Source: a virus
DNA: 50,977 bases
Strand: one strand, 5' to 3'
Virus record (IMG/VR): IMGVR_UViG_3300045733_000207
Location: 1 to 50,977 of that record
Part shown: positions 1-50,977 of the stretch, in pieces
Position numbering within the stretch: position 1 is the stretch's first letter
How the letters are laid out: every line of letters starts with the position of its first letter
Translations under genes and position numbers: made by a program
Notes under the pieces: generated by a model
What the model was told of the DNA's origin: nothing
The model's input: the letters and a program-made list of their open reading frames with translations, nothing else
Databases searched by the model: none

Positions 1-127
1 AATGAACGACTGTACCTTACTACAGCATTGATTGCGGGTGTGAATGAAACCATTGCACTTGATCAACAGACGTATCAGGGTTTGATCTCGCTTGGACTGG
101 ATTACTACATTTCTGATCAGGGGCAGT
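1..127. repeat. Terminal direct repeat, left copy (circular join)
   Basis: The first 127 bases are identical to 50851-50977. The reading frame of the connector-like gene runs through the join without a break, so this is one sequence seen twice. The length equals a common assembler k-mer (127), which points to an assembly overlap on a circular or permuted molecule rather than a biological terminal repeat. Confidence 0.95.
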
Positions 128-255
128 GGACAATTCAGGGGTTAGATGGGGTTGAACGTAAGTACAAAGACAAGTTGAAGACTGTTCAAATGCGACATCA
201 GCAAACACTGTCGCTGAAATACAAGTTTGGGGATGTGGACTCCACTACTGGGTAA
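1..255 (+). CDS. Head-tail connector-like protein, C-terminal part across the circular join
   Basis: This is the second part of the gene that starts at 50731. Joined across the 127-base overlap it encodes 124 residues and stops at 253-255. It is small and mostly helical, and lies after the capsid genes and before the first large tail-type gene, where tailed phages place head-completion or adaptor proteins. I recognise no diagnostic motif, so the role rests on position, size and predicted helix content. The next gene starts 5 bases after the stop, so the two are probably translated from one message. Confidence 0.6.
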   Translation, partial: NERLYLTTALIAGVNETIALDQQTYQGLISLGLDYYISDQGQWTIQGLDGVERKYKDKLKTVQMRHQQTLSLKYKFGDVDSTTG

Positions 256-260
256 GTCTT

Positions 261-2792
261 ATGGCGGCTGAATACAAAATTGATATTCTGTGTGCGGAAG
301 AAAAGGCATACCTGATTCCGGGTAGTGAAGAATCCCGCGCATTGGTCAACGATAGAGTATTCAAACGCGCATGGAAAGGCATACCTAACAAGTTCCTGGA
401 ATCCATTACCGCCGACTTACGGGCAAGACGTACATATACCGCGCCGCAAGCGGACCTGAAAGAGTTTCCCGGCGTATGGCGGCAAGTGTCGGTTCAACAT
501 CTCATTGGCAAAGCTGAAAGTGATGGTCAAATAATCGAGTCGCTTGCGCTCGGTTTTCTACAGGCATTTGTCAGTCCTGATACCGATGTACGCCTGTTCA
601 AAGTGGAAGTTGTCCCGGAGATACCAACTCTTACCCTGACCCAAGTCTGGCGGTACTGCGACCCGCTCAAAGCAGATGACATGATAGTTGCCTTGCAGGG
701 TATCAAGACTGTAACCAATCCTGTTGCCGATGGACAGGCGTACACAGGCACGTACACAGTTGAGAAGGCATGGGGCGAGAAGCAGGAAGATGGCAGTGTT
801 GACATATTCCGTACCATGAACAGTGGGTTACTGACTGATTTCGAGTACACCTATGCCAAGAACTGTAAGGAAGATGTGCGGTTGATAGTAAAAGAAGGCT
901 TGAGCAAGACTGTATTGGAAGCCGCAATAGTAGAGTTTCAACGTGCCGCCTATAGTCCCGGCGTAATGAATGAGATCACTGTTGGTTTTGATACGCAACG
1001 CGGCCTTTACACCTTATCAGTACGGCAACATATAGCAATCAAGGTCACGCAAGCCCAATATCAGTCTTACGGTAGTGCGGCACGAACTGACTTGGAAGAT
1101 AAGGTCATCAACGATACCACGGCAACGCCACTGGATACCACGCGGGTTGCTGGTGAGATTATCAGGAGTACCGTTGAACTCAATGAGATGTGCCAGTATG
1201 ACAAAGACCGGGTAAAGGCAACAGTCATTGATCAAGAGGCAACGGATTACGATAATAATGCTGCGCGTGAGATAACACGGTTGAAACATACCGAAGCCGA
1301 TGCGCCCCTTGCTGATCCTGGCGTACCAACTCCCGGAACGATGAAGCGAAGGGTTAATCAGCCAACCGAGTCGGGAAAGAATCAGACGATTGACGAGACG
1401 GTAACGGCAATAGACCAGACTGCCAAAGACTACGACAATAATGCAGCGCGTGAGATAGAACGAACCAAGCATACCGAAGCCGATGCGCCCCTTGCTGATC
1501 CACTTGTACCTACGCCCGGAACTATGGTACGCAGAACCACGCAACCTAATGAGTCGGGCAAGAATCAGACGGTTGATGAGGTTGTCACCGTGATAGATCA
1601 GACCGCAACTGATTACGACAACAATGCGGCGCGGGAGATCACGAGGCTCAAGCATACAGAGAATCCAGCGGCATTGGATGATCCACTTGTACCGACCCCA
1701 GGCACAATGAAACGGCGGATCAATCAACCTACTGAGTCAGGTGAAGTTCAGACAGTGGATGAAACTATAGAAGTCATAGATCAAACCGCAACCGATTACG
1801 ACAAGAACGCGGCTCGACTGATCGAACGAGTGAAGCATACTGAAGGTGCTGTCGTTGCTGATCCTGACCCTGGCAATCCGCCAGCAGCCGGAACCTTACT
1901 ACGAATCATCAACGATGAAACTGAATCAGGCAAAGAACGGACAGTACTCGAAACCACTACGGTTATAGATCAAACTTCTACCGATTATGACAACAATGCG
2001 GCAAGGACAATACGACGAGACAAGAGAACCGAAAATGATGCAGCATTGGCCGATCCATTAGTCCCTACGCCGGGAACAATGAAACGGCGGATCAATCAAC
2101 CAAACGAATCAGGCAAACTGCAAACGGTGGATGAGACTGTTACCGTAGTTCCTCAACTTTCCACTGATTATGACAAGGCTATAGGTCACACCACCTCCAT
2201 ATCAAAAAACACTGAAGGTGATGCTGTAGCAGAACCAACTCCGGCCACTGGCACACAAGTTGTAGTCAAGAATGACCCGACCGAATCAGGCAAGAACCGC
2301 ACAGTCTCGGAACAGACCGTATTCAATATGCTTACGTTCCTGTTATCGTACAGTAGTGGTTATTCGACCAAACAATACTTGCATAGATCACACGCAACAG
2401 CGGCGCAGTTGGCGGTGGACAAAGCGGCATACCTGACGGCGACAACTAATAATTCAGCGTCGGGTTCTCAAGAGGATAATGGCCTATTGGAATACAGTAT
2501 GGATACCCGTACGCCAGACGATGTGGATGGCGGCGCATGGACTGCGTACAGTTTTACTGGCGTTGCTGAATATAATGGCGTCTTACGTGCATTCAAGGTG
2601 TGGGTACAGTATTTTGCTATACGCTCAGGTGCGGAAGCCTTTCTCAAGGTTGATGCACAGTCAGGTTATCAAACACATGATGGCATACGCGGTCATGTTA
2701 CAGGAATCAAGGGGCCGATGGTGGGGCAGTTTATATTTGAAGGCAAGCGCGTTGAAGTGGCAGATAAAGCAACAACGTGGGGTATCTCATAA
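261..2792 (+). CDS. Virion protein with six 61-residue repeats
   Basis: 843 residues. The N-terminal 320 residues resemble no family I can name. Residues about 322-686 hold six tandem repeats with a core like IDQTATDYDNNAAR, then HTE, ADP, PTPGT and ESGK blocks. The C-terminal 150 residues form a different, beta-rich domain. Repeat starts at 1224, 1407, 1590, 1773, 1962 and 2145 give spacings of 183 or 189 nt, and the last unit is shorter (174 nt). The position after the connector and before other tail-type genes suggests a tail, baseplate or fibre-base component with an elongated repeat shaft. The stop overlaps the next start (TAATG). Function is inferred from position only. Confidence 0.7.
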   Translation: MAAEYKIDILCAEEKAYLIPGSEESRALVNDRVFKRAWKGIPNKFLESITADLRARRTYTAPQADLKEFPGVWRQVSVQHLIGKAESDGQIIESLALGFLQAFVSPDTDVRLFKVEVVPEIPTLTLTQVWRYCDPLKADDMIVALQGIKTVTNPVADGQAYTGTYTVEKAWGEKQEDGSVDIFRTMNSGLLTDFEYTYAKNCKEDVRLIVKEGLSKTVLEAAIVEFQRAAYSPGVMNEITVGFDTQRGLYTLSVRQHIAIKVTQAQYQSYGSAARTDLEDKVINDTTATPLDTTRVAGEIIRSTVELNEMCQYDKDRVKATVIDQEATDYDNNAAREITRLKHTEADAPLADPGVPTPGTMKRRVNQPTESGKNQTIDETVTAIDQTAKDYDNNAAREIERTKHTEADAPLADPLVPTPGTMVRRTTQPNESGKNQTVDEVVTVIDQTATDYDNNAAREITRLKHTENPAALDDPLVPTPGTMKRRINQPTESGEVQTVDETIEVIDQTATDYDKNAARLIERVKHTEGAVVADPDPGNPPAAGTLLRIINDETESGKERTVLETTTVIDQTSTDYDNNAARTIRRDKRTENDAALADPLVPTPGTMKRRINQPNESGKLQTVDETVTVVPQLSTDYDKAIGHTTSISKNTEGDAVAEPTPATGTQVVVKNDPTESGKNRTVSEQTVFNMLTFLLSYSSGYSTKQYLHRSHATAAQLAVDKAAYLTATTNNSASGSQEDNGLLEYSMDTRTPDDVDGGAWTAYSFTGVAEYNGVLRAFKVWVQYFAIRSGAEAFLKVDAQSGYQTHDGIRGHVTGIKGPMVGQFIFEGKRVEVADKATTWGIS
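1224..2318 (+). repeat. Six in-frame coding repeats of about 183 nt
   Basis: Units start at 1224, 1407, 1590, 1773, 1962 and 2145. The protein repeats are well conserved, whereas the DNA differs at many third codon positions. The array is therefore old and under protein-level selection, or is kept unlike at DNA level to avoid recombination. The sixth unit is the most diverged and lacks the NNAAR block. Confidence 0.9.
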
Positions 2793-3607
2793 TGGCAAAG
2801 GGCGGTAACACATGGGATGATCCTGAAATGGAAGGACAAGAGGAACGTGTGTATCCGGCGAGCCGCAACACCAATGATGTTCCCGTAGGTCAGTCACGTA
2901 ACACCAATGATCAATCTAAAGTCAAACAGACACAGTGGGAATCTACGCCCGGTTATCACGCCATAGGTTCACCGAAAGTTGAGCCACCACCTACACCCAA
3001 ACCGATTGCCAATCCCTTTCCTGACAAGACGCCACAAGAAAAGGAGCAGGAACTTAATGCTAAACTTTCCATGTTGACCAACAAAGTCTTGGAACAGGAA
3101 GCGACACTGGAAGAACTGAATATGAAGGTCGCAATGGGAGTAGGACAGGATTCTACTTGGCCGAGTCATCCGCCTGTTGAGGGTAATCAATTTCGACTGA
3201 CAATCCAGAATACGGGAACGAAATTGTATATCGGTGCTGGCAACATTTGGGCAGGCATCCTGGCGCAATGGTACTGGCCGAGTGGAAGTAATATTGATAA
3301 TTTCGCGGTTCCCGCAGCGGGGCGATACATAGTAGGTATGGTGATAAGAGTTGATCCTGACACTGGCACTTTTGCGGCAGGATACGAACCATATCTTGAT
3401 AAATTTGTGGATGCCGGATCAACACCAGCCATGCAAACTGGTAGTACATGCTTCAAGTCATTGGGATGGGCAGTCAGCAACGGCAGTAAATGGACGAATT
3501 GCGGTCAGATATATTCTGCCACAATAGAAGTGCCGGTTTTGTACTTCCAGCCTCCATGCGATGATCCGCAGTGGTATTGTACATGGCAAAATGTTGATCA
3601 ATTTTGA
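2792..3607 (+). CDS. Probable tail-associated protein with coiled coil and beta-rich C-terminus
   Basis: 271 residues from the ATG that overlaps the previous stop (TAATG); an upstream in-frame start at 2777 is less likely. The first 80 residues are polar and proline-rich with two RNTND motifs. Residues about 83-115 look like a coiled coil (KEQELNAKLSMLTNKVLEQE). The rest is rich in Gly, Trp and Tyr and looks beta-structured. That organisation (disordered arm, trimerising helix, beta head) is common in small tail fibres or whiskers. No family is recognised, and the call rests on architecture and neighbours. Confidence 0.5.
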   Translation: MAKGGNTWDDPEMEGQEERVYPASRNTNDVPVGQSRNTNDQSKVKQTQWESTPGYHAIGSPKVEPPPTPKPIANPFPDKTPQEKEQELNAKLSMLTNKVLEQEATLEELNMKVAMGVGQDSTWPSHPPVEGNQFRLTIQNTGTKLYIGAGNIWAGILAQWYWPSGSNIDNFAVPAAGRYIVGMVIRVDPDTGTFAAGYEPYLDKFVDAGSTPAMQTGSTCFKSLGWAVSNGSKWTNCGQIYSATIEVPVLYFQPPCDDPQWYCTWQNVDQF

Positions 3608-3624
3608 TTATGAAAGGTGTAGTA

Positions 3625-4347
3625 ATGAAAACGGGTTTTGTCAGATGTTTATGGGGTATAGATAATCCCGGAACAGCTCGACAACAGTTGAATAGTGAGA
3701 TTGATTTTGCGTTGACTCAAACCAAGAAGTTTCCACATACGTTTACAACGTTTGTTTATGGGAAAGACAACTACACTTTCCTGAAACGGAAAGGTCTTGA
3801 TGTAGTTCTGGCTGGCGAGGATTCTGATTCATGGCCTGATCTAAAAGATAAGTACCGTCCCAAGATTGACCTCATACGTTACGCAATGGGAGAAGGTGGA
3901 TTTGACGAAATTGTTTTCCTGGACTGGGACTGTTACCCAACATCTGCGACACCTGACGATTTTTGGGAAGAAACTCGCAAGAAGGGCAAGATGCAGATGA
4001 ACTTGATGCGGATTCGCAGAATACCTTTTTTGCCATGGCGGAATAATGGGCGAGAATTTCGCAGTATTAGTGGATTCATGTATCTTGCCGATAAAACTAT
4101 TCCTGTACGCGCAATAGAGGCTTGGGAAACATTGCCAGACAAAAGCAGATGGAGCGATGATAATGCGTGGCGTATCGTTCAGGATGAAGTCATGGGTGGT
4201 TGGAAAGGGATTGACGCCTATTACGAAACATGTGAACCAAAGTTCTGTAATGTGAAGAAGTCGCGTGTTCCATATAGTATGGAGCAGATGGCGCAAAAAC
4301 AGCAATGCTTCTATCACGAATGGTCAACACCACCTAGACCGAAATAA
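3625..4347 (+). CDS. GT-A-like glycosyltransferase
   Basis: 240 residues. The ATG at 3625 was chosen because AAAGGTG lies just upstream; in-frame starts at 3604 and 3610 are less well placed. The sequence FDEIVFLDWDCYPT (D100-W-D102) has the hydrophobic strand followed by DxD that binds a metal and nucleotide-sugar in GT-A glycosyltransferases. The N-terminal half has alternating strands and helices and the C-terminus ends in an HEW motif. It may modify a virion protein or a host surface glycan. A glycosyltransferase between tail genes is unusual, and substrate and acceptor cannot be told. It begins just after the 271-residue gene and ends 17 bp before the next. Confidence 0.55.
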   Translation: MKTGFVRCLWGIDNPGTARQQLNSEIDFALTQTKKFPHTFTTFVYGKDNYTFLKRKGLDVVLAGEDSDSWPDLKDKYRPKIDLIRYAMGEGGFDEIVFLDWDCYPTSATPDDFWEETRKKGKMQMNLMRIRRIPFLPWRNNGREFRSISGFMYLADKTIPVRAIEAWETLPDKSRWSDDNAWRIVQDEVMGGWKGIDAYYETCEPKFCNVKKSRVPYSMEQMAQKQQCFYHEWSTPPRPK

Positions 4348-4364
4348 CGAACAGGAGAGATAAT

Positions 4365-5615
4365 ATGGCCTCATATAGAGATTTCATGGGATACGACGAA
4401 GAACAGAAGAAAAGAGAAGAACAGAAGAAAAGACTTGGACTGAATGCACAGGGTTACTTGGGTGCGTTAGGTGCGAGTCCGGCAATGTCCCAAAACGATT
4501 TACAGCCGGGACAAGGACTAGCCTATGGCAGTACAGGTCGAACAGCAACTACAGGAATGCCTAATCTATATGGCAACACAAACCCAGTATCACCCGCCAG
4601 TACCTATCCAGCCACATTACGTCAACTGAACCCGGCTGAGGCCGCTACAGCCACTACAGCCCCGCTACAGCCTCCACAGCCTATGCGTAGCGCAACTCAG
4701 CAGGCTCAGATAAGGGCTGGTTTGTCTTTGCCAGCCAATGCCGGGTATGAGGAGCGGAAAGCATACCTTTTGGGCAAAATGGGCGGAACCCGGAATACCA
4801 GTGAATTACGTGGTTATCAGGCAGACTTGGCCGGACTTGTAAATCCCAATGCGGAACCTGTATTGACGAAGGAACAACGTAAACTGGCGGCTGACATAGA
4901 ATTGGAAAAGGTAAGACAGGGCGGCAGAATGGGACTGCGTGAATTCGACTGGACTAACAAGAATATGACTCGTGAGGATGTACAGGCGTTTCAGGCGCAA
5001 CAGGCGACACAGGCTCAAGCGGCAGTTGCGTCTAATCTGGAAGCACGGCGCAAGGCTGACGAGAACGCAATGATTGCTCAAGGTAAAGTTCCGAGTAATG
5101 ATCCAAACTCGCCATTTCAGATTGAGTTGAAGAATAAGTCGTTAGCGCGAATTGATGAGGCGATAGCAATCAACGAGAATAAAGCAGGTTTAGCCAATAG
5201 TGCGGCTGAACTGGCTATGAACCGTGAAGAAAATGTTGCCCTGTACAAAGCAAAAATGGAAGCAGCAAAGACGATTGAGCGAACATGGCAAAAGGATAAG
5301 GATGGGAAGGTTATTGGAGAGACTGATACTCAGTCATTAGTGAATCCACCGCAACCTACCGCGCCGGAAGTGGAGCAGGGTACACCTACTGCGGGAAATG
5401 ATGCTGACAACAATGGTGTGCCTGACAATTTGATGTGGACTGATCCCAAAGCAAACACCAAACACAACATGAACACTATCGTGAATTGGATTACCAAGTA
5501 TGAGAGTTTGCCGGAAACTGATCCTATGCGCGAGAAGTGGGCTGCGAAGTATGAGTTGGAAAGAAAGCGCAAACAACTATGGTTGAGTTCTCAGACCAAA
5601 CCGCAGACGACATAA
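4365..5615 (+). CDS. Internal virion-type protein, Ala/Gln-rich
   Basis: 416 residues with ACAGGAGAG upstream. The N-terminus is charged (EEQKKREEQKKR), followed by a low-complexity region rich in Ala, Thr, Pro and Gln. A long helical, probably coiled-coil stretch (about 160-320) follows, then a short DxDxNG-type calcium-loop-like segment (NDADNNGVPDN, about residue 345). It lies directly upstream of the giant polyvalent gene. Short-tailed phages often carry Ala/Gln-rich helical proteins here that are ejected into the cell with the genome. No homologous family is recognised. Confidence 0.5.
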   Translation: MASYRDFMGYDEEQKKREEQKKRLGLNAQGYLGALGASPAMSQNDLQPGQGLAYGSTGRTATTGMPNLYGNTNPVSPASTYPATLRQLNPAEAATATTAPLQPPQPMRSATQQAQIRAGLSLPANAGYEERKAYLLGKMGGTRNTSELRGYQADLAGLVNPNAEPVLTKEQRKLAADIELEKVRQGGRMGLREFDWTNKNMTREDVQAFQAQQATQAQAAVASNLEARRKADENAMIAQGKVPSNDPNSPFQIELKNKSLARIDEAIAINENKAGLANSAAELAMNREENVALYKAKMEAAKTIERTWQKDKDGKVIGETDTQSLVNPPQPTAPEVEQGTPTAGNDADNNGVPDNLMWTDPKANTKHNMNTIVNWITKYESLPETDPMREKWAAKYELERKRKQLWLSSQTKPQTT

Positions 5616-5624
5616 GAGAATGAT

Positions 5625-8600
5625 ATGGACACGGATTACGATGAACTACTGAATTACAAGCCGACTCAATCGGCAACAGCGGTAGCACCATCTTCTGATT
5701 ACGATGAATTGCTGAAGTATCAACCACCTAAACCGCCACAAGTTCAACCGCCAGTTCAACCACCTACGGAATCTGATTACGATGAACTACTGAATTACAA
5801 GACTCCTACCCCTACTCCGACCCCACCGCCTGATCCGTACTTTGCCGGGATGGTTGACAAGTTCAATCAAGGTTACAACGCCTTACAGACTGTCAGTGGA
5901 TTTGTTTCGGGTGTTGCACAGAACAGGGAAGCTGAACGACAATCGTATCTTACCGAAGATCAGAAGTTGGCTGAACGCATGAAGGATGCAAGACGTGAAT
6001 ACGTTGCCGCGCCGGTTGGTAGTCCTGAAGCAGTTGCGGCACAACGTCAACCTGAACTAGGTAAGAAGGCGCAAGGTGTTGACGTGAATCAACGACCGTC
6101 TTTGGTTGCTAGAGCAGTAGAACAGTACGGAACAGCGGCAACACCTGATTTTGCATTCAAGATGTGGGGTATGTCACCTGTTAGTGAATCCGGTGAAGCG
6201 CAAACTCCCGGTGAAGTAGCAACAGATTTCCTTGCACAAACCGCCGGAACACTCACTGGCTTTGGCGCGGTGAGCGGCGGCTTAAAACTAATCACAAAAG
6301 CATTCAAGATTCCGACGTATGTCGCGCAACTTGCTTCACTTTACAAGACTGCTCCAAAGTTGGCGAAGATCGCTGATGCTGGACTACGAAACGCCACACT
6401 CTTTGGAACACATAGCCAGATTTACATTCCTGTTGATACAACGGTGACTGAACGAGCAAAGGCGTTGGGGCAATCACAGATTGATGCTGCTTTGTTCACT
6501 GGTGCTGGACTTGCTCCAAAGTTACTACAGACACCGGCAATGGCTGGCGTAGGATGGGTTATGGCAGGTGAAAATGCTTCACAAGAAGACCGCGCCGTGA
6601 GTATGGCGACAATGGTCTTATTGCATCTCATGGGACAAGGCGCAGAACGAATCAAGGCAATCCGTGAAACATCTGATATACTCAAGGAAACGGGTGTCAA
6701 TAACCCTGTAGAATTGGCGGTAACAGTTCTGGATGGTATCACACCTGAACAGATAGATTCCGTAAAGCGCCAGGCCACCAAAGTCCCGCCATCCGCCGTC
6801 CTAAATCCGCCCGACCGTGTTGGCAAGTTCAAGCGATTTGGGCCAAGACCTGCTGAACAACCTGTAAAATCTCCTATTCAGCGTGAAGACTACAAAGGAC
6901 AACATAGACCAGTAACGATCGAAGGGGGAGCCGCTAGACTTGACGACTTAACACCCGCCTTTGGCTTGGATATATATGGCAAGGATGCAGTTCGATACTT
7001 TGGAACAGGTGATACTAAATTGGATGGCGAAACTGTCAATATACTTCAATCGCTCAAAGGGAAACCGGATGCCGACGTGAAAGTATATAGAGCCATTCCA
7101 AAAGAAGTTAACGAAACGGACTTAAAGCAGGGAGATTGGGTAACTGTAAACAAGGATTACGCCGAACAACATGGGCAAACAACGCTCGGAGGAAATCATA
7201 AGATAATTACACAGACGGTCAGAGCAAGAGATTTAACGACAAATGCAGACTCCTTTCATGAACAGGGTTATTATCCTTCCGAAGTTCTTGCCCCAAGTGA
7301 GACGCAAATCGGTGAACAACCTATCGTACCCCAACCCACTTTGCCGGTTCAGCCAAGGCAACCTACACAACCCATAGAGGCGCAAGCCACTACTACTAGG
7401 CCAACGGCTGAACCGGCGAGTATTCTGAATACTATATGGTATCGAGGAATTCCACCTGAAGGCAAAGATTTAGCAAGTGGGGACACATTCTATTCGGCAA
7501 GTAAAGGTGTTGCCGACGAATACGCATCACAACTTGGACAGGACAAGCGTGGCAAAGTCAGCGAACACGGCAAGGATATAATGCCGAAGAATCCACTTGT
7601 CATTGAATCCAAAGAAGTGTTGGCAGAAAACATGGGTATTGATGATCCGTTTAATAAAGACTTCGACGCCAAAGCCAAGGCCTATGCTCAAGACAAAGGT
7701 TACGATGGAATATATTACGAAAATGGTACGACAGATTTTAACACCGGAGAATTACCGCCAGAACTTCATGTATTTCCCCAACCCACTCCCGCCGCACCGC
7801 CTACACCGGCGAAAGCCCCAGCAGTACAAGACAAGGGGGAGACGTTGATTCCGTCCCTCGTAAAAACGGTGGTTACAAATCATCCCCTGTACGGACATCA
7901 GCCGATGGAGATTTTAGAGGAATATCACGACTCCTACATCACCAAAACTGAGGGTGGACATATAGCCGTTGTATCTAAAGACGGAACCACAGTGTTCTTT
8001 CCAGCGATGGATGAAGATGTTAAACCAAGACGTATCATCAAATCAGCAGATAATGTAGAAACCGCCAGAAAATATCTTGATTGGAGGGTGGCAGCCGAAG
8101 CCAAAAATAAACTAATCGCAGACCGACAGAGGAACGCAACCATACCGGAACAGAAAGCCCCGGTCACTCAGACCGCACCTATCTTCAAAACTGCAACGAA
8201 ACCCGCAACACGTACTGACATCAAGAAGGCAAGATTCTTTGAATTACGTGACATGGCAAAGTCAGCGAAATACGAGTCAGGTGAAACGGCATTTGATCAC
8301 AGACAAGGCAATAGTCAAAAGGATTTACTCAATGCAGTTCTGGAACATCGTCGCTGGTACAACGAATCTATGGGCAAGAAAGAACGTGCGCCCATCTCAA
8401 AAGAAACGAGAGCAAAACTCAGTAGAGCGGCGGTAGATCGAAAGTACCGTGAAGATGAAATAGCACAACTTGATTCAGTCGCAGCGGAAGCCTATCGAAA
8501 TGGAGACAACGAAACTGCTCGTAATGCGGCAATGGCGGCAAACGAACTTCGCGGCAAGACTGAGGACGTTACACTTGATAGCCTTAAGCCGGGTGATACC

Positions 8601-11600
8601 TTTACACTCGACGGGGAACAACACAGGGTTATGGCAGAAACCGATACTTCATTGCGAATCAAAGATGGTGTAGAATTCTCAATACCTTATGAACAAGATG
8701 GAATCATTATTGATAAAGGTTCACTGAAACACAATCAACCGCCAGAAGTAGTGAAAGCGACTGAACCCAAAGCCCCCGGCGAACTATTCTCGGAATCTGA
8801 GAAGCCGTTCAATCTAGCGCAAGAATCTTCCCTGGACAATGCCGTAGTCATGGCAGAACAGGCAAAGACCGCAGCGCAGAAGGCACAGCAGGAAACGGCT
8901 CAGGTCAAGATGGACTTGACCGGACAACCTCCTGACTCACCTTACCAAGTAGGTCAAACCGTGAAACTGGCTGGCAAGAACCCGCGTACCGCTGTCATTA
9001 CCAAGATAAGCACGGATACCGAGACTGGTGATGTTTACTACGACTTGAAGCCAAACAAAGGTGATCCGATTGGCAATGCAACTGAACGTGATTTTAAGGC
9101 ACTAAAGACACCAGCCCCCACAATGGATCAGATACTTGCCAAGCAACGTGCAGCCAAAGTCAGCCCATTGGATAAGTTGTCGGCCAATGAACGGGCGGCA
9201 GTCGAGCAAATGAACATTTCCGAAGGCGAAAAGAAGAAGGTCGCGGAACGGATGCTGGCGAAGAAGATGGGGCCGGGTGCAGCTAATCCCGAAGATATAT
9301 CAGAAAGTTTTGGCCTTCAAGAACGAGTCATTGCACCACTGAATGAAGCACTTGGCCGAAAACCGGAAGTCAAAGGTGAACCTGTTTCAGATGAAACGGT
9401 AACAAAACAAGCGTTGGATAACATCAATGCTGACCCGAATCACGTGACAAATCTTGTCAAAAACTTACAATCCAATCCTCACCCATTAAACAATCTGGAA
9501 GTTGTCACCTTAAGTGTCGGAGCAAATAAATTGCTTCAAGTCAGAAATGCGGCAGCAGAACGAACAAATCAAGCGGCAGCGAAAGGTGATGAACCTGCCC
9601 GAATCAAAGCACAAGAAGAATTTATGCTGGCGGCAAAAGAAGTTGACGATATTCTTGACGTAACAGCTAGAGGTCACGACAAATCTGTTTCTGAGATGGG
9701 TAGAGCATTGAGACAGTTGCGCGTCTTACGTGATGAAGAATTCAAGGTCATTACGATGGAAAGCAATCTCAAGGCGAGACAAGGCGGAAAACCATTGACA
9801 CCTGAACAGATGGCCGAAGTTCAACGACTCCACGGCGAATGGGTCAAAGCGCAAGGTGAAGTTGAAACTGGCAAGACTGAACGGACAAAGGCGGCAACTG
9901 ATACGACTATGCGCGATATTGAACAAAAGGCCAGAAAGCAATCCAAAGTTGATCCAGACAAGGTGTTGACGCGAATCAGGAATGCACTGGCAGCCGATCC
10001 CGAATTGACTGTTGCCGATATGCAGACTGACTTACAGAAACTTGCCTTGTATCTGGAACAGAAGAACATTGATGCCAATAAGGGTAAATCCACTTTGACC
10101 CATGAAGAACTTGTCACGCAGTTACATGAACTGATTAGACGTGAAATGCCAACAGTAAGGCCGGATGAAATACGTGATGCTTTGACGGGATACGGGCAAG
10201 TCCGGTATCCGAGCAAGGATGTAGCCAAGACCGCATTGCGTGGACATAAGGCGGAGTTGTTAAAGGTTGCGCCACTTGAGACTGTTCAAAAGAACATTGC
10301 TGAGTTGCAGACCAAAGCCAAACAAGCGGAGATTGAAGCAACCAAGCATACAGGTTATCAACGTGACCAAGCGACCGCACGAGCACGAGAATTGACCAAG
10401 CAACTTAACAACGCCATGAAGGAACAAGACCGGCTCATGGGCGAACTTGGAATCAAACCGGACGATTCAGCCCAACGACTCAAGAGCGGACTGGACGCCA
10501 AAGAAACAAGGTTGACCAATGAGATTGCTGATATAGACCGGGCGATTGCCGAGAACAAACGACTGGTAAAGGCACAACCGTCAGTTCTGATGAATGAGAA
10601 GATCAAGGCATTGGAAGCGAAACGCGCCGAACGCAAGGCGCAATATGATGAGATATTCCCGGAACAACCCATAACCGATCAACAACGGCTAGACCGTGCA
10701 ATCAAAGTTGCGGCGCGTAGTCTTGCCGATTGGACGCAACGTGCAATAGATGCGGCGGCGGGTAAGTTCAAAACCAAAGAACCCGGCAAACCACTTCCCG
10801 AAAGTGATAAGTTGATGAACATCATCAAAGAACGGGAAGCGGCTAAAGTGGAAGTTCAGCGGTTGCGTGACATTGCCTTCCCCAAGAAATCCGCCCACGA
10901 AATAGCATTACAGACTTACAGAACACGTACCGAGAACCGGATCAAGTTCCTAGAAGACAAGATGGCACGAAATGACTTTACCACTCCGCAACGTGATCCA
11001 CTCGACATATCCGGTGAGCCAAAGGCTTTGGCGGCGCAGGCAAAACTTGGCGAGATCAAGCAGCGATATGACAACCTCAAGAAGCAGGCATGGTGGAACA
11101 CTCTTGGTCATGGTGAAAAAACTTGGGTGATGGCTAAAGGAGTTTATGAGAGTATTCGCAATTTGCGATACGCTTTTGATAACTCCATATTAGGAAGACA
11201 GGGTTGGTGGATGTTGTTGTCACATCCTAAAGAAGTTTGGGCTAAGGCGGTTCTGCCTTCTACTGCTGCTGCATCCAAAACACAAAGTATGAAATACGCA
11301 GCCGAATTCGATGAACGTCCTAATCATAAAAACGGGTTTGATGATATATCTGGATTGAGTTACAACAAAGCAGATAAATCCGGCAACTATCTCGCCGCTG
11401 ATGATCGCCAAGAACTGAATGTAACACGCAGAGTTCCCGGTATTGACGCTTCGGGTCGCATGTATGCTACAGGTGCAAACCTGATTCGTGGTGGAGCTTT
11501 CGACTTCTTCTTAGCCAACACCAAGACTGGTGCAAGGCTAACGCGAAACCCAAAGAACCTTTCGGCTCAGGACAAGCAGTTCTTGAAAGACATAGCACAG

Positions 11601-12317
11601 GGTGTAAACATCTTTACTGGTAGAAGCAAACTCAAAAATGCTGGAGGTTCAGTCAGGTTACTCGGTGCTCCTAGTTTCTTGAAATCGGCATTTGAATTGA
11701 TGGCGTTCAAACCTATATGGGGTGCAAAGACTGCCGAAGCAAGAATGGTTTTTGCCAAAGAATACGCACGCATAGGTGGCGTTATGACAATGATGTATCT
11801 GTTGGCGCATAAAGCTGGTGCGGACATTGATTTTCACCCTACCTCAGGCAAGTTTGGAGACATTACCCTTCCCGGCGGGTACTATTTCAATCCATTCAAC
11901 TACGTCAAATCGAAGTTGGTCTTTACCGCTCGCATGATTCAAGACTTGTCGGCAACCGCTGGTGCGCTCAGTACTGGAACGAATCGCAAAACAAACAACC
12001 CTTATAGTGCCGATTCTGGAAAGACTGTGTTCAGGTTTGCTCAGAGCGTGGCGCATCCCGGAGCAAGTTCAACGTTAAGCGCATTCACTGGTCGTCAATT
12101 CAGTGGAGAGCCGGTGACGAAAACAAGTATGGCAAAGGATGCACTTGCGCCACTGTCGCCATCGCAGACATTTGATTATATGGGTGAAGGCAAGAACAAA
12201 ACGGGCGGAGCGATTATGTCAATCCTGAATCTTGTGGGCTTCCCCGTCGGAATTGATTATGAAGATAAATCCAGACATACCAAGCCCAGTGTCCCTAAAG
12301 CTCCGAGTCCATATTGA
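5625..12317 (+). CDS. Giant polyvalent protein with two ADP-ribosyltransferase-like domains
   Basis: 2230 residues. Three DYDELL(N/K)Y motifs (residues 4, 25, 51) sit between Pro-rich linkers. Hydrophobic helices near 190-330 could contact membrane. Residues about 445-550 and 604-718 look like ADP-ribosyltransferase (ART-PolyVal) domains. The first has VYRAIP (R489), GDWVTVNKDYAEQHG and HEQGYYP; the second has YRGIPPEG (R607), GDTFYSASKGVADEYA and GYDGIYYENG followed by PELHVF. Long helices and coiled coil occupy about 1250-1680. The last 390 residues (from RYAFDNSILGRQGWWMLLSHP) resemble the C-terminal LPD38-type domain of phage polyvalent proteins. Such proteins are packaged and injected, so an internal virion effector acting early on host targets is likely. 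I see no lysozyme or transglycosylase motif. Family names are from memory. Confidence 0.65.
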   Translation: MDTDYDELLNYKPTQSATAVAPSSDYDELLKYQPPKPPQVQPPVQPPTESDYDELLNYKTPTPTPTPPPDPYFAGMVDKFNQGYNALQTVSGFVSGVAQNREAERQSYLTEDQKLAERMKDARREYVAAPVGSPEAVAAQRQPELGKKAQGVDVNQRPSLVARAVEQYGTAATPDFAFKMWGMSPVSESGEAQTPGEVATDFLAQTAGTLTGFGAVSGGLKLITKAFKIPTYVAQLASLYKTAPKLAKIADAGLRNATLFGTHSQIYIPVDTTVTERAKALGQSQIDAALFTGAGLAPKLLQTPAMAGVGWVMAGENASQEDRAVSMATMVLLHLMGQGAERIKAIRETSDILKETGVNNPVELAVTVLDGITPEQIDSVKRQATKVPPSAVLNPPDRVGKFKRFGPRPAEQPVKSPIQREDYKGQHRPVTIEGGAARLDDLTPAFGLDIYGKDAVRYFGTGDTKLDGETVNILQSLKGKPDADVKVYRAIPKEVNETDLKQGDWVTVNKDYAEQHGQTTLGGNHKIITQTVRARDLTTNADSFHEQGYYPSEVLAPSETQIGEQPIVPQPTLPVQPRQPTQPIEAQATTTRPTAEPASILNTIWYRGIPPEGKDLASGDTFYSASKGVADEYASQLGQDKRGKVSEHGKDIMPKNPLVIESKEVLAENMGIDDPFNKDFDAKAKAYAQDKGYDGIYYENGTTDFNTGELPPELHVFPQPTPAAPPTPAKAPAVQDKGETLIPSLVKTVVTNHPLYGHQPMEILEEYHDSYITKTEGGHIAVVSKDGTTVFFPAMDEDVKPRRIIKSADNVETARKYLDWRVAAEAKNKLIADRQRNATIPEQKAPVTQTAPIFKTATKPATRTDIKKARFFELRDMAKSAKYESGETAFDHRQGNSQKDLLNAVLEHRRWYNESMGKKERAPISKETRAKLSRAAVDRKYREDEIAQLDSVAAEAYRNGDNETARNAAMAANELRGKTEDVTLDSLKPGDTFTLDGEQHRVMAETDTSLRIKDGVEFSIPYEQDGIIIDKGSLKHNQPPEVVKATEPKAPGELFSESEKPFNLAQESSLDNAVVMAEQAKTAAQKAQQETAQVKMDLTGQPPDSPYQVGQTVKLAGKNPRTAVITKISTDTETGDVYYDLKPNKGDPIGNATERDFKALKTPAPTMDQILAKQRAAKVSPLDKLSANERAAVEQMNISEGEKKKVAERMLAKKMGPGAANPEDISESFGLQERVIAPLNEALGRKPEVKGEPVSDETVTKQALDNINADPNHVTNLVKNLQSNPHPLNNLEVVTLSVGANKLLQVRNAAAERTNQAAAKGDEPARIKAQEEFMLAAKEVDDILDVTARGHDKSVSEMGRALRQLRVLRDEEFKVITMESNLKARQGGKPLTPEQMAEVQRLHGEWVKAQGEVETGKTERTKAATDTTMRDIEQKARKQSKVDPDKVLTRIRNALAADPELTVADMQTDLQKLALYLEQKNIDANKGKSTLTHEELVTQLHELIRREMPTVRPDEIRDALTGYGQVRYPSKDVAKTALRGHKAELLKVAPLETVQKNIAELQTKAKQAEIEATKHTGYQRDQATARARELTKQLNNAMKEQDRLMGELGIKPDDSAQRLKSGLDAKETRLTNEIADIDRAIAENKRLVKAQPSVLMNEKIKALEAKRAERKAQYDEIFPEQPITDQQRLDRAIKVAARSLADWTQRAIDAAAGKFKTKEPGKPLPESDKLMNIIKEREAAKVEVQRLRDIAFPKKSAHEIALQTYRTRTENRIKFLEDKMARNDFTTPQRDPLDISGEPKALAAQAKLGEIKQRYDNLKKQAWWNTLGHGEKTWVMAKGVYESIRNLRYAFDNSILGRQGWWMLLSHPKEVWAKAVLPSTAAASKTQSMKYAAEFDERPNHKNGFDDISGLSYNKADKSGNYLAADDRQELNVTRRVPGIDASGRMYATGANLIRGGAFDFFLANTKTGARLTRNPKNLSAQDKQFLKDIAQGVNIFTGRSKLKNAGGSVRLLGAPSFLKSAFELMAFKPIWGAKTAEARMVFAKEYARIGGVMTMMYLLAHKAGADIDFHPTSGKFGDITLPGGYYFNPFNYVKSKLVFTARMIQDLSATAGALSTGTNRKTNNPYSADSGKTVFRFAQSVAHPGASSTLSAFTGRQFSGEPVTKTSMAKDALAPLSPSQTFDYMGEGKNKTGGAIMSILNLVGFPVGIDYEDKSRHTKPSVPKAPSPY

Positions 12318-12342
12318 CGATAATTGACAGTTATGATATAGT
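12314..12342 (+). promoter_or_regulatory. Candidate sigma70-type promoter for the fibre gene
   Basis: TTGACG (12314-12319), a 17-bp spacer and TATAGT (12337-12342) match the consensus at 5 of 6 bases each. The expected start, near 12349, is only a few bases before the fibre ATG at 12352, so a message from here would be almost leaderless. The -35 overlaps the stop of the giant gene. This is a sequence match only. Confidence 0.35.
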
Positions 12343-12351
12343 GAGGTGCAA

Positions 12352-15309
12352 ATGAAAAAGTTGATGATGATATGTGCGATGTTGATTGGCGTGACGTTGA
12401 ACGTGGAAGCGTTCAACTATGATACTTACTCTGACTCTTTCAATGCAACTAATGTATCGTATGATTACGAAAACTTCTCCTACGATTTTTCGGGCTATTC
12501 GGACGTATTGATGACCAACACCTTTACGCCCGCCTTCGCGCATATCATGCTGCGCCTGAGTTATCCGCAACACAACGGCACGAGCTATCTGGACGTGACC
12601 AATGGCGTGACTACGGTTGGCTCAAACAGTTCCACGTGGAGTGCAATAATTTCGAGGACGAATTTTCCGCCAACCACGATCTACTTTGCGGAATATCTCG
12701 GTTTCGAGTCTCAAGCAACCAATGTTCCGGCCAGGGTCTTGGCTGCGGGTCGCGTCAACATCCACTACAGTATCTACCAAGGCACGGCGGCGGCTGGCTA
12801 CACGAATCCGCTTCAAGGTCAGATCATCATTGGTGTTGTAGGTACGAATGGGTTAATGGCGCAAGACATGTATGATCCGACTGGCGCACAGTTGCCGGTT
12901 GTGTTTACAAATGATTCAAGACTTAGTGATACTCGTGTCCCTACAGCGGCATGGCAGAACATTATTAATGCCAGCACGAATCAGACTGTTGTGAACAGCA
13001 ACACATTCTACGCTGTTGATGTATCGCTTGCGACACAGATCAATACCAACACAGCATCTATAACGAACGAGGCCGCGCTCAGAACTGCGGCAGATTCTTC
13101 ACTTACCATGCAGGTAAGTACGAACAAAGCGAGCATTACCAATGAGGCGGCATTACGAATATTGGCAGATGCTTCATTGACTTCACAGATTGGCACGAAT
13201 ACCGCGAGTATCACAAACGAGGCCGCGCTAAGGATAGTGGGTGACAATACTGGCACGAACTACACGTATGCCGTTAGTAATGCGCTCAGAACGGCACTCA
13301 GTTCAGCGACCAACCAGACTCTAGCCAACAGCAATGCACTCAACGCAGTTGATGTGTCGTTGACGGCACAGATAGTCAGTAACGATACCGACATCGCTGC
13401 GGGCTTTACGACTCAGATTCAACATACCGCAAGCATCACGTCGCTGACTTCTCAGATCAACACCAACACTGCCAGCATTACGAATGAAGCTGCTAACAGG
13501 GCTGCGGCTGATATTGTCGGTACGAACTACACGTATGGCGTCAGTAACGTCTTGCATGTGGTTGACACGAATCTGCAAGATCAGATTACAGCGATAGGTA
13601 ACGCTTATTCGACAAATTCGTATCTATTCCCGCGCCTTGTTGTGTCCGATCCTACTCAACAGGGTGGCGAAATGGTGACAAATGGCAGTTTCACGAGTGA
13701 CTCAGGCGGCTGGATATTGACGAACGCTTACTGGTCAGGCGGTCATATGTATGTCAACGCCGGACTCACAGCGACCATTACACAGAGCAATACTACGGCA
13801 ATCACCAATGGCCGTATCTACGTCGTGCGGGTTACGAAGGGGACGACGAATGGCACACTGTCAACCTTCTTTGCGGGTAACAGTACAACGAATATGGCAC
13901 TTGGCGTGAACAGTAACAATCTGGTGTGCATGAATGCCAGTAACGACTTGGTCATTACCTGTACTGGCGGTGGGGCTGGTACATGGATAGACGATGTAAG
14001 CATCAAGCAGATCACGAATGGCAGTGCATATGTGGCTGGCGATCTGTACGTGGGCGGCAACTTCATTGGGACACATGCTTATGCGCTGTCAAGTGAGGTT
14101 ACGGCGGAAGCAGACCGGGCGCAGGTGGCAGAGGCGTTGATGGTGCAGACGAATGTCTATACCAATGCTGTCAACATCTTCGGAAACAACCACATTTGGA
14201 AGGCGTCCTACACGAATCTTGTTCCAGCATTGGCAGCGGCAACATATGGGGATACGTTAATACTTTCCCCCGGTATTCATGTCGCAGGTACATTCTCGTT
14301 TCCATCTAATATCTGTGTGATAGGTCAAGGAGTGGATAATACCATCATATCTAATACAGCCGCCGATAGTGCTTTCAAACTATCACCTGGTTCAATTTAT
14401 TTTAGGAATATTTATTTCAAGGGACATGGGCAGACAACTCTTCCTATGTTTCCTTTGGTTAACTCAACAGCGTCAACAGATGTTCATTTTGACAACTGTA
14501 TCGCAACTAATCTTACCGTGAGTTCACCAACAACATGTTTCTCGTCGTACAATAACACAAATGATTTCTACCTGAACTCGTCAACTATTTACGGACAGTT
14601 CTACAGAGTATCGGACACCTTTGGTAAGGTTAGATTATACATTTCCGGTCTTTCTTATTTTGAAAATCCCACATCAGAATATGGAGGGGGCGCAACAAAT
14701 TACTATGGTGCCAGTGAAACAAATTACTTTGGGCTATCAACACATGTGGGTGATGTGGTTGCACATTCCATTTGGTTACCAGGAAATTATCCGAATGATG
14801 GGCGGTTGAATCTTGGCAATAACACAAATACGTATGTGGCAGACCAAGGCGCGCCGGGAGTACCGACATGGTATTTGTACGTTAATGGTGTCAATACACT
14901 TCGATCATATTCCAACATAGTTGAACTTTTTCAAGGCATGGCGTTTTACAACAATCCGGTTGGCGGCGAAGGCCTCGACATGCAGGGTCGGATCATAGAC
15001 TCGCTGGCAAACGGAACCAACGATGAGGCTGTGAATTATTACCAGTTGACGAACGCTGTCAGCGGCATGGTGAGCAATAATCAGCAGGGCGTGACGTTCG
15101 GCGGCCAGATCACGAGTGCGGCCACGGCCGGTAACTCCACACAATTGCTCGGTCAGGTTGCGGGGTATTATCGCTTGGCTCAGACCATCACCAATGCCCC
15201 GTTTAACACTGTCGGGCTTGGGGTGATGTGTCTTGGCACGAACTACAACGGGAGCAACGGCGTATTCTGGGCTGTTGGAACAACCAATTACATTATGACG
15301 TTCCCATGA
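12352..15309 (+). CDS. Tail fibre-like protein with signal peptide, heptad repeats and beta helix
   Basis: 985 residues from ATG 12352, preceded by GAGGTG; an in-frame GTG at 12346 is possible. The N-terminus (MKKLMMICAMLIGVTLNVEA) is a textbook Sec signal peptide, odd for a virion fibre. Residues about 215-420 hold repeats of the form QINTNTASITNEAALR.AAD, typical of trimeric fibre shafts. About 440-560 (GGEMVTNGSF...WIDDVSI) resembles a carbohydrate-binding jelly roll. About 620-760 (TLILSPGIHVAGTF.., VIGQGVDNTII) looks like a right-handed beta helix. Later Asn/Thr/Gly-rich strands complete a fibre-like protein. It probably binds host glycans. The last bases overlap the next start (ATGA), so the two are coupled. 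Confidence 0.7.
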   Translation: MKKLMMICAMLIGVTLNVEAFNYDTYSDSFNATNVSYDYENFSYDFSGYSDVLMTNTFTPAFAHIMLRLSYPQHNGTSYLDVTNGVTTVGSNSSTWSAIISRTNFPPTTIYFAEYLGFESQATNVPARVLAAGRVNIHYSIYQGTAAAGYTNPLQGQIIIGVVGTNGLMAQDMYDPTGAQLPVVFTNDSRLSDTRVPTAAWQNIINASTNQTVVNSNTFYAVDVSLATQINTNTASITNEAALRTAADSSLTMQVSTNKASITNEAALRILADASLTSQIGTNTASITNEAALRIVGDNTGTNYTYAVSNALRTALSSATNQTLANSNALNAVDVSLTAQIVSNDTDIAAGFTTQIQHTASITSLTSQINTNTASITNEAANRAAADIVGTNYTYGVSNVLHVVDTNLQDQITAIGNAYSTNSYLFPRLVVSDPTQQGGEMVTNGSFTSDSGGWILTNAYWSGGHMYVNAGLTATITQSNTTAITNGRIYVVRVTKGTTNGTLSTFFAGNSTTNMALGVNSNNLVCMNASNDLVITCTGGGAGTWIDDVSIKQITNGSAYVAGDLYVGGNFIGTHAYALSSEVTAEADRAQVAEALMVQTNVYTNAVNIFGNNHIWKASYTNLVPALAAATYGDTLILSPGIHVAGTFSFPSNICVIGQGVDNTIISNTAADSAFKLSPGSIYFRNIYFKGHGQTTLPMFPLVNSTASTDVHFDNCIATNLTVSSPTTCFSSYNNTNDFYLNSSTIYGQFYRVSDTFGKVRLYISGLSYFENPTSEYGGGATNYYGASETNYFGLSTHVGDVVAHSIWLPGNYPNDGRLNLGNNTNTYVADQGAPGVPTWYLYVNGVNTLRSYSNIVELFQGMAFYNNPVGGEGLDMQGRIIDSLANGTNDEAVNYYQLTNAVSGMVSNNQQGVTFGGQITSAATAGNSTQLLGQVAGYYRLAQTITNAPFNTVGLGVMCLGTNYNGSNGVFWAVGTTNYIMTFP

Positions 15310-16187
15310 GAAAATTACTCACAATAGTTATTGTGTGCCTCATTGCCGCAACAGCGTTTGCGGTGGACGTGTTTCTCGGACGGCAACAGGACATCACATG
15401 GACGGGCGAAGGGACTACGCGGGTCGCACAATGGGGAAGTGTGGCTCCGCCTGCATGGACTGACCCCCTCCCTCAACTGGCTTGGTACGCATTCGAGGCA
15501 ACCAACGCCACGCAGACACTTGACCTATCCGGCAACGGTTACAACGGCGGCAACATGCCGACCGTAGCTACTGGCCCCGCATGGACGACACTGTACACAA
15601 ATGGAAATGGCCGGGTCGAACATGGTTACACGTTCGACGGCGCGGATGACGGGCTGAAAATCGCCGATAACACGCCAATGAGTTTCGTTTCAGGTACGAC
15701 AGACCTGCCGTTGACAATGGCAGCGTGGATATATCCGCACAGTTTCGGGAGCGTTGTTCAGATAATTGTTGGCAAACAGGACAGCGTAGTTTCAGAGTGG
15801 CTCTTCATGACACGTCCAACCAGCAACTTGTCATGGCTTACCCAAAACACGGGAGCTACGGTCACATGGTCGTGCAACACTTACACGAACAGCCTCGCAC
15901 TCAACACATGGTATCACGTCGCTGTCGTTTCGACAGGAAAAACAAATGCGACACTATACATCAACGGCGTTACTCCAACCAATACCTACATCCTCGAATC
16001 AGGCAGTTACGCTTCCCGGAGTGATACTGTTTGCAAGCCGTACATTGGCCGACGCGAAGATACCTCGAACCCCCGTTATTTCGACGGCGTGATTGACGAT
16101 GTGCGCATGTACACTCAGGCGCTAACCTCAGCGCAAATTCTCACGCTCTACCAGAACACAATCACCAACATTTCAACGGGATACTGA
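15306..16187 (+). CDS. Secreted LamG (concanavalin A-like) domain protein
   Basis: 293 residues from ATG 15306, which overlaps the previous stop. This start gives a clean signal peptide (MRKLLTIVIVCLIAATAFA), unlike the upstream in-frame start at 15228. Residues about 55-285 form a Laminin_G_3-type jelly roll: LAWYAFEAT, TLDLSGNGYNG, YTFDGADDGLKI, TMAAWIYP, WYHVAVV, ATLYINGV and FDGVIDDVRMYTQAL are the usual strand motifs. LamG domains bind sugars or proteins. With the fibre gene just upstream, this is probably a receptor-binding or surface-adhesion component. The exported form is unusual for a phage. Confidence 0.75.
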   Translation: MRKLLTIVIVCLIAATAFAVDVFLGRQQDITWTGEGTTRVAQWGSVAPPAWTDPLPQLAWYAFEATNATQTLDLSGNGYNGGNMPTVATGPAWTTLYTNGNGRVEHGYTFDGADDGLKIADNTPMSFVSGTTDLPLTMAAWIYPHSFGSVVQIIVGKQDSVVSEWLFMTRPTSNLSWLTQNTGATVTWSCNTYTNSLALNTWYHVAVVSTGKTNATLYINGVTPTNTYILESGSYASRSDTVCKPYIGRREDTSNPRYFDGVIDDVRMYTQALTSAQILTLYQNTITNISTGY

Positions 16188-16188
16188 T

Positions 16189-16593
16189 ATGCGGAAACTG
16201 ATTATGCTTTTGGTCTTGATCGCCGCTCCGGTTCTGGCCGGGGACTACATCGTCCTTTGGCTCGATCTTCGTGCTTCAACTGCCGACAAGGTCACGGTTA
16301 GAGACGCGCTCAAGAATCAACTCAACGACCGGACTACGATCCCCTTTGCTGATTTGCCCACATGGGAACTGATAGCCAACCCGAACATTGCAGGTATGGT
16401 TTGTGCCATTTCGCGGGATCAGGTCAAGCGCTTGACGAACGACGTATCAAGGTTGACTCCGAATATCCTGAACACATGGGCAACGAATAATCTGGCACAA
16501 CCGCAATACCTGCGTTGGCGCAGCGGCGATGATCCTTTGGCGGTACTGAGAGATGCGGGATTGCGGGTGAGGCAATCAGGGAGTGCACAATGA
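16189..16593 (+). CDS. Secreted protein of unknown function
   Basis: 134 residues with a signal peptide (MRKLIMLLVLIAAPVLAG, cleavage after VLA). The mature part contains short helices and an RWRSGDDPLAVLRDAG segment near the C-terminus. The N-terminus closely resembles that of the LamG protein one base upstream, so the export signal may have been duplicated. The stop overlaps the next start (ATGA). No family is recognised. Confidence 0.6.
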   Translation: MRKLIMLLVLIAAPVLAGDYIVLWLDLRASTADKVTVRDALKNQLNDRTTIPFADLPTWELIANPNIAGMVCAISRDQVKRLTNDVSRLTPNILNTWATNNLAQPQYLRWRSGDDPLAVLRDAGLRVRQSGSAQ

Positions 16594-16817
16594 CCAACCC
16601 AATCCAGCTTGAAGATCATCCGACGCCGTGGGGGCAGGTGGAAAATGAAACCCGCGTGGCAATGGAATTGCCGGACGGTCACATGATTGTAGGGCGCAAA
16701 GTGTGGTTCGATCTGTTCGTGCCGGATGACCGGGAGCATGAGCGGATACGGCTTAGCCCGGAGTGTCCGGTGTATCAGGAGCAGAAAGCGTTTACCGTGG
16801 AGGTAAAGAAAATATGA
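16590..16817 (+). CDS. Hypothetical protein, 75 residues
   Basis: A soluble-looking small protein with no signal peptide or membrane segment. It overlaps both neighbours by 4 bases (ATGA), so it is part of the coupled operon running from the fibre to the hydrolases. I do not recognise it. Confidence 0.6.
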   Translation: MTNPIQLEDHPTPWGQVENETRVAMELPDGHMIVGRKVWFDLFVPDDREHERIRLSPECPVYQEQKAFTVEVKKI

Positions 16818-17047
16818 CTACGCTCGCATGTGTCGCGACGATCCTTGTCGGGCTGGCGCTTGGCCTGTTGTGGTTTGTGGCGTACTGCCGGAAGTGCCAT
16901 TTCAGAAATGTTAAGTCTGACGACGCTGAACTGTTGGCGATCTTCCACCGATCGGTGACGCAATGCGGTGTGAAGCAGTTCCCGGACTTGGCAAACGAGC
17001 ACGATGCAAGGGCGCTGAAACACAAGTTCAAGGTGAAACTGGAATGA
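16814..17047 (+). CDS. Small membrane protein, holin candidate
   Basis: 77 residues from ATG 16814, preceded by GGAGGTAAAG and overlapping the previous stop. One N-terminal membrane helix (LACVATILVGLALGLLWFVAY) is followed by a basic soluble tail with three Cys. The small size and membrane segment in an operon with peptidases and lipoproteins fit a lysis role (holin, antiholin or inner-membrane spanin), but no family motif identifies which. Confidence 0.5.
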   Translation: MTTLACVATILVGLALGLLWFVAYCRKCHFRNVKSDDAELLAIFHRSVTQCGVKQFPDLANEHDARALKHKFKVKLE

Positions 17048-17169
17048 GCAAACTGATATGGCTGTTGGTTGTGGCGGGGATCATTGTCCTGCTCGCCGTG
17101 GCATCAACGATATTCCTGTTCTACTTGATACGAGACGCGGCGAAGAAATACCAAGGGAAGGGGTACTGA
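17044..17169 (+). CDS. 41-residue single-pass membrane peptide
   Basis: Begins in an ATGA overlap with the previous stop. It is almost entirely one membrane helix (LIWLLVVAGIIVLLAVASTI) followed by a short basic tail ending KKYQGKGY. Tiny single-pass proteins next to holin candidates often act as holins or their regulators. Position and coupling support it as a gene. Confidence 0.55.
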   Translation: MSKLIWLLVVAGIIVLLAVASTIFLFYLIRDAAKKYQGKGY

Positions 17170-17170
17170 G

Positions 17171-17632
17171 ATGAGCATTGACGACATATCCTTCAAGCTC
17201 GGCCAGATAGATGAAAAGCTTGAAACCATTGTTGCAACACAGTTGGATATTTCGGTAAACGGCTGTCATCTTGGTCAGGCGCATACGCGGCAAATTGCCA
17301 AGTTACAGGACAAGTCCGGGGTGAAGAAAGCGGAAAATAGTAATTGGGTGGAAGTTACGAAGAATGGGATCAAAGCAGGCGGATTCCCGGCTCTCATCTT
17401 GATACTCTTGGGATGGTTGACATGGAACCAATCTCATCAGAATAGTTCGGCTGTGATTAGTCGTGACGAGATTGCTCAGGTTGTTCAGATTCAGATGCAC
17501 CAGATGGCGCGGGACAACGTCAAACTCTTGGCGAACGGCGAATCAACCAAGCAGGAATTCAAGAAACAAACTGTAGCGAGAACGGAATTGGAAGGCAGGA
17601 TCATGGACAAAGTCATGGAGGAAAAGAAATGA
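17171..17632 (+). CDS. Membrane protein with N-terminal coil, holin-like
   Basis: 153 residues, AAGGGG 8 bases before the ATG. The N-terminus looks like a coiled coil (FKLGQIDEKLETIVATQLDI). One membrane helix (FPALILILLGWLTW) lies near residue 75, and the C-terminal half is charged and helical. A coil-helix-coil layout of this size is seen in phage holins and in membrane-anchored accessory lysis proteins. It overlaps the next gene by 4 bases. Confidence 0.5.
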   Translation: MSIDDISFKLGQIDEKLETIVATQLDISVNGCHLGQAHTRQIAKLQDKSGVKKAENSNWVEVTKNGIKAGGFPALILILLGWLTWNQSHQNSSAVISRDEIAQVVQIQMHQMARDNVKLLANGESTKQEFKKQTVARTELEGRIMDKVMEEKK

Positions 17633-18306
17633 ACTTACCGAGATGGGCGTGGACAATTATTGCAGTTGTGATCGTAATCATCCTGTTTGTGATACTCAAG
17701 GTTGAACATGAGTATTGGCAGAGGTGGATTCCATATTACTCAGGGACTTGTCAACTAAGGAGCAAGGCAATGAAACGACGGATAACAGCGCTGGCGATTC
17801 TTGGCTATCTCATGGCGTGGTCATGCTTGCTCTATGTGGGCTGCAAGACGCCGGACTGGCCGCCGTGGGATCCGGACACGACTACGACAACTACGGTTCC
17901 GCCGGTTGTGCCGCCGGTGGTTGATGGGTTTGATTACAGCGCGGTTCAGTGGGTGAGTAATTTTCAAGGCCAGAACGCCAAAGAAGATTTGATCATCAGC
18001 GGTATGTCATGGAACGGAGCACAGTTGCATCTTGAGTGGAACCACAACAACTGGCCTGCGTTTGGTGATCAAGCGTGTAACGGTGAGTTGATCGTATTCT
18101 ACATTGTTGATGGATTCTGGTACGCTCAATACCTCGACTGGAAAACGGCAAGCCAACTGAGTTACAATTTCTCAGGTTTCAAGGATATGGTCAACGCGCC
18201 CGAACCACACGCCATAAATGGAACTCCGACAAAGGTCATGCTGTTGAGTTATGATAAAACGAAACGAAGCAACATCTTGGACTTTCCGGGAGGCTGGCCG
18301 CTATGA
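17629..18306 (+). CDS. Dual-start membrane protein / lipoprotein
   Basis: 225 residues from ATG 17629, which overlaps the previous stop and follows GGAGGAAAAG. The first 47 residues contain a membrane helix (WAWTIIAVVIVIILFVILKV). An internal in-frame ATG at 17770 has an excellent AAGGAG site 7 bases upstream and would give a 178-residue protein with its own signal peptide and a lipobox-like YVGC. A Thr/Pro linker (TTTTTTVPPVVPPVV) and a soluble beta-rich domain follow. Both forms may be made, one anchored by two helices and one as a lipoprotein. In this cluster an outer-membrane or spanin-like lysis role is plausible. The 18303 gene overlaps its stop. Confidence 0.55.
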   Translation: MNLPRWAWTIIAVVIVIILFVILKVEHEYWQRWIPYYSGTCQLRSKAMKRRITALAILGYLMAWSCLLYVGCKTPDWPPWDPDTTTTTTVPPVVPPVVDGFDYSAVQWVSNFQGQNAKEDLIISGMSWNGAQLHLEWNHNNWPAFGDQACNGELIVFYIVDGFWYAQYLDWKTASQLSYNFSGFKDMVNAPEPHAINGTPTKVMLLSYDKTKRSNILDFPGGWPL

Positions 18307-18449
18307 AGAAGGCTCCGAAGAAAACTTGCGGGAACTGCCGGGACATAGCGTGCTCCTGCCGTGGGTGCGAAGATGACGTGCGGTGTCCGGGCGGCAACCT
18401 GAAATGCTGGTTGGAAACTTGCAAAGACTGGACGGGGAAAACGAAATGA
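18303..18449 (+). CDS. 48-residue Cys-rich protein
   Basis: Begins and ends in ATGA overlaps, which supports it despite its size. Eight Cys in 48 residues (CGNC, CSCRGC, then RCPGG, KCW, TCK) suggest two zinc sites or disulfides. No signal peptide is visible, so zinc binding in the cytoplasm is more likely. Function unknown. Confidence 0.6.
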   Translation: MKKAPKKTCGNCRDIACSCRGCEDDVRCPGGNLKCWLETCKDWTGKTK

Positions 18450-18619
18450 GTAGAGATATACCATACGATCCTGAAGCCGTGTGTGAAGTGTGCGGCGCGA
18501 AGGGTGCTTATGACTTCATGGGCGACTTGCTTTGCGGGGAATGTATAACGACAGGCTTGAAAATACAGAGCAAGAACTACATGTTGACCAAGTTGGTGAC
18601 AGCACCGGCGAGCGTATAG
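18446..18619 (+). CDS. 57-residue zinc-ribbon protein
   Basis: Starts in an ATGA overlap. CEVC and CGEC, 14 residues apart, form a single zinc-ribbon-like site (CEVCGAKGAYDFMGDLLCGEC). It is one of many small CxxC proteins on this genome. No family assigned. Confidence 0.55.
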   Translation: MSRDIPYDPEAVCEVCGAKGAYDFMGDLLCGECITTGLKIQSKNYMLTKLVTAPASV

Positions 18620-18634
18620 GAGTATGGAAAAGAC

Positions 18635-18811
18635 ATGAAACGAACCACCAATTTGCTACTAACATGTACCATTTTAGTAGTTGCCGCATTCTGTTCTGGA
18701 TGCTTTATGTTCTACGACAACCCTGACGCACCGGATGTTGTGCCACCGATTGGCAGACCGGATGACTGGCCGGTTTATAAGATAACGAATGTGGTGGAGG
18801 TTGTAGAGTGA
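18635..18811 (+). CDS. Small Pro-rich lipoprotein, outer spanin candidate
   Basis: 58 residues. The signal peptide ends in FCSGC (lipobox-like, Cys23), giving a mature lipoprotein of 36 residues rich in Pro and Asp (DNPDAPDVVPPIGRP). Size, lipobox and Pro content match Rz1-type outer-membrane spanins, and the neighbourhood is a lysis cluster. There is no homology evidence. Its stop overlaps a GTG start (GTGA). Confidence 0.5.
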   Translation: MKRTTNLLLTCTILVVAAFCSGCFMFYDNPDAPDVVPPIGRPDDWPVYKITNVVEVVE

Positions 18812-18918
18812 AGCGGAAGTACGGTTGGATACCTGACATGAAAAACTCGCGCATTGCCAAACTGTTGCGAAGATTGCTGGCCAAGAAAGCGGAGGTCAAG
18901 AAGCATGAAAAGAGATAA
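18808..18918 (+). CDS. 36-residue basic peptide
   Basis: A GTG start overlaps the lipoprotein stop, and the end overlaps the peptidase start by 14 bases. Eleven Lys and six Arg make a strongly basic helix (RIAKLLRRLLAKKAEVKKHEKR). It may only serve to couple translation into the peptidase gene; its ribosome-covered 3' end contains the peptidase binding site. Confidence 0.35.
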   Translation: MKRKYGWIPDMKNSRIAKLLRRLLAKKAEVKKHEKR

Positions 18919-19702
18919 ACGAGTGTATGGGTACGTTAGGGATTTGCCTGACAGCCAGGATTTCTGTCTCAGACGCACAACCAAGTCTTCATCTTCATTC
19001 CCAGATGAGTTCAGTTTGACGCCACAACTTCCGCCGATATTCGATCAGGGCAAAATTGGTTCCTGCGTGTTCAACGGCATTGTGCGCCAACACATGTTCT
19101 GTCAGGCTCGGCAACCGGGTGGTATCACGTCCATGCTTTCCCGACTCTACGGTTACTACTGGGTGCGCTGGCCGAATGTGATTGCGGATTCAGGGTGTAT
19201 GCCGAGGGACGCCTTCAAGCTGATTCAGAAGCGCGGATTGCCTGTTGAGACTTTGTGGCCGTACGTAGACGATGGCAAACGTTACATGAAGAAGCCGCCT
19301 ATGTCATGTAGTAGAGACGCCAAGCATCATACCGGTTTGGTCTATGAAACTGTGCCGCAGACTCAGGACGACATAATGGCTTGCCTGTATGGCAATGGCA
19401 AATCACCCTATGGATTCCCTATTGGCTTCGGAGCCATCCTCTATGAATCATTTGAGTCGAGTACGACAGCCAAGACCGGCATTGTCACTCTGCCGAAGAA
19501 GAATGAGTCAGAAGTCGGCGGGCATTATCAGGTCATAGCGGGCTGGAAGCAGATCAAGGGCAAACTCTATTTCGAGATACACAATAGCTGGAGCGTTGCT
19601 TTTGGTGATCAAGGCCGAGACTGGATGCCAGCCGAATATATCCTTGATAAAGATTTGGTGAGTGATTTGAGGAAACTTACTCTTGTTTTGGAGGACGCAT
19701 GA
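18905..19702 (+). CDS. Papain-like (C1-fold) cysteine peptidase
   Basis: 265 residues from ATG 18905, with GGAGGT 8 bases upstream. The full papain active site is present: FDQGKIGSC (Gln48, nucleophile Cys54), GGHYQVIAG (His207) and IHNSWS (Asn227). There is no signal peptide, so it acts in the cytoplasm, is released through a holin, or is packaged. In a lysis cluster it may cut peptide cross-bridges, but C1-fold enzymes usually cut proteins, so virion maturation or host-protein cleavage are alternatives. It is coupled by ATGA to the second papain-fold gene. The fold call is strong, the substrate unknown. Confidence 0.75.
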   Translation: MKRDKRVYGYVRDLPDSQDFCLRRTTKSSSSFPDEFSLTPQLPPIFDQGKIGSCVFNGIVRQHMFCQARQPGGITSMLSRLYGYYWVRWPNVIADSGCMPRDAFKLIQKRGLPVETLWPYVDDGKRYMKKPPMSCSRDAKHHTGLVYETVPQTQDDIMACLYGNGKSPYGFPIGFGAILYESFESSTTAKTGIVTLPKKNESEVGGHYQVIAGWKQIKGKLYFEIHNSWSVAFGDQGRDWMPAEYILDKDLVSDLRKLTLVLEDA

Positions 19703-20427
19703 TTTTCAACAAGCCGTGTCCGATAGATGAGCAGCCGTGCAACGATGGTAAACCGGATTGCTGCTTCTATCCCAAAGGTTGCCCGGAGATGCAGCAACCT
19801 CAACTTCCAGTCATCGGCGATGTGGGCCATTGTAAACATCTCACTTTTTGGCCCCCAATATGCAAACTCATCCACTACCAACTCAATAAGGGTCACCGCG
19901 ATTGGTGCACCCGACACGTCAAACTCTATAAAGAAGTGCTCGGTACGCATGACTTCACCTTCATGCCATGCAAGGAATCAGTCTATGGCATAGGCGTAGG
20001 CGAATCTCTGGCTGGCAAAGGCACAGTTATCACGCCGTATGAGCAATATCTTGACGAGGCCGCTAAGGGCAAACTTGAGTTTTGGGTTTTCAATACGGGC
20101 TTCACACTGGAAGAACGGAAAATTTGTGTTGATTGGTGGATGGAGAATTGTCTCGGCAGCGATTACGACTGGCCGGACATTCTCGATATATTCTGGAAGA
20201 TAACAAAAGGCAAATTCAGTTACAGCAGGCAGCATCCTAAGCTGCCGTGGTTCTGCTCCGAATCAGTTGCGGCCATGCTGCGGCAAGTCAATGACGTGTA
20301 TCAGACATCGTGTCCCACACCTATGAGAACAGAACAAATCGCAGGCTGGTTGAGTCGGCCAGACGAGATGTACACTAGTTTGTGGTTGCGGTTTCATGTT
20401 GACAAGGATGTGCTCCCGGAAATATAA
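19699..20427 (+). CDS. Permuted NlpC/P60-like papain-fold hydrolase
   Basis: 242 residues, ATGA overlap with the peptidase gene. The N-terminus is Cys-rich (CPIDEQPCNDGKPDCCFYPKGC), perhaps a metal or disulfide knot. Later come YDWPDILDIFW and WFCSESVAAMLR. FCSE near residue 190 with an upstream His (RHVKLY, about residue 73) is the layout of circularly permuted NlpC/P60 (YiiX-like) amidases or lipases. It may be the endolysin, or an acyl-modifying enzyme. It has no signal peptide and ends the lysis operon. Confidence 0.6.
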   Translation: MIFNKPCPIDEQPCNDGKPDCCFYPKGCPEMQQPQLPVIGDVGHCKHLTFWPPICKLIHYQLNKGHRDWCTRHVKLYKEVLGTHDFTFMPCKESVYGIGVGESLAGKGTVITPYEQYLDEAAKGKLEFWVFNTGFTLEERKICVDWWMENCLGSDYDWPDILDIFWKITKGKFSYSRQHPKLPWFCSESVAAMLRQVNDVYQTSCPTPMRTEQIAGWLSRPDEMYTSLWLRFHVDKDVLPEI

Positions 20428-20518
20428 TCTTCGCTTCGCACCGATAAACATTGATCAGGATTGACTTGCCAAAAATACTTCTTGCAACTTACCTATGATA
20501 AGTAGTAATCTCTCCACC

Positions 20519-20647
20519 ATGAAACTAATCCAACTTACCTGTAAGCGCAAGCAATGCGGTTATCAGTGGACACCCAGGATGATTAAACCTGCTATGTGTC
20601 CCAAGTGCAAAAGCCGACTGTGGAATGTTGCAGTCAACAAGAAGTAA
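20519..20647 (+). CDS. 42-residue zinc-ribbon protein
   Basis: CKRKQC and CPKC flank a basic stretch, giving a single zinc ribbon. No good ribosome binding site precedes the ATG. The 91-bp gap before it contains TTGACT (20461) and TATGAT (20494), but 27 bp apart, too far for a standard promoter. Function unknown. Confidence 0.5.
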   Translation: MKLIQLTCKRKQCGYQWTPRMIKPAMCPKCKSRLWNVAVNKK

Positions 20648-20674
20648 GATTAGTCACAACAAGGGGTGCGTAAC

Positions 20675-20899
20675 ATGGACATTAAACACAATCTCACCTT
20701 AGTGCATTGCAGGGACTGTCAGCATCACCAACTAGGCTTAGACCGGAAACTACGTTGCCGATTCAATGTTGGTAAACCATTGCCAGTCTGGGCAATCACA
20801 GAATCAATCATGGTCGTACCGCCAAGCAAGGGCTGGCCGTGCAAGGCGTTTAAGTCCAACACGGATTTGAGGGCCGGCAAAGCCGTACCCTCGAAATGA
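20675..20899 (+). CDS. 74-residue CxxC protein
   Basis: ATG 20675 is preceded by AAGGGGTG at 7 bases; an in-frame GTG at 20666 lies inside that site and is unlikely. CRDCQHH and CRF, then a later Cys, suggest a metal site, as in the small CxxCxxH phage proteins often found near replication genes. No function assigned. Confidence 0.5.
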   Translation: MDIKHNLTLVHCRDCQHHQLGLDRKLRCRFNVGKPLPVWAITESIMVVPPSKGWPCKAFKSNTDLRAGKAVPSK

Positions 20900-20933
20900 T
20901 GGTTGTCGTAACAAATCAAAGGAGGGTTGAATA

Positions 20934-21281
20934 ATGATTACTCAACAGACAGCAGCGAAGATATGGGCAGCATACCGCGAAATTGAAGTGTCCGAAAAAC
21001 TGATTGCCGACATGAAGAAAGAACGGGATGCGCCTTTCTCTGACATCAAGCGCCACGAAGCAACGCTGAAGGACGCTTTCGGACGAAGGCAGCATCTTGA
21101 ACTTGGCATCCCTTGCGGAGACAATGGGCATCGACTCTATCAGGTTGAACCGGAACTTGCGGAGTCTGTCATTCGCGCTCACATCGCCCACAAACGGGTT
21201 GCGCTGGTTGAAGCCAATGAATGTGCGCGGATCGAACTCAGTACCGACAACAACAGAATATGCGTCACCGGCGAGGACTGA
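20934..21281 (+). CDS. Hypothetical helical protein, 115 residues
   Basis: Strong AAGGAGGG site. The N-terminal half is a predicted coiled coil (REIEVSEKLIADMKKERDAP); the C-terminal half is mixed. It sits before a basic protein and an SSB-like gene, so an early or DNA-metabolism role is possible. Not recognised. Confidence 0.55.
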   Translation: MITQQTAAKIWAAYREIEVSEKLIADMKKERDAPFSDIKRHEATLKDAFGRRQHLELGIPCGDNGHRLYQVEPELAESVIRAHIAHKRVALVEANECARIELSTDNNRICVTGED

Positions 21282-21282
21282 T

Positions 21283-21573
21283 ATGTATCGCAAAACCTAC
21301 AGGCGCAAGAAGTGCGAAAGCAAGGTCAGTCGGTTAAGGGCGAACCAACGGGCGGCGAAGGAACGCAAGCGCATTGCTGAAGCCTGTCACTGGCGCGATG
21401 TCGGTGGGTTTACGACAGATGGGATACTCGGCAATCACAAGGTGCGACTACTGGCAAAAGATGATGAGGATAAATGGCTGGCAGTGTTTGTTGACGGCCA
21501 AGCCAAACAACCGAGAACCATGCGCGGGATAAAGAACTGTATAGCAGACATGATTTGGGGGAAAATGAAATGA
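21283..21573 (+). CDS. Basic hypothetical protein, 96 residues
   Basis: ATG 21283 lies one base after the previous stop. The longer frame from 21097 overlaps the upstream gene and has no binding site. The first 35 residues are very basic (YRKTYRRKKCESKVSRLRAN), suggesting nucleic-acid contact. The stop overlaps the next start. Confidence 0.5.
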   Translation: MYRKTYRRKKCESKVSRLRANQRAAKERKRIAEACHWRDVGGFTTDGILGNHKVRLLAKDDEDKWLAVFVDGQAKQPRTMRGIKNCIADMIWGKMK

Positions 21574-21755
21574 TAGCCAACCTGAGTCTCAGTGTGATGC
21601 TGCAAATCGTGTTGGTCATCTTCATAGCATGGGGGACAGCCAAGACTATTGATGCTGCGTACCAGGCTGCTGACCGGCGTAGGCGGTACTTTGAGCGGAA
21701 CAGGCGGGAAGGGCGGGAGTCGTTGTACAGGCGGTTGAAACAGAGTAGGAGATAA
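21570..21755 (+). CDS. 61-residue membrane protein with basic tail
   Basis: ATGA overlap with the previous gene. One N-terminal membrane helix (LSVMLQIVLVIFIAWGTA) is followed by a tail with many Arg (RRRRYFERNRREGRESLYRR). Such proteins can anchor nucleic acid or partners at the membrane. Not recognised. Confidence 0.5.
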   Translation: MIANLSLSVMLQIVLVIFIAWGTAKTIDAAYQAADRRRRYFERNRREGRESLYRRLKQSRR

Positions 21756-21786
21756 ACCAGTACCAACAGAAAGGCGGGGAGTAGTT

Positions 21787-22239
21787 ATGAACGTATCTGA
21801 TCTATCAACCAGTAATTACCTATCACGGAAAGAGACGGGGGACGGTGTAGGGTTGTTGCTCACAGTAAAATCGGTCGAGCATGAAAATATTGCAGGCGAC
21901 AACCAAGCGGAAAACATGAAGTATGTCATGTTTTTTAACGAACAGGAAAAGGGACTCGTTCTGAACAAAACGAACGGCACTATTATGGCTGCTATTGCCG
22001 GAAGTCCTGAGTCAGAAAACTGGATCGGCAAGAAATGCGTTGCGTATTTTGATGCAAGCATTATGTACAAAGGCGAAGTCAAAGGTGGTATCAGATTACG
22101 TAAACCGGTACTTAAAGCAGCGCAACCCGCAAAACAACCAGTGACCAAGCCTGCTCCGGTTGCGGCAGTTGATCTGGCCGAGGGTAATCCGCCGGATGAT
22201 CTTGATATGGGCGCAGATGTTTCTGATATGCCTTTCTAA
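21787..22239 (+). CDS. Single-stranded DNA-binding-like protein
   Basis: 150 residues with GGGGAG before the ATG. The N-terminal 110 residues look OB-fold-like (LTVKSVEHENIA, MKYVMFFNE, GKKCVAYFDAS). A linker rich in Ala, Pro and Lys follows, then an acidic tail ending DDLDMGADVSDMPF. An acidic tail ending in (D)xPF is the partner-docking tip of bacterial and phage SSBs. It would coat ssDNA and recruit host replication proteins, useful for a phage with no visible DNA polymerase. The family assignment relies mostly on the tail. Confidence 0.6.
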   Translation: MNVSDLSTSNYLSRKETGDGVGLLLTVKSVEHENIAGDNQAENMKYVMFFNEQEKGLVLNKTNGTIMAAIAGSPESENWIGKKCVAYFDASIMYKGEVKGGIRLRKPVLKAAQPAKQPVTKPAPVAAVDLAEGNPPDDLDMGADVSDMPF

Positions 22240-22256
22240 AATTATTAAGGACTAAC

Positions 22257-22583
22257 ATGCCCACTACAGATAAACAGGCGCAAGTGCTGGAAGCTGCAAG
22301 ACAAATCAAGCATCTACGATTTGACTGGCGACGCCACAACCCTTGCGACCTGTTTGTTCTGAGTGCTGGACAGGAACGTATATTGGCAGAGGCAGAGCAA
22401 ATTACTCAGGCGCGGCTGGCGGAGTATTTCGCAATAAAGGCAGAGTATCAGGCTATGACCGAAATAGAGTCTAGGCGGGGTGAGGATACGGCCATTGATG
22501 ATGAGATTCACAAAGCCATTTCGGACAGGATCGGCGGTGATGCTTACTTTGGGTTGCCGCCTAGGGAGCATGTAAATTCGTGA
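22257..22583 (+). CDS. Hypothetical protein, 108 residues
   Basis: AAGGA before the ATG; 17 bases after the SSB-like gene. Mostly helical and charged, with no motif I recognise. It ends before a G/C-rich inverted repeat (about 22578-22641) that may be a transcription stop. Confidence 0.5.
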   Translation: MPTTDKQAQVLEAARQIKHLRFDWRRHNPCDLFVLSAGQERILAEAEQITQARLAEYFAIKAEYQAMTEIESRRGEDTAIDDEIHKAISDRIGGDAYFGLPPREHVNS

Positions 22584-22665
22584 TCCGCCGGGGTGGGGAA
22601 CATTCGGCAGCATACCCCTTGCTGACCGCCCCACGCCCGGCCTTTAAGGATGTAAAAGAAATTTG

Positions 22666-22696
22666 TTGACTGTTTTCAGGAGATGTGATTAACTAT
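22666..22696 (+). promoter_or_regulatory. Candidate promoter for pseudoknot RNA 1
   Basis: TTGACT at 22666 is followed by poor -10 matches (TTAACT at 17 bp, AACTAT at 19 bp) and then TATGCGGCATG. Similar TTGAC(A/T) boxes precede the other pseudoknot RNAs at 30636 and, on the - strand, 35497. The -35 is good and the -10 is weak. Confidence 0.3.
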
Positions 22697-22699
22697 GCG

Positions 22700-22840
22700 G
22701 CATGAAAAGAATACTGGTATGTTCTTGGAATCAAAACCACTGCATAGACAAGCTTGCATTTTGTCCCCACATGGACAAGTCCACTTGTCTGTCGGTCTGG
22801 CCCAAAACCGGAACGGCATACCAGCATGTGGGGACTTTTT
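22700..22840 (+). ncRNA. Pseudoknot leader RNA 1 with terminator-like end
   Basis: Strand a CTGGTATG (22714-22721) pairs with CATACCAG (22817-22824). Strand b GTCCCCACATG (22763-22773) pairs with CATGTGGGGAC (22825-22835), followed by five T. The order a-b-a'-b' is interleaved, and a' directly abuts b', so the stems could stack coaxially as an H-type pseudoknot. Between b and a' lie GACAAGT-CC-ACTTGTC and CGGT...ACCG hairpins. It may be an attenuator, a processive antiterminator or a free regulatory RNA. See the RNAs at 30.7 and 35.4 kb. Confidence 0.55.
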
Positions 22841-23138
22841 ATCCCTGCTGATTTCATCGCGTAAGCACCGACAATCGCTTCAGGCGGGTCGCTTGCTGAA
22901 GGAATGGCGCAGGGAGGAGGCTAACCCCACCTTGCTCAAAGATGATTCAGGGATTCACCACTCCGCGACAGAGAGAAGGCTAGGCATGGGCATATACCAT
23001 TGGCCGAGGGTGAACAACAAGCGACGGCGGCTCCGGCTGCGGGCTTACAGTCAACAGATAGTCCCTCTTTGCACAGGGGGATTATCTGCTCAGGCTCACC
23101 AACAACAGGCTGTCAGTCAAAGGAAAAGGGGGAGGAAT
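22841..23138 (+). other. Leader region with further hairpins, coding status uncertain
   Basis: 298 bases between pseudoknot RNA 1 and the gene at 23139. It holds CTTCAG...CTGAAG (about 22878-22901) and a strong stem CAGATA...TATCTG (about 23052-23085, with an inner TCCC/GGGGA). One frame stays open through it from 22695, but its composition is not protein-like and it has no good start. I favour a structured leader; a diverged gene remains possible. Confidence 0.4.
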
Positions 23139-23432
23139 ATGAACGGCAAACACCAAAAGAAACACTTCAACAATCCGCGCTTCGGCAAGTTTACATACAC
23201 GCCAGCCGATCTTCCGGTAACTTTCGGTCTTATGCCACATGAACAGCCACGGCTAACAACACTGCAAATTGTTCAGGATGTTATGACCGAGGCAGAATTG
23301 AGATGCAACTTCACACCGCCCGGATGTAAGAAGTGTGAGCACTATCCACCCGCACGTTTTCCGGCCTGTCGCGGATTGAAACGAAAAGCAGCAATCAGAA
23401 TTGCACTATGGTTTATCAATCACAGGAGTTGA
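23139..23432 (+). CDS. 97-residue CxxC protein
   Basis: ATG 23139 follows GGGGGAGGA, a far better start than the open upstream extension to 22695. Basic N-terminus (KHQKKHFNNPRFGKF), then CKKCEHYPPARFPAC, which could bind one zinc. It ends 1 base before the nuclease gene. Not recognised. Confidence 0.5.
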   Translation: MNGKHQKKHFNNPRFGKFTYTPADLPVTFGLMPHEQPRLTTLQIVQDVMTEAELRCNFTPPGCKKCEHYPPARFPACRGLKRKAAIRIALWFINHRS

Positions 23433-23433
23433 C

Positions 23434-23757
23434 ATGAACTACAAACCCATTGTTGTACTCGGATATTTCTTGGAGATGGGATTACCCGAACCAGTGTTTG
23501 AGCACGTCTATATTCCATGCAGAAAATTCAGGTTAGACATTGCTTTCCCTGCATACAAGGTGGGGTTAGAAGTTCAGGGCGGCTTATGGTTCAAGGCGGC
23601 ACACTCCACCGGCAAGGGTATCAAGCGCGACATGGAGAAACGCAATCTCGGAATCCTCCACGGCTGGGATGTCGTGGAGTGTGAACCTTGCGAAGTGTGC
23701 ATGTTGGAAACAGTAGAACTACTCAGGACGGTGCTCAGGTTGCACGGAAGGAAATAA
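23434..23757 (+). CDS. PD-(D/E)XK-type endonuclease
   Basis: 107 residues, AGGAG before the ATG. The core RKFRLDIAFPAYKVGLEVQGGLW (Asp35, Glu46, Gln48) followed by HSTGKGIKRDMEKRN and GW.VVECEP matches small phage and bacterial PD-(D/E)XK nucleases related to Vsr and DUF559 proteins. The Asp and Glu would hold the metal. It may resolve junctions, degrade host DNA or repair replication intermediates. It is followed within a few bases by a phage hypothetical gene. Confidence 0.65.
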   Translation: MNYKPIVVLGYFLEMGLPEPVFEHVYIPCRKFRLDIAFPAYKVGLEVQGGLWFKAAHSTGKGIKRDMEKRNLGILHGWDVVECEPCEVCMLETVELLRTVLRLHGRK

Positions 23758-23760
23758 CAT

Positions 23761-24153
23761 ATGGAATCAGAATATCCAACAGACGAGCAACTTTCCAAAA
23801 TCGAATTATGGCCAACGACCAATATGGTTGGCTTGGCCCAATACGTTGTCGAGGTGTGGCAAAATGATTTTGGCCAAGCGACGTTGAATCCTGCCAAAAC
23901 GTATATGAGACTTATTACAGGGGGTGGGTCTGGCAATGAATATATAATCGAGGCATTGAGTTCAACTCTGTTCTGGCAAGTATTCTGGGCAGCCTCATAC
24001 CGTGGCGGAGTATATGCGTTTGACGGCATCCGAGAGTTTGCCAGCTCCACAATGCCCCTACAAGCTCGTAAAACGGGCAAGGCGGGGTTCTGCGGCACTA
24101 AAGGCATACAGGGGAAGGGGTCAAGCAGGACAAACTGCGGGACAAACCCTTAA
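23761..24153 (+). CDS. Conserved phage hypothetical, 130 residues
   Basis: The start YPTDEQLSKIELW and the block ITGGGSGNEYIIEALSSTLFW..FWAASYRGGVYAF resemble a widespread phage hypothetical family of about 90 residues. The last 40 residues are low-complexity and basic, and may be an extension after the family end; an alternative frame also runs through 24002-24193, so a late frameshift is possible. Function unknown. Confidence 0.55.
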   Translation: MESEYPTDEQLSKIELWPTTNMVGLAQYVVEVWQNDFGQATLNPAKTYMRLITGGGSGNEYIIEALSSTLFWQVFWAASYRGGVYAFDGIREFASSTMPLQARKTGKAGFCGTKGIQGKGSSRTNCGTNP

Positions 24154-24189
24154 CAAAGCACTGTTAGTCAATACTTTGGAGGGGACAAA

Positions 24190-24561
24190 ATGAGCGACAA
24201 ACCAACAACTGAAACATGGGTCACCGGCTGCATAGCCAAACGCACACCGGATGCGCTGCGGATCCTCATGGACTTAGTGCAAGCTGGATTGCGGAATGGT
24301 GAATGTTCCGCGCTGGACGTACGCGACGTGCATTTCGATGAGCCTAACATTATTGGTTGCACTATGCGCCTTCTACCGAAACTAGGCTTTGTGCATACGG
24401 ATCGGCGCGTTGCCAATGTGATCCGGCGCAAACACTACAGGCGGGTTGATATGTGGGAACTGCGGGAACGTTACAAAGCTGAACTATTCATAGACAAATG
24501 CCGGGGCCGGTTGCTGGAAGTGGCGCAGGGGCAGGCAAATCAGTTAAGACTAGCAATGTGA
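24190..24561 (+). CDS. Hypothetical protein, winged-helix-like, 123 residues
   Basis: GGAGGGG before the ATG. Residues about 20-85 (TPDALRILMDLVQAGL, RDVHFDEPNIIGCTMRLLPKLGFV) have the helix-turn-helix-wing spacing of small phage DNA-binding proteins. Basic residues follow (RRKHYRRVD). It sits upstream of a terminator-like leader and the helicase, so it may regulate that operon. The fold is an inference. Confidence 0.4.
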   Translation: MSDKPTTETWVTGCIAKRTPDALRILMDLVQAGLRNGECSALDVRDVHFDEPNIIGCTMRLLPKLGFVHTDRRVANVIRRKHYRRVDMWELRERYKAELFIDKCRGRLLEVAQGQANQLRLAM

Positions 24562-24566
24562 TTTCA

Positions 24567-24643
24567 ACTCCGGGGACTTGCCTACTCCGTGACTAGTCCG
24601 CCGAGGATCCCGAAAGGGTAAAGCAGACCCGGAGTAGTTTTTT
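24567..24643 (+). promoter_or_regulatory. Terminator-like leader with two alternative stems
   Basis: CTACTCCG (24582-24589) pairs with CGGAGTAG (24630-24637), followed by six T. An upstream ACTCCGGG (24567-24574) pairs equally well with CCCGGAGT (24628-24635), so the two 8-bp stems exclude each other. GGACT/AGTCC (24574-24578 and 24595-24599) and a CCC-GAAA-GGG hairpin lie inside. The helicase gene starts 22 bases after the T run. This is the classic geometry of an attenuator. Confidence 0.5.
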
Positions 24644-24664
24644 GAAAGGGGAAACAATAAAGAG

Positions 24665-26098
24665 ATGAATGATTACGAGAAATTCTTGGAGCAAAAGTCG
24701 CAGCTTGGTGGGAACTATGGATTTGAACCGACGTTCATGCCCGCGCTTCTGTTTCCTTTTCAGGTCGCATTGACACAATGGGCAACAATGAAGGGACTTT
24801 GCGCTATTTTTGCCGACTGTGGTCTTGGCAAAACTTTCATTCAGTTGACCTGGGCTGAGAATGTCGCACGCAAAACAGACAAGCCCGTTCTCATTCTTGC
24901 GCCTCTTGCCGTATCAGGTCAAACAGTAAAAGAAGCCGACAAGATTGGAGTAGACTGTCAACAGAGTCGCGACGGTAAAGTCATGCCGCGAATCACGGTG
25001 ACTAACTATGAGAAATTACACCTGTTCAATCCTTCTGATTTTGCGGGATGTGTCTGCGATGAATCATCCATCTTGAAACATTTCACTGGCGCAACGCAAA
25101 TGCAAGTCACGCGGTTTATGAATAAGATGCCGTATCGATTGCTTTGCACGGCAACCGCCGCGCCTAACGATTACATTGAACTTGGAACGTCAAGTGAGGC
25201 GTTAGGGGAGTTAAATTATTCAGATATGCTGTCCAGATTTTTCAAACAGCTTGATGATAAGGGACAAAAGAGTGAGACTAAGAGACAAGACTTTGACGAG
25301 AAAGCATCAAAGCATTTTGCAAAGCTATCATTCAGAGTGTCGCAGACTATCGGGCAATACCGATTAAAACATCACGCTATAACGGCTTTCTGGAAATGGG
25401 TTTGTTCATGGTCAAGAGCATGTCGGAAGCCGAGTGATCTGGGATTCGATGATACGGGATTCATTCTACCGGAACTCCAAGAACAGCATCACATCATAAC
25501 ACCGACCACTCCGCCTGAGGGAATGCTTTTCTGTATGCCTGCTTTCGGACTGAGAGAAGAACGGGAAGAGCGACGGCGCACTATGAAAGAGCGTTGTGAG
25601 TTTGTGGCGTCATTGGTGAATCATTCTGAGCCTGCTGTTATTTGGTGCCACATGAATAAAGAGGGTGATCTGCTGGAAAAGATAATTCCTGATGCGCAGC
25701 AAATCAAAGGGTCAACGCCGGATGATATGCGTGAAGAACTTTACGCGGCGTTCAGTTCCGGCAATCAACGAGTGCTGATTATCAAGCCAAAGATAGGAGC
25801 TTGGGGACTCAACTGGCAGCATTGCGCACACGTTGTCACATTTGCCAGTCATTCTTATGAACAGTTCTATCAGTCAATAAGAAGATGCTGGAGGTTCGGG
25901 CAGAAAAGGCCTGTAAGATTAGACGTTGTCGCAACCGAGGGAGAACGCGGAGTGTTTGAAAACATGATGAGGAAGTCTCAGAGAGCGGATGCAATGTTTA
26001 CAGAATTAGTCAAACACATGAACGATGCACAAAAAATAGAGAGAGTCAACAGCTACACAAACAAAATGGAGGTTCCGTCATGGTCAAAGAACAGCTAA
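24665..26098 (+). CDS. SNF2-family helicase-like ATPase
   Basis: 477 residues. Motif I ADCGLGKT (about 50-57), motif II DESS (about 132-135) in place of DEAH, motif III CTATAAPND, and motif VI QSIRRCWRFGQ (about 403-413) identify a superfamily 2 SNF2-type DNA translocase of the compact phage kind. It hydrolyses ATP to move on or remodel DNA; strand separation is not certain. The methyltransferase gene overlaps its end by 19 bases, a pairing that suggests joint action in replication, recombination or protection of phage DNA. It lies behind a terminator-like leader. Confidence 0.8.
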   Translation: MNDYEKFLEQKSQLGGNYGFEPTFMPALLFPFQVALTQWATMKGLCAIFADCGLGKTFIQLTWAENVARKTDKPVLILAPLAVSGQTVKEADKIGVDCQQSRDGKVMPRITVTNYEKLHLFNPSDFAGCVCDESSILKHFTGATQMQVTRFMNKMPYRLLCTATAAPNDYIELGTSSEALGELNYSDMLSRFFKQLDDKGQKSETKRQDFDEKASKHFAKLSFRVSQTIGQYRLKHHAITAFWKWVCSWSRACRKPSDLGFDDTGFILPELQEQHHIITPTTPPEGMLFCMPAFGLREEREERRRTMKERCEFVASLVNHSEPAVIWCHMNKEGDLLEKIIPDAQQIKGSTPDDMREELYAAFSSGNQRVLIIKPKIGAWGLNWQHCAHVVTFASHSYEQFYQSIRRCWRFGQKRPVRLDVVATEGERGVFENMMRKSQRADAMFTELVKHMNDAQKIERVNSYTNKMEVPSWSKNS

Positions 26099-27036
26099 TC
26101 ACACCGCGCTATGCGATATACAATGGTGACTGCGTTCAAGCAATGCAAGAGTTGAAAGATGAATCAATCCACCTTTCTCTATACTCACCTCCTTTCGCCG
26201 GGTTATACGTTTATTCGAGCGATGAGCAAGACCTGTCAAACTCCGTCAACTTCACGGAGTTTATGGATCACTACCGTTTCGTGATAAACGAAATCCACCG
26301 GCTCACAATGCCTGGCCGAATATCAGCCGTGCATTGCATGGATATTACCACTGGGAATAGTGGGTTCGATCATCTGAAAGATTTTCCGGGAGATATAATT
26401 AGGCTCCACGAGGAATGCGGCTTTCATTATATCGCACGGTATCACATTTGGAAAGAGCCATTGACGATCCGCAATAGAACAATGATGAAGTCGCTATCGC
26501 ATAAATGTCTTACGTTAGATTCAACAAAATGCAGCGTTGCTAACGCGGATTATCTGTTGATCTTTCGGCGGTCCGGTAACAATCCTGTTCCTGTTGCGCA
26601 TACTCACGGACTGTTGAACTATGCCGGGGAAAAGCCGATACCAAACGAAGTCCTGCCTTATCGTAACTGGCAAGGTAGTCAGCTTGAGAACAGATATTCT
26701 CAATGGGTTTGGAGGCAATACGCAAGTTCATTCTGGGATGATGTTAGGATTGACCGCGTGTTGAAATACAGACCCGCAAAAGATCAAGACGATGAAAAGC
26801 ATTGTCACCCCTTGCAACTTGACGTAATAGAGCGTGCCTGCGTGCTATGGTCAAACCCTAACGACGTTGTGTTGACTCCGTTCATGGGAGTGGGATCAGA
26901 GGTCTATGGGGCAGTACTGAACGGACGCAAGGCCATAGGGGTTGAGTTGAAGTCGTCATACTTCAAACAGGCGGTACGAAATCTAGCCGAGATCAAGCTG
27001 GATGATGAGCATGGCGAGTTCCAATTCAAAACTTGA
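26080..27036 (+). CDS. DNA methyltransferase (N4-cytosine or N6-adenine type)
   Basis: 318 residues, GGAGG before the ATG, overlapping the helicase. The catalytic motif IV is SPPF (about residues 36-39) near the N-terminus, and the AdoMet motif I is TPFMGVGSEVYGAVLNGRKAIGVEL near the C-terminus (about 266-290), the beta-class order. SPP(Y/F) is most often N4-cytosine. It probably protects phage DNA from restriction; the recognition sequence is unknown. The overlap with the helicase suggests a functional pair. Confidence 0.8.
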   Translation: MVKEQLITPRYAIYNGDCVQAMQELKDESIHLSLYSPPFAGLYVYSSDEQDLSNSVNFTEFMDHYRFVINEIHRLTMPGRISAVHCMDITTGNSGFDHLKDFPGDIIRLHEECGFHYIARYHIWKEPLTIRNRTMMKSLSHKCLTLDSTKCSVANADYLLIFRRSGNNPVPVAHTHGLLNYAGEKPIPNEVLPYRNWQGSQLENRYSQWVWRQYASSFWDDVRIDRVLKYRPAKDQDDEKHCHPLQLDVIERACVLWSNPNDVVLTPFMGVGSEVYGAVLNGRKAIGVELKSSYFKQAVRNLAEIKLDDEHGEFQFKT

Positions 27037-27072
27037 CTCCACCCTGAATAACGAATAAGGTATGTACAAAGT

Positions 27073-27267
27073 ATGAACGAACCAAACAAGGTGAGATTTA
27101 CCTTCACGCTTGATCCGGTTATCGTGGAGAAGGTGAAGGTGCGGGGTAGGGCATTTGGGTTTGCGCTTAGTACGTGGATCAACCACATACTCGCCCGGTC
27201 AGAGGGCTTAGTTGACGATACGAATTGGCCGAGGAAAGATATTGATGCAACAAAGGAAGATGAATGA
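27073..27267 (+). CDS. Ribbon-helix-helix-like protein
   Basis: 64 residues. VRFTFTLDPVIVEKVKVRGRAFGFALSTWINHILARS has the strand followed by two helices of Arc/CopG/MetJ repressors, with an acidic tail. It could regulate the surrounding early genes. The stop overlaps the next start. Confidence 0.5.
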   Translation: MNEPNKVRFTFTLDPVIVEKVKVRGRAFGFALSTWINHILARSEGLVDDTNWPRKDIDATKEDE

Positions 27268-27497
27268 ACAACGATCCCGCCACAATCCCTGACCGTGCCG
27301 CCGCGATATTGTTCCCCATGCTTGGCATGAATGTCTATTCACGGGTTGATACACTGGCTGAACGGCTGGCGAAGTTGCTTGGACCCGGTCACACTATCCA
27401 TACCGTGATAGAAGGATTCAAGGAATCACTGGATGACCCTGAAAACACATGCAGAGAACTGGCTATACTGATTGCTAAAGCGGAGGGTGAGATATGA
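27264..27497 (+). CDS. Hypothetical protein, 77 residues
   Basis: ATGA overlaps on both sides. Helical and acidic; no motif recognised. Its position between a repressor-like gene and a zinc protein gives no clue to function. Confidence 0.5.
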   Translation: MNNDPATIPDRAAAILFPMLGMNVYSRVDTLAERLAKLLGPGHTIHTVIEGFKESLDDPENTCRELAILIAKAEGEI

Positions 27498-27670
27498 ACA
27501 GAATCAAGCGACAGAAGAATACTGCAAAGACCTGCAAGAATTGCTCGGCATGGTTCGGTGATGATGAGACTTGCTGGTATATCTCCTGCAAGCGCAACCC
27601 TTGCCAATATGACCATTGGAGATCAAAGAAGTTTGCAACGAGTTCCAACAATGCCGTGAGGGTCAAATGA
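27494..27670 (+). CDS. 58-residue Cys-rich protein
   Basis: Found from the ATGA overlaps on both sides. CKNCSAWFGDDETCWYISCKRNPC holds five Cys, resembling the small CxxC...C...C phage zinc proteins. Basic N- and C-termini may contact nucleic acid. Confidence 0.55.
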   Translation: MNRIKRQKNTAKTCKNCSAWFGDDETCWYISCKRNPCQYDHWRSKKFATSSNNAVRVK

Positions 27671-28392
27671 CCGCTGCGGGCATTTGTACTCTCGACGGGC
27701 TGGTTCGCTGTCTTGATCTCTTCTGCTGCGCCGGGGGGGCAGGAGAGGGCTACCGCCGCGCCGGGTTCGACGTGACCGGCGTGGACATCCGGCCTCAACC
27801 GCAGAACCCGCACCGATTCATTCAGGGGGACGCGCTCGCGTTCCTGCCCGCCCACGGCCACGAGTTCGACTTCATCCACGCAAGCCCGCCATGCCAAGGC
27901 TACAGCACGCTTGCCGCGATGCACCCAGGCAAGACGTGGCCGAAACTGATTGACCAAGTGCGGTCGTTGCTCAAGGCGACCGGACGGCCTTACGTGATTG
28001 AGAACGTCGAAACCGCACCGCTCAACCGTGAATCTGACCTGTTCGGAAACCACGGCGTCTTGCTGTGTGGGAGCATGTTTGGCCTCGGTGTGGAGAGCGG
28101 ATTTCTGCGGAGGCATCGAATCTTCGAGACGAGCTTTCCAGTCCCGCAGCCGGAATGCCGCCACGTCGGCAAGGCGGTGGGAGTTTACGGCCACGGCGGG
28201 CACACTGGAAAGCACCGGATGCTGTACCGCGAAGAGGCGGCGAAGGCGATGGGGATTGACTGGATGAACAGGGACAACATGTGCCAGGCGATACCGCCGG
28301 CGTACACCGAATGGCTTGGGCGCTACGCGATGGCCCATACAGCGAACGCCCGAAATCAGGGGCTTGCGCACCAAGGAGAACGCCATGACTGA
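27667..28392 (+). CDS. dcm: C5-cytosine DNA methyltransferase
   Basis: 241 residues from ATG 27667 (ATGA overlap), compact for the family. Motif I LDLFCCAGGAGEGYRRAGF (from about residue 17), motif IV ASPPCQGYS with the catalytic Cys near 76, and motif VI VIENVE (about 113) are intact. It methylates C5 of cytosine, probably to evade restriction. The target-recognition region is short. The gene is visibly richer in G and C than its neighbours, consistent with recent transfer. It is one of three methyltransferases within 4.6 kb. Confidence 0.85.
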   Translation: MTAAGICTLDGLVRCLDLFCCAGGAGEGYRRAGFDVTGVDIRPQPQNPHRFIQGDALAFLPAHGHEFDFIHASPPCQGYSTLAAMHPGKTWPKLIDQVRSLLKATGRPYVIENVETAPLNRESDLFGNHGVLLCGSMFGLGVESGFLRRHRIFETSFPVPQPECRHVGKAVGVYGHGGHTGKHRMLYREEAAKAMGIDWMNRDNMCQAIPPAYTEWLGRYAMAHTANARNQGLAHQGERHD

Positions 28393-28657
28393 GACAAACG
28401 CGAGCGGGGCGCAAGTACCCTGCATTTCATTGTTGGCCGATCACCTCGACTTGATGGTTGATGAGTTCAAGAGGATCAAGGCGCTGACAAGGGATACCGA
28501 AATTCAAGGGCTTTGTGACCGGGCAATCTCAAACACGAAACAGCGCGTTCCGGTGATTGTTCAACGGAACGAATGGGAGAGGAAGTTCTGGGAACTGGAC
28601 AAGCAATGGTCGGAGCGATACGCCGAATTGAAGAAGGCCACCGGCAGGAGGAAGTGA
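28385..28657 (+). CDS. Hypothetical helical protein, 90 residues
   Basis: The ATG lies 8 bases inside the methyltransferase gene, after AAGGAG. Helical and charged; the C-terminal half looks like a coiled coil (RNEWERKFWELDKQWSERYA). Not recognised. Confidence 0.5.
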   Translation: MTETNASGAQVPCISLLADHLDLMVDEFKRIKALTRDTEIQGLCDRAISNTKQRVPVIVQRNEWERKFWELDKQWSERYAELKKATGRRK

Positions 28658-28658
28658 A

Positions 28659-28967
28659 ATGACGCCCAAAGAAATTGAACAAGCAGAGCATGACGAGTTG
28701 GATAAGCACGGTGTGTTGAAGTTTGCCGAGCTTTCTCCTGTACGGTCGGTGCCATTGTTGGCTGAGGCAGTTCTTATTGACATCTTCAAGACAACTGTTC
28801 AGGCAATGCGAGATAGGCATATTCATCTGGCAGATCATTGTCTTGATTGCAGGCGTGAGTTTCGATGGGAATTCATATGCCCTGAATGCGAGGGCATTGA
28901 AATTGACAAAAGAAATCAGCAAGCCAACGCTCCTCTTGAGCGTTTGCGAGAAAAGGAGAATGGATGA
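28659..28967 (+). CDS. 102-residue zinc-ribbon protein
   Basis: GGAGGAAG precedes the ATG. CLDC and CPEC near residues 60-77 form one ribbon. The rest is helical. The stop overlaps the next start (ATGA). Function unknown. Confidence 0.5.
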   Translation: MTPKEIEQAEHDELDKHGVLKFAELSPVRSVPLLAEAVLIDIFKTTVQAMRDRHIHLADHCLDCRREFRWEFICPECEGIEIDKRNQQANAPLERLREKENG

Positions 28968-29197
28968 AAAAGAAGCGGCTGTCGAGCAATACGCTCCGAG
29001 AGGTTGTTCGGCTATGCTATCTCTGCAAAGCACCTGCAACGCGACTTCTGGTGCGGTGGGGTTATGATCCAGACATTACTACACGGAAACCAATTTGCTC
29101 GAAATGTCCTTCAGGTGGAGTTGACAGTACGTGTGGTTACTCAACTGAGCCATTACCGAACGCGGAGCATGAGCCTCCGCGAGAAAGGAAAGTATGA
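28964..29197 (+). CDS. 77-residue zinc-ribbon protein
   Basis: ATGA overlaps on both sides. CYLC and CSKC with a basic N-terminus suggest a nucleic-acid-binding ribbon. Function unknown. Confidence 0.5.
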   Translation: MKKKRLSSNTLREVVRLCYLCKAPATRLLVRWGYDPDITTRKPICSKCPSGGVDSTCGYSTEPLPNAEHEPPRERKV

Positions 29198-29484
29198 AAC
29201 GATTACGAATTGCCGCCGCGCTTCTCGCGGCAGGCTCCGGGCTTTTGTTGGCCGGAAGTATCTACGCAGATACCAACGTCTGGTCTAACGACAGCACCAA
29301 CATATGCTCGATCAATACATGGAGGGTATCTACTGATCTTACCATTGGCCCCGTCACTATCTGTACGACTAATGGGGTAGTCAAGATCAAGGAGGGCGTA
29401 GCACTTGATGAAGCGAGTAGAGCTTTTTGGAAGGCAGTGTCAGATGCGTATCCCGCGATGTTTGAAACGGTGAAAAAGAAGTGA
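29194..29484 (+). CDS. Small secreted protein
   Basis: 96 residues with a signal peptide (MKRLRIAAALLAAGSGLLLA, likely cleaved after YAD or earlier). The mature part has two Cys that may form a disulfide in the periplasm. Exported proteins from an early-gene region can act in superinfection exclusion, but nothing in the sequence proves that. Confidence 0.55.
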   Translation: MKRLRIAAALLAAGSGLLLAGSIYADTNVWSNDSTNICSINTWRVSTDLTIGPVTICTTNGVVKIKEGVALDEASRAFWKAVSDAYPAMFETVKKK

Positions 29485-29550
29485 AGGCCAACGCTGACAT
29501 GAGGCGCGGCGGGTGAGCCGTCGCCCTCCATGTGTTGGTTGGGCAATGTT
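29485..29550. other. Intergenic hairpin
   Basis: GAGGCGCGGC and GCCGTCGCCCTC, about 29501-29528, form an imperfect GC-rich hairpin just after the secreted-protein gene. No T run follows, so it may stabilise RNA rather than terminate transcription. Confidence 0.3.
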
Positions 29551-29715
29551 ATGGACGTAGATAAGAAATGGTTCAAGGATCAATTGTTCGTGATTGTGTA
29601 CCACACGGCGCACGAAAGCGAGTTGACACTGAGGGAGATGGTTCAGGCCCTTCACGAAGTGGCTGAACACGTCATGTTTCTGGAGGAAAAGAAGAATGAC
29701 AACGATGGAAGGTAA
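29551..29715 (+). CDS. Hypothetical protein, 54 residues
   Basis: The ATG at 29551 is favoured over an in-frame start at 29530; neither has a strong binding site. Helical and acidic. The last 20 bases overlap the next gene. Not recognised. Confidence 0.4.
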   Translation: MDVDKKWFKDQLFVIVYHTAHESELTLREMVQALHEVAEHVMFLEEKKNDNDGR

Positions 29716-29881
29716 ATGTGCGGCACGTCTGCATTGGTTGCATGACTGTTCAATCGGAACATTGGATGTAGACGGCTATGAGTTTGTAACGGGGCAGGGC
29801 TTCACAATCGAAGCTGCTGCGCTCGCCGCCGAAGCTGACATAAAAGAGGCGTGTCAATCATGGGACTATGTAGTCGTCTAA
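29696..29881 (+). CDS. Hypothetical protein, 61 residues
   Basis: GGAGGAAAAG before the ATG. It resembles small phage proteins with a beta-hairpin then a helix (LHDCSIGTLDVDGYEFVTGQ). Function unknown. Confidence 0.45.
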   Translation: MTTMEGKCAARLHWLHDCSIGTLDVDGYEFVTGQGFTIEAAALAAEADIKEACQSWDYVVV

Positions 29882-29940
29882 CGCCGCAACTCAGCCGCGA
29901 GCTTAGGCGAGTAGGCTGGTGTTGCTGGTTGGAACTGAAT

Positions 29941-30099
29941 ATGAAAACAACTTTAGATATGCTTAAAATGAGATTGTTCCTTTTGGAGAAATTGCGGGAT
30001 CAGATGGATGAAGATATTTTGCATGTATGGTTCGCATGGCAATGGGCGAAATATAGACATAGTTCCAACACTCAAGCTGAGGCTGAGAGAAGAGCGTAG
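29941..30099 (+). CDS. Hypothetical helical protein, 52 residues
   Basis: The ATG at 29941 was chosen. The same frame is open from 29851, with another ATG at 29860 overlapping the previous gene, so the true start is uncertain. Long helix; not recognised. Confidence 0.35.
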   Translation: MKTTLDMLKMRLFLLEKLRDQMDEDILHVWFAWQWAKYRHSSNTQAEAERRA

Positions 30100-30101
30100 C
30101 G

Positions 30102-30596
30102 ATGAACGATAGATCTCCAGCGCCTTGTTCGGCGGCTCCGGTCAAATGGAAAGGACGCGCTGTCTTTAGCTCGGCCCACGTCGAATGGGGAACTGACCCG
30201 GCACTAAAAGCGGCGCTCGACAAAGAGTTTAGGTTCACGCTCGATCCATGTACACCTGGACAAATATGGGATGGCAGGGCGATGTCGTGGGTCGGACATC
30301 GCGTCTTCTGTAATCCTCCATACGGTAAAGGCATGGACAAGTGGTTCGTCAAAGGGCCGGAAGCAGAACTCGCCGTGTTCCTTGTGCCTGCAAGAACCGA
30401 TGTGGGGTGGTTTCACGACTACGCGCTAAAAGCTGCCGAGATCAGATTCTTTCGTGGGCGTCTTAAATTTGTGGAGGGTCACGCTATCAAACCAGACAAA
30501 TTCTTTGGGACTGCGCCGTTCCCCTCGATGCTCGTAATTTTCAGGCGCGAGGATTCGCCGAACAGTGCAATATGCGTCAAGACGGTTTGCCATTAG
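30102..30596 (+). CDS. dam: Phage N6-adenine DNA methyltransferase (Dam family)
   Basis: 164 residues. FSSAHVEWGTDPALKAALDKEF, FTLDPC, RVFCNPPYGKGM (motif IV NPPY, about 71-74), VFLVPARTDVGWFHD and APFPSMLVIF are the conserved blocks of the small phage Dam family (PF05869-like, from memory). It methylates adenine N6, protecting phage DNA or timing replication and packaging. It closes the methyltransferase cluster and precedes the promoter of pseudoknot RNA 2. Confidence 0.85.
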   Translation: MNDRSPAPCSAAPVKWKGRAVFSSAHVEWGTDPALKAALDKEFRFTLDPCTPGQIWDGRAMSWVGHRVFCNPPYGKGMDKWFVKGPEAELAVFLVPARTDVGWFHDYALKAAEIRFFRGRLKFVEGHAIKPDKFFGTAPFPSMLVIFRREDSPNSAICVKTVCH

Positions 30597-30635
30597 AACG
30601 AAACAAGCTGTCCGAGCAGCGGCAGCGAATAAAGG

Positions 30636-30663
30636 TTGACAGTGCGCGGGGATTTGGTAGGAT
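30636..30663 (+). promoter_or_regulatory. Candidate sigma70-type promoter for pseudoknot RNA 2
   Basis: TTGACA (30636-30641), 16-bp spacer, TAGGAT (30658-30663). The -35 is perfect and the -10 matches 4 of 6. Transcription would start near 30670, directly before strand a of the RNA. Confidence 0.45.
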
Positions 30664-30669
30664 GTGCGA

Positions 30670-30775
30670 CATGCTAGAGTTAAATCAGAATCAGTTTGAA
30701 TCCCGTTCAAGTGGCGCAAGCCATTTCTTCCCGCAAGGGGAAACTCTAGCAGGCTTGGGCGGGATTCTTTTTTTT
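30670..30775 (+). ncRNA. Pseudoknot leader RNA 2 with intrinsic terminator
   Basis: Strand a GCTAGAGTT (30673-30681) pairs with AACTCTAGC (30742-30750). Strand b GAATCCCGTTCAAG (30698-30711) pairs with CTTGGGCGGGATTC (30754-30767) over 14 positions including two G-U, followed by eight T. Between b and a' are two hairpins with GCAA tetraloops (TGGC-GCAA-GCCA at 30712-30723 and TTCCC-GCAA-GGGGA at 30728-30741). The order a-b-a'-b' is interleaved. The replication gene begins 20 bases after the T run, so this leader can control the replication operon. Confidence 0.65.
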
Positions 30776-30795
30776 ACAGGGAAAAGAGGATTGCC

Positions 30796-31449
30796 ATGTA
30801 TGGTAAATTATTTGTTTCGATGTACGAGGGGTCAATGGTTGGAGCTGGTGCCAATGTTTTTGCGTTATGGGGTTATTGCATAGCCAAAGCCGATCCAGAG
30901 GATCACACTGTTATTTTGAATCCCGAACTTTTAGCAAAGATCATTGGTACTACTGCCGAGGAAATATCAAAGTCATTGACATTTTTGACATCGCCTGATC
31001 CTAACTCAAAAAATGGAGATCACGGCGGTTGCAGGTTGTTACATCAATCAGGATTCCAGTATTTCCTTGTGAGTCACGAACACTATCGGAACATCAAAAA
31101 CAGCGAAGACGTAAGGGCTTACAACAGAGAAATGAAACGTAGAGAACGTGAAAGGAAGGCGTTGAAGGTAAATGTCAATGACAGTCATGGACAAGTCAAT
31201 GACTCTGCCTCTGCTTCTGTATCTGATATTGGGGATTGTCAAGGGGGACATACGCTCGCCGAGTGTCTAGCTGCTTCTGAGGGAATTGGAATGAAGCCTG
31301 ACGATGTTAAGAAGTTCTTCGACTACTACGACGGGGTTAAAGGCTGGGGTACAATCAAAGGCAGTCTCAAGTCAGCGTTGTCATACTGGAAATCCAACAG
31401 CCATAATTTCGACAAGCCTAAATCACGAACCCGCCCAGTGAACATATGA
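30796..31449 (+). CDS. Replication-initiator-like protein
   Basis: 217 residues, AGAGGA before the ATG. An N-terminal winged-helix-like region (LLAKIIGTTAEEISKSLTFL) is followed by a basic linker (REMKRRERERKALK), then a C-terminal block MKPDDVKKFFDYYDGVKGWGTIKGSLKSALSYW, like the ends of phage replisome organisers (DnaD/DnaT-like). It would bind the origin and load the helicase. The stop overlaps the primase-helicase gene (ATGA), which supports the role. Confidence 0.6.
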   Translation: MYGKLFVSMYEGSMVGAGANVFALWGYCIAKADPEDHTVILNPELLAKIIGTTAEEISKSLTFLTSPDPNSKNGDHGGCRLLHQSGFQYFLVSHEHYRNIKNSEDVRAYNREMKRRERERKALKVNVNDSHGQVNDSASASVSDIGDCQGGHTLAECLAASEGIGMKPDDVKKFFDYYDGVKGWGTIKGSLKSALSYWKSNSHNFDKPKSRTRPVNI

Positions 31450-33059
31450 ACATGCAAGATTTTCTTTCCCGGTTGCAAAAGGTTAGCAAGACCTCAAAGG
31501 GCTGGCAAGCGTGTTGTCCGTCCCATGCTGATACAACGCCGTCCCTTTCTGTTGACGAAGGAGAAAAAGGAATTGTTCTTACGTGTCGCGCTGGTTGTGA
31601 TACTGAGAAGGTCGTTGCCGCAATGGGTTTGAAAATGTCAGACCTATTTCGGGACTCATCAAAGGAAGTCATAATCACGCCTATCAAGCGGCAGGTCGTT
31701 GAAAGTTACGTGTACACCGACGCGCTTGGCAAGCCACTTTTCAGGACATGCCGAATTGAGCCAGGCAAGGACGGTCGCAAGAAAGACTTTGCGCAACAGG
31801 GAATTGGGGCAGACGGAAAATATCAGAACAACATGGAAGGCATGATCCGCGTCTTATACAATCTTCCGGCAGTATTGAAGTCTGAACAGGTCGTAATCTG
31901 TGAGGGGGAGCGCAAAGCAAATTGGATCAACGAAACAGGATACGTAGCAACGTGCAATGTTGGAGGCGCGGGGAAGTGGCTTGACGCTTGGACTGATTGC
32001 CTTGCCGGGAAATCTATTGTTATTTGTGCCGACAATGACGAACCCGGTCAGAACCATGCACGCCTTTTACACAAGGCTCTATCAGGACACGTCAAAGAAA
32101 TTCTTCATATCCGAGTACCGAAACCACACAATGACATTGTTGACTATTTCCGCAGTGTAGGCATGGACAAGGACACACGTACAAAGGCGTTCATTGATTT
32201 GCTCATGGCCGGAATGCCTGTCCCGCAAAATCTTGATGTGCCTATCCGCTCAATGGCGCAACTAGAAGAAGAATACATCGCATTCATTGCTAAATCTTCC
32301 AATACAGTTTTACTTCTTGGCAACTGGTTGCCAGCGTATCGAACCTTGCGGGGAATTGTACCCGGAGAGATGGTTACGATCATTTCAGATACCGGCGTTG
32401 GCAAAACAATGGTGCTGCATAATATAGCGTTATCAGCATCGCCGCTCTATGTCCTGTTGTTTGAATTGGAGTTGCCGAGCAGTTTAACCTTTGAACGGCT
32501 TGCCGCACTCACAACGGAATGTAGTGGATATGACATCGAGTCATTCTACAAGTCAACCAAACCCGTCCACTGGCAACGAAACGAACAGGTCAAGCGGATA
32601 TTCACCTGTTCAGAATCAAATCTATCAGTTGAGAAAATCAGGGAGATATTGCACAAGGCTGAATTGGCAATGGGCGTTAAACCCGCTGTTGTGATGATTG
32701 ATTACATCCAGTTGATGCAAGGCAGGGGTAGTCGCTACGAGAAAACATCAGACGTTGCAGAACAGTTAAAGGTGCTCGCCAAAGAGGAAAACGTAATATT
32801 GATCCTTGCATCTCAAGTATCCCGCGATGGCTCAGAGCAAATAACATTGCACTCGTCTAAAGATAGCGGGGCAATAGAAAATTCATCAGGTTGCGTTCTC
32901 GGTGCATGGCGCGACGAACATGAACGCGACAGCATTTATATCAAGCTTCTGAAGTTCACCAAAGGCCGCGCCGGAGAATTTGCAGCCGTAAAATGCACCA
33001 TTGACCGCTCATTGAGAATTAAGGAGGCAATGCCCTTTGACAAAGATGACCCGCGCTGA
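31446..33059 (+). CDS. Primase-helicase (CHC2 zinc, TOPRIM, DnaB-like)
   Basis: 537 residues. Zinc motif CPSH (Cys24, His27) with CRAGC (Cys47, Cys51); TOPRIM region VVICEGERKANW then IVICADNDEPG; RecA-fold helicase with Walker A SDTGVGKT (about 314-321) and Walker B VVMIDYIQL (about 415-423), then LILASQVSRDG. This is the T7 gp4-like domain order: it unwinds DNA and lays down primers. With the initiator-like gene it forms the replication operon, but no DNA polymerase gene is seen. Confidence 0.85.
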   Translation: MNMQDFLSRLQKVSKTSKGWQACCPSHADTTPSLSVDEGEKGIVLTCRAGCDTEKVVAAMGLKMSDLFRDSSKEVIITPIKRQVVESYVYTDALGKPLFRTCRIEPGKDGRKKDFAQQGIGADGKYQNNMEGMIRVLYNLPAVLKSEQVVICEGERKANWINETGYVATCNVGGAGKWLDAWTDCLAGKSIVICADNDEPGQNHARLLHKALSGHVKEILHIRVPKPHNDIVDYFRSVGMDKDTRTKAFIDLLMAGMPVPQNLDVPIRSMAQLEEEYIAFIAKSSNTVLLLGNWLPAYRTLRGIVPGEMVTIISDTGVGKTMVLHNIALSASPLYVLLFELELPSSLTFERLAALTTECSGYDIESFYKSTKPVHWQRNEQVKRIFTCSESNLSVEKIREILHKAELAMGVKPAVVMIDYIQLMQGRGSRYEKTSDVAEQLKVLAKEENVILILASQVSRDGSEQITLHSSKDSGAIENSSGCVLGAWRDEHERDSIYIKLLKFTKGRAGEFAAVKCTIDRSLRIKEAMPFDKDDPR

Positions 33060-33183
33060 AAAGATTGACCACAATGTAGATTACTACGTTGCAATGATTG
33101 ACCGTCAAGGATTGCGTAAGGTGCTCAGGATGATTCTCGCAATGTTAGACCAAGCAAGAAAGAAAGCAGGGTACAAACCATGA
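33046..33183 (+). CDS. Hypothetical helical protein, 45 residues
   Basis: Overlaps the primase end by 14 bases and the next gene by 4 (ATGA). A strong AAGGAGG lies at 33021-33027, about 18 bases upstream. Helical (DYYVAMIDRQGLRKVLRMIL). It resembles the next protein (YYVKLVEKDGLEPVIRFL), so the pair may be a duplication. Confidence 0.45.
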   Translation: MTRAEKIDHNVDYYVAMIDRQGLRKVLRMILAMLDQARKKAGYKP

Positions 33184-33368
33184 TCCTCGAAACGAGACAG
33201 CAACGAGTGGACCGGCTGACAAAGTACTATGTCAAACTCGTGGAGAAGGACGGACTGGAGCCGGTAATCAGATTCTTACGTGAGGTCATCGAAAGTCACA
33301 ACAGCGGCAACAAGCCAAGGTTGGACTCGGTGGAAAGCAACGCCCCGGCTCCGAAGGAGAAAGTATGA
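33180..33368 (+). CDS. Hypothetical helical protein, 62 residues
   Basis: ATGA overlap with the previous gene. KYYVKLVEKDGLEPVIRFLREVI resembles the preceding 45-residue protein. It ends 27 bp before the opposing - strand gene, and no clear terminator lies between them. Confidence 0.5.
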   Translation: MILETRQQRVDRLTKYYVKLVEKDGLEPVIRFLREVIESHNSGNKPRLDSVESNAPAPKEKV

Positions 33369-33395
33369 CAATAATTTTTGCTTGTTGTTGATAGT

Positions 33396-33749
33396 TTATT
33401 CATCACCGAGTCTCAACCACGCCTGATGTTTTTTCCAGCATGACCGACAATAGTACCGTTTCCCTAATTGCCTTGCCGCCCTTTGTCCGCAAGCACAGAT
33501 TCGACTATGGATAATCGCCGCCTTCCTTTTCCGGGAATACAGAATCCGTTGACACGCCCTGCAATGCAGGTATGGTTTACCGGTGAGCTTGTATATTCCT
33601 TTTCGTGGTGGAACCTTGCCGCAAGTCGAGCATAGATGTTTGAGCACCAGACTACGCCGGTAAAATCGCATGTACCCGGAATGATTACCTCTCCATTCAT
33701 TGCCGCGCTCTTGAGCCAATGGACGATTGCAAGTTGGACAGTTATCCAT
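33396..33749 (-). CDS. Multi-zinc-ribbon protein, 117 residues
   Basis: The start at 33749 (MDNCPTC) overlaps the HNH stop by 8 bases; a longer frame to 33857 overlaps the HNH gene much more. CPTC, CSTC, CRAC, CACG and CRSC give at least two ribbons, with many Arg and Lys between. This layout suggests binding to nucleic acid or to transcription machinery. It is the last gene of the leftward operon. Confidence 0.55.
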   Translation of the reverse strand: MDNCPTCNRPLAQERGNEWRGNHSGYMRFYRRSLVLKHLCSTCGKVPPRKGIYKLTGKPYLHCRACQRILYSRKRKAAIIHSRICACGQRAARQLGKRYYCRSCWKKHQAWLRLGDE

Positions 33750-34041
33750 GTGGATGTTTTTCAAAGTGCTTCTCCATTTCTGCATTTTCGAGTGTGCGTC
33801 GTTCTTCGATCCGATGTTCCGCGTTGGCTTCGTCTTGAATTTCATCATCTTGTTCATGCCTTACATTATGGCAAGCCCGGCATAAGAGGAAATTTGCTCC
33901 TGATGAATTGCTGCCGCCTTCTGATTTTGGTGGAACGTGGTGCAAAGTCAAGTCGTTAGGAGAAAATGTCTTCTCACAATCCACGCAACATCCGACTTGC
34001 GACATATACAACGCCATAAACCGCCTGTTGTTTATTCTCAC
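33742..34041 (-). CDS. HNH endonuclease
   Basis: 99 residues from a GTG at 34041, which overlaps the previous stop. Cys19-x2-Cys22, LTLHHVPPKSEGGSN (His34, His35), Asn50, CRACHNVRH (Cys54, Cys57, His58, His62) form a zinc-stapled HNH fold. Helix-rich acidic tail. It may be a free-standing homing-type nuclease or help packaging; it lies far from the terminase genes, so packaging is less likely. Confidence 0.75.
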   Translation of the reverse strand: MRINNRRFMALYMSQVGCCVDCEKTFSPNDLTLHHVPPKSEGGSNSSGANFLLCRACHNVRHEQDDEIQDEANAEHRIEERRTLENAEMEKHFEKHPHG

Positions 34042-34229
34042 TAGACCCGCCCTTCCTGCTCCAGCCTGAGCCGTGTCCTGTTAGCTGCCCCGCGCCAGAC
34101 TAGCCACTGATGCAGCCGTGGGCGTAACCGTTTCCATTCGCCTCGGCACAGTTGCCATACATAGCGCAAGCTTGCCGCCGTGACTGCCAAGGACAAGCTG
34201 ATGATTGCTACAGTGAGCAGTAGCTTCAT
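34041..34229 (-). CDS. Small membrane protein, 62 residues
   Basis: GGAGGTG before the ATG. An N-terminal helix (LLLTVAIISLSLAVTAASL) is followed by an Arg-rich tail. The TAG stop overlaps the HNH start; the ATG overlaps the previous stop. Similar helix-plus-basic-tail proteins occur at 21570. Confidence 0.55.
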   Translation of the reverse strand: MKLLLTVAIISLSLAVTAASLRYVWQLCRGEWKRLRPRLHQWLVWRGAANRTRLRLEQEGRV

Positions 34230-34513
34230 TTCCGCACCTCCATCAGTTTATCGGCTTGCTGGTTAATGCAGTTCCTTGTTGCCGCCAATTGCGCCCGGTA
34301 CGATTCTGCTCTGTCAGGTCGTAACTGTTCTAACGTGCTAGCATCACGCTCAACACGGAGCAAATCATCTTCTAGCTCCGCCAGTTCCGCAGCATGTTCC
34401 ATCTCGGGCGTTATTTCCAATTCATTGAGTGTACCGAGATGATACCCACGCCCGCCGCAATCCTGACATGTGATCACGCCGTTACCCTGACATGATTCGC
34501 AAGTACATTTCAT
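34226..34513 (-). CDS. Half DnaJ-type zinc-finger protein
   Basis: 95 residues, strong AAGGAGGTGG site. CESCQGNG (Cys5, Cys8) and CQDCGGRG (Cys16, Cys19) are two CxxCxGxG motifs, half of a DnaJ Cys-rich domain, followed by a long acidic coil. No J domain is present. It may act as a thiol or zinc-dependent chaperone helper. ATGA overlap with the next gene. Confidence 0.6.
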   Translation of the reverse strand: MKCTCESCQGNGVITCQDCGGRGYHLGTLNELEITPEMEHAAELAELEDDLLRVERDASTLEQLRPDRAESYRAQLAATRNCINQQADKLMEVRK

Positions 34514-34704
34514 TTTACCACCTCCTTTGGCCCGTCGCTGATACTGACTTCCGGCGCGCCAACTGGTTGCCAGCCTGCAAGGTATTTCCCGCCGGCGCGT
34601 GCCTGCCGCACAGCTTCCCGCAGTGCCGCGGCCTGGTCGCTTGCCTCGTACTCAATTTCCGTGCGCTCATAGGTGCGCCGGAGTAACACTGATCTATAGG
34701 TCAT
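34510..34704 (-). CDS. Hypothetical protein, 64 residues
   Basis: The ATG at 34704 has AAAGGA 8 bases upstream; the frame is open to 34788, but that part overlaps the upstream gene. YERTEIEYEASDQAAALREAVRQ suggests strand-helix structure. Overlaps both neighbours. Confidence 0.5.
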   Translation of the reverse strand: MTYRSVLLRRTYERTEIEYEASDQAAALREAVRQARAGGKYLAGWQPVGAPEVSISDGPKEVVK

Positions 34705-35020
34705 TTGATGTGTCCTTTCTGATGTTGGTGAGCCATGACTTTTTTGGCATATGTCCACAAATCTGACATACCCATTTTGATCTACCATTACCTAAATCCT
34801 TGGCAACTTGATTTGTGTGTGTCCGGCATTTTGCGCATACTTGCCAGCGTTTCCCTTCGGCCTGTCGTACTGTGTCGGGCGTGGGATCGTATTGCTTGAA
34901 TGGTTTGAAAGGATGTGGAGCTTTGTCCCGTACTTCGTATGGTGTGACGCTGAGAATCACATCAAACATATGGGAACACTTAGGACAACACAGAGAAAGA
35001 GCTTTGTCTATCGTGGGCAT
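34694..35020 (-). CDS. Zinc-ribbon protein, 108 residues
   Basis: GAGGG lies 7 bases before the ATG. CPKC, CAKC and CQIC motifs, with CC at the start, indicate one or two ribbons. It is the first gene after the 314-base leader that follows pseudoknot RNA 3, so that RNA may control it. Confidence 0.55.
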   Translation of the reverse strand: MPTIDKALSLCCPKCSHMFDVILSVTPYEVRDKAPHPFKPFKQYDPTPDTVRQAEGKRWQVCAKCRTHTNQVAKDLGNGRSKWVCQICGHMPKKSWLTNIRKDTSNDL

Positions 35021-35334
35021 AGTTGAACCCTCTCTCTTAGTTGTGTTTGAAGATCACATTCAGGCAGACGGGACTTTTCCCTCTTTTCCTTCGACCAGTA
35101 CGATCCAGTATCACACTCAGGAGCGGCTATGCCCACCGCTAGGGCCGGTATCTTATTTTCTGACACTCTTTCGGCTGTCGTAGTGCTCTGGACGCCAGCC
35201 ATTCCGAGAATCAGTCCGAGGATTTCTCCCTCAGCACGCCATAGCCTATCGGCTACTTTCCGGGTCGCAAAGTCCTTACAAGCGTTGCCCGATTTCCTGA
35301 ATCGTAACAAGTTAGACAGTGGGGAGAGAAAAGA
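35021..35334 (-). other. Leader region after pseudoknot RNA 3
   Basis: 314 bases between the RNA and the zinc-ribbon gene. It can form TAGCC-GATA-GGCTA and AGCGG...GCCGCT hairpins. A frame is open through 35008-35472 on this strand, but it starts inside the RNA stems and has no binding site. I see no convincing gene. Confidence 0.4.
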
Positions 35335-35462
35335 GCATCCCGCAGCCGTTAGACAGTTCAGAACAATGCAACGGCTCTTGTAGGAACCGGCTACGGGATG
35401 CAAAGATAAATCTAAGTCGCGCAGTTTGCATTGTTCTTTTGTCCTTCTGCTTTTACTGTCTG
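35335..35462 (-). ncRNA. Pseudoknot leader RNA 3
   Basis: On the - strand, strand a GAACAATGCAA (35436-35426) pairs perfectly with TTGCATTGTTC (35371-35361). Strand b GCATCCCGTAGCCG (35401-35388) pairs with CGGCTGCGGGATGC (35348-35335) over 14 positions with one G-U. GGTTC...GAGCC forms a hairpin between b and a'. The order a-b-a'-b' matches RNAs 1 and 2. A T-rich CTCTTTTCTCT follows b', weaker than a true T run. Confidence 0.6.
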
Positions 35463-35468
35463 ATGCGA

Positions 35469-35497
35469 ACATTGGACTATTCTCTTTTATGTGTCAA
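35469..35497 (-). promoter_or_regulatory. Candidate promoter for pseudoknot RNA 3
   Basis: On the - strand TTGACA (35497-35492), 17-bp spacer, CAATGT (35474-35469). The -35 is perfect and the -10 is weak (3 of 6). It lies just after the stop of the 31-residue membrane peptide. Confidence 0.35.
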
Positions 35498-35508
35498 CAA
35501 CTTTCTTT

Positions 35509-35604
35509 TTACGCAAACATGATGACCGCAATCGCCCACGCCATTGCGCCGAGCACCAGCCCACCTGCAACGGTGACAAGAATTTCTCTGATAAGCTTGG
35601 TCAT
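35509..35604 (-). CDS. 31-residue membrane peptide
   Basis: Begins in an ATGA overlap with the upstream gene, with AGGAG upstream. One membrane helix (ILVTVAGGLVLGAMAWAIAV) after a short charged start. Coupling supports it as a gene; role unknown. Confidence 0.5.
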   Translation of the reverse strand: MTKLIREILVTVAGGLVLGAMAWAIAVIMFA

Positions 35605-35930
35605 ACTGATTTCACTCCTCTGTTGCAAACGTCCATCATGCCCTTTCTAAATGCCGCGTGATCATCCGCGTTCAGTGGTATGTCATCCAGGAACCCCACC
35701 GCGACAGCCCTATCTATGATGTTGCCGGTCAATGGCTGATACGGCGCCGCCCCGTTTTCCTCACGCTCCCAGGAGTCAATAATTCCCTGCATTCCTCGCA
35801 TGAGAATTGGATGATCAGGTACATCTTCCGCAGCATTGAGATTCTCCCGGTGGCACAAGTTGCCCGCTGTGTCGGTGATCCGGGCAACGAGTGTTAGTTC
35901 GAGTTGATAGCCTTTGTATGTCTGTTTCAT
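35601..35930 (-). CDS. Hypothetical protein, 109 residues
   Basis: The ATG at 35930 overlaps the previous stop (ATGA) and has AAAGGG upstream, so it is better than the start at 35975. MKQTYKGYQLELTLVARI then a helical C-terminus. Not recognised. Confidence 0.5.
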   Translation of the reverse strand: MKQTYKGYQLELTLVARITDTAGNLCHRENLNAAEDVPDHPILMRGMQGIIDSWEREENGAAPYQPLTGNIIDRAVAVGFLDDIPLNADDHAAFRKGMMDVCNRGVKSV

Positions 35931-36151
35931 ACTGTTACCCTTTCGCTTTGGCTTTCCTTTTCGCATTCGCTGCATAATATAGTCTTTGCCTTCTTCTCCG
36001 CCTTCACCTTGTCCAATTCCGCTTGACCGTTAGCCAGTATCAACCGGCCTTTGCAGCCGCACTTTACGCAACGGTATTTGATGTTGCAAGCTATCCAGTT
36101 CACGCTGTTGACCTTTCCCGTTTCGATGTCCACAAGTTCGATGATCTCCAT
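35927..36151 (-). CDS. 74-residue zinc-ribbon protein
   Basis: CVKCGCKG and CSEC, with an acidic N-terminus, form one ribbon. ATGA overlap with the downstream gene. Function unknown. Confidence 0.5.
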   Translation of the reverse strand: MEIIELVDIETGKVNSVNWIACNIKYRCVKCGCKGRLILANGQAELDKVKAEKKAKTILCSECEKESQSERVTV

Positions 36152-36154
36152 GAT

Positions 36155-36586
36155 TCAATCTTCCGTCGGTAACATGATAGTTATGACAGGCTCCATATCA
36201 TCACCCGGACCGCAAAGACTGTACAGGTCAACCTTCTTGTGCCGCCCGTCGCCCCGTACGTCCACGAGCACGGAGAAGTCAACCCGGCTTCCCTTTACGT
36301 GCTTTATCGCACTACGCAACATCCAGAATACATCATGCAGCCTGCCGGTAACGTCCTGGCCGCCCGGAAGTTTCAACGTTTCACCTTCTCCATCGTCAGC
36401 CCCTGCTTCCCATGTCCCGCCAGCCTCTACACTTTCCGCCCATGCCGCCCTTGTCATCGCAACGGGAAACTTGAAACCGTCGTTCTTTGCATGTTCTGTC
36501 ACGTCCACTAGTGCTCCGTCCGATATGCCCATTTGTCGGCTGTATGTGCTTATTGCCTCTCCAAAGATTTCTGTCATTGTGTCCAT
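36155..36586 (-). CDS. Conserved hypothetical (DUF6573-like), 143 residues
   Basis: IFGEAISTYSRQMGISDGALVDVTEHAKNDGFKFPVAMTRAAW matches a widespread plasmid and phage hypothetical family; I recall it as DUF6573 but cannot verify this. Other family blocks are RLHDVFWMLRSAI and VDFSVLVDVRGDG. No biochemical role is known to me. AAAGGGG before the ATG. Confidence 0.6.
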   Translation of the reverse strand: MDTMTEIFGEAISTYSRQMGISDGALVDVTEHAKNDGFKFPVAMTRAAWAESVEAGGTWEAGADDGEGETLKLPGGQDVTGRLHDVFWMLRSAIKHVKGSRVDFSVLVDVRGDGRHKKVDLYSLCGPGDDMEPVITIMLPTED

Positions 36587-36598
36587 AATTTGCCCCTT

Positions 36599-36811
36599 TC
36601 ACGTTGCCAGCGAGTACCAACGATCTGACCGTTTCATTTCCCGGAAAGCCCGTTTGACTGAGTCGTGTTTGCTCTCCGCCAAGTATCCGGCCAATGCCCT
36701 AATATGGCAACCGTCCCAATTCTCCGGGAACCGTTCCACGTTCTTATTGAGTATCGTTTTGAGATTTTCGCACAATTCCCGCACTATCCGCTTCCTGTCT
36801 CTGAGTTTCAT
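36599..36811 (-). CDS. Hypothetical helical protein, 70 residues
   Basis: Starts directly after the previous stop. Basic and helical (KLRDRKRIVRELCENLKTIL). Common phage hypothetical type; no function known. Confidence 0.5.
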   Translation of the reverse strand: MKLRDRKRIVRELCENLKTILNKNVERFPENWDGCHIRALAGYLAESKHDSVKRAFREMKRSDRWYSLAT

Positions 36812-37087
36812 TTATGCGCCCCCTTCAGTCTGATTGATTGCCGCCTTGCACGCCTTGCATCCGCTACCTTCAGCCTGTGCCGCTATTGCCTCCTTCTGTT
36901 CTAACCAGCGGAAACCCGGCAAACATTCCGCCTTGTAATTCATCCGCGCCGATGCCGTGTAACGTCCCTTGTCATTCAGTGTCCCGGCTTTGTTCAGCAA
37001 ATCAACAGCATAAGCCGCTTGCTCGCAGACTGCCCTTTTGTCCTCTTCTGCGTCCCAGTAAATCAAGTTGCCTTTCGCTATGTACAT
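36812..37087 (-). CDS. Hypothetical protein, 91 residues
   Basis: The ATG at 37087 gives MYIAKGNLIYWDAEEDKRAVCEQA; the frame is open to 37192 but that part is not protein-like. C-terminal CKACKAAI may bind metal. Not recognised. Confidence 0.45.
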   Translation of the reverse strand: MYIAKGNLIYWDAEEDKRAVCEQAAYAVDLLNKAGTLNDKGRYTASARMNYKAECLPGFRWLEQKEAIAAQAEGSGCKACKAAINQTEGGA

Positions 37088-37116
37088 TATTCCGCCCGCT
37101 CTGGCCTGTTGGCCTG

Positions 37117-37641
37117 TTACTCTTTCGCCCACTTGATCAACGCCGCTTCGCTCATCTGGTCTGGCGTCAACTCGCATTGTGCATGCAACCACGCGATGAA
37201 GTCGTAAGCACGGAGAAACGCAAGCTGCTTAACCACGACAATGTGTTGTCCGTCGTACACGCTCAATATGCACGATGCACCCAAGTCAAGAACAACCTCT
37301 GTCTCATGCGTCACGAGAAACTGTTTATCCCTCTCGCTTACCAATTCCCACGCCGTACACCCGCCGCCCGTCTCCGTCTCATTGAATCCCATCAGCTCAA
37401 ACGCTGACCGGCATTCCCGCTCGGTCTCGGACATTGCGTCTCCGTTGTCCTCGTCCTCCCTGTCATCGTGGTCGATCATCGTACGCGCCTCGGCGGCGCA
37501 CTCGTCGCACTCATCCTGAGTGAGATCGTCGCATTCTCCGGGGAACATGCTCCGCATGTTGTCCACTGTGAAATAGTCCGCGACATCGTCCAACTCCACG
37601 CGATCACCATTGAAAAACCCACTCTGTTCTATCGTTAGCAT
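37117..37641 (-). CDS. Acidic hypothetical protein, 174 residues
   Basis: AGGAGG before the ATG; first gene of the leftward operon and so nearest the switch region. Very acidic middle (HDDREDEDNGD) and a C-terminal alpha/beta part. A strongly acidic early protein could mimic DNA or inhibit a host nucleic-acid-binding protein, but that is only a guess. Confidence 0.55.
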   Translation of the reverse strand: MLTIEQSGFFNGDRVELDDVADYFTVDNMRSMFPGECDDLTQDECDECAAEARTMIDHDDREDEDNGDAMSETERECRSAFELMGFNETETGGGCTAWELVSERDKQFLVTHETEVVLDLGASCILSVYDGQHIVVVKQLAFLRAYDFIAWLHAQCELTPDQMSEAALIKWAKE

Positions 37642-38005
37642 TGCCGTTCTCCTCCTGTTACTGGTTGTTAATCTCTCTAATGATCCCTCTAATATGCCAG
37701 CCTACTCTACCATCCCGCACAATCCCGCACACATGCAACCACACTCTACCAGCTCTGCTCTGCACCAATCTGCATTGTGTTGTTGCGCTCATGATACCAG
37801 CATATTAAGCATCAGCCGTGCCATATCCTCACCCCACTGCAATATATTCCTCATCACACTCGTAACCCATTGCAATCCAACACAACTGTGTAATTCTGTA
37901 TGCACTATCCACGCGCTGCTTGTGTTACTCAGTACACACTCTATGTTTCGGAATTCACATATATGCGAAGATTTTCACATATCTGATTCTCGGTCCCGCC
38001 AATAC

Positions 38006-38078
38006 ACTGTGTACAAACTGTGTACATACTCACACCCAGTCATAGGGTAGGGTTATGGTCAACCTGAGACTGTGTACA
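38006..38078 (+). repeat. Three ACTGTGTACA repeats
   Basis: Exact copies at 38006-38015, 38017-38026 and 38069-38078. The first two are 11 bp apart, about one helical turn, so a protein could bind both on one face. Related half-copies occur nearby. Confidence 0.6.
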
Positions 38079-38308
38079 TATACTGTGCTGGTGTAAGGGT
38101 TACTCTATGTCATAGGATAGGTATAGTATATCCGTACCAGGAATATCGCTCGCGATTATACCACACAACCATATTCAGTGTCAATCACCAATCCGGGCAT
38201 ATCCCACAAAACATGCGTTCCGACCAATACTGTATCGCAAAAATAGTTCGCACAACATACACAGTTTCAGCCCGGACAGTTTCATAATTTGGTTATCACA
38301 TCATATCT

Positions 38309-38355
38309 GCATACAGTTGTATGCACCAACAACAACGCTGCATACAACTGTATGC
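38309..38355. promoter_or_regulatory. Two palindromic operators, GCATACA-NN-TGTATGC
   Basis: GCATACAGTTGTATGC at 38309-38324 and GCATACAACTGTATGC at 38340-38355, 31 bp apart and each followed by ACCAACA. Each has 7-bp half sites around a 2-bp centre, and TTGACA follows at 38366. This is the form of a dimeric repressor or initiator site present twice. Confidence 0.6.
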
Positions 38356-38434
38356 ACCAACACTATTGACACATGTGACATACATCACTACTGGATTTGG
38401 TAGTCGCTGCATCCCACGCGCCATCTGTGTTGCC

Positions 38435-38449
38435 GTGACAATTTGTCAC
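38435..38449. promoter_or_regulatory. Palindrome GTGACAATTTGTCAC
   Basis: A perfect 15-bp inverted repeat (7-bp arms around T). A related CATTGT-AGTG-ACAATG lies at 38643-38658. Possible binding sites for one regulator. Confidence 0.5.
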
Positions 38450-38743
38450 GCCTAAACTGGGGTGATCGTATGCCTCGGATAGCCTATGTCCTGCATTATG
38501 TCCTGCATAAGCCTAGCCTAGCCTGCATCCTGGCTCATCCTATGCCATATAGGGATTACACCCCACCATGCTGTGTAACCTATTGCATATCAATTATGTT
38601 GACATATGTGCATATTGACATAAGTGCGCATCTGTTGTAGGTCATTGTAGTGACAATGTTATTGAGTAGACAGGTTATATGTTATGCGACGTAGATCATG
38701 GCTGTGCATGCGCTGCTGCTGTGCTGTGTCATGCTGTGGATAT

Positions 38744-38770
38744 GGGTGTGCAGGGGCAGGGGGGGGAGGC
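38744..38770 (+). other. G-run, possible G-quadruplex
   Basis: GGG, GGGG and an eight-G run separated by short spacers, then AGG. Four tracts of three G are available, so a quadruplex on this strand is possible. It lies about 70 bp before the rightward promoter. Confidence 0.4.
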
Positions 38771-38800
38771 CGGTCCCTTTGCCCACCGATGAGTTTGTTG

Positions 38801-38831
38801 CACGTAATTGATCCAACCTTCACGCAATTGA
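38801..38831 (+). promoter_or_regulatory. Two CACG(T/C)AATTGA direct repeats
   Basis: 38801-38811 and 38821-38831, 20 bp apart (two helical turns), ending 10 bp before TTGACA. The position fits an activator site. Confidence 0.45.
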
Positions 38832-38841
38832 AAGAAACATC

Positions 38842-38873
38842 TTGACACATTCTAATTTATTATGACATATTAT
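38842..38873 (+). promoter_or_regulatory. Candidate rightward early promoter
   Basis: TTGACA (38842-38847) with ACATAT at 17 bp or TATTAT at 20 bp, in an AT-rich stretch. First gene starts at 38951. The -35 is perfect and the -10 is ambiguous. Confidence 0.4.
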
Positions 38874-38950
38874 GACGCATGAAAAGTGAAGACAGGATAC
38901 GCCTTGTTTAGAATCGAAGCCTCAATCTGAGCAATAGGGACGGTGCTGTG

Positions 38951-39100
38951 ATGATAGGCATTGATGAGCAGGGGAAGTGTTGGCTCATAGCGGAAGCTGA
39001 CACATATCACAACGTGGAGCGTTTTGTGGGGATGGGTAGTACGGAAGATATTGAGATAAGCAGGGTAGCGTTTGACGCGATGTGTGTGGGGGTGAAGTGA
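38951..39100 (+). CDS. Hypothetical protein, 49 residues
   Basis: First gene rightward of the switch region. The stop overlaps the next ATG (TGATG). Short alpha/beta protein; not recognised. Confidence 0.5.
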   Translation: MIGIDEQGKCWLIAEADTYHNVERFVGMGSTEDIEISRVAFDAMCVGVK

Positions 39101-39327
39101 TGGACGAGCGGGTGAAGGTGGTGGATAGGCCGAAGTTACCTGACGATTTCATAACATTCACGGTGCATCGGTGGTTAGTGGATATGATGCGTGTGCGGAA
39201 GAAGAAGACAGGTGAGCCATTGATACATCAGGTAGAGACGGCTGTGAAGTGGTATCTGGAGGGGAAGGATTCGAGGAAGATAGAGACTGACGAGCGGGGG
39301 TATTATGATGCTGATGGGGTGAAGTGA
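39100..39327 (+). CDS. Ribbon-helix-helix-like protein, 75 residues
   Basis: ATG overlaps the previous stop. DDFITFTVHRWLVDMMRVRKK then HQVETAVKWYLEGK may be an RHH-type strand and helices. Its last residues (RKIETDERGYYDADGVK) are repeated as a remnant after the alpha-CTD gene, showing an insertion at this gene's 3' end. Confidence 0.5.
   Translation: MDERVKVVDRPKLPDDFITFTVHRWLVDMMRVRKKKTGEPLIHQVETAVKWYLEGKDSRKIETDERGYYDADGVK
39274..39311 (+). repeat. 38-bp direct repeat, left copy
   Basis: Identical to 39754-39791. It encodes the C-terminal end of the 75-residue protein. The pair brackets the alpha-CTD gene. Confidence 0.9.
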
Positions 39328-39346
39328 AATTAACGGAGGTTTAGTT

Positions 39347-39748
39347 ATGAAAAACGTCAAGATAATGTCGCAATGGGATATTCGGCGAATTGTGAGGGAT
39401 GAGATAGACAAAAGTATTGCCCATATAACAGAGAAAACAATTCAGAGAATTTGTAATGATTATCTTTATCGAACGGAGAGGGGTTTTCTGGATCATCTGG
39501 CTAGACAATTTGGTTTGAAGGTTGCGGTTCCTGTGACTCAAAACATAACGGATGCTACCCCGATTCGGGATTTGCGTTTTACACGACGCACTCAGAGTTG
39601 TTTGGAACTGGCAGATATAAAAACCATTGCAGAATTGACGAATAAAACTACGTCTGATTTACTAAGATGTAGGGGACTTGGCAAAAAAACATTCTTTGAA
39701 GTTCGTAATCGGTTAAAAAGTTGTGGGCGGTCATTGAAAGATGAATGA
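39347..39748 (+). CDS. Free RNA polymerase alpha C-terminal domain-like protein
   Basis: 133 residues. Residues about 72-130 align with bacterial RpoA CTD: PIRDLRFTRRTQSCLELADI, then TIAELTNKTTSDLLRCRGLGKKTFFEVRNRL and GRSL. The DNA-contact positions equal to E. coli R265, G296, K298 and E302 are R81, G112, K114 and E118; N268 and S299 are replaced by S84 and T115. The 70 N-terminal residues are helical and new. It may bind UP elements, or compete with or attach to host polymerase and sigma to redirect transcription. It is flanked by a 38-bp direct repeat and its stop overlaps a remnant start. Confidence 0.75.
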   Translation: MKNVKIMSQWDIRRIVRDEIDKSIAHITEKTIQRICNDYLYRTERGFLDHLARQFGLKVAVPVTQNITDATPIRDLRFTRRTQSCLELADIKTIAELTNKTTSDLLRCRGLGKKTFFEVRNRLKSCGRSLKDE

Positions 39749-39807
39749 TGGTTAGGAAGATAGAGACTGACGAGCGGGGGTATTATGATGCGGAGGCTGT
39801 TAAATGA
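39748..39807 (+). pseudogene. Remnant of the end of the upstream gene (19 codons)
   Basis: ATG overlaps the alpha-CTD stop and encodes MVRKIETDERGYYDAEAVK, nearly the same as the end of the 75-residue gene, with its stop in an ATGA overlap with the next gene. It is what is left of the original gene end after the insertion. Confidence 0.7.
39754..39791 (+). repeat. 38-bp direct repeat, right copy
   Basis: Identical to 39274-39311. Similarity goes on beyond the exact match at protein level (DADGVK versus DAEAVK), so the duplicated block was longer, about 55 bp, and has since diverged. Confidence 0.9.
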
Positions 39808-40079
39808 AGATAATGACGGCGAGTGAATTGACTGCACATGCTTTGAGCGAGGCAATATGGGAGGCTACGGGTAGAGCGCATTACGTTGAAGGGATAGAGT
39901 TGGTCTTGACGGTATCAAGCAAGATACTGGCTAGAGCGATCCTGTTGGCGTGGGCAATGAGTAAGGATTTACGGGTGGAGGTAGATGAGAGTTACGGGTA
40001 CAGGTGGACGGTGTTGGGTCGGCGGATTCTTCCAAATGGCAGGACGGAGGAGACATTGGTGTACAATGATGGGTGTTAA
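39804..40079 (+). CDS. Hypothetical protein, 91 residues
   Basis: Overlaps the remnant stop (ATGA), the position it presumably had relative to the intact 75-residue gene. Helical N-terminal half, then strands. Not recognised. Confidence 0.5.
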   Translation: MKIMTASELTAHALSEAIWEATGRAHYVEGIELVLTVSSKILARAILLAWAMSKDLRVEVDESYGYRWTVLGRRILPNGRTEETLVYNDGC

Positions 40080-40082
40080 GTA

Positions 40083-40586
40083 ATGACCGAAGAATTGACA
40101 GCGAAGCCGGAAGAAGTACTGGAGCGGTACTTACCGACGATAACATTTGACGGTGACTTGGATCCGGCGTTCAGGAATTTGCCGGTGCAAGTGCAAGGGA
40201 TACTATTATTGAGGGCAATGGGGCTGACTCCAATGGAAATCAGCAAGATACTGAAGGTGGAGAATACTGTCATTAGTGGATATTTGGTAAGACACGATCC
40301 ATACCACAAGTTCCGGTTGACGAAGGAGCAGGTCAAGCAGGTGCAGAAAGCGTACTGGCTGCGGATCCAGAATTTAGCGTTCACGAGTTTGGATGCGGAG
40401 CGGATGAGTGAACTTGATCCAAACAAGGTGGTGCGGATGGCGGATCAGGCGCAGAAGGCGTTGGACAAGTTGGAGCAGCCAGGGGTGAGCAAGCTGACGG
40501 CTACGCAGATATTGAAGCGGCTGATGGAGTCAAAAGCGGTTACAGTGGAGGTTAAGGATGTGAACATAGGTGAAGTGACGCCATGA
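40083..40586 (+). CDS. Terminase small subunit candidate
   Basis: 167 residues. A helix-turn-helix region (MGLTPMEISKILKVENTVISGYL) is followed by a long helical oligomerisation region (about 80-140) and a short acidic end. This domain order, with the large subunit one kilobase downstream, fits a small terminase that recognises packaging sites. No family match can be confirmed. Stop overlaps the next start. Confidence 0.5.
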   Translation: MTEELTAKPEEVLERYLPTITFDGDLDPAFRNLPVQVQGILLLRAMGLTPMEISKILKVENTVISGYLVRHDPYHKFRLTKEQVKQVQKAYWLRIQNLAFTSLDAERMSELDPNKVVRMADQAQKALDKLEQPGVSKLTATQILKRLMESKAVTVEVKDVNIGEVTP

Positions 40587-40792
40587 GTCTGAACACAATG
40601 ACACCTGAGATGTACAAGGCGCGGACGGGGATCGGTGGCGGGATCAGGGAAGATGTAGAGAAGCACAAGGTGCGGCGGAATAGTAAGAGCAGGGGTAACT
40701 GGCCGGTAAGATTATGTATGCGGTTCGATTGTGTGAACAGAGACGATTTGTGCAACAACTGTATCCGATGGGACAAGTACAAGAAAGTGTGA
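40583..40792 (+). CDS. Hypothetical protein, 69 residues
   Basis: ATGA overlap with the previous gene. C-terminal CMRFDCVNRDDLCNNC has four Cys that could bind zinc; basic middle. Not recognised. Confidence 0.5.
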   Translation: MSLNTMTPEMYKARTGIGGGIREDVEKHKVRRNSKSRGNWPVRLCMRFDCVNRDDLCNNCIRWDKYKKV

Positions 40793-40794
40793 AC

Positions 40795-41046
40795 ATGCCT
40801 AATAAAACAGCGACGGTTGAGCAATACGCAGATTGTTCGGTGTGTGTTCACGGCCACGATCTTGATCCGCGTGCAAGTTCGATGGTCGTCTGCACGCCAC
40901 AACACAAGGCGCACGATCCGCGCCACTGTTGCTCTGGTTTCCGGCACATCACAATCATAGAAATTGACGAAAGATCAAATGCTAAATTTGGGAAACCCAA
41001 CATAGAGATCACCGGCGACAGTCCTGTGCATCGAGTGGTTGAATGA
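40795..41046 (+). CDS. Hypothetical Cys/His-rich protein, 83 residues
   Basis: ATG 40795 lies just after the previous stop. DCSVCVHGHD and HCC suggest a metal site. Not recognised. Confidence 0.45.
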   Translation: MPNKTATVEQYADCSVCVHGHDLDPRASSMVVCTPQHKAHDPRHCCSGFRHITIIEIDERSNAKFGKPNIEITGDSPVHRVVE

Positions 41047-41050
41047 AGCC

Positions 41051-41248
41051 ATGAAAATCTGTTGTATAACGCAAGTTGAGATGGAAGCCGAGAAGATGAC
41101 ATGGGTGCGGAAGGGTACTAAGGATCAGGAGGGCTACAAGTTCTACGTGATGCGGCGACTGAGGGAGAGCGGGATAGACTTGGAGAAGCCGCATGTGTGG
41201 GAGAAGCAGGGTGAGAAGCGAAAGGCGATGTGGATATGTCGGCAGTAG
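41051..41248 (+). CDS. Hypothetical protein, 65 residues
   Basis: ATG 41051 chosen over a TTG at 41039. Basic; overlaps the terminase start by 13 bases, so the two are coupled. Not recognised. Confidence 0.45.
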   Translation: MKICCITQVEMEAEKMTWVRKGTKDQEGYKFYVMRRLRESGIDLEKPHVWEKQGEKRKAMWICRQ

Positions 41249-43080
41249 TGACCCCTGAAACCAGACCACCGTTTATTTTCACATTCATTACGGATGTTGG
41301 TGTCGAGAAGTTGACCTATGCCGAATATCTGAAACGTGATGATTTACGGAAACAAGTCAACGATGAAGATATGGCGCGACTGTTTCTTGGCAGAACGATT
41401 GTCCTGTTCAGTAAGGACTTTCTGGCTGGCAATGAAGGGCAGTTGGAAATGTACGCTGACCTGGAGCACTTGTGGAAGACCAATCCCTTACAGTTCTTTG
41501 CGCCTGCCACCTATGAGGCACAAGACGCAATCAACGACTGGATACATGATGTTGTGGCAGTGGTGGCACCAAATCGAGTGGGGAAAACTACCCTGATGAT
41601 GGTCAAGTTACTGCTTGGTGCGATACCAATGAAACGGGACTGGCCGATATTCGCGGAACACGGTGTTGATTATGTGCCGTTCCGTGATCCAATGGAACTG
41701 GCCGTGTCGAGTTACAAAGAGAAGAATCTCAGAGATACCATATGGCCAAAGATGATCCGATTCTGGACGCCGGATAGTGAATTGGGGGTGTATGGCAAGC
41801 AGTACAAAGGTACAGGTGCAAGAAGTAATCCGTCTTGGGGACACGAGAGCAGGATTGAACTGACGTGCGGTAGTGCAATGAGCATGTTCACTTACGAGCA
41901 GGATCAAGACGTGTATGAGAGTGGCGTGTTCAAGAGAAGGTTATGGGATGAGCAGGGTAAGGAGAACCTGTTTGACGGTGCTGACGAACGATGCAGAACG
42001 GTAAGAGGCATACACTTCTTTTCGCTGACACCGCATAAGGTGGAAGGTAGGCCGGACACTGGCGCGGGTAGTTTCGTTCACAAGATGTTGACCGGCGAAC
42101 AGAAGAAGGGACATAACCCAAAGACCTACACAATGGGTGTAAGGGAAATGCTGGACTGGATTTACCCGGAAAGTGAGAAGCAGAAAGCGTTCGATAAATG
42201 GGAGAACGAACCGCGCAAGAACGGGAATAGCCGGGTACTCAGGGAAGGTCGAGCCAGGCTGTATGGTGAGTGGCACAGTACTGCGGGACTGGTGATTACC
42301 AGTTGGGAACCTGAATACAGTTGGATTGACCCGTTGTGGGAACATCCTCCGGACGACTGGACGTGTTACCGGGCATGGGATCATGGCAAGGTTAATCCTA
42401 CATGTGGCTTATGTCTTGCTGTCAATAAGAACCTGGATGTTGTTATTTACAGAGAGCTATATACCAAGGGCGATAGTCCATTTCAGAATGTCAGACGAAT
42501 GGTTCAGATGAGTGGCAACAGTTTACGCAAGCTGCCAAGTGTGCATGATGATAATCGTGGTGTTATACTCGAACGGTTTGAGGAAGTATATGATACCGAG
42601 GTGTACGCCAAACAGGTATTAGATGGCAGGAGTTTTGCCGGACTTGATGACAGTACATCCAAGCCCGTTGGCTGGTTGTACAAGTGCGCTGGGTTGAAAG
42701 TTGTACCAGCTTCCACGGCGCATTACGAACAGTGGATACCCATGTTTGAAGAATACCTGCATGTTGATCCTGAACGTGTGCATCTTGTGACTGGCAAGAA
42801 AGGCGCATCACGCATGTACGTGTTCAATACCTGTGTGAACTGGAAACGGGAAATAGAAGGTTGGCACTGGATGGATACCATAGCAGGCAAGAACGAATCA
42901 GACAAACCGGCTGACATAGACAACCATTCCATGTCAGCGAGTGGGTATAGCATCCAAATCCCTTTGCGGTTCCTCGGCGACATTTTTCAGACAGGCCGAA
43001 ACAGGGTGAGAGAGAAACCGTGGTATGAGGAAAAGAGACAGGGACAGGTTGTGGGGTCGAGTCAATACAGGAGATTGTGA
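41236..43080 (+). CDS. terL: Terminase large subunit
   Basis: 614 residues from ATG 41236; an in-frame GTG at 41230 is also possible. Walker A APNRVGKTTLMM (about 112), a candidate Walker B with its acid in RRLWDEQ (about 236), and an RNase H-like nuclease with WDHGKVNPT (about 381), later DDNRG and DNHSMSASGY (about 563) giving the acidic residues. It powers DNA packaging through the portal and cuts the concatemer. It is followed by three small genes and then the portal, the usual order. Confidence 0.8.
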   Translation: MSAVVTPETRPPFIFTFITDVGVEKLTYAEYLKRDDLRKQVNDEDMARLFLGRTIVLFSKDFLAGNEGQLEMYADLEHLWKTNPLQFFAPATYEAQDAINDWIHDVVAVVAPNRVGKTTLMMVKLLLGAIPMKRDWPIFAEHGVDYVPFRDPMELAVSSYKEKNLRDTIWPKMIRFWTPDSELGVYGKQYKGTGARSNPSWGHESRIELTCGSAMSMFTYEQDQDVYESGVFKRRLWDEQGKENLFDGADERCRTVRGIHFFSLTPHKVEGRPDTGAGSFVHKMLTGEQKKGHNPKTYTMGVREMLDWIYPESEKQKAFDKWENEPRKNGNSRVLREGRARLYGEWHSTAGLVITSWEPEYSWIDPLWEHPPDDWTCYRAWDHGKVNPTCGLCLAVNKNLDVVIYRELYTKGDSPFQNVRRMVQMSGNSLRKLPSVHDDNRGVILERFEEVYDTEVYAKQVLDGRSFAGLDDSTSKPVGWLYKCAGLKVVPASTAHYEQWIPMFEEYLHVDPERVHLVTGKKGASRMYVFNTCVNWKREIEGWHWMDTIAGKNESDKPADIDNHSMSASGYSIQIPLRFLGDIFQTGRNRVREKPWYEEKRQGQVVGSSQYRRL

Positions 43081-43081
43081 T

Positions 43082-43303
43082 ATGAAGGCAATGCGAATAT
43101 GTTTAGGAATTGAATTTGGAGACATGAGTAGAAAAGGATTTTTTCGCAATATCAAAACACCTGAATATAGACTTGGAGTGGCAATCCTTAAAAGATGTCA
43201 AATTGATAAGTATATACGGATGTTGTATAGGTCATGCAGATTAACGGTGCATGCGGGGGGAGATGTGGATATGTCGAAATTGTTGAAAGGACTGAAACCA
43301 TGA
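43082..43303 (+). CDS. Hypothetical basic protein, 73 residues
   Basis: ATG lies just after the terminase stop. Basic and helical. Overlaps the next gene by 4. Not recognised. Confidence 0.4.
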   Translation: MKAMRICLGIEFGDMSRKGFFRNIKTPEYRLGVAILKRCQIDKYIRMLYRSCRLTVHAGGDVDMSKLLKGLKP

Positions 43304-43458
43304 ACATCAACAGAAGCGGGGAAATCGGATTGCGAAAATTCATGTTGCTACACGAGCCGGAGATTGCCAGATCCGGCAAGGACGGCGGGGATCAGTGGGG
43401 ATTATTGTGGCTCGCGTTTTTTCAAATGTTCAACAGGAAGCCGGGAGAGAAGGAATGA
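43300..43458 (+). CDS. Hypothetical protein, 52 residues
   Basis: ATGA overlaps on both sides. Contains QWGLLWLAFFQMF, one short hydrophobic helix. Not recognised. Confidence 0.4.
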   Translation: MNINRSGEIGLRKFMLLHEPEIARSGKDGGDQWGLLWLAFFQMFNRKPGEKE

Positions 43459-44054
43459 TAGTCAACTTGAAGCCAACAGGTGACAACATCCTGATCCATA
43501 AGTGCGGTGTGGGTCAATCGTTGTCAAACGGGGACAGGGGTATTGCAAAGGAAGATGGAACACCATTACTCATTCTGCCCCAATACTATGCGGATACTAC
43601 CAGTTTCGTAGAGATCGTGGACGTTGGTCCAGACTGTGAAATGTTCCACGTGGAACATTGCCAAAAAGAGAATGGCGACTTTGGGGAAACTACGCTATGC
43701 CCTGAAATGGGTGACGGTATGCACCATATCGAGGAACATTACTGGATCATCAAGGAGTCATTACTGTTTCCAGTGATATTCCCGGCAGAACTGGATATAC
43801 AGGCTATTGGCGATTGCGTGGTTGTGGAAGTACCGGCCAAGGATCAAAGCAAATTGATTGTGACGTGTGATCAGTTTCAAGACAAGACTTATGTCTATCC
43901 CGTAGTCTCAGTTGGAAATGGTGTCAAGGATAGGATATTGAAAGGATCACAAATCATTGTTCAGGCTAAAATCAAGATATTCAAGATCAAGGACAAGCAG
44001 TATGGTTGTGTCAGAGAGGAAGATGTTTTGGGAGTTGCGGAAAATGAGACTTGA
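43455..44054 (+). CDS. Tandem GroES-like (cpn10) protein
   Basis: 199 residues. The first half (LKPTGDNILIHKC, VEIVDVGPDCEMF) and second half (LDIQAIGDCVVVEVP, YPVVSVGNGVKDRILKGSQIIV, REEDVLGVAE) each follow the strand order and ending (DVLxV) of co-chaperonin GroES. It would cap the host GroEL, as T4 gp31 does, to fold the capsid protein; its position next to the head genes fits. Two fused copies are unusual, and the mobile loop is not clear. The parS-like site lies inside it. Confidence 0.5.
   Translation: MIVNLKPTGDNILIHKCGVGQSLSNGDRGIAKEDGTPLLILPQYYADTTSFVEIVDVGPDCEMFHVEHCQKENGDFGETTLCPEMGDGMHHIEEHYWIIKESLLFPVIFPAELDIQAIGDCVVVEVPAKDQSKLIVTCDQFQDKTYVYPVVSVGNGVKDRILKGSQIIVQAKIKIFKIKDKQYGCVREEDVLGVAENET
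43642..43657. promoter_or_regulatory. parS: parS-like centromere site TGTTCCACGTGGAACA
   Basis: A perfect 16-bp palindrome (20 bp counting the flanking AA/TT) matching the bacterial chromosomal ParB-binding parS sequence of the Pseudomonas type. It sits in frame in the GroES-like gene, coding CEMFHVEHC. No ParA or ParB gene is seen here. Random expectation for one exact 16-mer in this genome is about 2 in 100,000. Confidence 0.7.
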
Positions 44055-44079
44055 CATAGTTTCGATAATTTGATACATA
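44051..44079 (+). promoter_or_regulatory. Candidate promoter before the portal
   Basis: TTGACA (44051-44056), 17-bp spacer, TACATA (44074-44079). The -35 is perfect and the -10 weak. It overlaps the stop of the GroES-like gene and lies before a terminator-like hairpin. Confidence 0.35.
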
Positions 44080-44095
44080 GCCAGTGAAAGTAAAA

Positions 44096-44132
44096 AAAGG
44101 TCGCTGTAGGGCTTCAGGGTTCAGCGGCCTTT
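44096..44132 (+). terminator. Terminator-like hairpin before the portal gene
   Basis: AAAGGTCGCTG and CAGCGGCCTTT form an 11-bp stem (one G-U) with a 15-base loop. Flanking A and T runs make it work in either direction. It lies between a candidate promoter and the portal, so it could stop transcription from upstream or attenuate the head operon. Confidence 0.6.
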
Positions 44133-44166
44133 GTATTTGAGAGCGTTAGGGAATGAGGGAACGCTT

Positions 44167-46431
44167 ATGCCAGACGAAAAAGAAGTACCTGCTAATCAGA
44201 AACCGTACGATACTCCATTATCGTCCGATGCTTTCATTCCGACCGAGATAGAAGATCAGCCCAAGCCAAAGAATGTTCAGAAGATTTTTCACGGCGAGAA
44301 TCTGGCTGATGATCCTGCATTGTGCGAATCGGCTATGTCCTATCTCAAAATCTACAAAGATAAGTACAAAACTGATCGTGCCTCGCATGAGACTATTTGG
44401 GAAACAACCGACTGGATGTGGAAGTGCGGACAGGACGAAACCATACGTGAAACTGAACGTACCCGACTTGACCGACAGGCCGATAACCTTACAAAGACGA
44501 AGGCGCAAAAAGTCGGATCAACGATGTTCTACAAGATTGTGCGTTCACTAGCCGCTCAGTTCGTAAACGTCCTGTTCAGTCAGACCGACCCTTACCATTA
44601 CTCAAGTCGTAGTAATCCTGAAATCTTCGGAAGCGACAAGCAAGCTGAACTGCTTGCCAATCAGCATAATCTCACAATGCGATGGAACCGTGACAAGGAG
44701 AACTTCACGGTCAAAGCAATCGAGTTTCTATTCCAACTTATCAAGTACGGTAATCAACCTGTAGTGTGTAGTTGGTTCAGACGTTCACAAGAAGTGTTGG
44801 ACAGGTGGCCAACTAAGAAACCCGTTGAAGGTCAACCCGTAGAAACCAAGGTCAGTCGCAAGCTGGTACTGACCGACAACCGTTTCAACTGGGAAGCCAT
44901 ACCAATCGAGAACTTCTATGCCGATTCCAATATAGCCGATATGCAGAAACAGAACTGCGTTATTACCGAATCCACAACCAATATGACCGAATTATTGGAC
45001 GGTCAACGGCTCAAGGAATACATCAATGTGGATCAGGTCAACGAGTCACATCTATTCAAAGGTTCCGGCGATAATGATGAGATCAGGCAACAGAAAGAAA
45101 CCAATGCTGGACTGGCCTCTACAACGCCTGACGCCAATACCGGCACATTCCAGTTGTGGAACGCAATGGTGCTCTTACCAATAGATGAGACTGCGAAAAT
45201 CGGCAAACGGTGGGATCCGCTCAAGAACATGCCAAAGAAGTTTTGGGTGACAGTAGTCAAGGACTTTACGGCTGGTGTGGTATTGCGAATTGAACGCAAT
45301 CCCGATCCTGACGATGAGATACCGATGGACATGATTCATCACCTTCCCGATGATTCGGATAAGTTGTACCACATCAGCCTAGCTCAATTAATACGCGGCA
45401 ACTACAGCGAGTCCACTACCAGTAAGGAGCAGTTGATTGACACCAAGACTGCCAATATCAATAGACCACTGAAAGCGAAACGTGGCGAAGTCTATACTGA
45501 TACCGGTGATTTGAAGTTTGGGAAAGACGTTATCTACTACGTGGAAAACGAGAATTCGCTAACCGAATTTGTCATGGCTCCAGTCAATGACATCATACCA
45601 ACCCTGCAATACATTGACAACGACAGCGACGAAGCGGCTGGCAACAATCGTGCAACACGCGGCGAGGCAATGGGGCAGCGTACCAGTTCTAGTGAAGCCG
45701 TGAATGCCTATACCGCAGCCAGTCTGCCAAACAAGATGTTGATCAAGTACGTCTTTCACCAATGGCTCAGTTGGCTTGCGCGTAAGGGTGTGCGTTACTG
45801 GCACATCTACGCTCAGGAAAATCAGACATTGAAGATCGCGGATGATGAAGGTGTCTATCAGTCTATCAGGCCGATTGATCTGTTTGGCGATTACGATGTG
45901 GTCATAGATATTGTTGACGAGTTTGAACAGAACTTGATGCAGCAACAGGGTATGACCTTCGCGGCTCAGAATCTACTGCCTCTATTCCTGAAAGACATGA
46001 ACAGCAGGGAAGCGGCCAAGAAGTTCTTTGAACTGATCCTGCATACAGACATAAGCGACATAATCAAGCCAGACGATTCTGAACAACAGAAGGCATTGGC
46101 GCGGCACGAGAACCGGCTATTAATGGACGGGCAATATGTCAATCCGAGTCCACAAGACAACCATGACGTAATGTTGGCTGAACATAAGTCATGGCGATTG
46201 CAGTACACAGGCGTCGAAGGTGATTACCCCAATATCCGTCTATTAGACCGGCACATTGCGGAAACTGAATTCCTGAAACAACAGACTGGACAGCAAACCG
46301 GCAGTATGACCGCACCGCCTGAAAACACGACACCCGGTATGGTGGTTGGTAATGAGATGGCCGGTCAAATGGGTGCAATGGCAAATGGTGGTGGTGGTGC
46401 GGCAATGGGCGGTGGAGTGGCAATGCAATGA
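44167..46431 (+). CDS. Portal protein
   Basis: 754 residues from ATG 44167 with GAGGGA upstream; the frame opens at 44131. Size and order resemble large podovirus-type portals. RFNWEAIPIENFYADSNIADM is the characteristic strand in the wing, NRATRGEAMGQRTSSSEAVNAY the conserved turn, and a long helix follows (SNMFxL-like stem and crown). The C-terminus is a Gly/Met/Ala low-complexity tail (GGGGAAMGGGVAMQ). It forms the dodecameric DNA entry ring and docks terminase. Overlaps the next gene by 4. Confidence 0.75.
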   Translation: MPDEKEVPANQKPYDTPLSSDAFIPTEIEDQPKPKNVQKIFHGENLADDPALCESAMSYLKIYKDKYKTDRASHETIWETTDWMWKCGQDETIRETERTRLDRQADNLTKTKAQKVGSTMFYKIVRSLAAQFVNVLFSQTDPYHYSSRSNPEIFGSDKQAELLANQHNLTMRWNRDKENFTVKAIEFLFQLIKYGNQPVVCSWFRRSQEVLDRWPTKKPVEGQPVETKVSRKLVLTDNRFNWEAIPIENFYADSNIADMQKQNCVITESTTNMTELLDGQRLKEYINVDQVNESHLFKGSGDNDEIRQQKETNAGLASTTPDANTGTFQLWNAMVLLPIDETAKIGKRWDPLKNMPKKFWVTVVKDFTAGVVLRIERNPDPDDEIPMDMIHHLPDDSDKLYHISLAQLIRGNYSESTTSKEQLIDTKTANINRPLKAKRGEVYTDTGDLKFGKDVIYYVENENSLTEFVMAPVNDIIPTLQYIDNDSDEAAGNNRATRGEAMGQRTSSSEAVNAYTAASLPNKMLIKYVFHQWLSWLARKGVRYWHIYAQENQTLKIADDEGVYQSIRPIDLFGDYDVVIDIVDEFEQNLMQQQGMTFAAQNLLPLFLKDMNSREAAKKFFELILHTDISDIIKPDDSEQQKALARHENRLLMDGQYVNPSPQDNHDVMLAEHKSWRLQYTGVEGDYPNIRLLDRHIAETEFLKQQTGQQTGSMTAPPENTTPGMVVGNEMAGQMGAMANGGGGAAMGGGVAMQ

Positions 46432-46688
46432 CAAGCAACATGGAAATACCCATTCCGAAAGAGAAGGTCCAGCAGTTGGCCGAACTCATGGATTCCGAGA
46501 AATTCACGGTTTATACGTGGATGCTGGAACAGATGATTGACCGCATTCATGGTCAATTAGAAACGGCGAAGCCCGAAGAATCGCCTCTATTGCAAGGTGA
46601 ATGTAAGCGGCTCAGAAGACTCCTGATGTTTCGGGAATTCCTTCTGAAAGCGGCACAGAGTAATGGCGTGGCTCAAGCCAGTGATTGA
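46428..46688 (+). CDS. Hypothetical helical protein, 86 residues
   Basis: ATGA overlap with the portal gene. Helical, with possible coiled coil (MLEQMIDRIHGQLETA). Position suggests a head-assembly helper. Not recognised. Confidence 0.5.
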   Translation: MTSNMEIPIPKEKVQQLAELMDSEKFTVYTWMLEQMIDRIHGQLETAKPEESPLLQGECKRLRRLLMFREFLLKAAQSNGVAQASD

Positions 46689-46707
46689 GCCGGAAAGGAC
46701 ATGAACT

Positions 46708-47478
46708 ATGTCTGACGAATCAACGGTAATGCCGGATTCTTCCAGTTTGTCCCCCGATGAGGGTGACTCACGAACTGGAACCCAGGTTACCAGCGAGCAG
46801 GGAACTGAGTCAACCACTGGCGATTCCCCAAAAGGGATTCAATCGAAAGATGGTCAAGACCCGGTGATGGCGAAACGACTGGCCGACACGGAAACCGCTT
46901 TGAAAGAGCGACAACGTGAATTTACGGAAATGTCGTTGAAACTCGCGGAACTGAAAGGTCAGTTCAATGAGCGCACAAAGTCTGAGCAAACAACCAGTGA
47001 TCCAATGGCGGATGTATGGAACGCGGAACTTGAGGAACGTTTCGTGTCTGAACCGCAGAAGGTCATAGGCGAAGTTTTGCAAAGACAGCAACGCGCTTTT
47101 GGACAGGTCTTGCAGCAACGTGATGACTATTGGAAAGACCAAATTGGCAAGATAGTTGATGAGCGGGTTAATCCTGAACGAATAGAGTTACGGGATACGA
47201 TCAATGAACTGTCGAAAAGCGATTGGTTCACCAAGTTATCGCCTAATGAGCAAGTGGCGGCAGCCAAACAGTATCGCGGCGCGCCTGGTAGGGAAACGGG
47301 TCCACAACCGCACAGTACAAGTTTGGGCGGAACTGGACGTAGAACTGTTGATACCAGAACGGCAGACGAAACTCGTCGCGCAACGGCAAAGGCCATCATG
47401 GAAAACTCATTCCCAATGACCGACAATTCCAACACATTGGAACCAACATTGTCGGTCAGTACCAGACAAAGAAGGTAG
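46708..47478 (+). CDS. Scaffold-like protein
   Basis: 256 residues. Acidic, Ser/Thr-rich disordered start, then a long coiled coil (about 50-170: ETALKERQREFTEMSLKLAELKGQF...), then a basic end (RRTVDTRTADETRRATAK, RQRR). Such acidic-coil-basic proteins between portal and capsid are scaffolds: the basic end touches the capsid inner face. No protease is encoded here, so it probably leaves or is cut by another enzyme. Confidence 0.6.
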   Translation: MSDESTVMPDSSSLSPDEGDSRTGTQVTSEQGTESTTGDSPKGIQSKDGQDPVMAKRLADTETALKERQREFTEMSLKLAELKGQFNERTKSEQTTSDPMADVWNAELEERFVSEPQKVIGEVLQRQQRAFGQVLQQRDDYWKDQIGKIVDERVNPERIELRDTINELSKSDWFTKLSPNEQVAAAKQYRGAPGRETGPQPHSTSLGGTGRRTVDTRTADETRRATAKAIMENSFPMTDNSNTLEPTLSVSTRQRR

Positions 47479-47487
47479 GTGAATATC

Positions 47488-47949
47488 ATGTCCGAAGAAC
47501 AGGAAACAGTAACGGCAGTAAAAGGCAAACGTGGACGACCAAGACTGGACAGGAAACCAGCACCGGACGTTTCCATTGTTGAAGAAGTCTATAAAGACCC
47601 GCGCCAGAAGAAGATTGATGAGGCGTGGCGATTGAAGGCGAAAGAGGAAGGCTGGAACAGTGAACAGTTGGCAGAAGCCAAAAAGAAATGGCATTTGTAC
47701 TTTTCACTGAACAACGCCGATCCCGACACAATGGAATCAGAAGGTTATATCCCGTTTGAAGTGTTGAAGAAAAACAGTCAAGAAAAGAAACAAGTGCTGG
47801 ATCGCGGGGACAGACTTTGGATGAAAGATGCGAAAGAGGCACAACGTGCCATTGATGCACCGGGGCGTATGGCTACGGAAATGCTCAGTGACACGTTAGA
47901 CGCCAATTCCGACAAGTATCGTACAGAGTTTGATAAGAACCCCGAATGA
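47488..47949 (+). CDS. Head-module protein with AT-hook-like motif
   Basis: 153 residues from ATG 47488. KGKRGRPRLDRKP is an AT-hook-like DNA-binding motif (GRPR core). The rest is charged and helical. Head neighbours suggest a DNA-contacting internal head protein. The stop lies in the hairpin before the next gene. Confidence 0.5.
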   Translation: MSEEQETVTAVKGKRGRPRLDRKPAPDVSIVEEVYKDPRQKKIDEAWRLKAKEEGWNSEQLAEAKKKWHLYFSLNNADPDTMESEGYIPFEVLKKNSQEKKQVLDRGDRLWMKDAKEAQRAIDAPGRMATEMLSDTLDANSDKYRTEFDKNPE

Positions 47950-47967
47950 TCCTCGCTTTTGGAGGAT
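47949..47967 (+). promoter_or_regulatory. Hairpin that buries a ribosome binding site
   Basis: ATCCTC and GAGGAT form a 6-bp stem around GCTTTTG. The 3' arm contains the GGAGG site of the gene at 47975 (9 bases before its ATG). It may couple this gene's translation to that of the upstream gene. Confidence 0.5.
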
Positions 47968-47974
47968 ATAAGTC

Positions 47975-48505
47975 ATGGCAGCTTTAACAGCTATGAACCC
48001 TGCAATGGTGTCAGACGGAATTATGGCAACCGTTGACCTGTTGGTGAAGGGTGTGGCAACAAACATACCGTGGGCGGCAGGTCAGTTCCTGTTCGTTGAT
48101 ACGTCAGGATTGGCCAAGGCTTGCGTAACAAGCGCGGCAACGGTAGCCACATCAGGTGGTATCAAGTATTATGCGCTCACGAGTCAAGCACTCGGCGCGG
48201 CTGGTACGGATACCGTTGTGGCGGAAGTCGGGATCATAACAGACGACATGGAGTGGGAAGGCAATGAACTCGATGGCGATCTTGCTCAGGGCGACATTGG
48301 ACTACAGACGGGCATTAACGTCACAGCGGCCAGCACTACTGGCAGTATTGTGACGGTTGATGAAAGTCTCACGTCCTATCCGCACATTGAGATCACGAAT
48401 ATCGGGCATCTGTTTGATCCTGCTCAGTATGCGAGCACGGACACAGTTGCGAAAGTAAGATTCAAGGTTCTCCCGATCGCGTTGAACGCTGTCAGGATTG
48501 CATAA
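47975..48505 (+). CDS. Decoration/head-fibre-like protein
   Basis: 176 residues, beta-rich and Gly/Ala/Thr-rich, just before the major capsid gene. Phages often put a head-decoration protein here (lambda gpD-like position). Motifs do not confirm a family. AAGGAGATAT follows for the next gene, and its own binding site is in a hairpin. Confidence 0.5.
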   Translation: MAALTAMNPAMVSDGIMATVDLLVKGVATNIPWAAGQFLFVDTSGLAKACVTSAATVATSGGIKYYALTSQALGAAGTDTVVAEVGIITDDMEWEGNELDGDLAQGDIGLQTGINVTAASTTGSIVTVDESLTSYPHIEITNIGHLFDPAQYASTDTVAKVRFKVLPIALNAVRIA

Positions 48506-48523
48506 TAGGAAAGGAGATATATC

Positions 48524-49474
48524 ATGGCTACAGCTAGTCAACTTACAAATCACTTCTCCCGACCCGGCGTATTGATGGCGGAGAACTATCAGGACGTGTT
48601 GGACTCCCGTATGGAGTTCGTCAAGCGGCGCAAGTGGGCACAGCCTCTTGAGGGCTTGGAGTACTATCAACAGAGGACTACAAACCGTGCGTATGAGAAA
48701 CATTCATACGTGTCGAGTGGTGCGATTGTTCCGAGAGCGCGAACAGTTGATGGTATTCCACTGATGCACGTTACGCCCGGTTTCGACAACACTTATACTC
48801 CGGTTGAGTATAAGCTCGGAATCAGGATTGATAAGAGGCTTCGTGAAACTGATCAGTTCAACGTGATTGATCAGCACATGGAAGACCTCAATCAGTCGGC
48901 GCGTGATACCATTGAACTCTATGCGGCACTTCCGTTTAACAACGGATTTGGCGCAACGAGCGAATGGGTTTGCGCGGATGGCATGTACCTGTTCGATTCA
49001 AGAGACAGAGAACTTGGCTCGGCTGGCACGTGGAGCAATGTGGAAACATCGTCTGCTCTTTCGCAGGCGTCTATTGCCACAATGCGGCTGGACTTCCGTA
49101 AGAACAAGAACGAGAATGGTTTACTTCGTCCGATGACGATGGACACTGTTGTCATTCCGCCTGATCTGGAAGATTCGGCTATTGTTCAGTTGGAGGGCGT
49201 TTTGAAGCCCGGTTCAAGTCTGAACGATCCGAACTACCTGTCCCGTTATGGTCTGAAGTACAAGGTATGGAATTACCTTACTTCGGCTACAGCGTGGTTT
49301 GGTATGGCGGCAAAGGACAGTCTGTATGAACTGTTCTGGTATTGGGGCGTCAAGCCTGAGATCAAGTCATACGATGTTGGCAACAATCCAGACATTGATG
49401 CCTATCGTATCAGAATGGTCTTTGTGACTGGCGCGGATAGGCCGATGGCAATAAGGGGCAACGCCGGTGCTTAG
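48524..49474 (+). CDS. Major capsid protein
   Basis: 316 residues, strong AAGGAGATAT site. ENYQDVLDSRMEFVKRRKW, EGLEYYQQRT, GAIVPRARTVDGIPL, YKLGIRIDKRLRETDQFNVID, DTIELYAALPFNNGFG and WVCADGMYLFDS are the hallmarks of a HK97-fold capsid family found in many environmental phages. Position after portal, scaffold and decoration genes agrees. It forms the head shell. Confidence 0.75.
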   Translation: MATASQLTNHFSRPGVLMAENYQDVLDSRMEFVKRRKWAQPLEGLEYYQQRTTNRAYEKHSYVSSGAIVPRARTVDGIPLMHVTPGFDNTYTPVEYKLGIRIDKRLRETDQFNVIDQHMEDLNQSARDTIELYAALPFNNGFGATSEWVCADGMYLFDSRDRELGSAGTWSNVETSSALSQASIATMRLDFRKNKNENGLLRPMTMDTVVIPPDLEDSAIVQLEGVLKPGSSLNDPNYLSRYGLKYKVWNYLTSATAWFGMAAKDSLYELFWYWGVKPEIKSYDVGNNPDIDAYRIRMVFVTGADRPMAIRGNAGA

Positions 49475-49505
49475 TCTTGCGTTGCAATGAGTTAGAACAC
49501 CCTTT

Positions 49506-49536
49506 GGGCGGGTGGGGTCACAATCCCTGCCCGTCC
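49506..49536 (+). promoter_or_regulatory. Leader hairpin with loop TCACAAT, copy 1
   Basis: A 12-bp stem (49506-49517 with 49525-49536, three G-U pairs) closes the 7-base loop TCACAAT. It lies between the capsid stop and the binding site of the 49556 gene, 19 bases before its ATG. No T run follows. Confidence 0.7.
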
Positions 49537-49555
49537 AACATAGGAGGACATGATA

Positions 49556-50194
49556 ATGTCTAAGGAAAAAGAAAAAGAGATGAATGTGGAAGATGAGATT
49601 ACGGCAATCAAGAAGCAGTTGACAGAGTTTTCAGGTTGGCGTCGGCGTATTTCTACGAACTGGAAACAGTTTGTCAGACGATACGTTGGTGACGCTGAAC
49701 TCAAGAAAGGCAGTGACGGCGAACTGGGATTTGTGAGTCCGAGACTCATAGGCGCAATGTTGGTTAGTTTTGCTGTTGTTGTTGGACTGGCTATTGCTGT
49801 GTCCACCAACAGTACGGACATTGCACATTGGGGTACTGCGGCCATACGAGCAGACGGCAGTTACGTGACTGATGGCAATGTGGTTTCTGGTGGTGGTGTC
49901 TATACGAATGCTACCGCTACTCAGACGCCTACGCTTGTCAGCAACGCGACGTTGAAGGTCTATGGGTTGACTCAGGTAGTGGCCAACAACGGAACGATTA
50001 CTGTTGGAACCAATGTCACGGTGACGATAGGGACGGGCAGCACTTTGCCTGCTGCTAGTCTTTCCGGCAATGTGGCGTTGGCACGTCTAACTAATGTTGT
50101 AGGTACATTGAATTATGCCTACACAGGTGCAATTACGAACCTATCCATTACGATTACCAATGGCATAGTGAAGACCTGTACTGCACTCCCGTAA
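49556..50194 (+). CDS. Membrane-anchored fibre-like protein
   Basis: 212 residues. ATG 49556 is 8 bases after AGGAGGA, so it is preferred over the ATG at 49550. A charged, coiled N-terminus (EKEKEMNVEDEITAIKKQL) and basic helices precede one membrane helix (LIGAMLVSFAVVVGLAIAVS, about 66-85). Then come repetitive Thr/Asn/Val strands and ASLSGNVALARLTNVVGTL, a motif typical of phage tail-fibre repeats. A type II membrane topology would display the fibre-like part outside. A membrane protein in the head operon is unusual. Confidence 0.6.
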   Translation: MSKEKEKEMNVEDEITAIKKQLTEFSGWRRRISTNWKQFVRRYVGDAELKKGSDGELGFVSPRLIGAMLVSFAVVVGLAIAVSTNSTDIAHWGTAAIRADGSYVTDGNVVSGGGVYTNATATQTPTLVSNATLKVYGLTQVVANNGTITVGTNVTVTIGTGSTLPAASLSGNVALARLTNVVGTLNYAYTGAITNLSITITNGIVKTCTALP

Positions 50195-50213
50195 TCAAGC
50201 AAAGGAAATTGTT

Positions 50214-50246
50214 ATGTGGGGCGCGGTCACAATCCGTGTCCCACAT
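50214..50246 (+). promoter_or_regulatory. Leader hairpin with loop TCACAAT, copy 2
   Basis: A 13-bp stem (50214-50226 with 50234-50246, two G-U pairs) closes the same loop TCACAAT as copy 1, 17 bases before ATG 50264. Loop and closing GG/CC pairs are the same in both; the outer stems are different sequences that still pair. That is compensatory change. Confidence 0.75.
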
Positions 50247-50263
50247 CTTACAAGGAGAAAGAT

Positions 50264-50713
50264 ATGAAACGATTTTCCATCTTCTGTCTTACGATACTGA
50301 TTGCCTGTTCTTGCCGAGCTGGCGGCCTGTATCCCGTACCATTTGTTCTTACCAATGTGGGAACCAATGTGGCAACACCATCAAGTGCTGTAAGTGAAAT
50401 TCCGTTCACTGGCTTTGTGGAAATGATTGTCATTGATCCCACAAATGCAGTGGCCTCACTTGCCACTAACAGTCTGGCTGTTACAGTTTCGGTGTCGGGT
50501 GATAGCAGTGTAAGGAGAACCATCTATTCGGCGTCTGGCATTGTGGTTCCAACAACGGTTTATCCACAAGCACCAATCAATACTACTATTGGCGGTACAA
50601 CAACCAATTCATTCACCAAGATACCTATTGCCAACGGCAAGATCACAGTCAGTATTTACAATGATAAAACCAACTGCAACGTCAAGGCATGGCTATTCCT
50701 AAGCCTCCCTTGA
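50264..50713 (+). CDS. Lipoprotein / secreted beta-rich protein
   Basis: 149 residues from ATG 50264, AAGGAG upstream. A signal peptide with lipobox LIAC (Cys15) is followed by beta-rich Thr/Val/Asn sequence (LTNVGTNVATPSSAV, FTGFVEMIVIDPTNAVASL). A lipoprotein in the head operon may decorate the host surface (exclusion) or, if the signal is not used, the virion. The stop lies inside the hairpin for the next gene. Confidence 0.55.
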   Translation: MKRFSIFCLTILIACSCRAGGLYPVPFVLTNVGTNVATPSSAVSEIPFTGFVEMIVIDPTNAVASLATNSLAVTVSVSGDSSVRRTIYSASGIVVPTTVYPQAPINTTIGGTTTNSFTKIPIANGKITVSIYNDKTNCNVKAWLFLSLP

Positions 50714-50723
50714 AGAAGGGAGG
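50704..50723 (+). promoter_or_regulatory. Strong hairpin over the connector ribosome binding site
   Basis: CCTCCCTT-GAAG-AAGGGAGG, 8 bp with a 4-base loop. The 3' arm is the AAGGGAGG binding site of the connector gene (ATG 50731). The upstream stop codon lies in the loop region (50711-50713), so ribosomes ending there would open the stem: a coupling device. The following GTTTTG could give partial termination. Confidence 0.6.
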
Positions 50724-50730
50724 GTTTTGT

Positions 50731-50977
50731 ATGAGCGTGGACGTGTCCGCACTTGTAACGCAAAAAGCTCGTAAATTCGGGGCTAGTGAGTCTTCCCAGG
50801 ATTTTGTTCAAATCTGCATTGACTCCATCAACTACATCATATCCGACATCAATGAACGACTGTACCTTACTACAGCATTGATTGCGGGTGTGAATGAAAC
50901 CATTGCACTTGATCAACAGACGTATCAGGGTTTGATCTCGCTTGGACTGGATTACTACATTTCTGATCAGGGGCAGT
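50731..50977 (+). CDS. Head-tail connector-like protein, N-terminal part
   Basis: Begins at ATG 50731 and runs off the window; it continues at base 1 of the circle (124 residues in total). The N-terminal helices (SALVTQKARKFGASESSQDFV) look like a head-completion protein. See the entry at 1-255 for the rest. Confidence 0.6.
   Translation, partial: MSVDVSALVTQKARKFGASESSQDFVQICIDSINYIISDINERLYLTTALIAGVNETIALDQQTYQGLISLGLDYYISDQGQ
50851..50977. repeat. Terminal direct repeat, right copy
   Basis: Identical to 1-127. The connector-like frame is continuous across the join, so the map is circular. Confidence 0.95.

Follow-up and report, generated by a model that had tools for sequence, protein, structure and literature searches.

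Described leader RNAs

In leader-peptide attenuators of the trp/erm type, which serve amino-acid and antibiotic-resistance genes, translation of a leader ORF chooses between alternative RNA structures. The c4-icd-ant1 operon of phages P1 and P7 contains two pairs of complementary segments and its next gene depends on the leader ORF icd, which, when left untranslated, causes premature termination. The put RNAs of phage HK022 are two polymerase-modifying hairpins at the start of the early transcript, with neither a terminator nor an ORF.

In the Gifsy-1 prophage of Salmonella, experiments have established a small RNA that has a terminator of its own, together with a leader ORF that overlaps the next start (AUGA) and whose start site is sequestered (PMC4825925). 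In this IsrK-orf45-anrP system, which has its own promoter, an intrinsic terminator gives a short RNA and read-through gives an mRNA with the leader ORF; long-range pairing hides the leader start, and the nucleotide rather than the amino-acid sequence is conserved (PMC4825925). In phage P4, complementary segments in an untranslated leader (CI RNA and seqA-seqC) silence the replication operon by premature termination (PMC4825925). The elements reported here would work like IsrK-orf45-anrP or P1 c4-icd, without being members of either.

Three sites in one phage genome

The window, i.e., the whole stretch of DNA that was analysed, comprises 50,977 nucleotides of viral record IMGVR_UViG_3300045733_000207. 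A descriptor scan found exactly three sites in it with interleaved stems in the order a-b-a'-b', a T-rich tail and a promoter box:

22666..22694, plus strand: site 1 promoter-like sequence, TTGACT-17-TTAACT
22702..22851, plus strand: site 1 leader ORF, ATG...TGA, 49 codons (MKRILVCSW...GTFYPC), crossing the pseudoknot and the T tract
22714..22723, plus strand: site 1 strand a (CTGGTATGTT)
22763..22773, plus strand: site 1 strand b (GTCCCCACATG)
22815..22824, plus strand: site 1 strand a' (GGCATACCAG)
22825..22835, plus strand: site 1 strand b' (CATGTGGGGAC), with TTTTTAT immediately 3', terminator-like
30636..30663, plus strand: site 2 promoter-like sequence, TTGACA-16-TAGGAT, with TG ahead of the -10
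30671..30883, plus strand: site 2 leader ORF, ATG...TAG, 70 codons (MLELNQNQF...), crossing the pseudoknot and U8
30672..30681, plus strand: site 2 strand a (TGCTAGAGTT)
30698..30712, plus strand: site 2 strand b (GAATCCCGTTCAAGT)
30742..30751, plus strand: site 2 strand a' (AACTCTAGCA)
30753..30767, plus strand: site 2 strand b' (GCTTGGGCGGGATTC), then the tail TTTTTTTT
35469..35497, minus strand: site 3 promoter-like sequence, TTGACA (35497-35492), weak -10
35312..35431, minus strand: site 3 leader ORF, ATG (35431)...TAA (35312), 39 codons (MQTARLRF...LPTV)
35461-35455, minus strand: site 3 outer extension of strand a (AGACAGT), from sequence and folding
35437-35426, minus strand: site 3 strand a (AGAACAATGCAA)
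35401-35388, minus strand: site 3 strand b (GCATCCCGTAGCCG)
35371-35360, minus strand: site 3 strand a' (TTGCATTGTTCT)
35357-35351, minus strand: site 3 outer extension of strand a' (ACTGTCT), from sequence
35348-35335, minus strand: site 3 strand b' (CGGCTGCGGGATGC), then the tail TCTTTTCT

Stem a of site 1 is formed by eight Watson-Crick and two G-U pairs and stem b by 11 pairs, and the T-rich tail reads TTTTTATC. At site 2 the stems have 10 (a) and 14/15 (b) pairs; the leader ORF extends, in a different frame, into the replication gene that starts at 30796, and the ATG of the 217-aa gene lies 28 nt past strand b'. Site 3 has 12 pairs in stem a, to which the outer extension adds 7 bp, and 14 in stem b, and its strand a contains the ATG of the leader ORF. 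The original prediction had described this strand order, TTGAC(A/T) boxes, small hairpins in the interval from b to a' and T-rich tails, and all of them are present at the three sites. Its stem lengths held for site 1 (8+11 bp) and for stem b of the other two sites, whereas stem a has 10 bp instead of 9 at site 2 and 12 bp instead of 11 at site 3.

The three sites of the window are non-random. With a descriptor composed of the stems, the T tail and a TTGAC-type box they scored 64.5, 56.5 and 50.0, against 48.0 for the top single site and 40.0 for the top third site in 200 dinucleotide-shuffled genomes. When b was fixed and the rest shuffled, stem a was equalled in 4%, 0.9% and 0.3% of shuffles for sites 1, 2 and 3, and a stem both equal to a and equally near b' arose in 0.1-0.2%. 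Promoter-like sites as such are not in excess (25 in the window vs 22.9 in shuffles). The only sequence likeness among the window stems is a weak G(N)ATCCC-like start. A sequence common to sites 1 and 3 was considered and rejected, as a long weak alignment beat most shuffles but the leaders alone did not. Control by an antisense RNA was also discarded: opposite site 2, at 30835, the minus strand has a promoter-like sequence directed towards it, but such sequences are no commoner than in shuffles and none to match was seen at the other two elements.

Elements in other phages

Relatives were searched for with the SNF2-type helicase (24665-26098) as query, which gave 80 usable contigs; MCP, portal and primase queries returned only L007 (11.7 kb, without the early region) or remote helicases. 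At least 15 further distinct elements share this architecture; they come from unrelated uncultured phages, where HNH-nuclease or replication genes lie behind them. Three copies are present in the window and two in phage G007. In most elements the -35 box is located ~33-41 nt upstream of strand a, and a' adjoins b'. From one element to another neither strands nor loops keep their sequence, and the loops range broadly in length (L1 16-52 nt, L2 10-42 nt). A DNA comparison of site 1 and of other elements with known phages gave a single similarity, to an HNH gene of Pseudanabaena phage Pan5. The link between the window and the other phages is one of architecture without sequence homology, and it could be due to convergence. 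The T tract is missing in variant V4 (L188/L016), whose stem b spans the Shine-Dalgarno of the next gene, and in L145, so that termination cannot be the output common to all elements.

A coupling-only descriptor, with neither promoter nor T tail, gave 126 matches vs 96 in one shuffle of the same DNA, and for this reason its matches were kept solely with a good promoter. Matches with a good promoter also arise in shuffles, so that L051b, L145 and L180, which were taken in after inspection, are excluded from the leader-ORF statistics.

Between groups the element sequences are too divergent for a covariance model, in which the pseudoknot pairs are moreover inexpressible, and the pairing seen from group to group carries no independent weight, since the elements were picked for carrying both stems. 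Covariation was read from one phage group other than that of the window. In an alignment of four variants of this group (A4), 97.1% of the cells pair and both sides have changed in 8/26 pairs (two in a:a' and six in b:b'); none of 500 shuffles matches this covariation, and slid structures give 0-1. In these four sequences the stems do covary.

The leader ORF

The main feature of the elements, which the original prediction overlooked, is a leader ORF. In all 18 elements a short ORF starts near strand a and continues in frame across the pseudoknot. It is present in 14 of the 15 elements that were found without an ORF criterion, where 3.7 would be expected (P < 1e-5), and its frame is open through b' in 18/18 elements, compared with 3/18 and 5/18 for the remaining two frames. 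The start codon lies between -12 and +36 nt relative to the first nucleotide of strand a, and within the strand in s3, L011 and V6; in most cases no Shine-Dalgarno precedes it, and its surroundings are often A/C-rich. Downstream of the start codon the A+C fraction is 0.72 vs a background of 0.505; the window leaders, with 0.48-0.57, are not A/C-rich past the start. The ORF overlaps the putative terminator or the downstream ribosome-binding site, as in a translation-gated leader attenuator. Its stop overlaps the start of the next gene (ATGA) in 11/18 elements, and leader and first-gene combinations are exchanged at this junction. The three window leaders have no ATGA junction: those of sites 1 and 3 stop ~290 nt upstream of the next gene, and that of site 2 runs past its start.

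The open frame is conserved, and the leader peptide is not. The leaders of L185 and L190 are equally long (36 codons), end identically and stay open in frame, yet their peptides differ because indels shift the frame through b-a'-b'. Only weak family scores, far below curated cut-offs, were obtained for the leader peptides. Annotated ORFs of the Ash/Icd type were rejected as candidates (PF10554 was not found in the window, and the leader peptides have no Pfam match). Every element encodes a short ORF, which would suit a small phage protein as the actual product, with the stems incidental or serving as terminator only; the divergence of L185 and L190 and the lack of a meaningful family match make this very improbable.

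The short transcript could instead be the active species. The promoter and the b:b' terminator would then yield a stable, 5'-sealed pseudoknotted RNA of ~90-150 nt that targets other RNAs or a protein in trans, read-through being incidental, or the short form would act on its own long mRNA as in IsrK. Most elements do have a promoter-like sequence, a compact fold and a terminal T tract, and IsrK of Gifsy-1 is a comparable RNA with its leader ORF downstream (PMC4825925). We nevertheless think that this is unlikely, because the strands and loops differ in sequence between elements, V4 and L145 end without a T tract, and a trans-acting RNA would need neither an ORF open in all elements nor a stop placed on the next start in 11/18 of them.

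Quite unlikely, in our opinion, is a cis attenuator in which b:b' is switched by a phage or host factor, ligand or protein, bound to the pseudoknot, and the leader ORF plays a secondary part. Constant topology with variable sequence suits the recognition of shape, and the multiple copies in the window and in G007 would let a single factor govern several operons. However, a conserved unpaired motif that might form a binding pocket is not seen across elements, the spread of L1 and L2 lengths is wide, and the open frame is left unexplained.

Comparison with known classes

As predicted, the elements match no described class: in the window and in 116 kb of member loci, none of the 4227 Rfam families is matched at gathering score, and lower thresholds that would still be useful gave nothing either. 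For isrK (RF01394), nothing above the cut-off was found in 13 member records, the best score being a chance-level 14.2 bits vs 50, elsewhere in the contigs, and the window sites have no match at E<=10. The C4 antisense RNA (RF01695) gave 0 matches at E<=10 in the 13 member records, and the descriptor finds no such element in the P4 genome. The layouts of HDV-like ribozymes, group I introns and retrons were set aside, given that a' and b' are adjacent in most elements and that Rfam gave no match.

The elements resemble IsrK-orf45-anrP in a promoter-like sequence of their own, a putative terminator that would give a short RNA, and a leader ORF whose start would be hidden by long-range pairing and whose amino-acid sequence is not what is conserved. 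An AUGA overlap is present in 11/18 elements, the window's three not among them. In the IsrK system, however, the terminator lies upstream of orf45, the short RNA acts in trans to open up the long mRNA and the downstream gene is an antirepressor, whereas here the terminator would lie at the end of the ORF, the four strands form one compact pseudoknot and the downstream genes are nucleases and replication genes. With P1/P7 c4-icd-ant1 they have in common two segment pairs and, as proposed here, a leader ORF that controls the next gene and termination if this ORF is untranslated. The c4 product, an antisense RNA released by processing, has a target lying further downstream, while in the elements both pairs belong to a single pseudoknot that spans the ORF. 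The leader of P4 resembles them in its phage replication operon, its complementary segments and the premature termination proposed here, although CI is a separate processed RNA. In trp/erm-type attenuators, codons or the nascent peptide sense the signal and mutually exclusive hairpins share a strand, in contrast to the non-conserved peptide and interleaved structures of the elements.

HK022 put RNAs are likewise structured RNAs at an early transcript start, and early-type operons of either strand begin with an element, as would fit put/nut-type processive antitermination, in which the RNA modifies RNA polymerase at early promoters. Yet a T tract right after b' looks like a stopping place rather than an antiterminator loading site, V4 hides a Shine-Dalgarno instead, and no known Rfam family is matched, so that we give this reading hardly any credence. 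The leader ORF in every element favours translation-gated attenuation and coupling. Of the roles first suggested, attenuation fits and antitermination has lost ground to the leader ORF. The RNA family outside known classes is supported by the absence of Rfam matches, the elements in other phages and the covariation in one phage group, and the T tract, lacking in V4, is not a universal part of it.

A probable translation-gated attenuator

We think that the elements are probably translation-gated attenuators, that is, 5' leaders that make a phage operon dependent, for its expression, on a ribosome entering promptly. The downstream genes are apparently expressed only when a ribosome enters ahead of pseudoknot closure. 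Transcription would start at a sigma70-type promoter, placing strand a at or near the RNA 5' end in most elements, with the start codon just ahead of, within or shortly past it. A ribosome loaded before a' is synthesized would translate the short leader ORF across b, a' and b', the peptide sequence being irrelevant, and would hold both stems open, letting RNA polymerase get past the T tract; the ribosome would finish on or close to the following start codon (ATGA overlap) and might re-initiate there. Should no ribosome arrive in time, a' would pair with a and mask the start codon, and b', beside it, would pair with b to form an intrinsic terminator that leaves the operon off. In V4 the b:b' helix would instead hide the downstream Shine-Dalgarno, with the same result. 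A terminator with a branched loop of 40-60 nt may be inefficient. The outcome would be decided by the race between ribosome and fold, and presumably by whatever sets ribosome loading.

Implications

Tentatively, the elements might represent widespread and so far undescribed phage RNA switches of one class, each with a pseudoknot closing over a leader ORF whose peptide is irrelevant; ribosome entry versus folding would be the signal, and the module would move between phage operons, joined at ATGA. Homology searches and Rfam miss such elements because topology alone is conserved, and the descriptor used here enables a large survey of them. If the mechanism is true, unrelated phages use a shared, sequence-independent RNA device that couples early operons to immediate translation, and a single layout serves both transcriptional and translational control. 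Leader ORFs of this kind would also explain some of the short ORFs, unannotated or spuriously annotated, upstream of phage nuclease and replication genes.

Three elements in the window

The original prediction held that interleaved, pseudoknot-forming stems a:a' and b:b', with strands in the order a-b-a'-b', recur at three sites, and on re-reading they are real. A descriptor combining these stems with a T-rich tail and an upstream TTGAC-type box was scanned over the 51-kb window and matched the same three sites and none other. Their scores of 64.5, 56.5 and 50.0 are above those of 200 dinucleotide shuffles of the window, in which the top single site reached 48.0 and the top third site 40.0. 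With b, b' and the tail kept fixed, a stem equal to a arose by chance in 4%, 0.9% and 0.3% of shuffles, and one equally near b' in only 0.1–0.2%.

22700-22840 (+): site 1, start of the rightward early region; leader ORF 22702-22851 (+)
30670-30775 (+): site 2, between the gene for a Dam methyltransferase and those for replication; leader ORF 30671-30883 (+)
35462-35335 (-): site 3, within the leftward operon; leader ORF 35431-35312 (-)

All three have the stems, a promoter-like box and a leader ORF, a short reading frame that threads the pseudoknot. At site 2 this ORF overlaps the replication gene in a different frame, and at sites 1 and 3 about 290–315 nt more leader lies between the T tract and the next gene. 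These extra tracts, 22852-23138 (+) and 35311-35021 (-), precede the next recognisable gene and have one frame open end to end (ORFs 22695-23432 and 35472-35008), in frame at site 1 with a 97-aa gene whose start is at 23139. The tracts may hold another leader ORF or an RNA domain; similarity between the two tracts was tested and is not significant.

The statement that no known class fits agrees with the comparison to Rfam, in which no family matched the three window sites at gathering scores and relaxed thresholds gave nothing useful, only chance-level E values of 1.4–3.8. Two more interleaved stem pairs, both devoid of T tails, were noted at 33305-33413 (+) (score 49, within the shuffled-DNA range, between converging operons) and 745-572 (-) (score 59, inside an 843-aa ORF on the opposite strand).

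The phage itself, an IMG/VR virus record, has almost no relatives, portal and capsid searches having matched a single 11.7-kb contig. It encodes an SNF2-type helicase and methyltransferase pair, a primase-helicase, DNA methyltransferases and an SU10-like portal. Facing the leftward operon there is a perfect TTGACA-18-TATAAT promoter with a TG extension at 38155-38184 (-), near two 18-bp operator-like palindromes (about 38308-38362), TGCATACAGTTGTATGCA and TGCATACAACTGTATGCA; this looks like a repressor-controlled switch region.

Elements in other phages

Eighty phage contigs were gathered via the window helicase (24665-26098), and several of these carry an element of this layout by the descriptor scan. 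In contigs L051, L031 and L011 a TTGACA box lies 33–35 nt upstream of strand a. Further elements occur in L061, L145 and L180, together with a second copy in the phage of L051 (G007). This phage is the second, beside that of the window, with more than one element; in G007 (L108) they lie in the replication region at 17065-17173 and 18328-18436, 1.2 kb apart.

The L028/L029 element belongs to related contigs with a common promoter. Reading these contigs and scanning IMG/VR for the promoter revealed seven different leaders (V1–V7) behind it, and the genes after them, where they could be named, are for HNH nucleases or replication initiation. Exchange of leaders and first genes takes place at their junction: L191 and L024 have a leader in common and different genes, L189 and L191 the reverse. 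The shared-promoter group (L016, L018, L020, L024, L170, L174, L176, L185-L207) shows a conserved promoter followed by exchangeable leader/first-gene cassettes of HNH nucleases and replication initiators, the gene following directly, without the RNA, in L018, L170 and L174. These cassettes suggest that the start of the replication operon is a hot spot for recombination or homing. Stem a of the L188/L016 leader consists of two nested segments, TGAACCC pairing with GGGTTCA and GACGAAC with GTTCGTC, and resembles the two-part stem a of site 3.

In total, 18 distinct elements were tabulated, of which V6, with the weakest pairing, is provisional. The window elements are grouped with the others by architecture rather than by sequence homology.

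Covariation

Covariation in relatives, the check proposed with the original prediction, is present in the four alignable variants of the shared-promoter group (L185, L194, L190 and L191), only four sequences and from a phage group other than that of the window. Both stems are kept, with 97.1% of cells paired, and in 8 of 26 pairs, two of them in a:a' and the other six in b:b', both partners have changed. This was not reached in any of 500 shuffles, and sliding the partner by 1–3 columns left 24–46% paired with at most one double change. This test does not depend on the route that led to the window sites.

The leader ORF

Every element has a start codon just upstream of, within or shortly downstream of strand a, from which the leader frame crosses b, a' and b' and, in nearly all cases, extends into the tail. 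Among the 15 members found without an ORF criterion (the ORF was part of the search for L145, L180 and the second G007 copy), an ATG frame is open through b' in 14, against 3.7 expected from same-segment shuffles (P < 1e-5); the fifteenth, V2, starts with GTG. Over all elements the leader frame is open in 18/18, the other two frames in 3/18 and 5/18. The stop overlaps the next gene's start as ATGA in 11 of the 18, the window's three all lacking this junction, and the leaders of L031 and L011 share the reading frame of the gene that follows.

The peptide sequences are not conserved, and a family search with them gave no meaningful match. Between the 36-codon ORFs of L185 and L190, indels shift the frame over the paired region and then back, which changes the peptide but leaves the frame open. 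Most leader starts have no Shine-Dalgarno sequence, and the A+C fraction after the start codon is 0.72 versus 0.505 (P < 1e-5), an A/C-rich start not being seen in the window's three elements. A/CA-rich starts are suited to Shine-Dalgarno-independent initiation.

Proposed mechanism and related systems

Architecture, pairing, open frame and overlaps can be read directly from the elements; judging from sequence, we think that their most economical reading is a race between ribosome entry and folding. The early transcript would present an open start site; a ribosome loading there would, by translating, hold a, b, a' and b' apart, so that polymerase passes the T tract and the ribosome reaches the next start codon. 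Without a ribosome, a' would cover the start and b' with b would form a terminator. In V4 stem b lies instead over the next gene's Shine-Dalgarno, and therefore a single layout could serve both transcriptional and translational control. Termination, masking, coupling and a physiological signal are what we infer here; ribosome entry during infection may be set by host translation capacity or by a phage factor.

By analogy, the closest described system is IsrK-orf45-anrP of Gifsy-1, which has a terminator, a read-through mRNA, a leader ORF with a hidden start and an AUGA overlap, and in which the nucleotide rather than the amino-acid sequence is conserved (PMC4825925). The P1 c4-icd-ant and P4 CI leaders follow a related logic. 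No member scored above cut-off with the isrK or C4 model, the descriptor scan found no such element in P4, and no described match to this architecture was found in the open-access literature.

The observation is real and wider than originally seen: the elements are a family of pseudoknotted leaders in several phages, each built around a short open frame, and by kind they probably belong with the leader-ORF attenuators.
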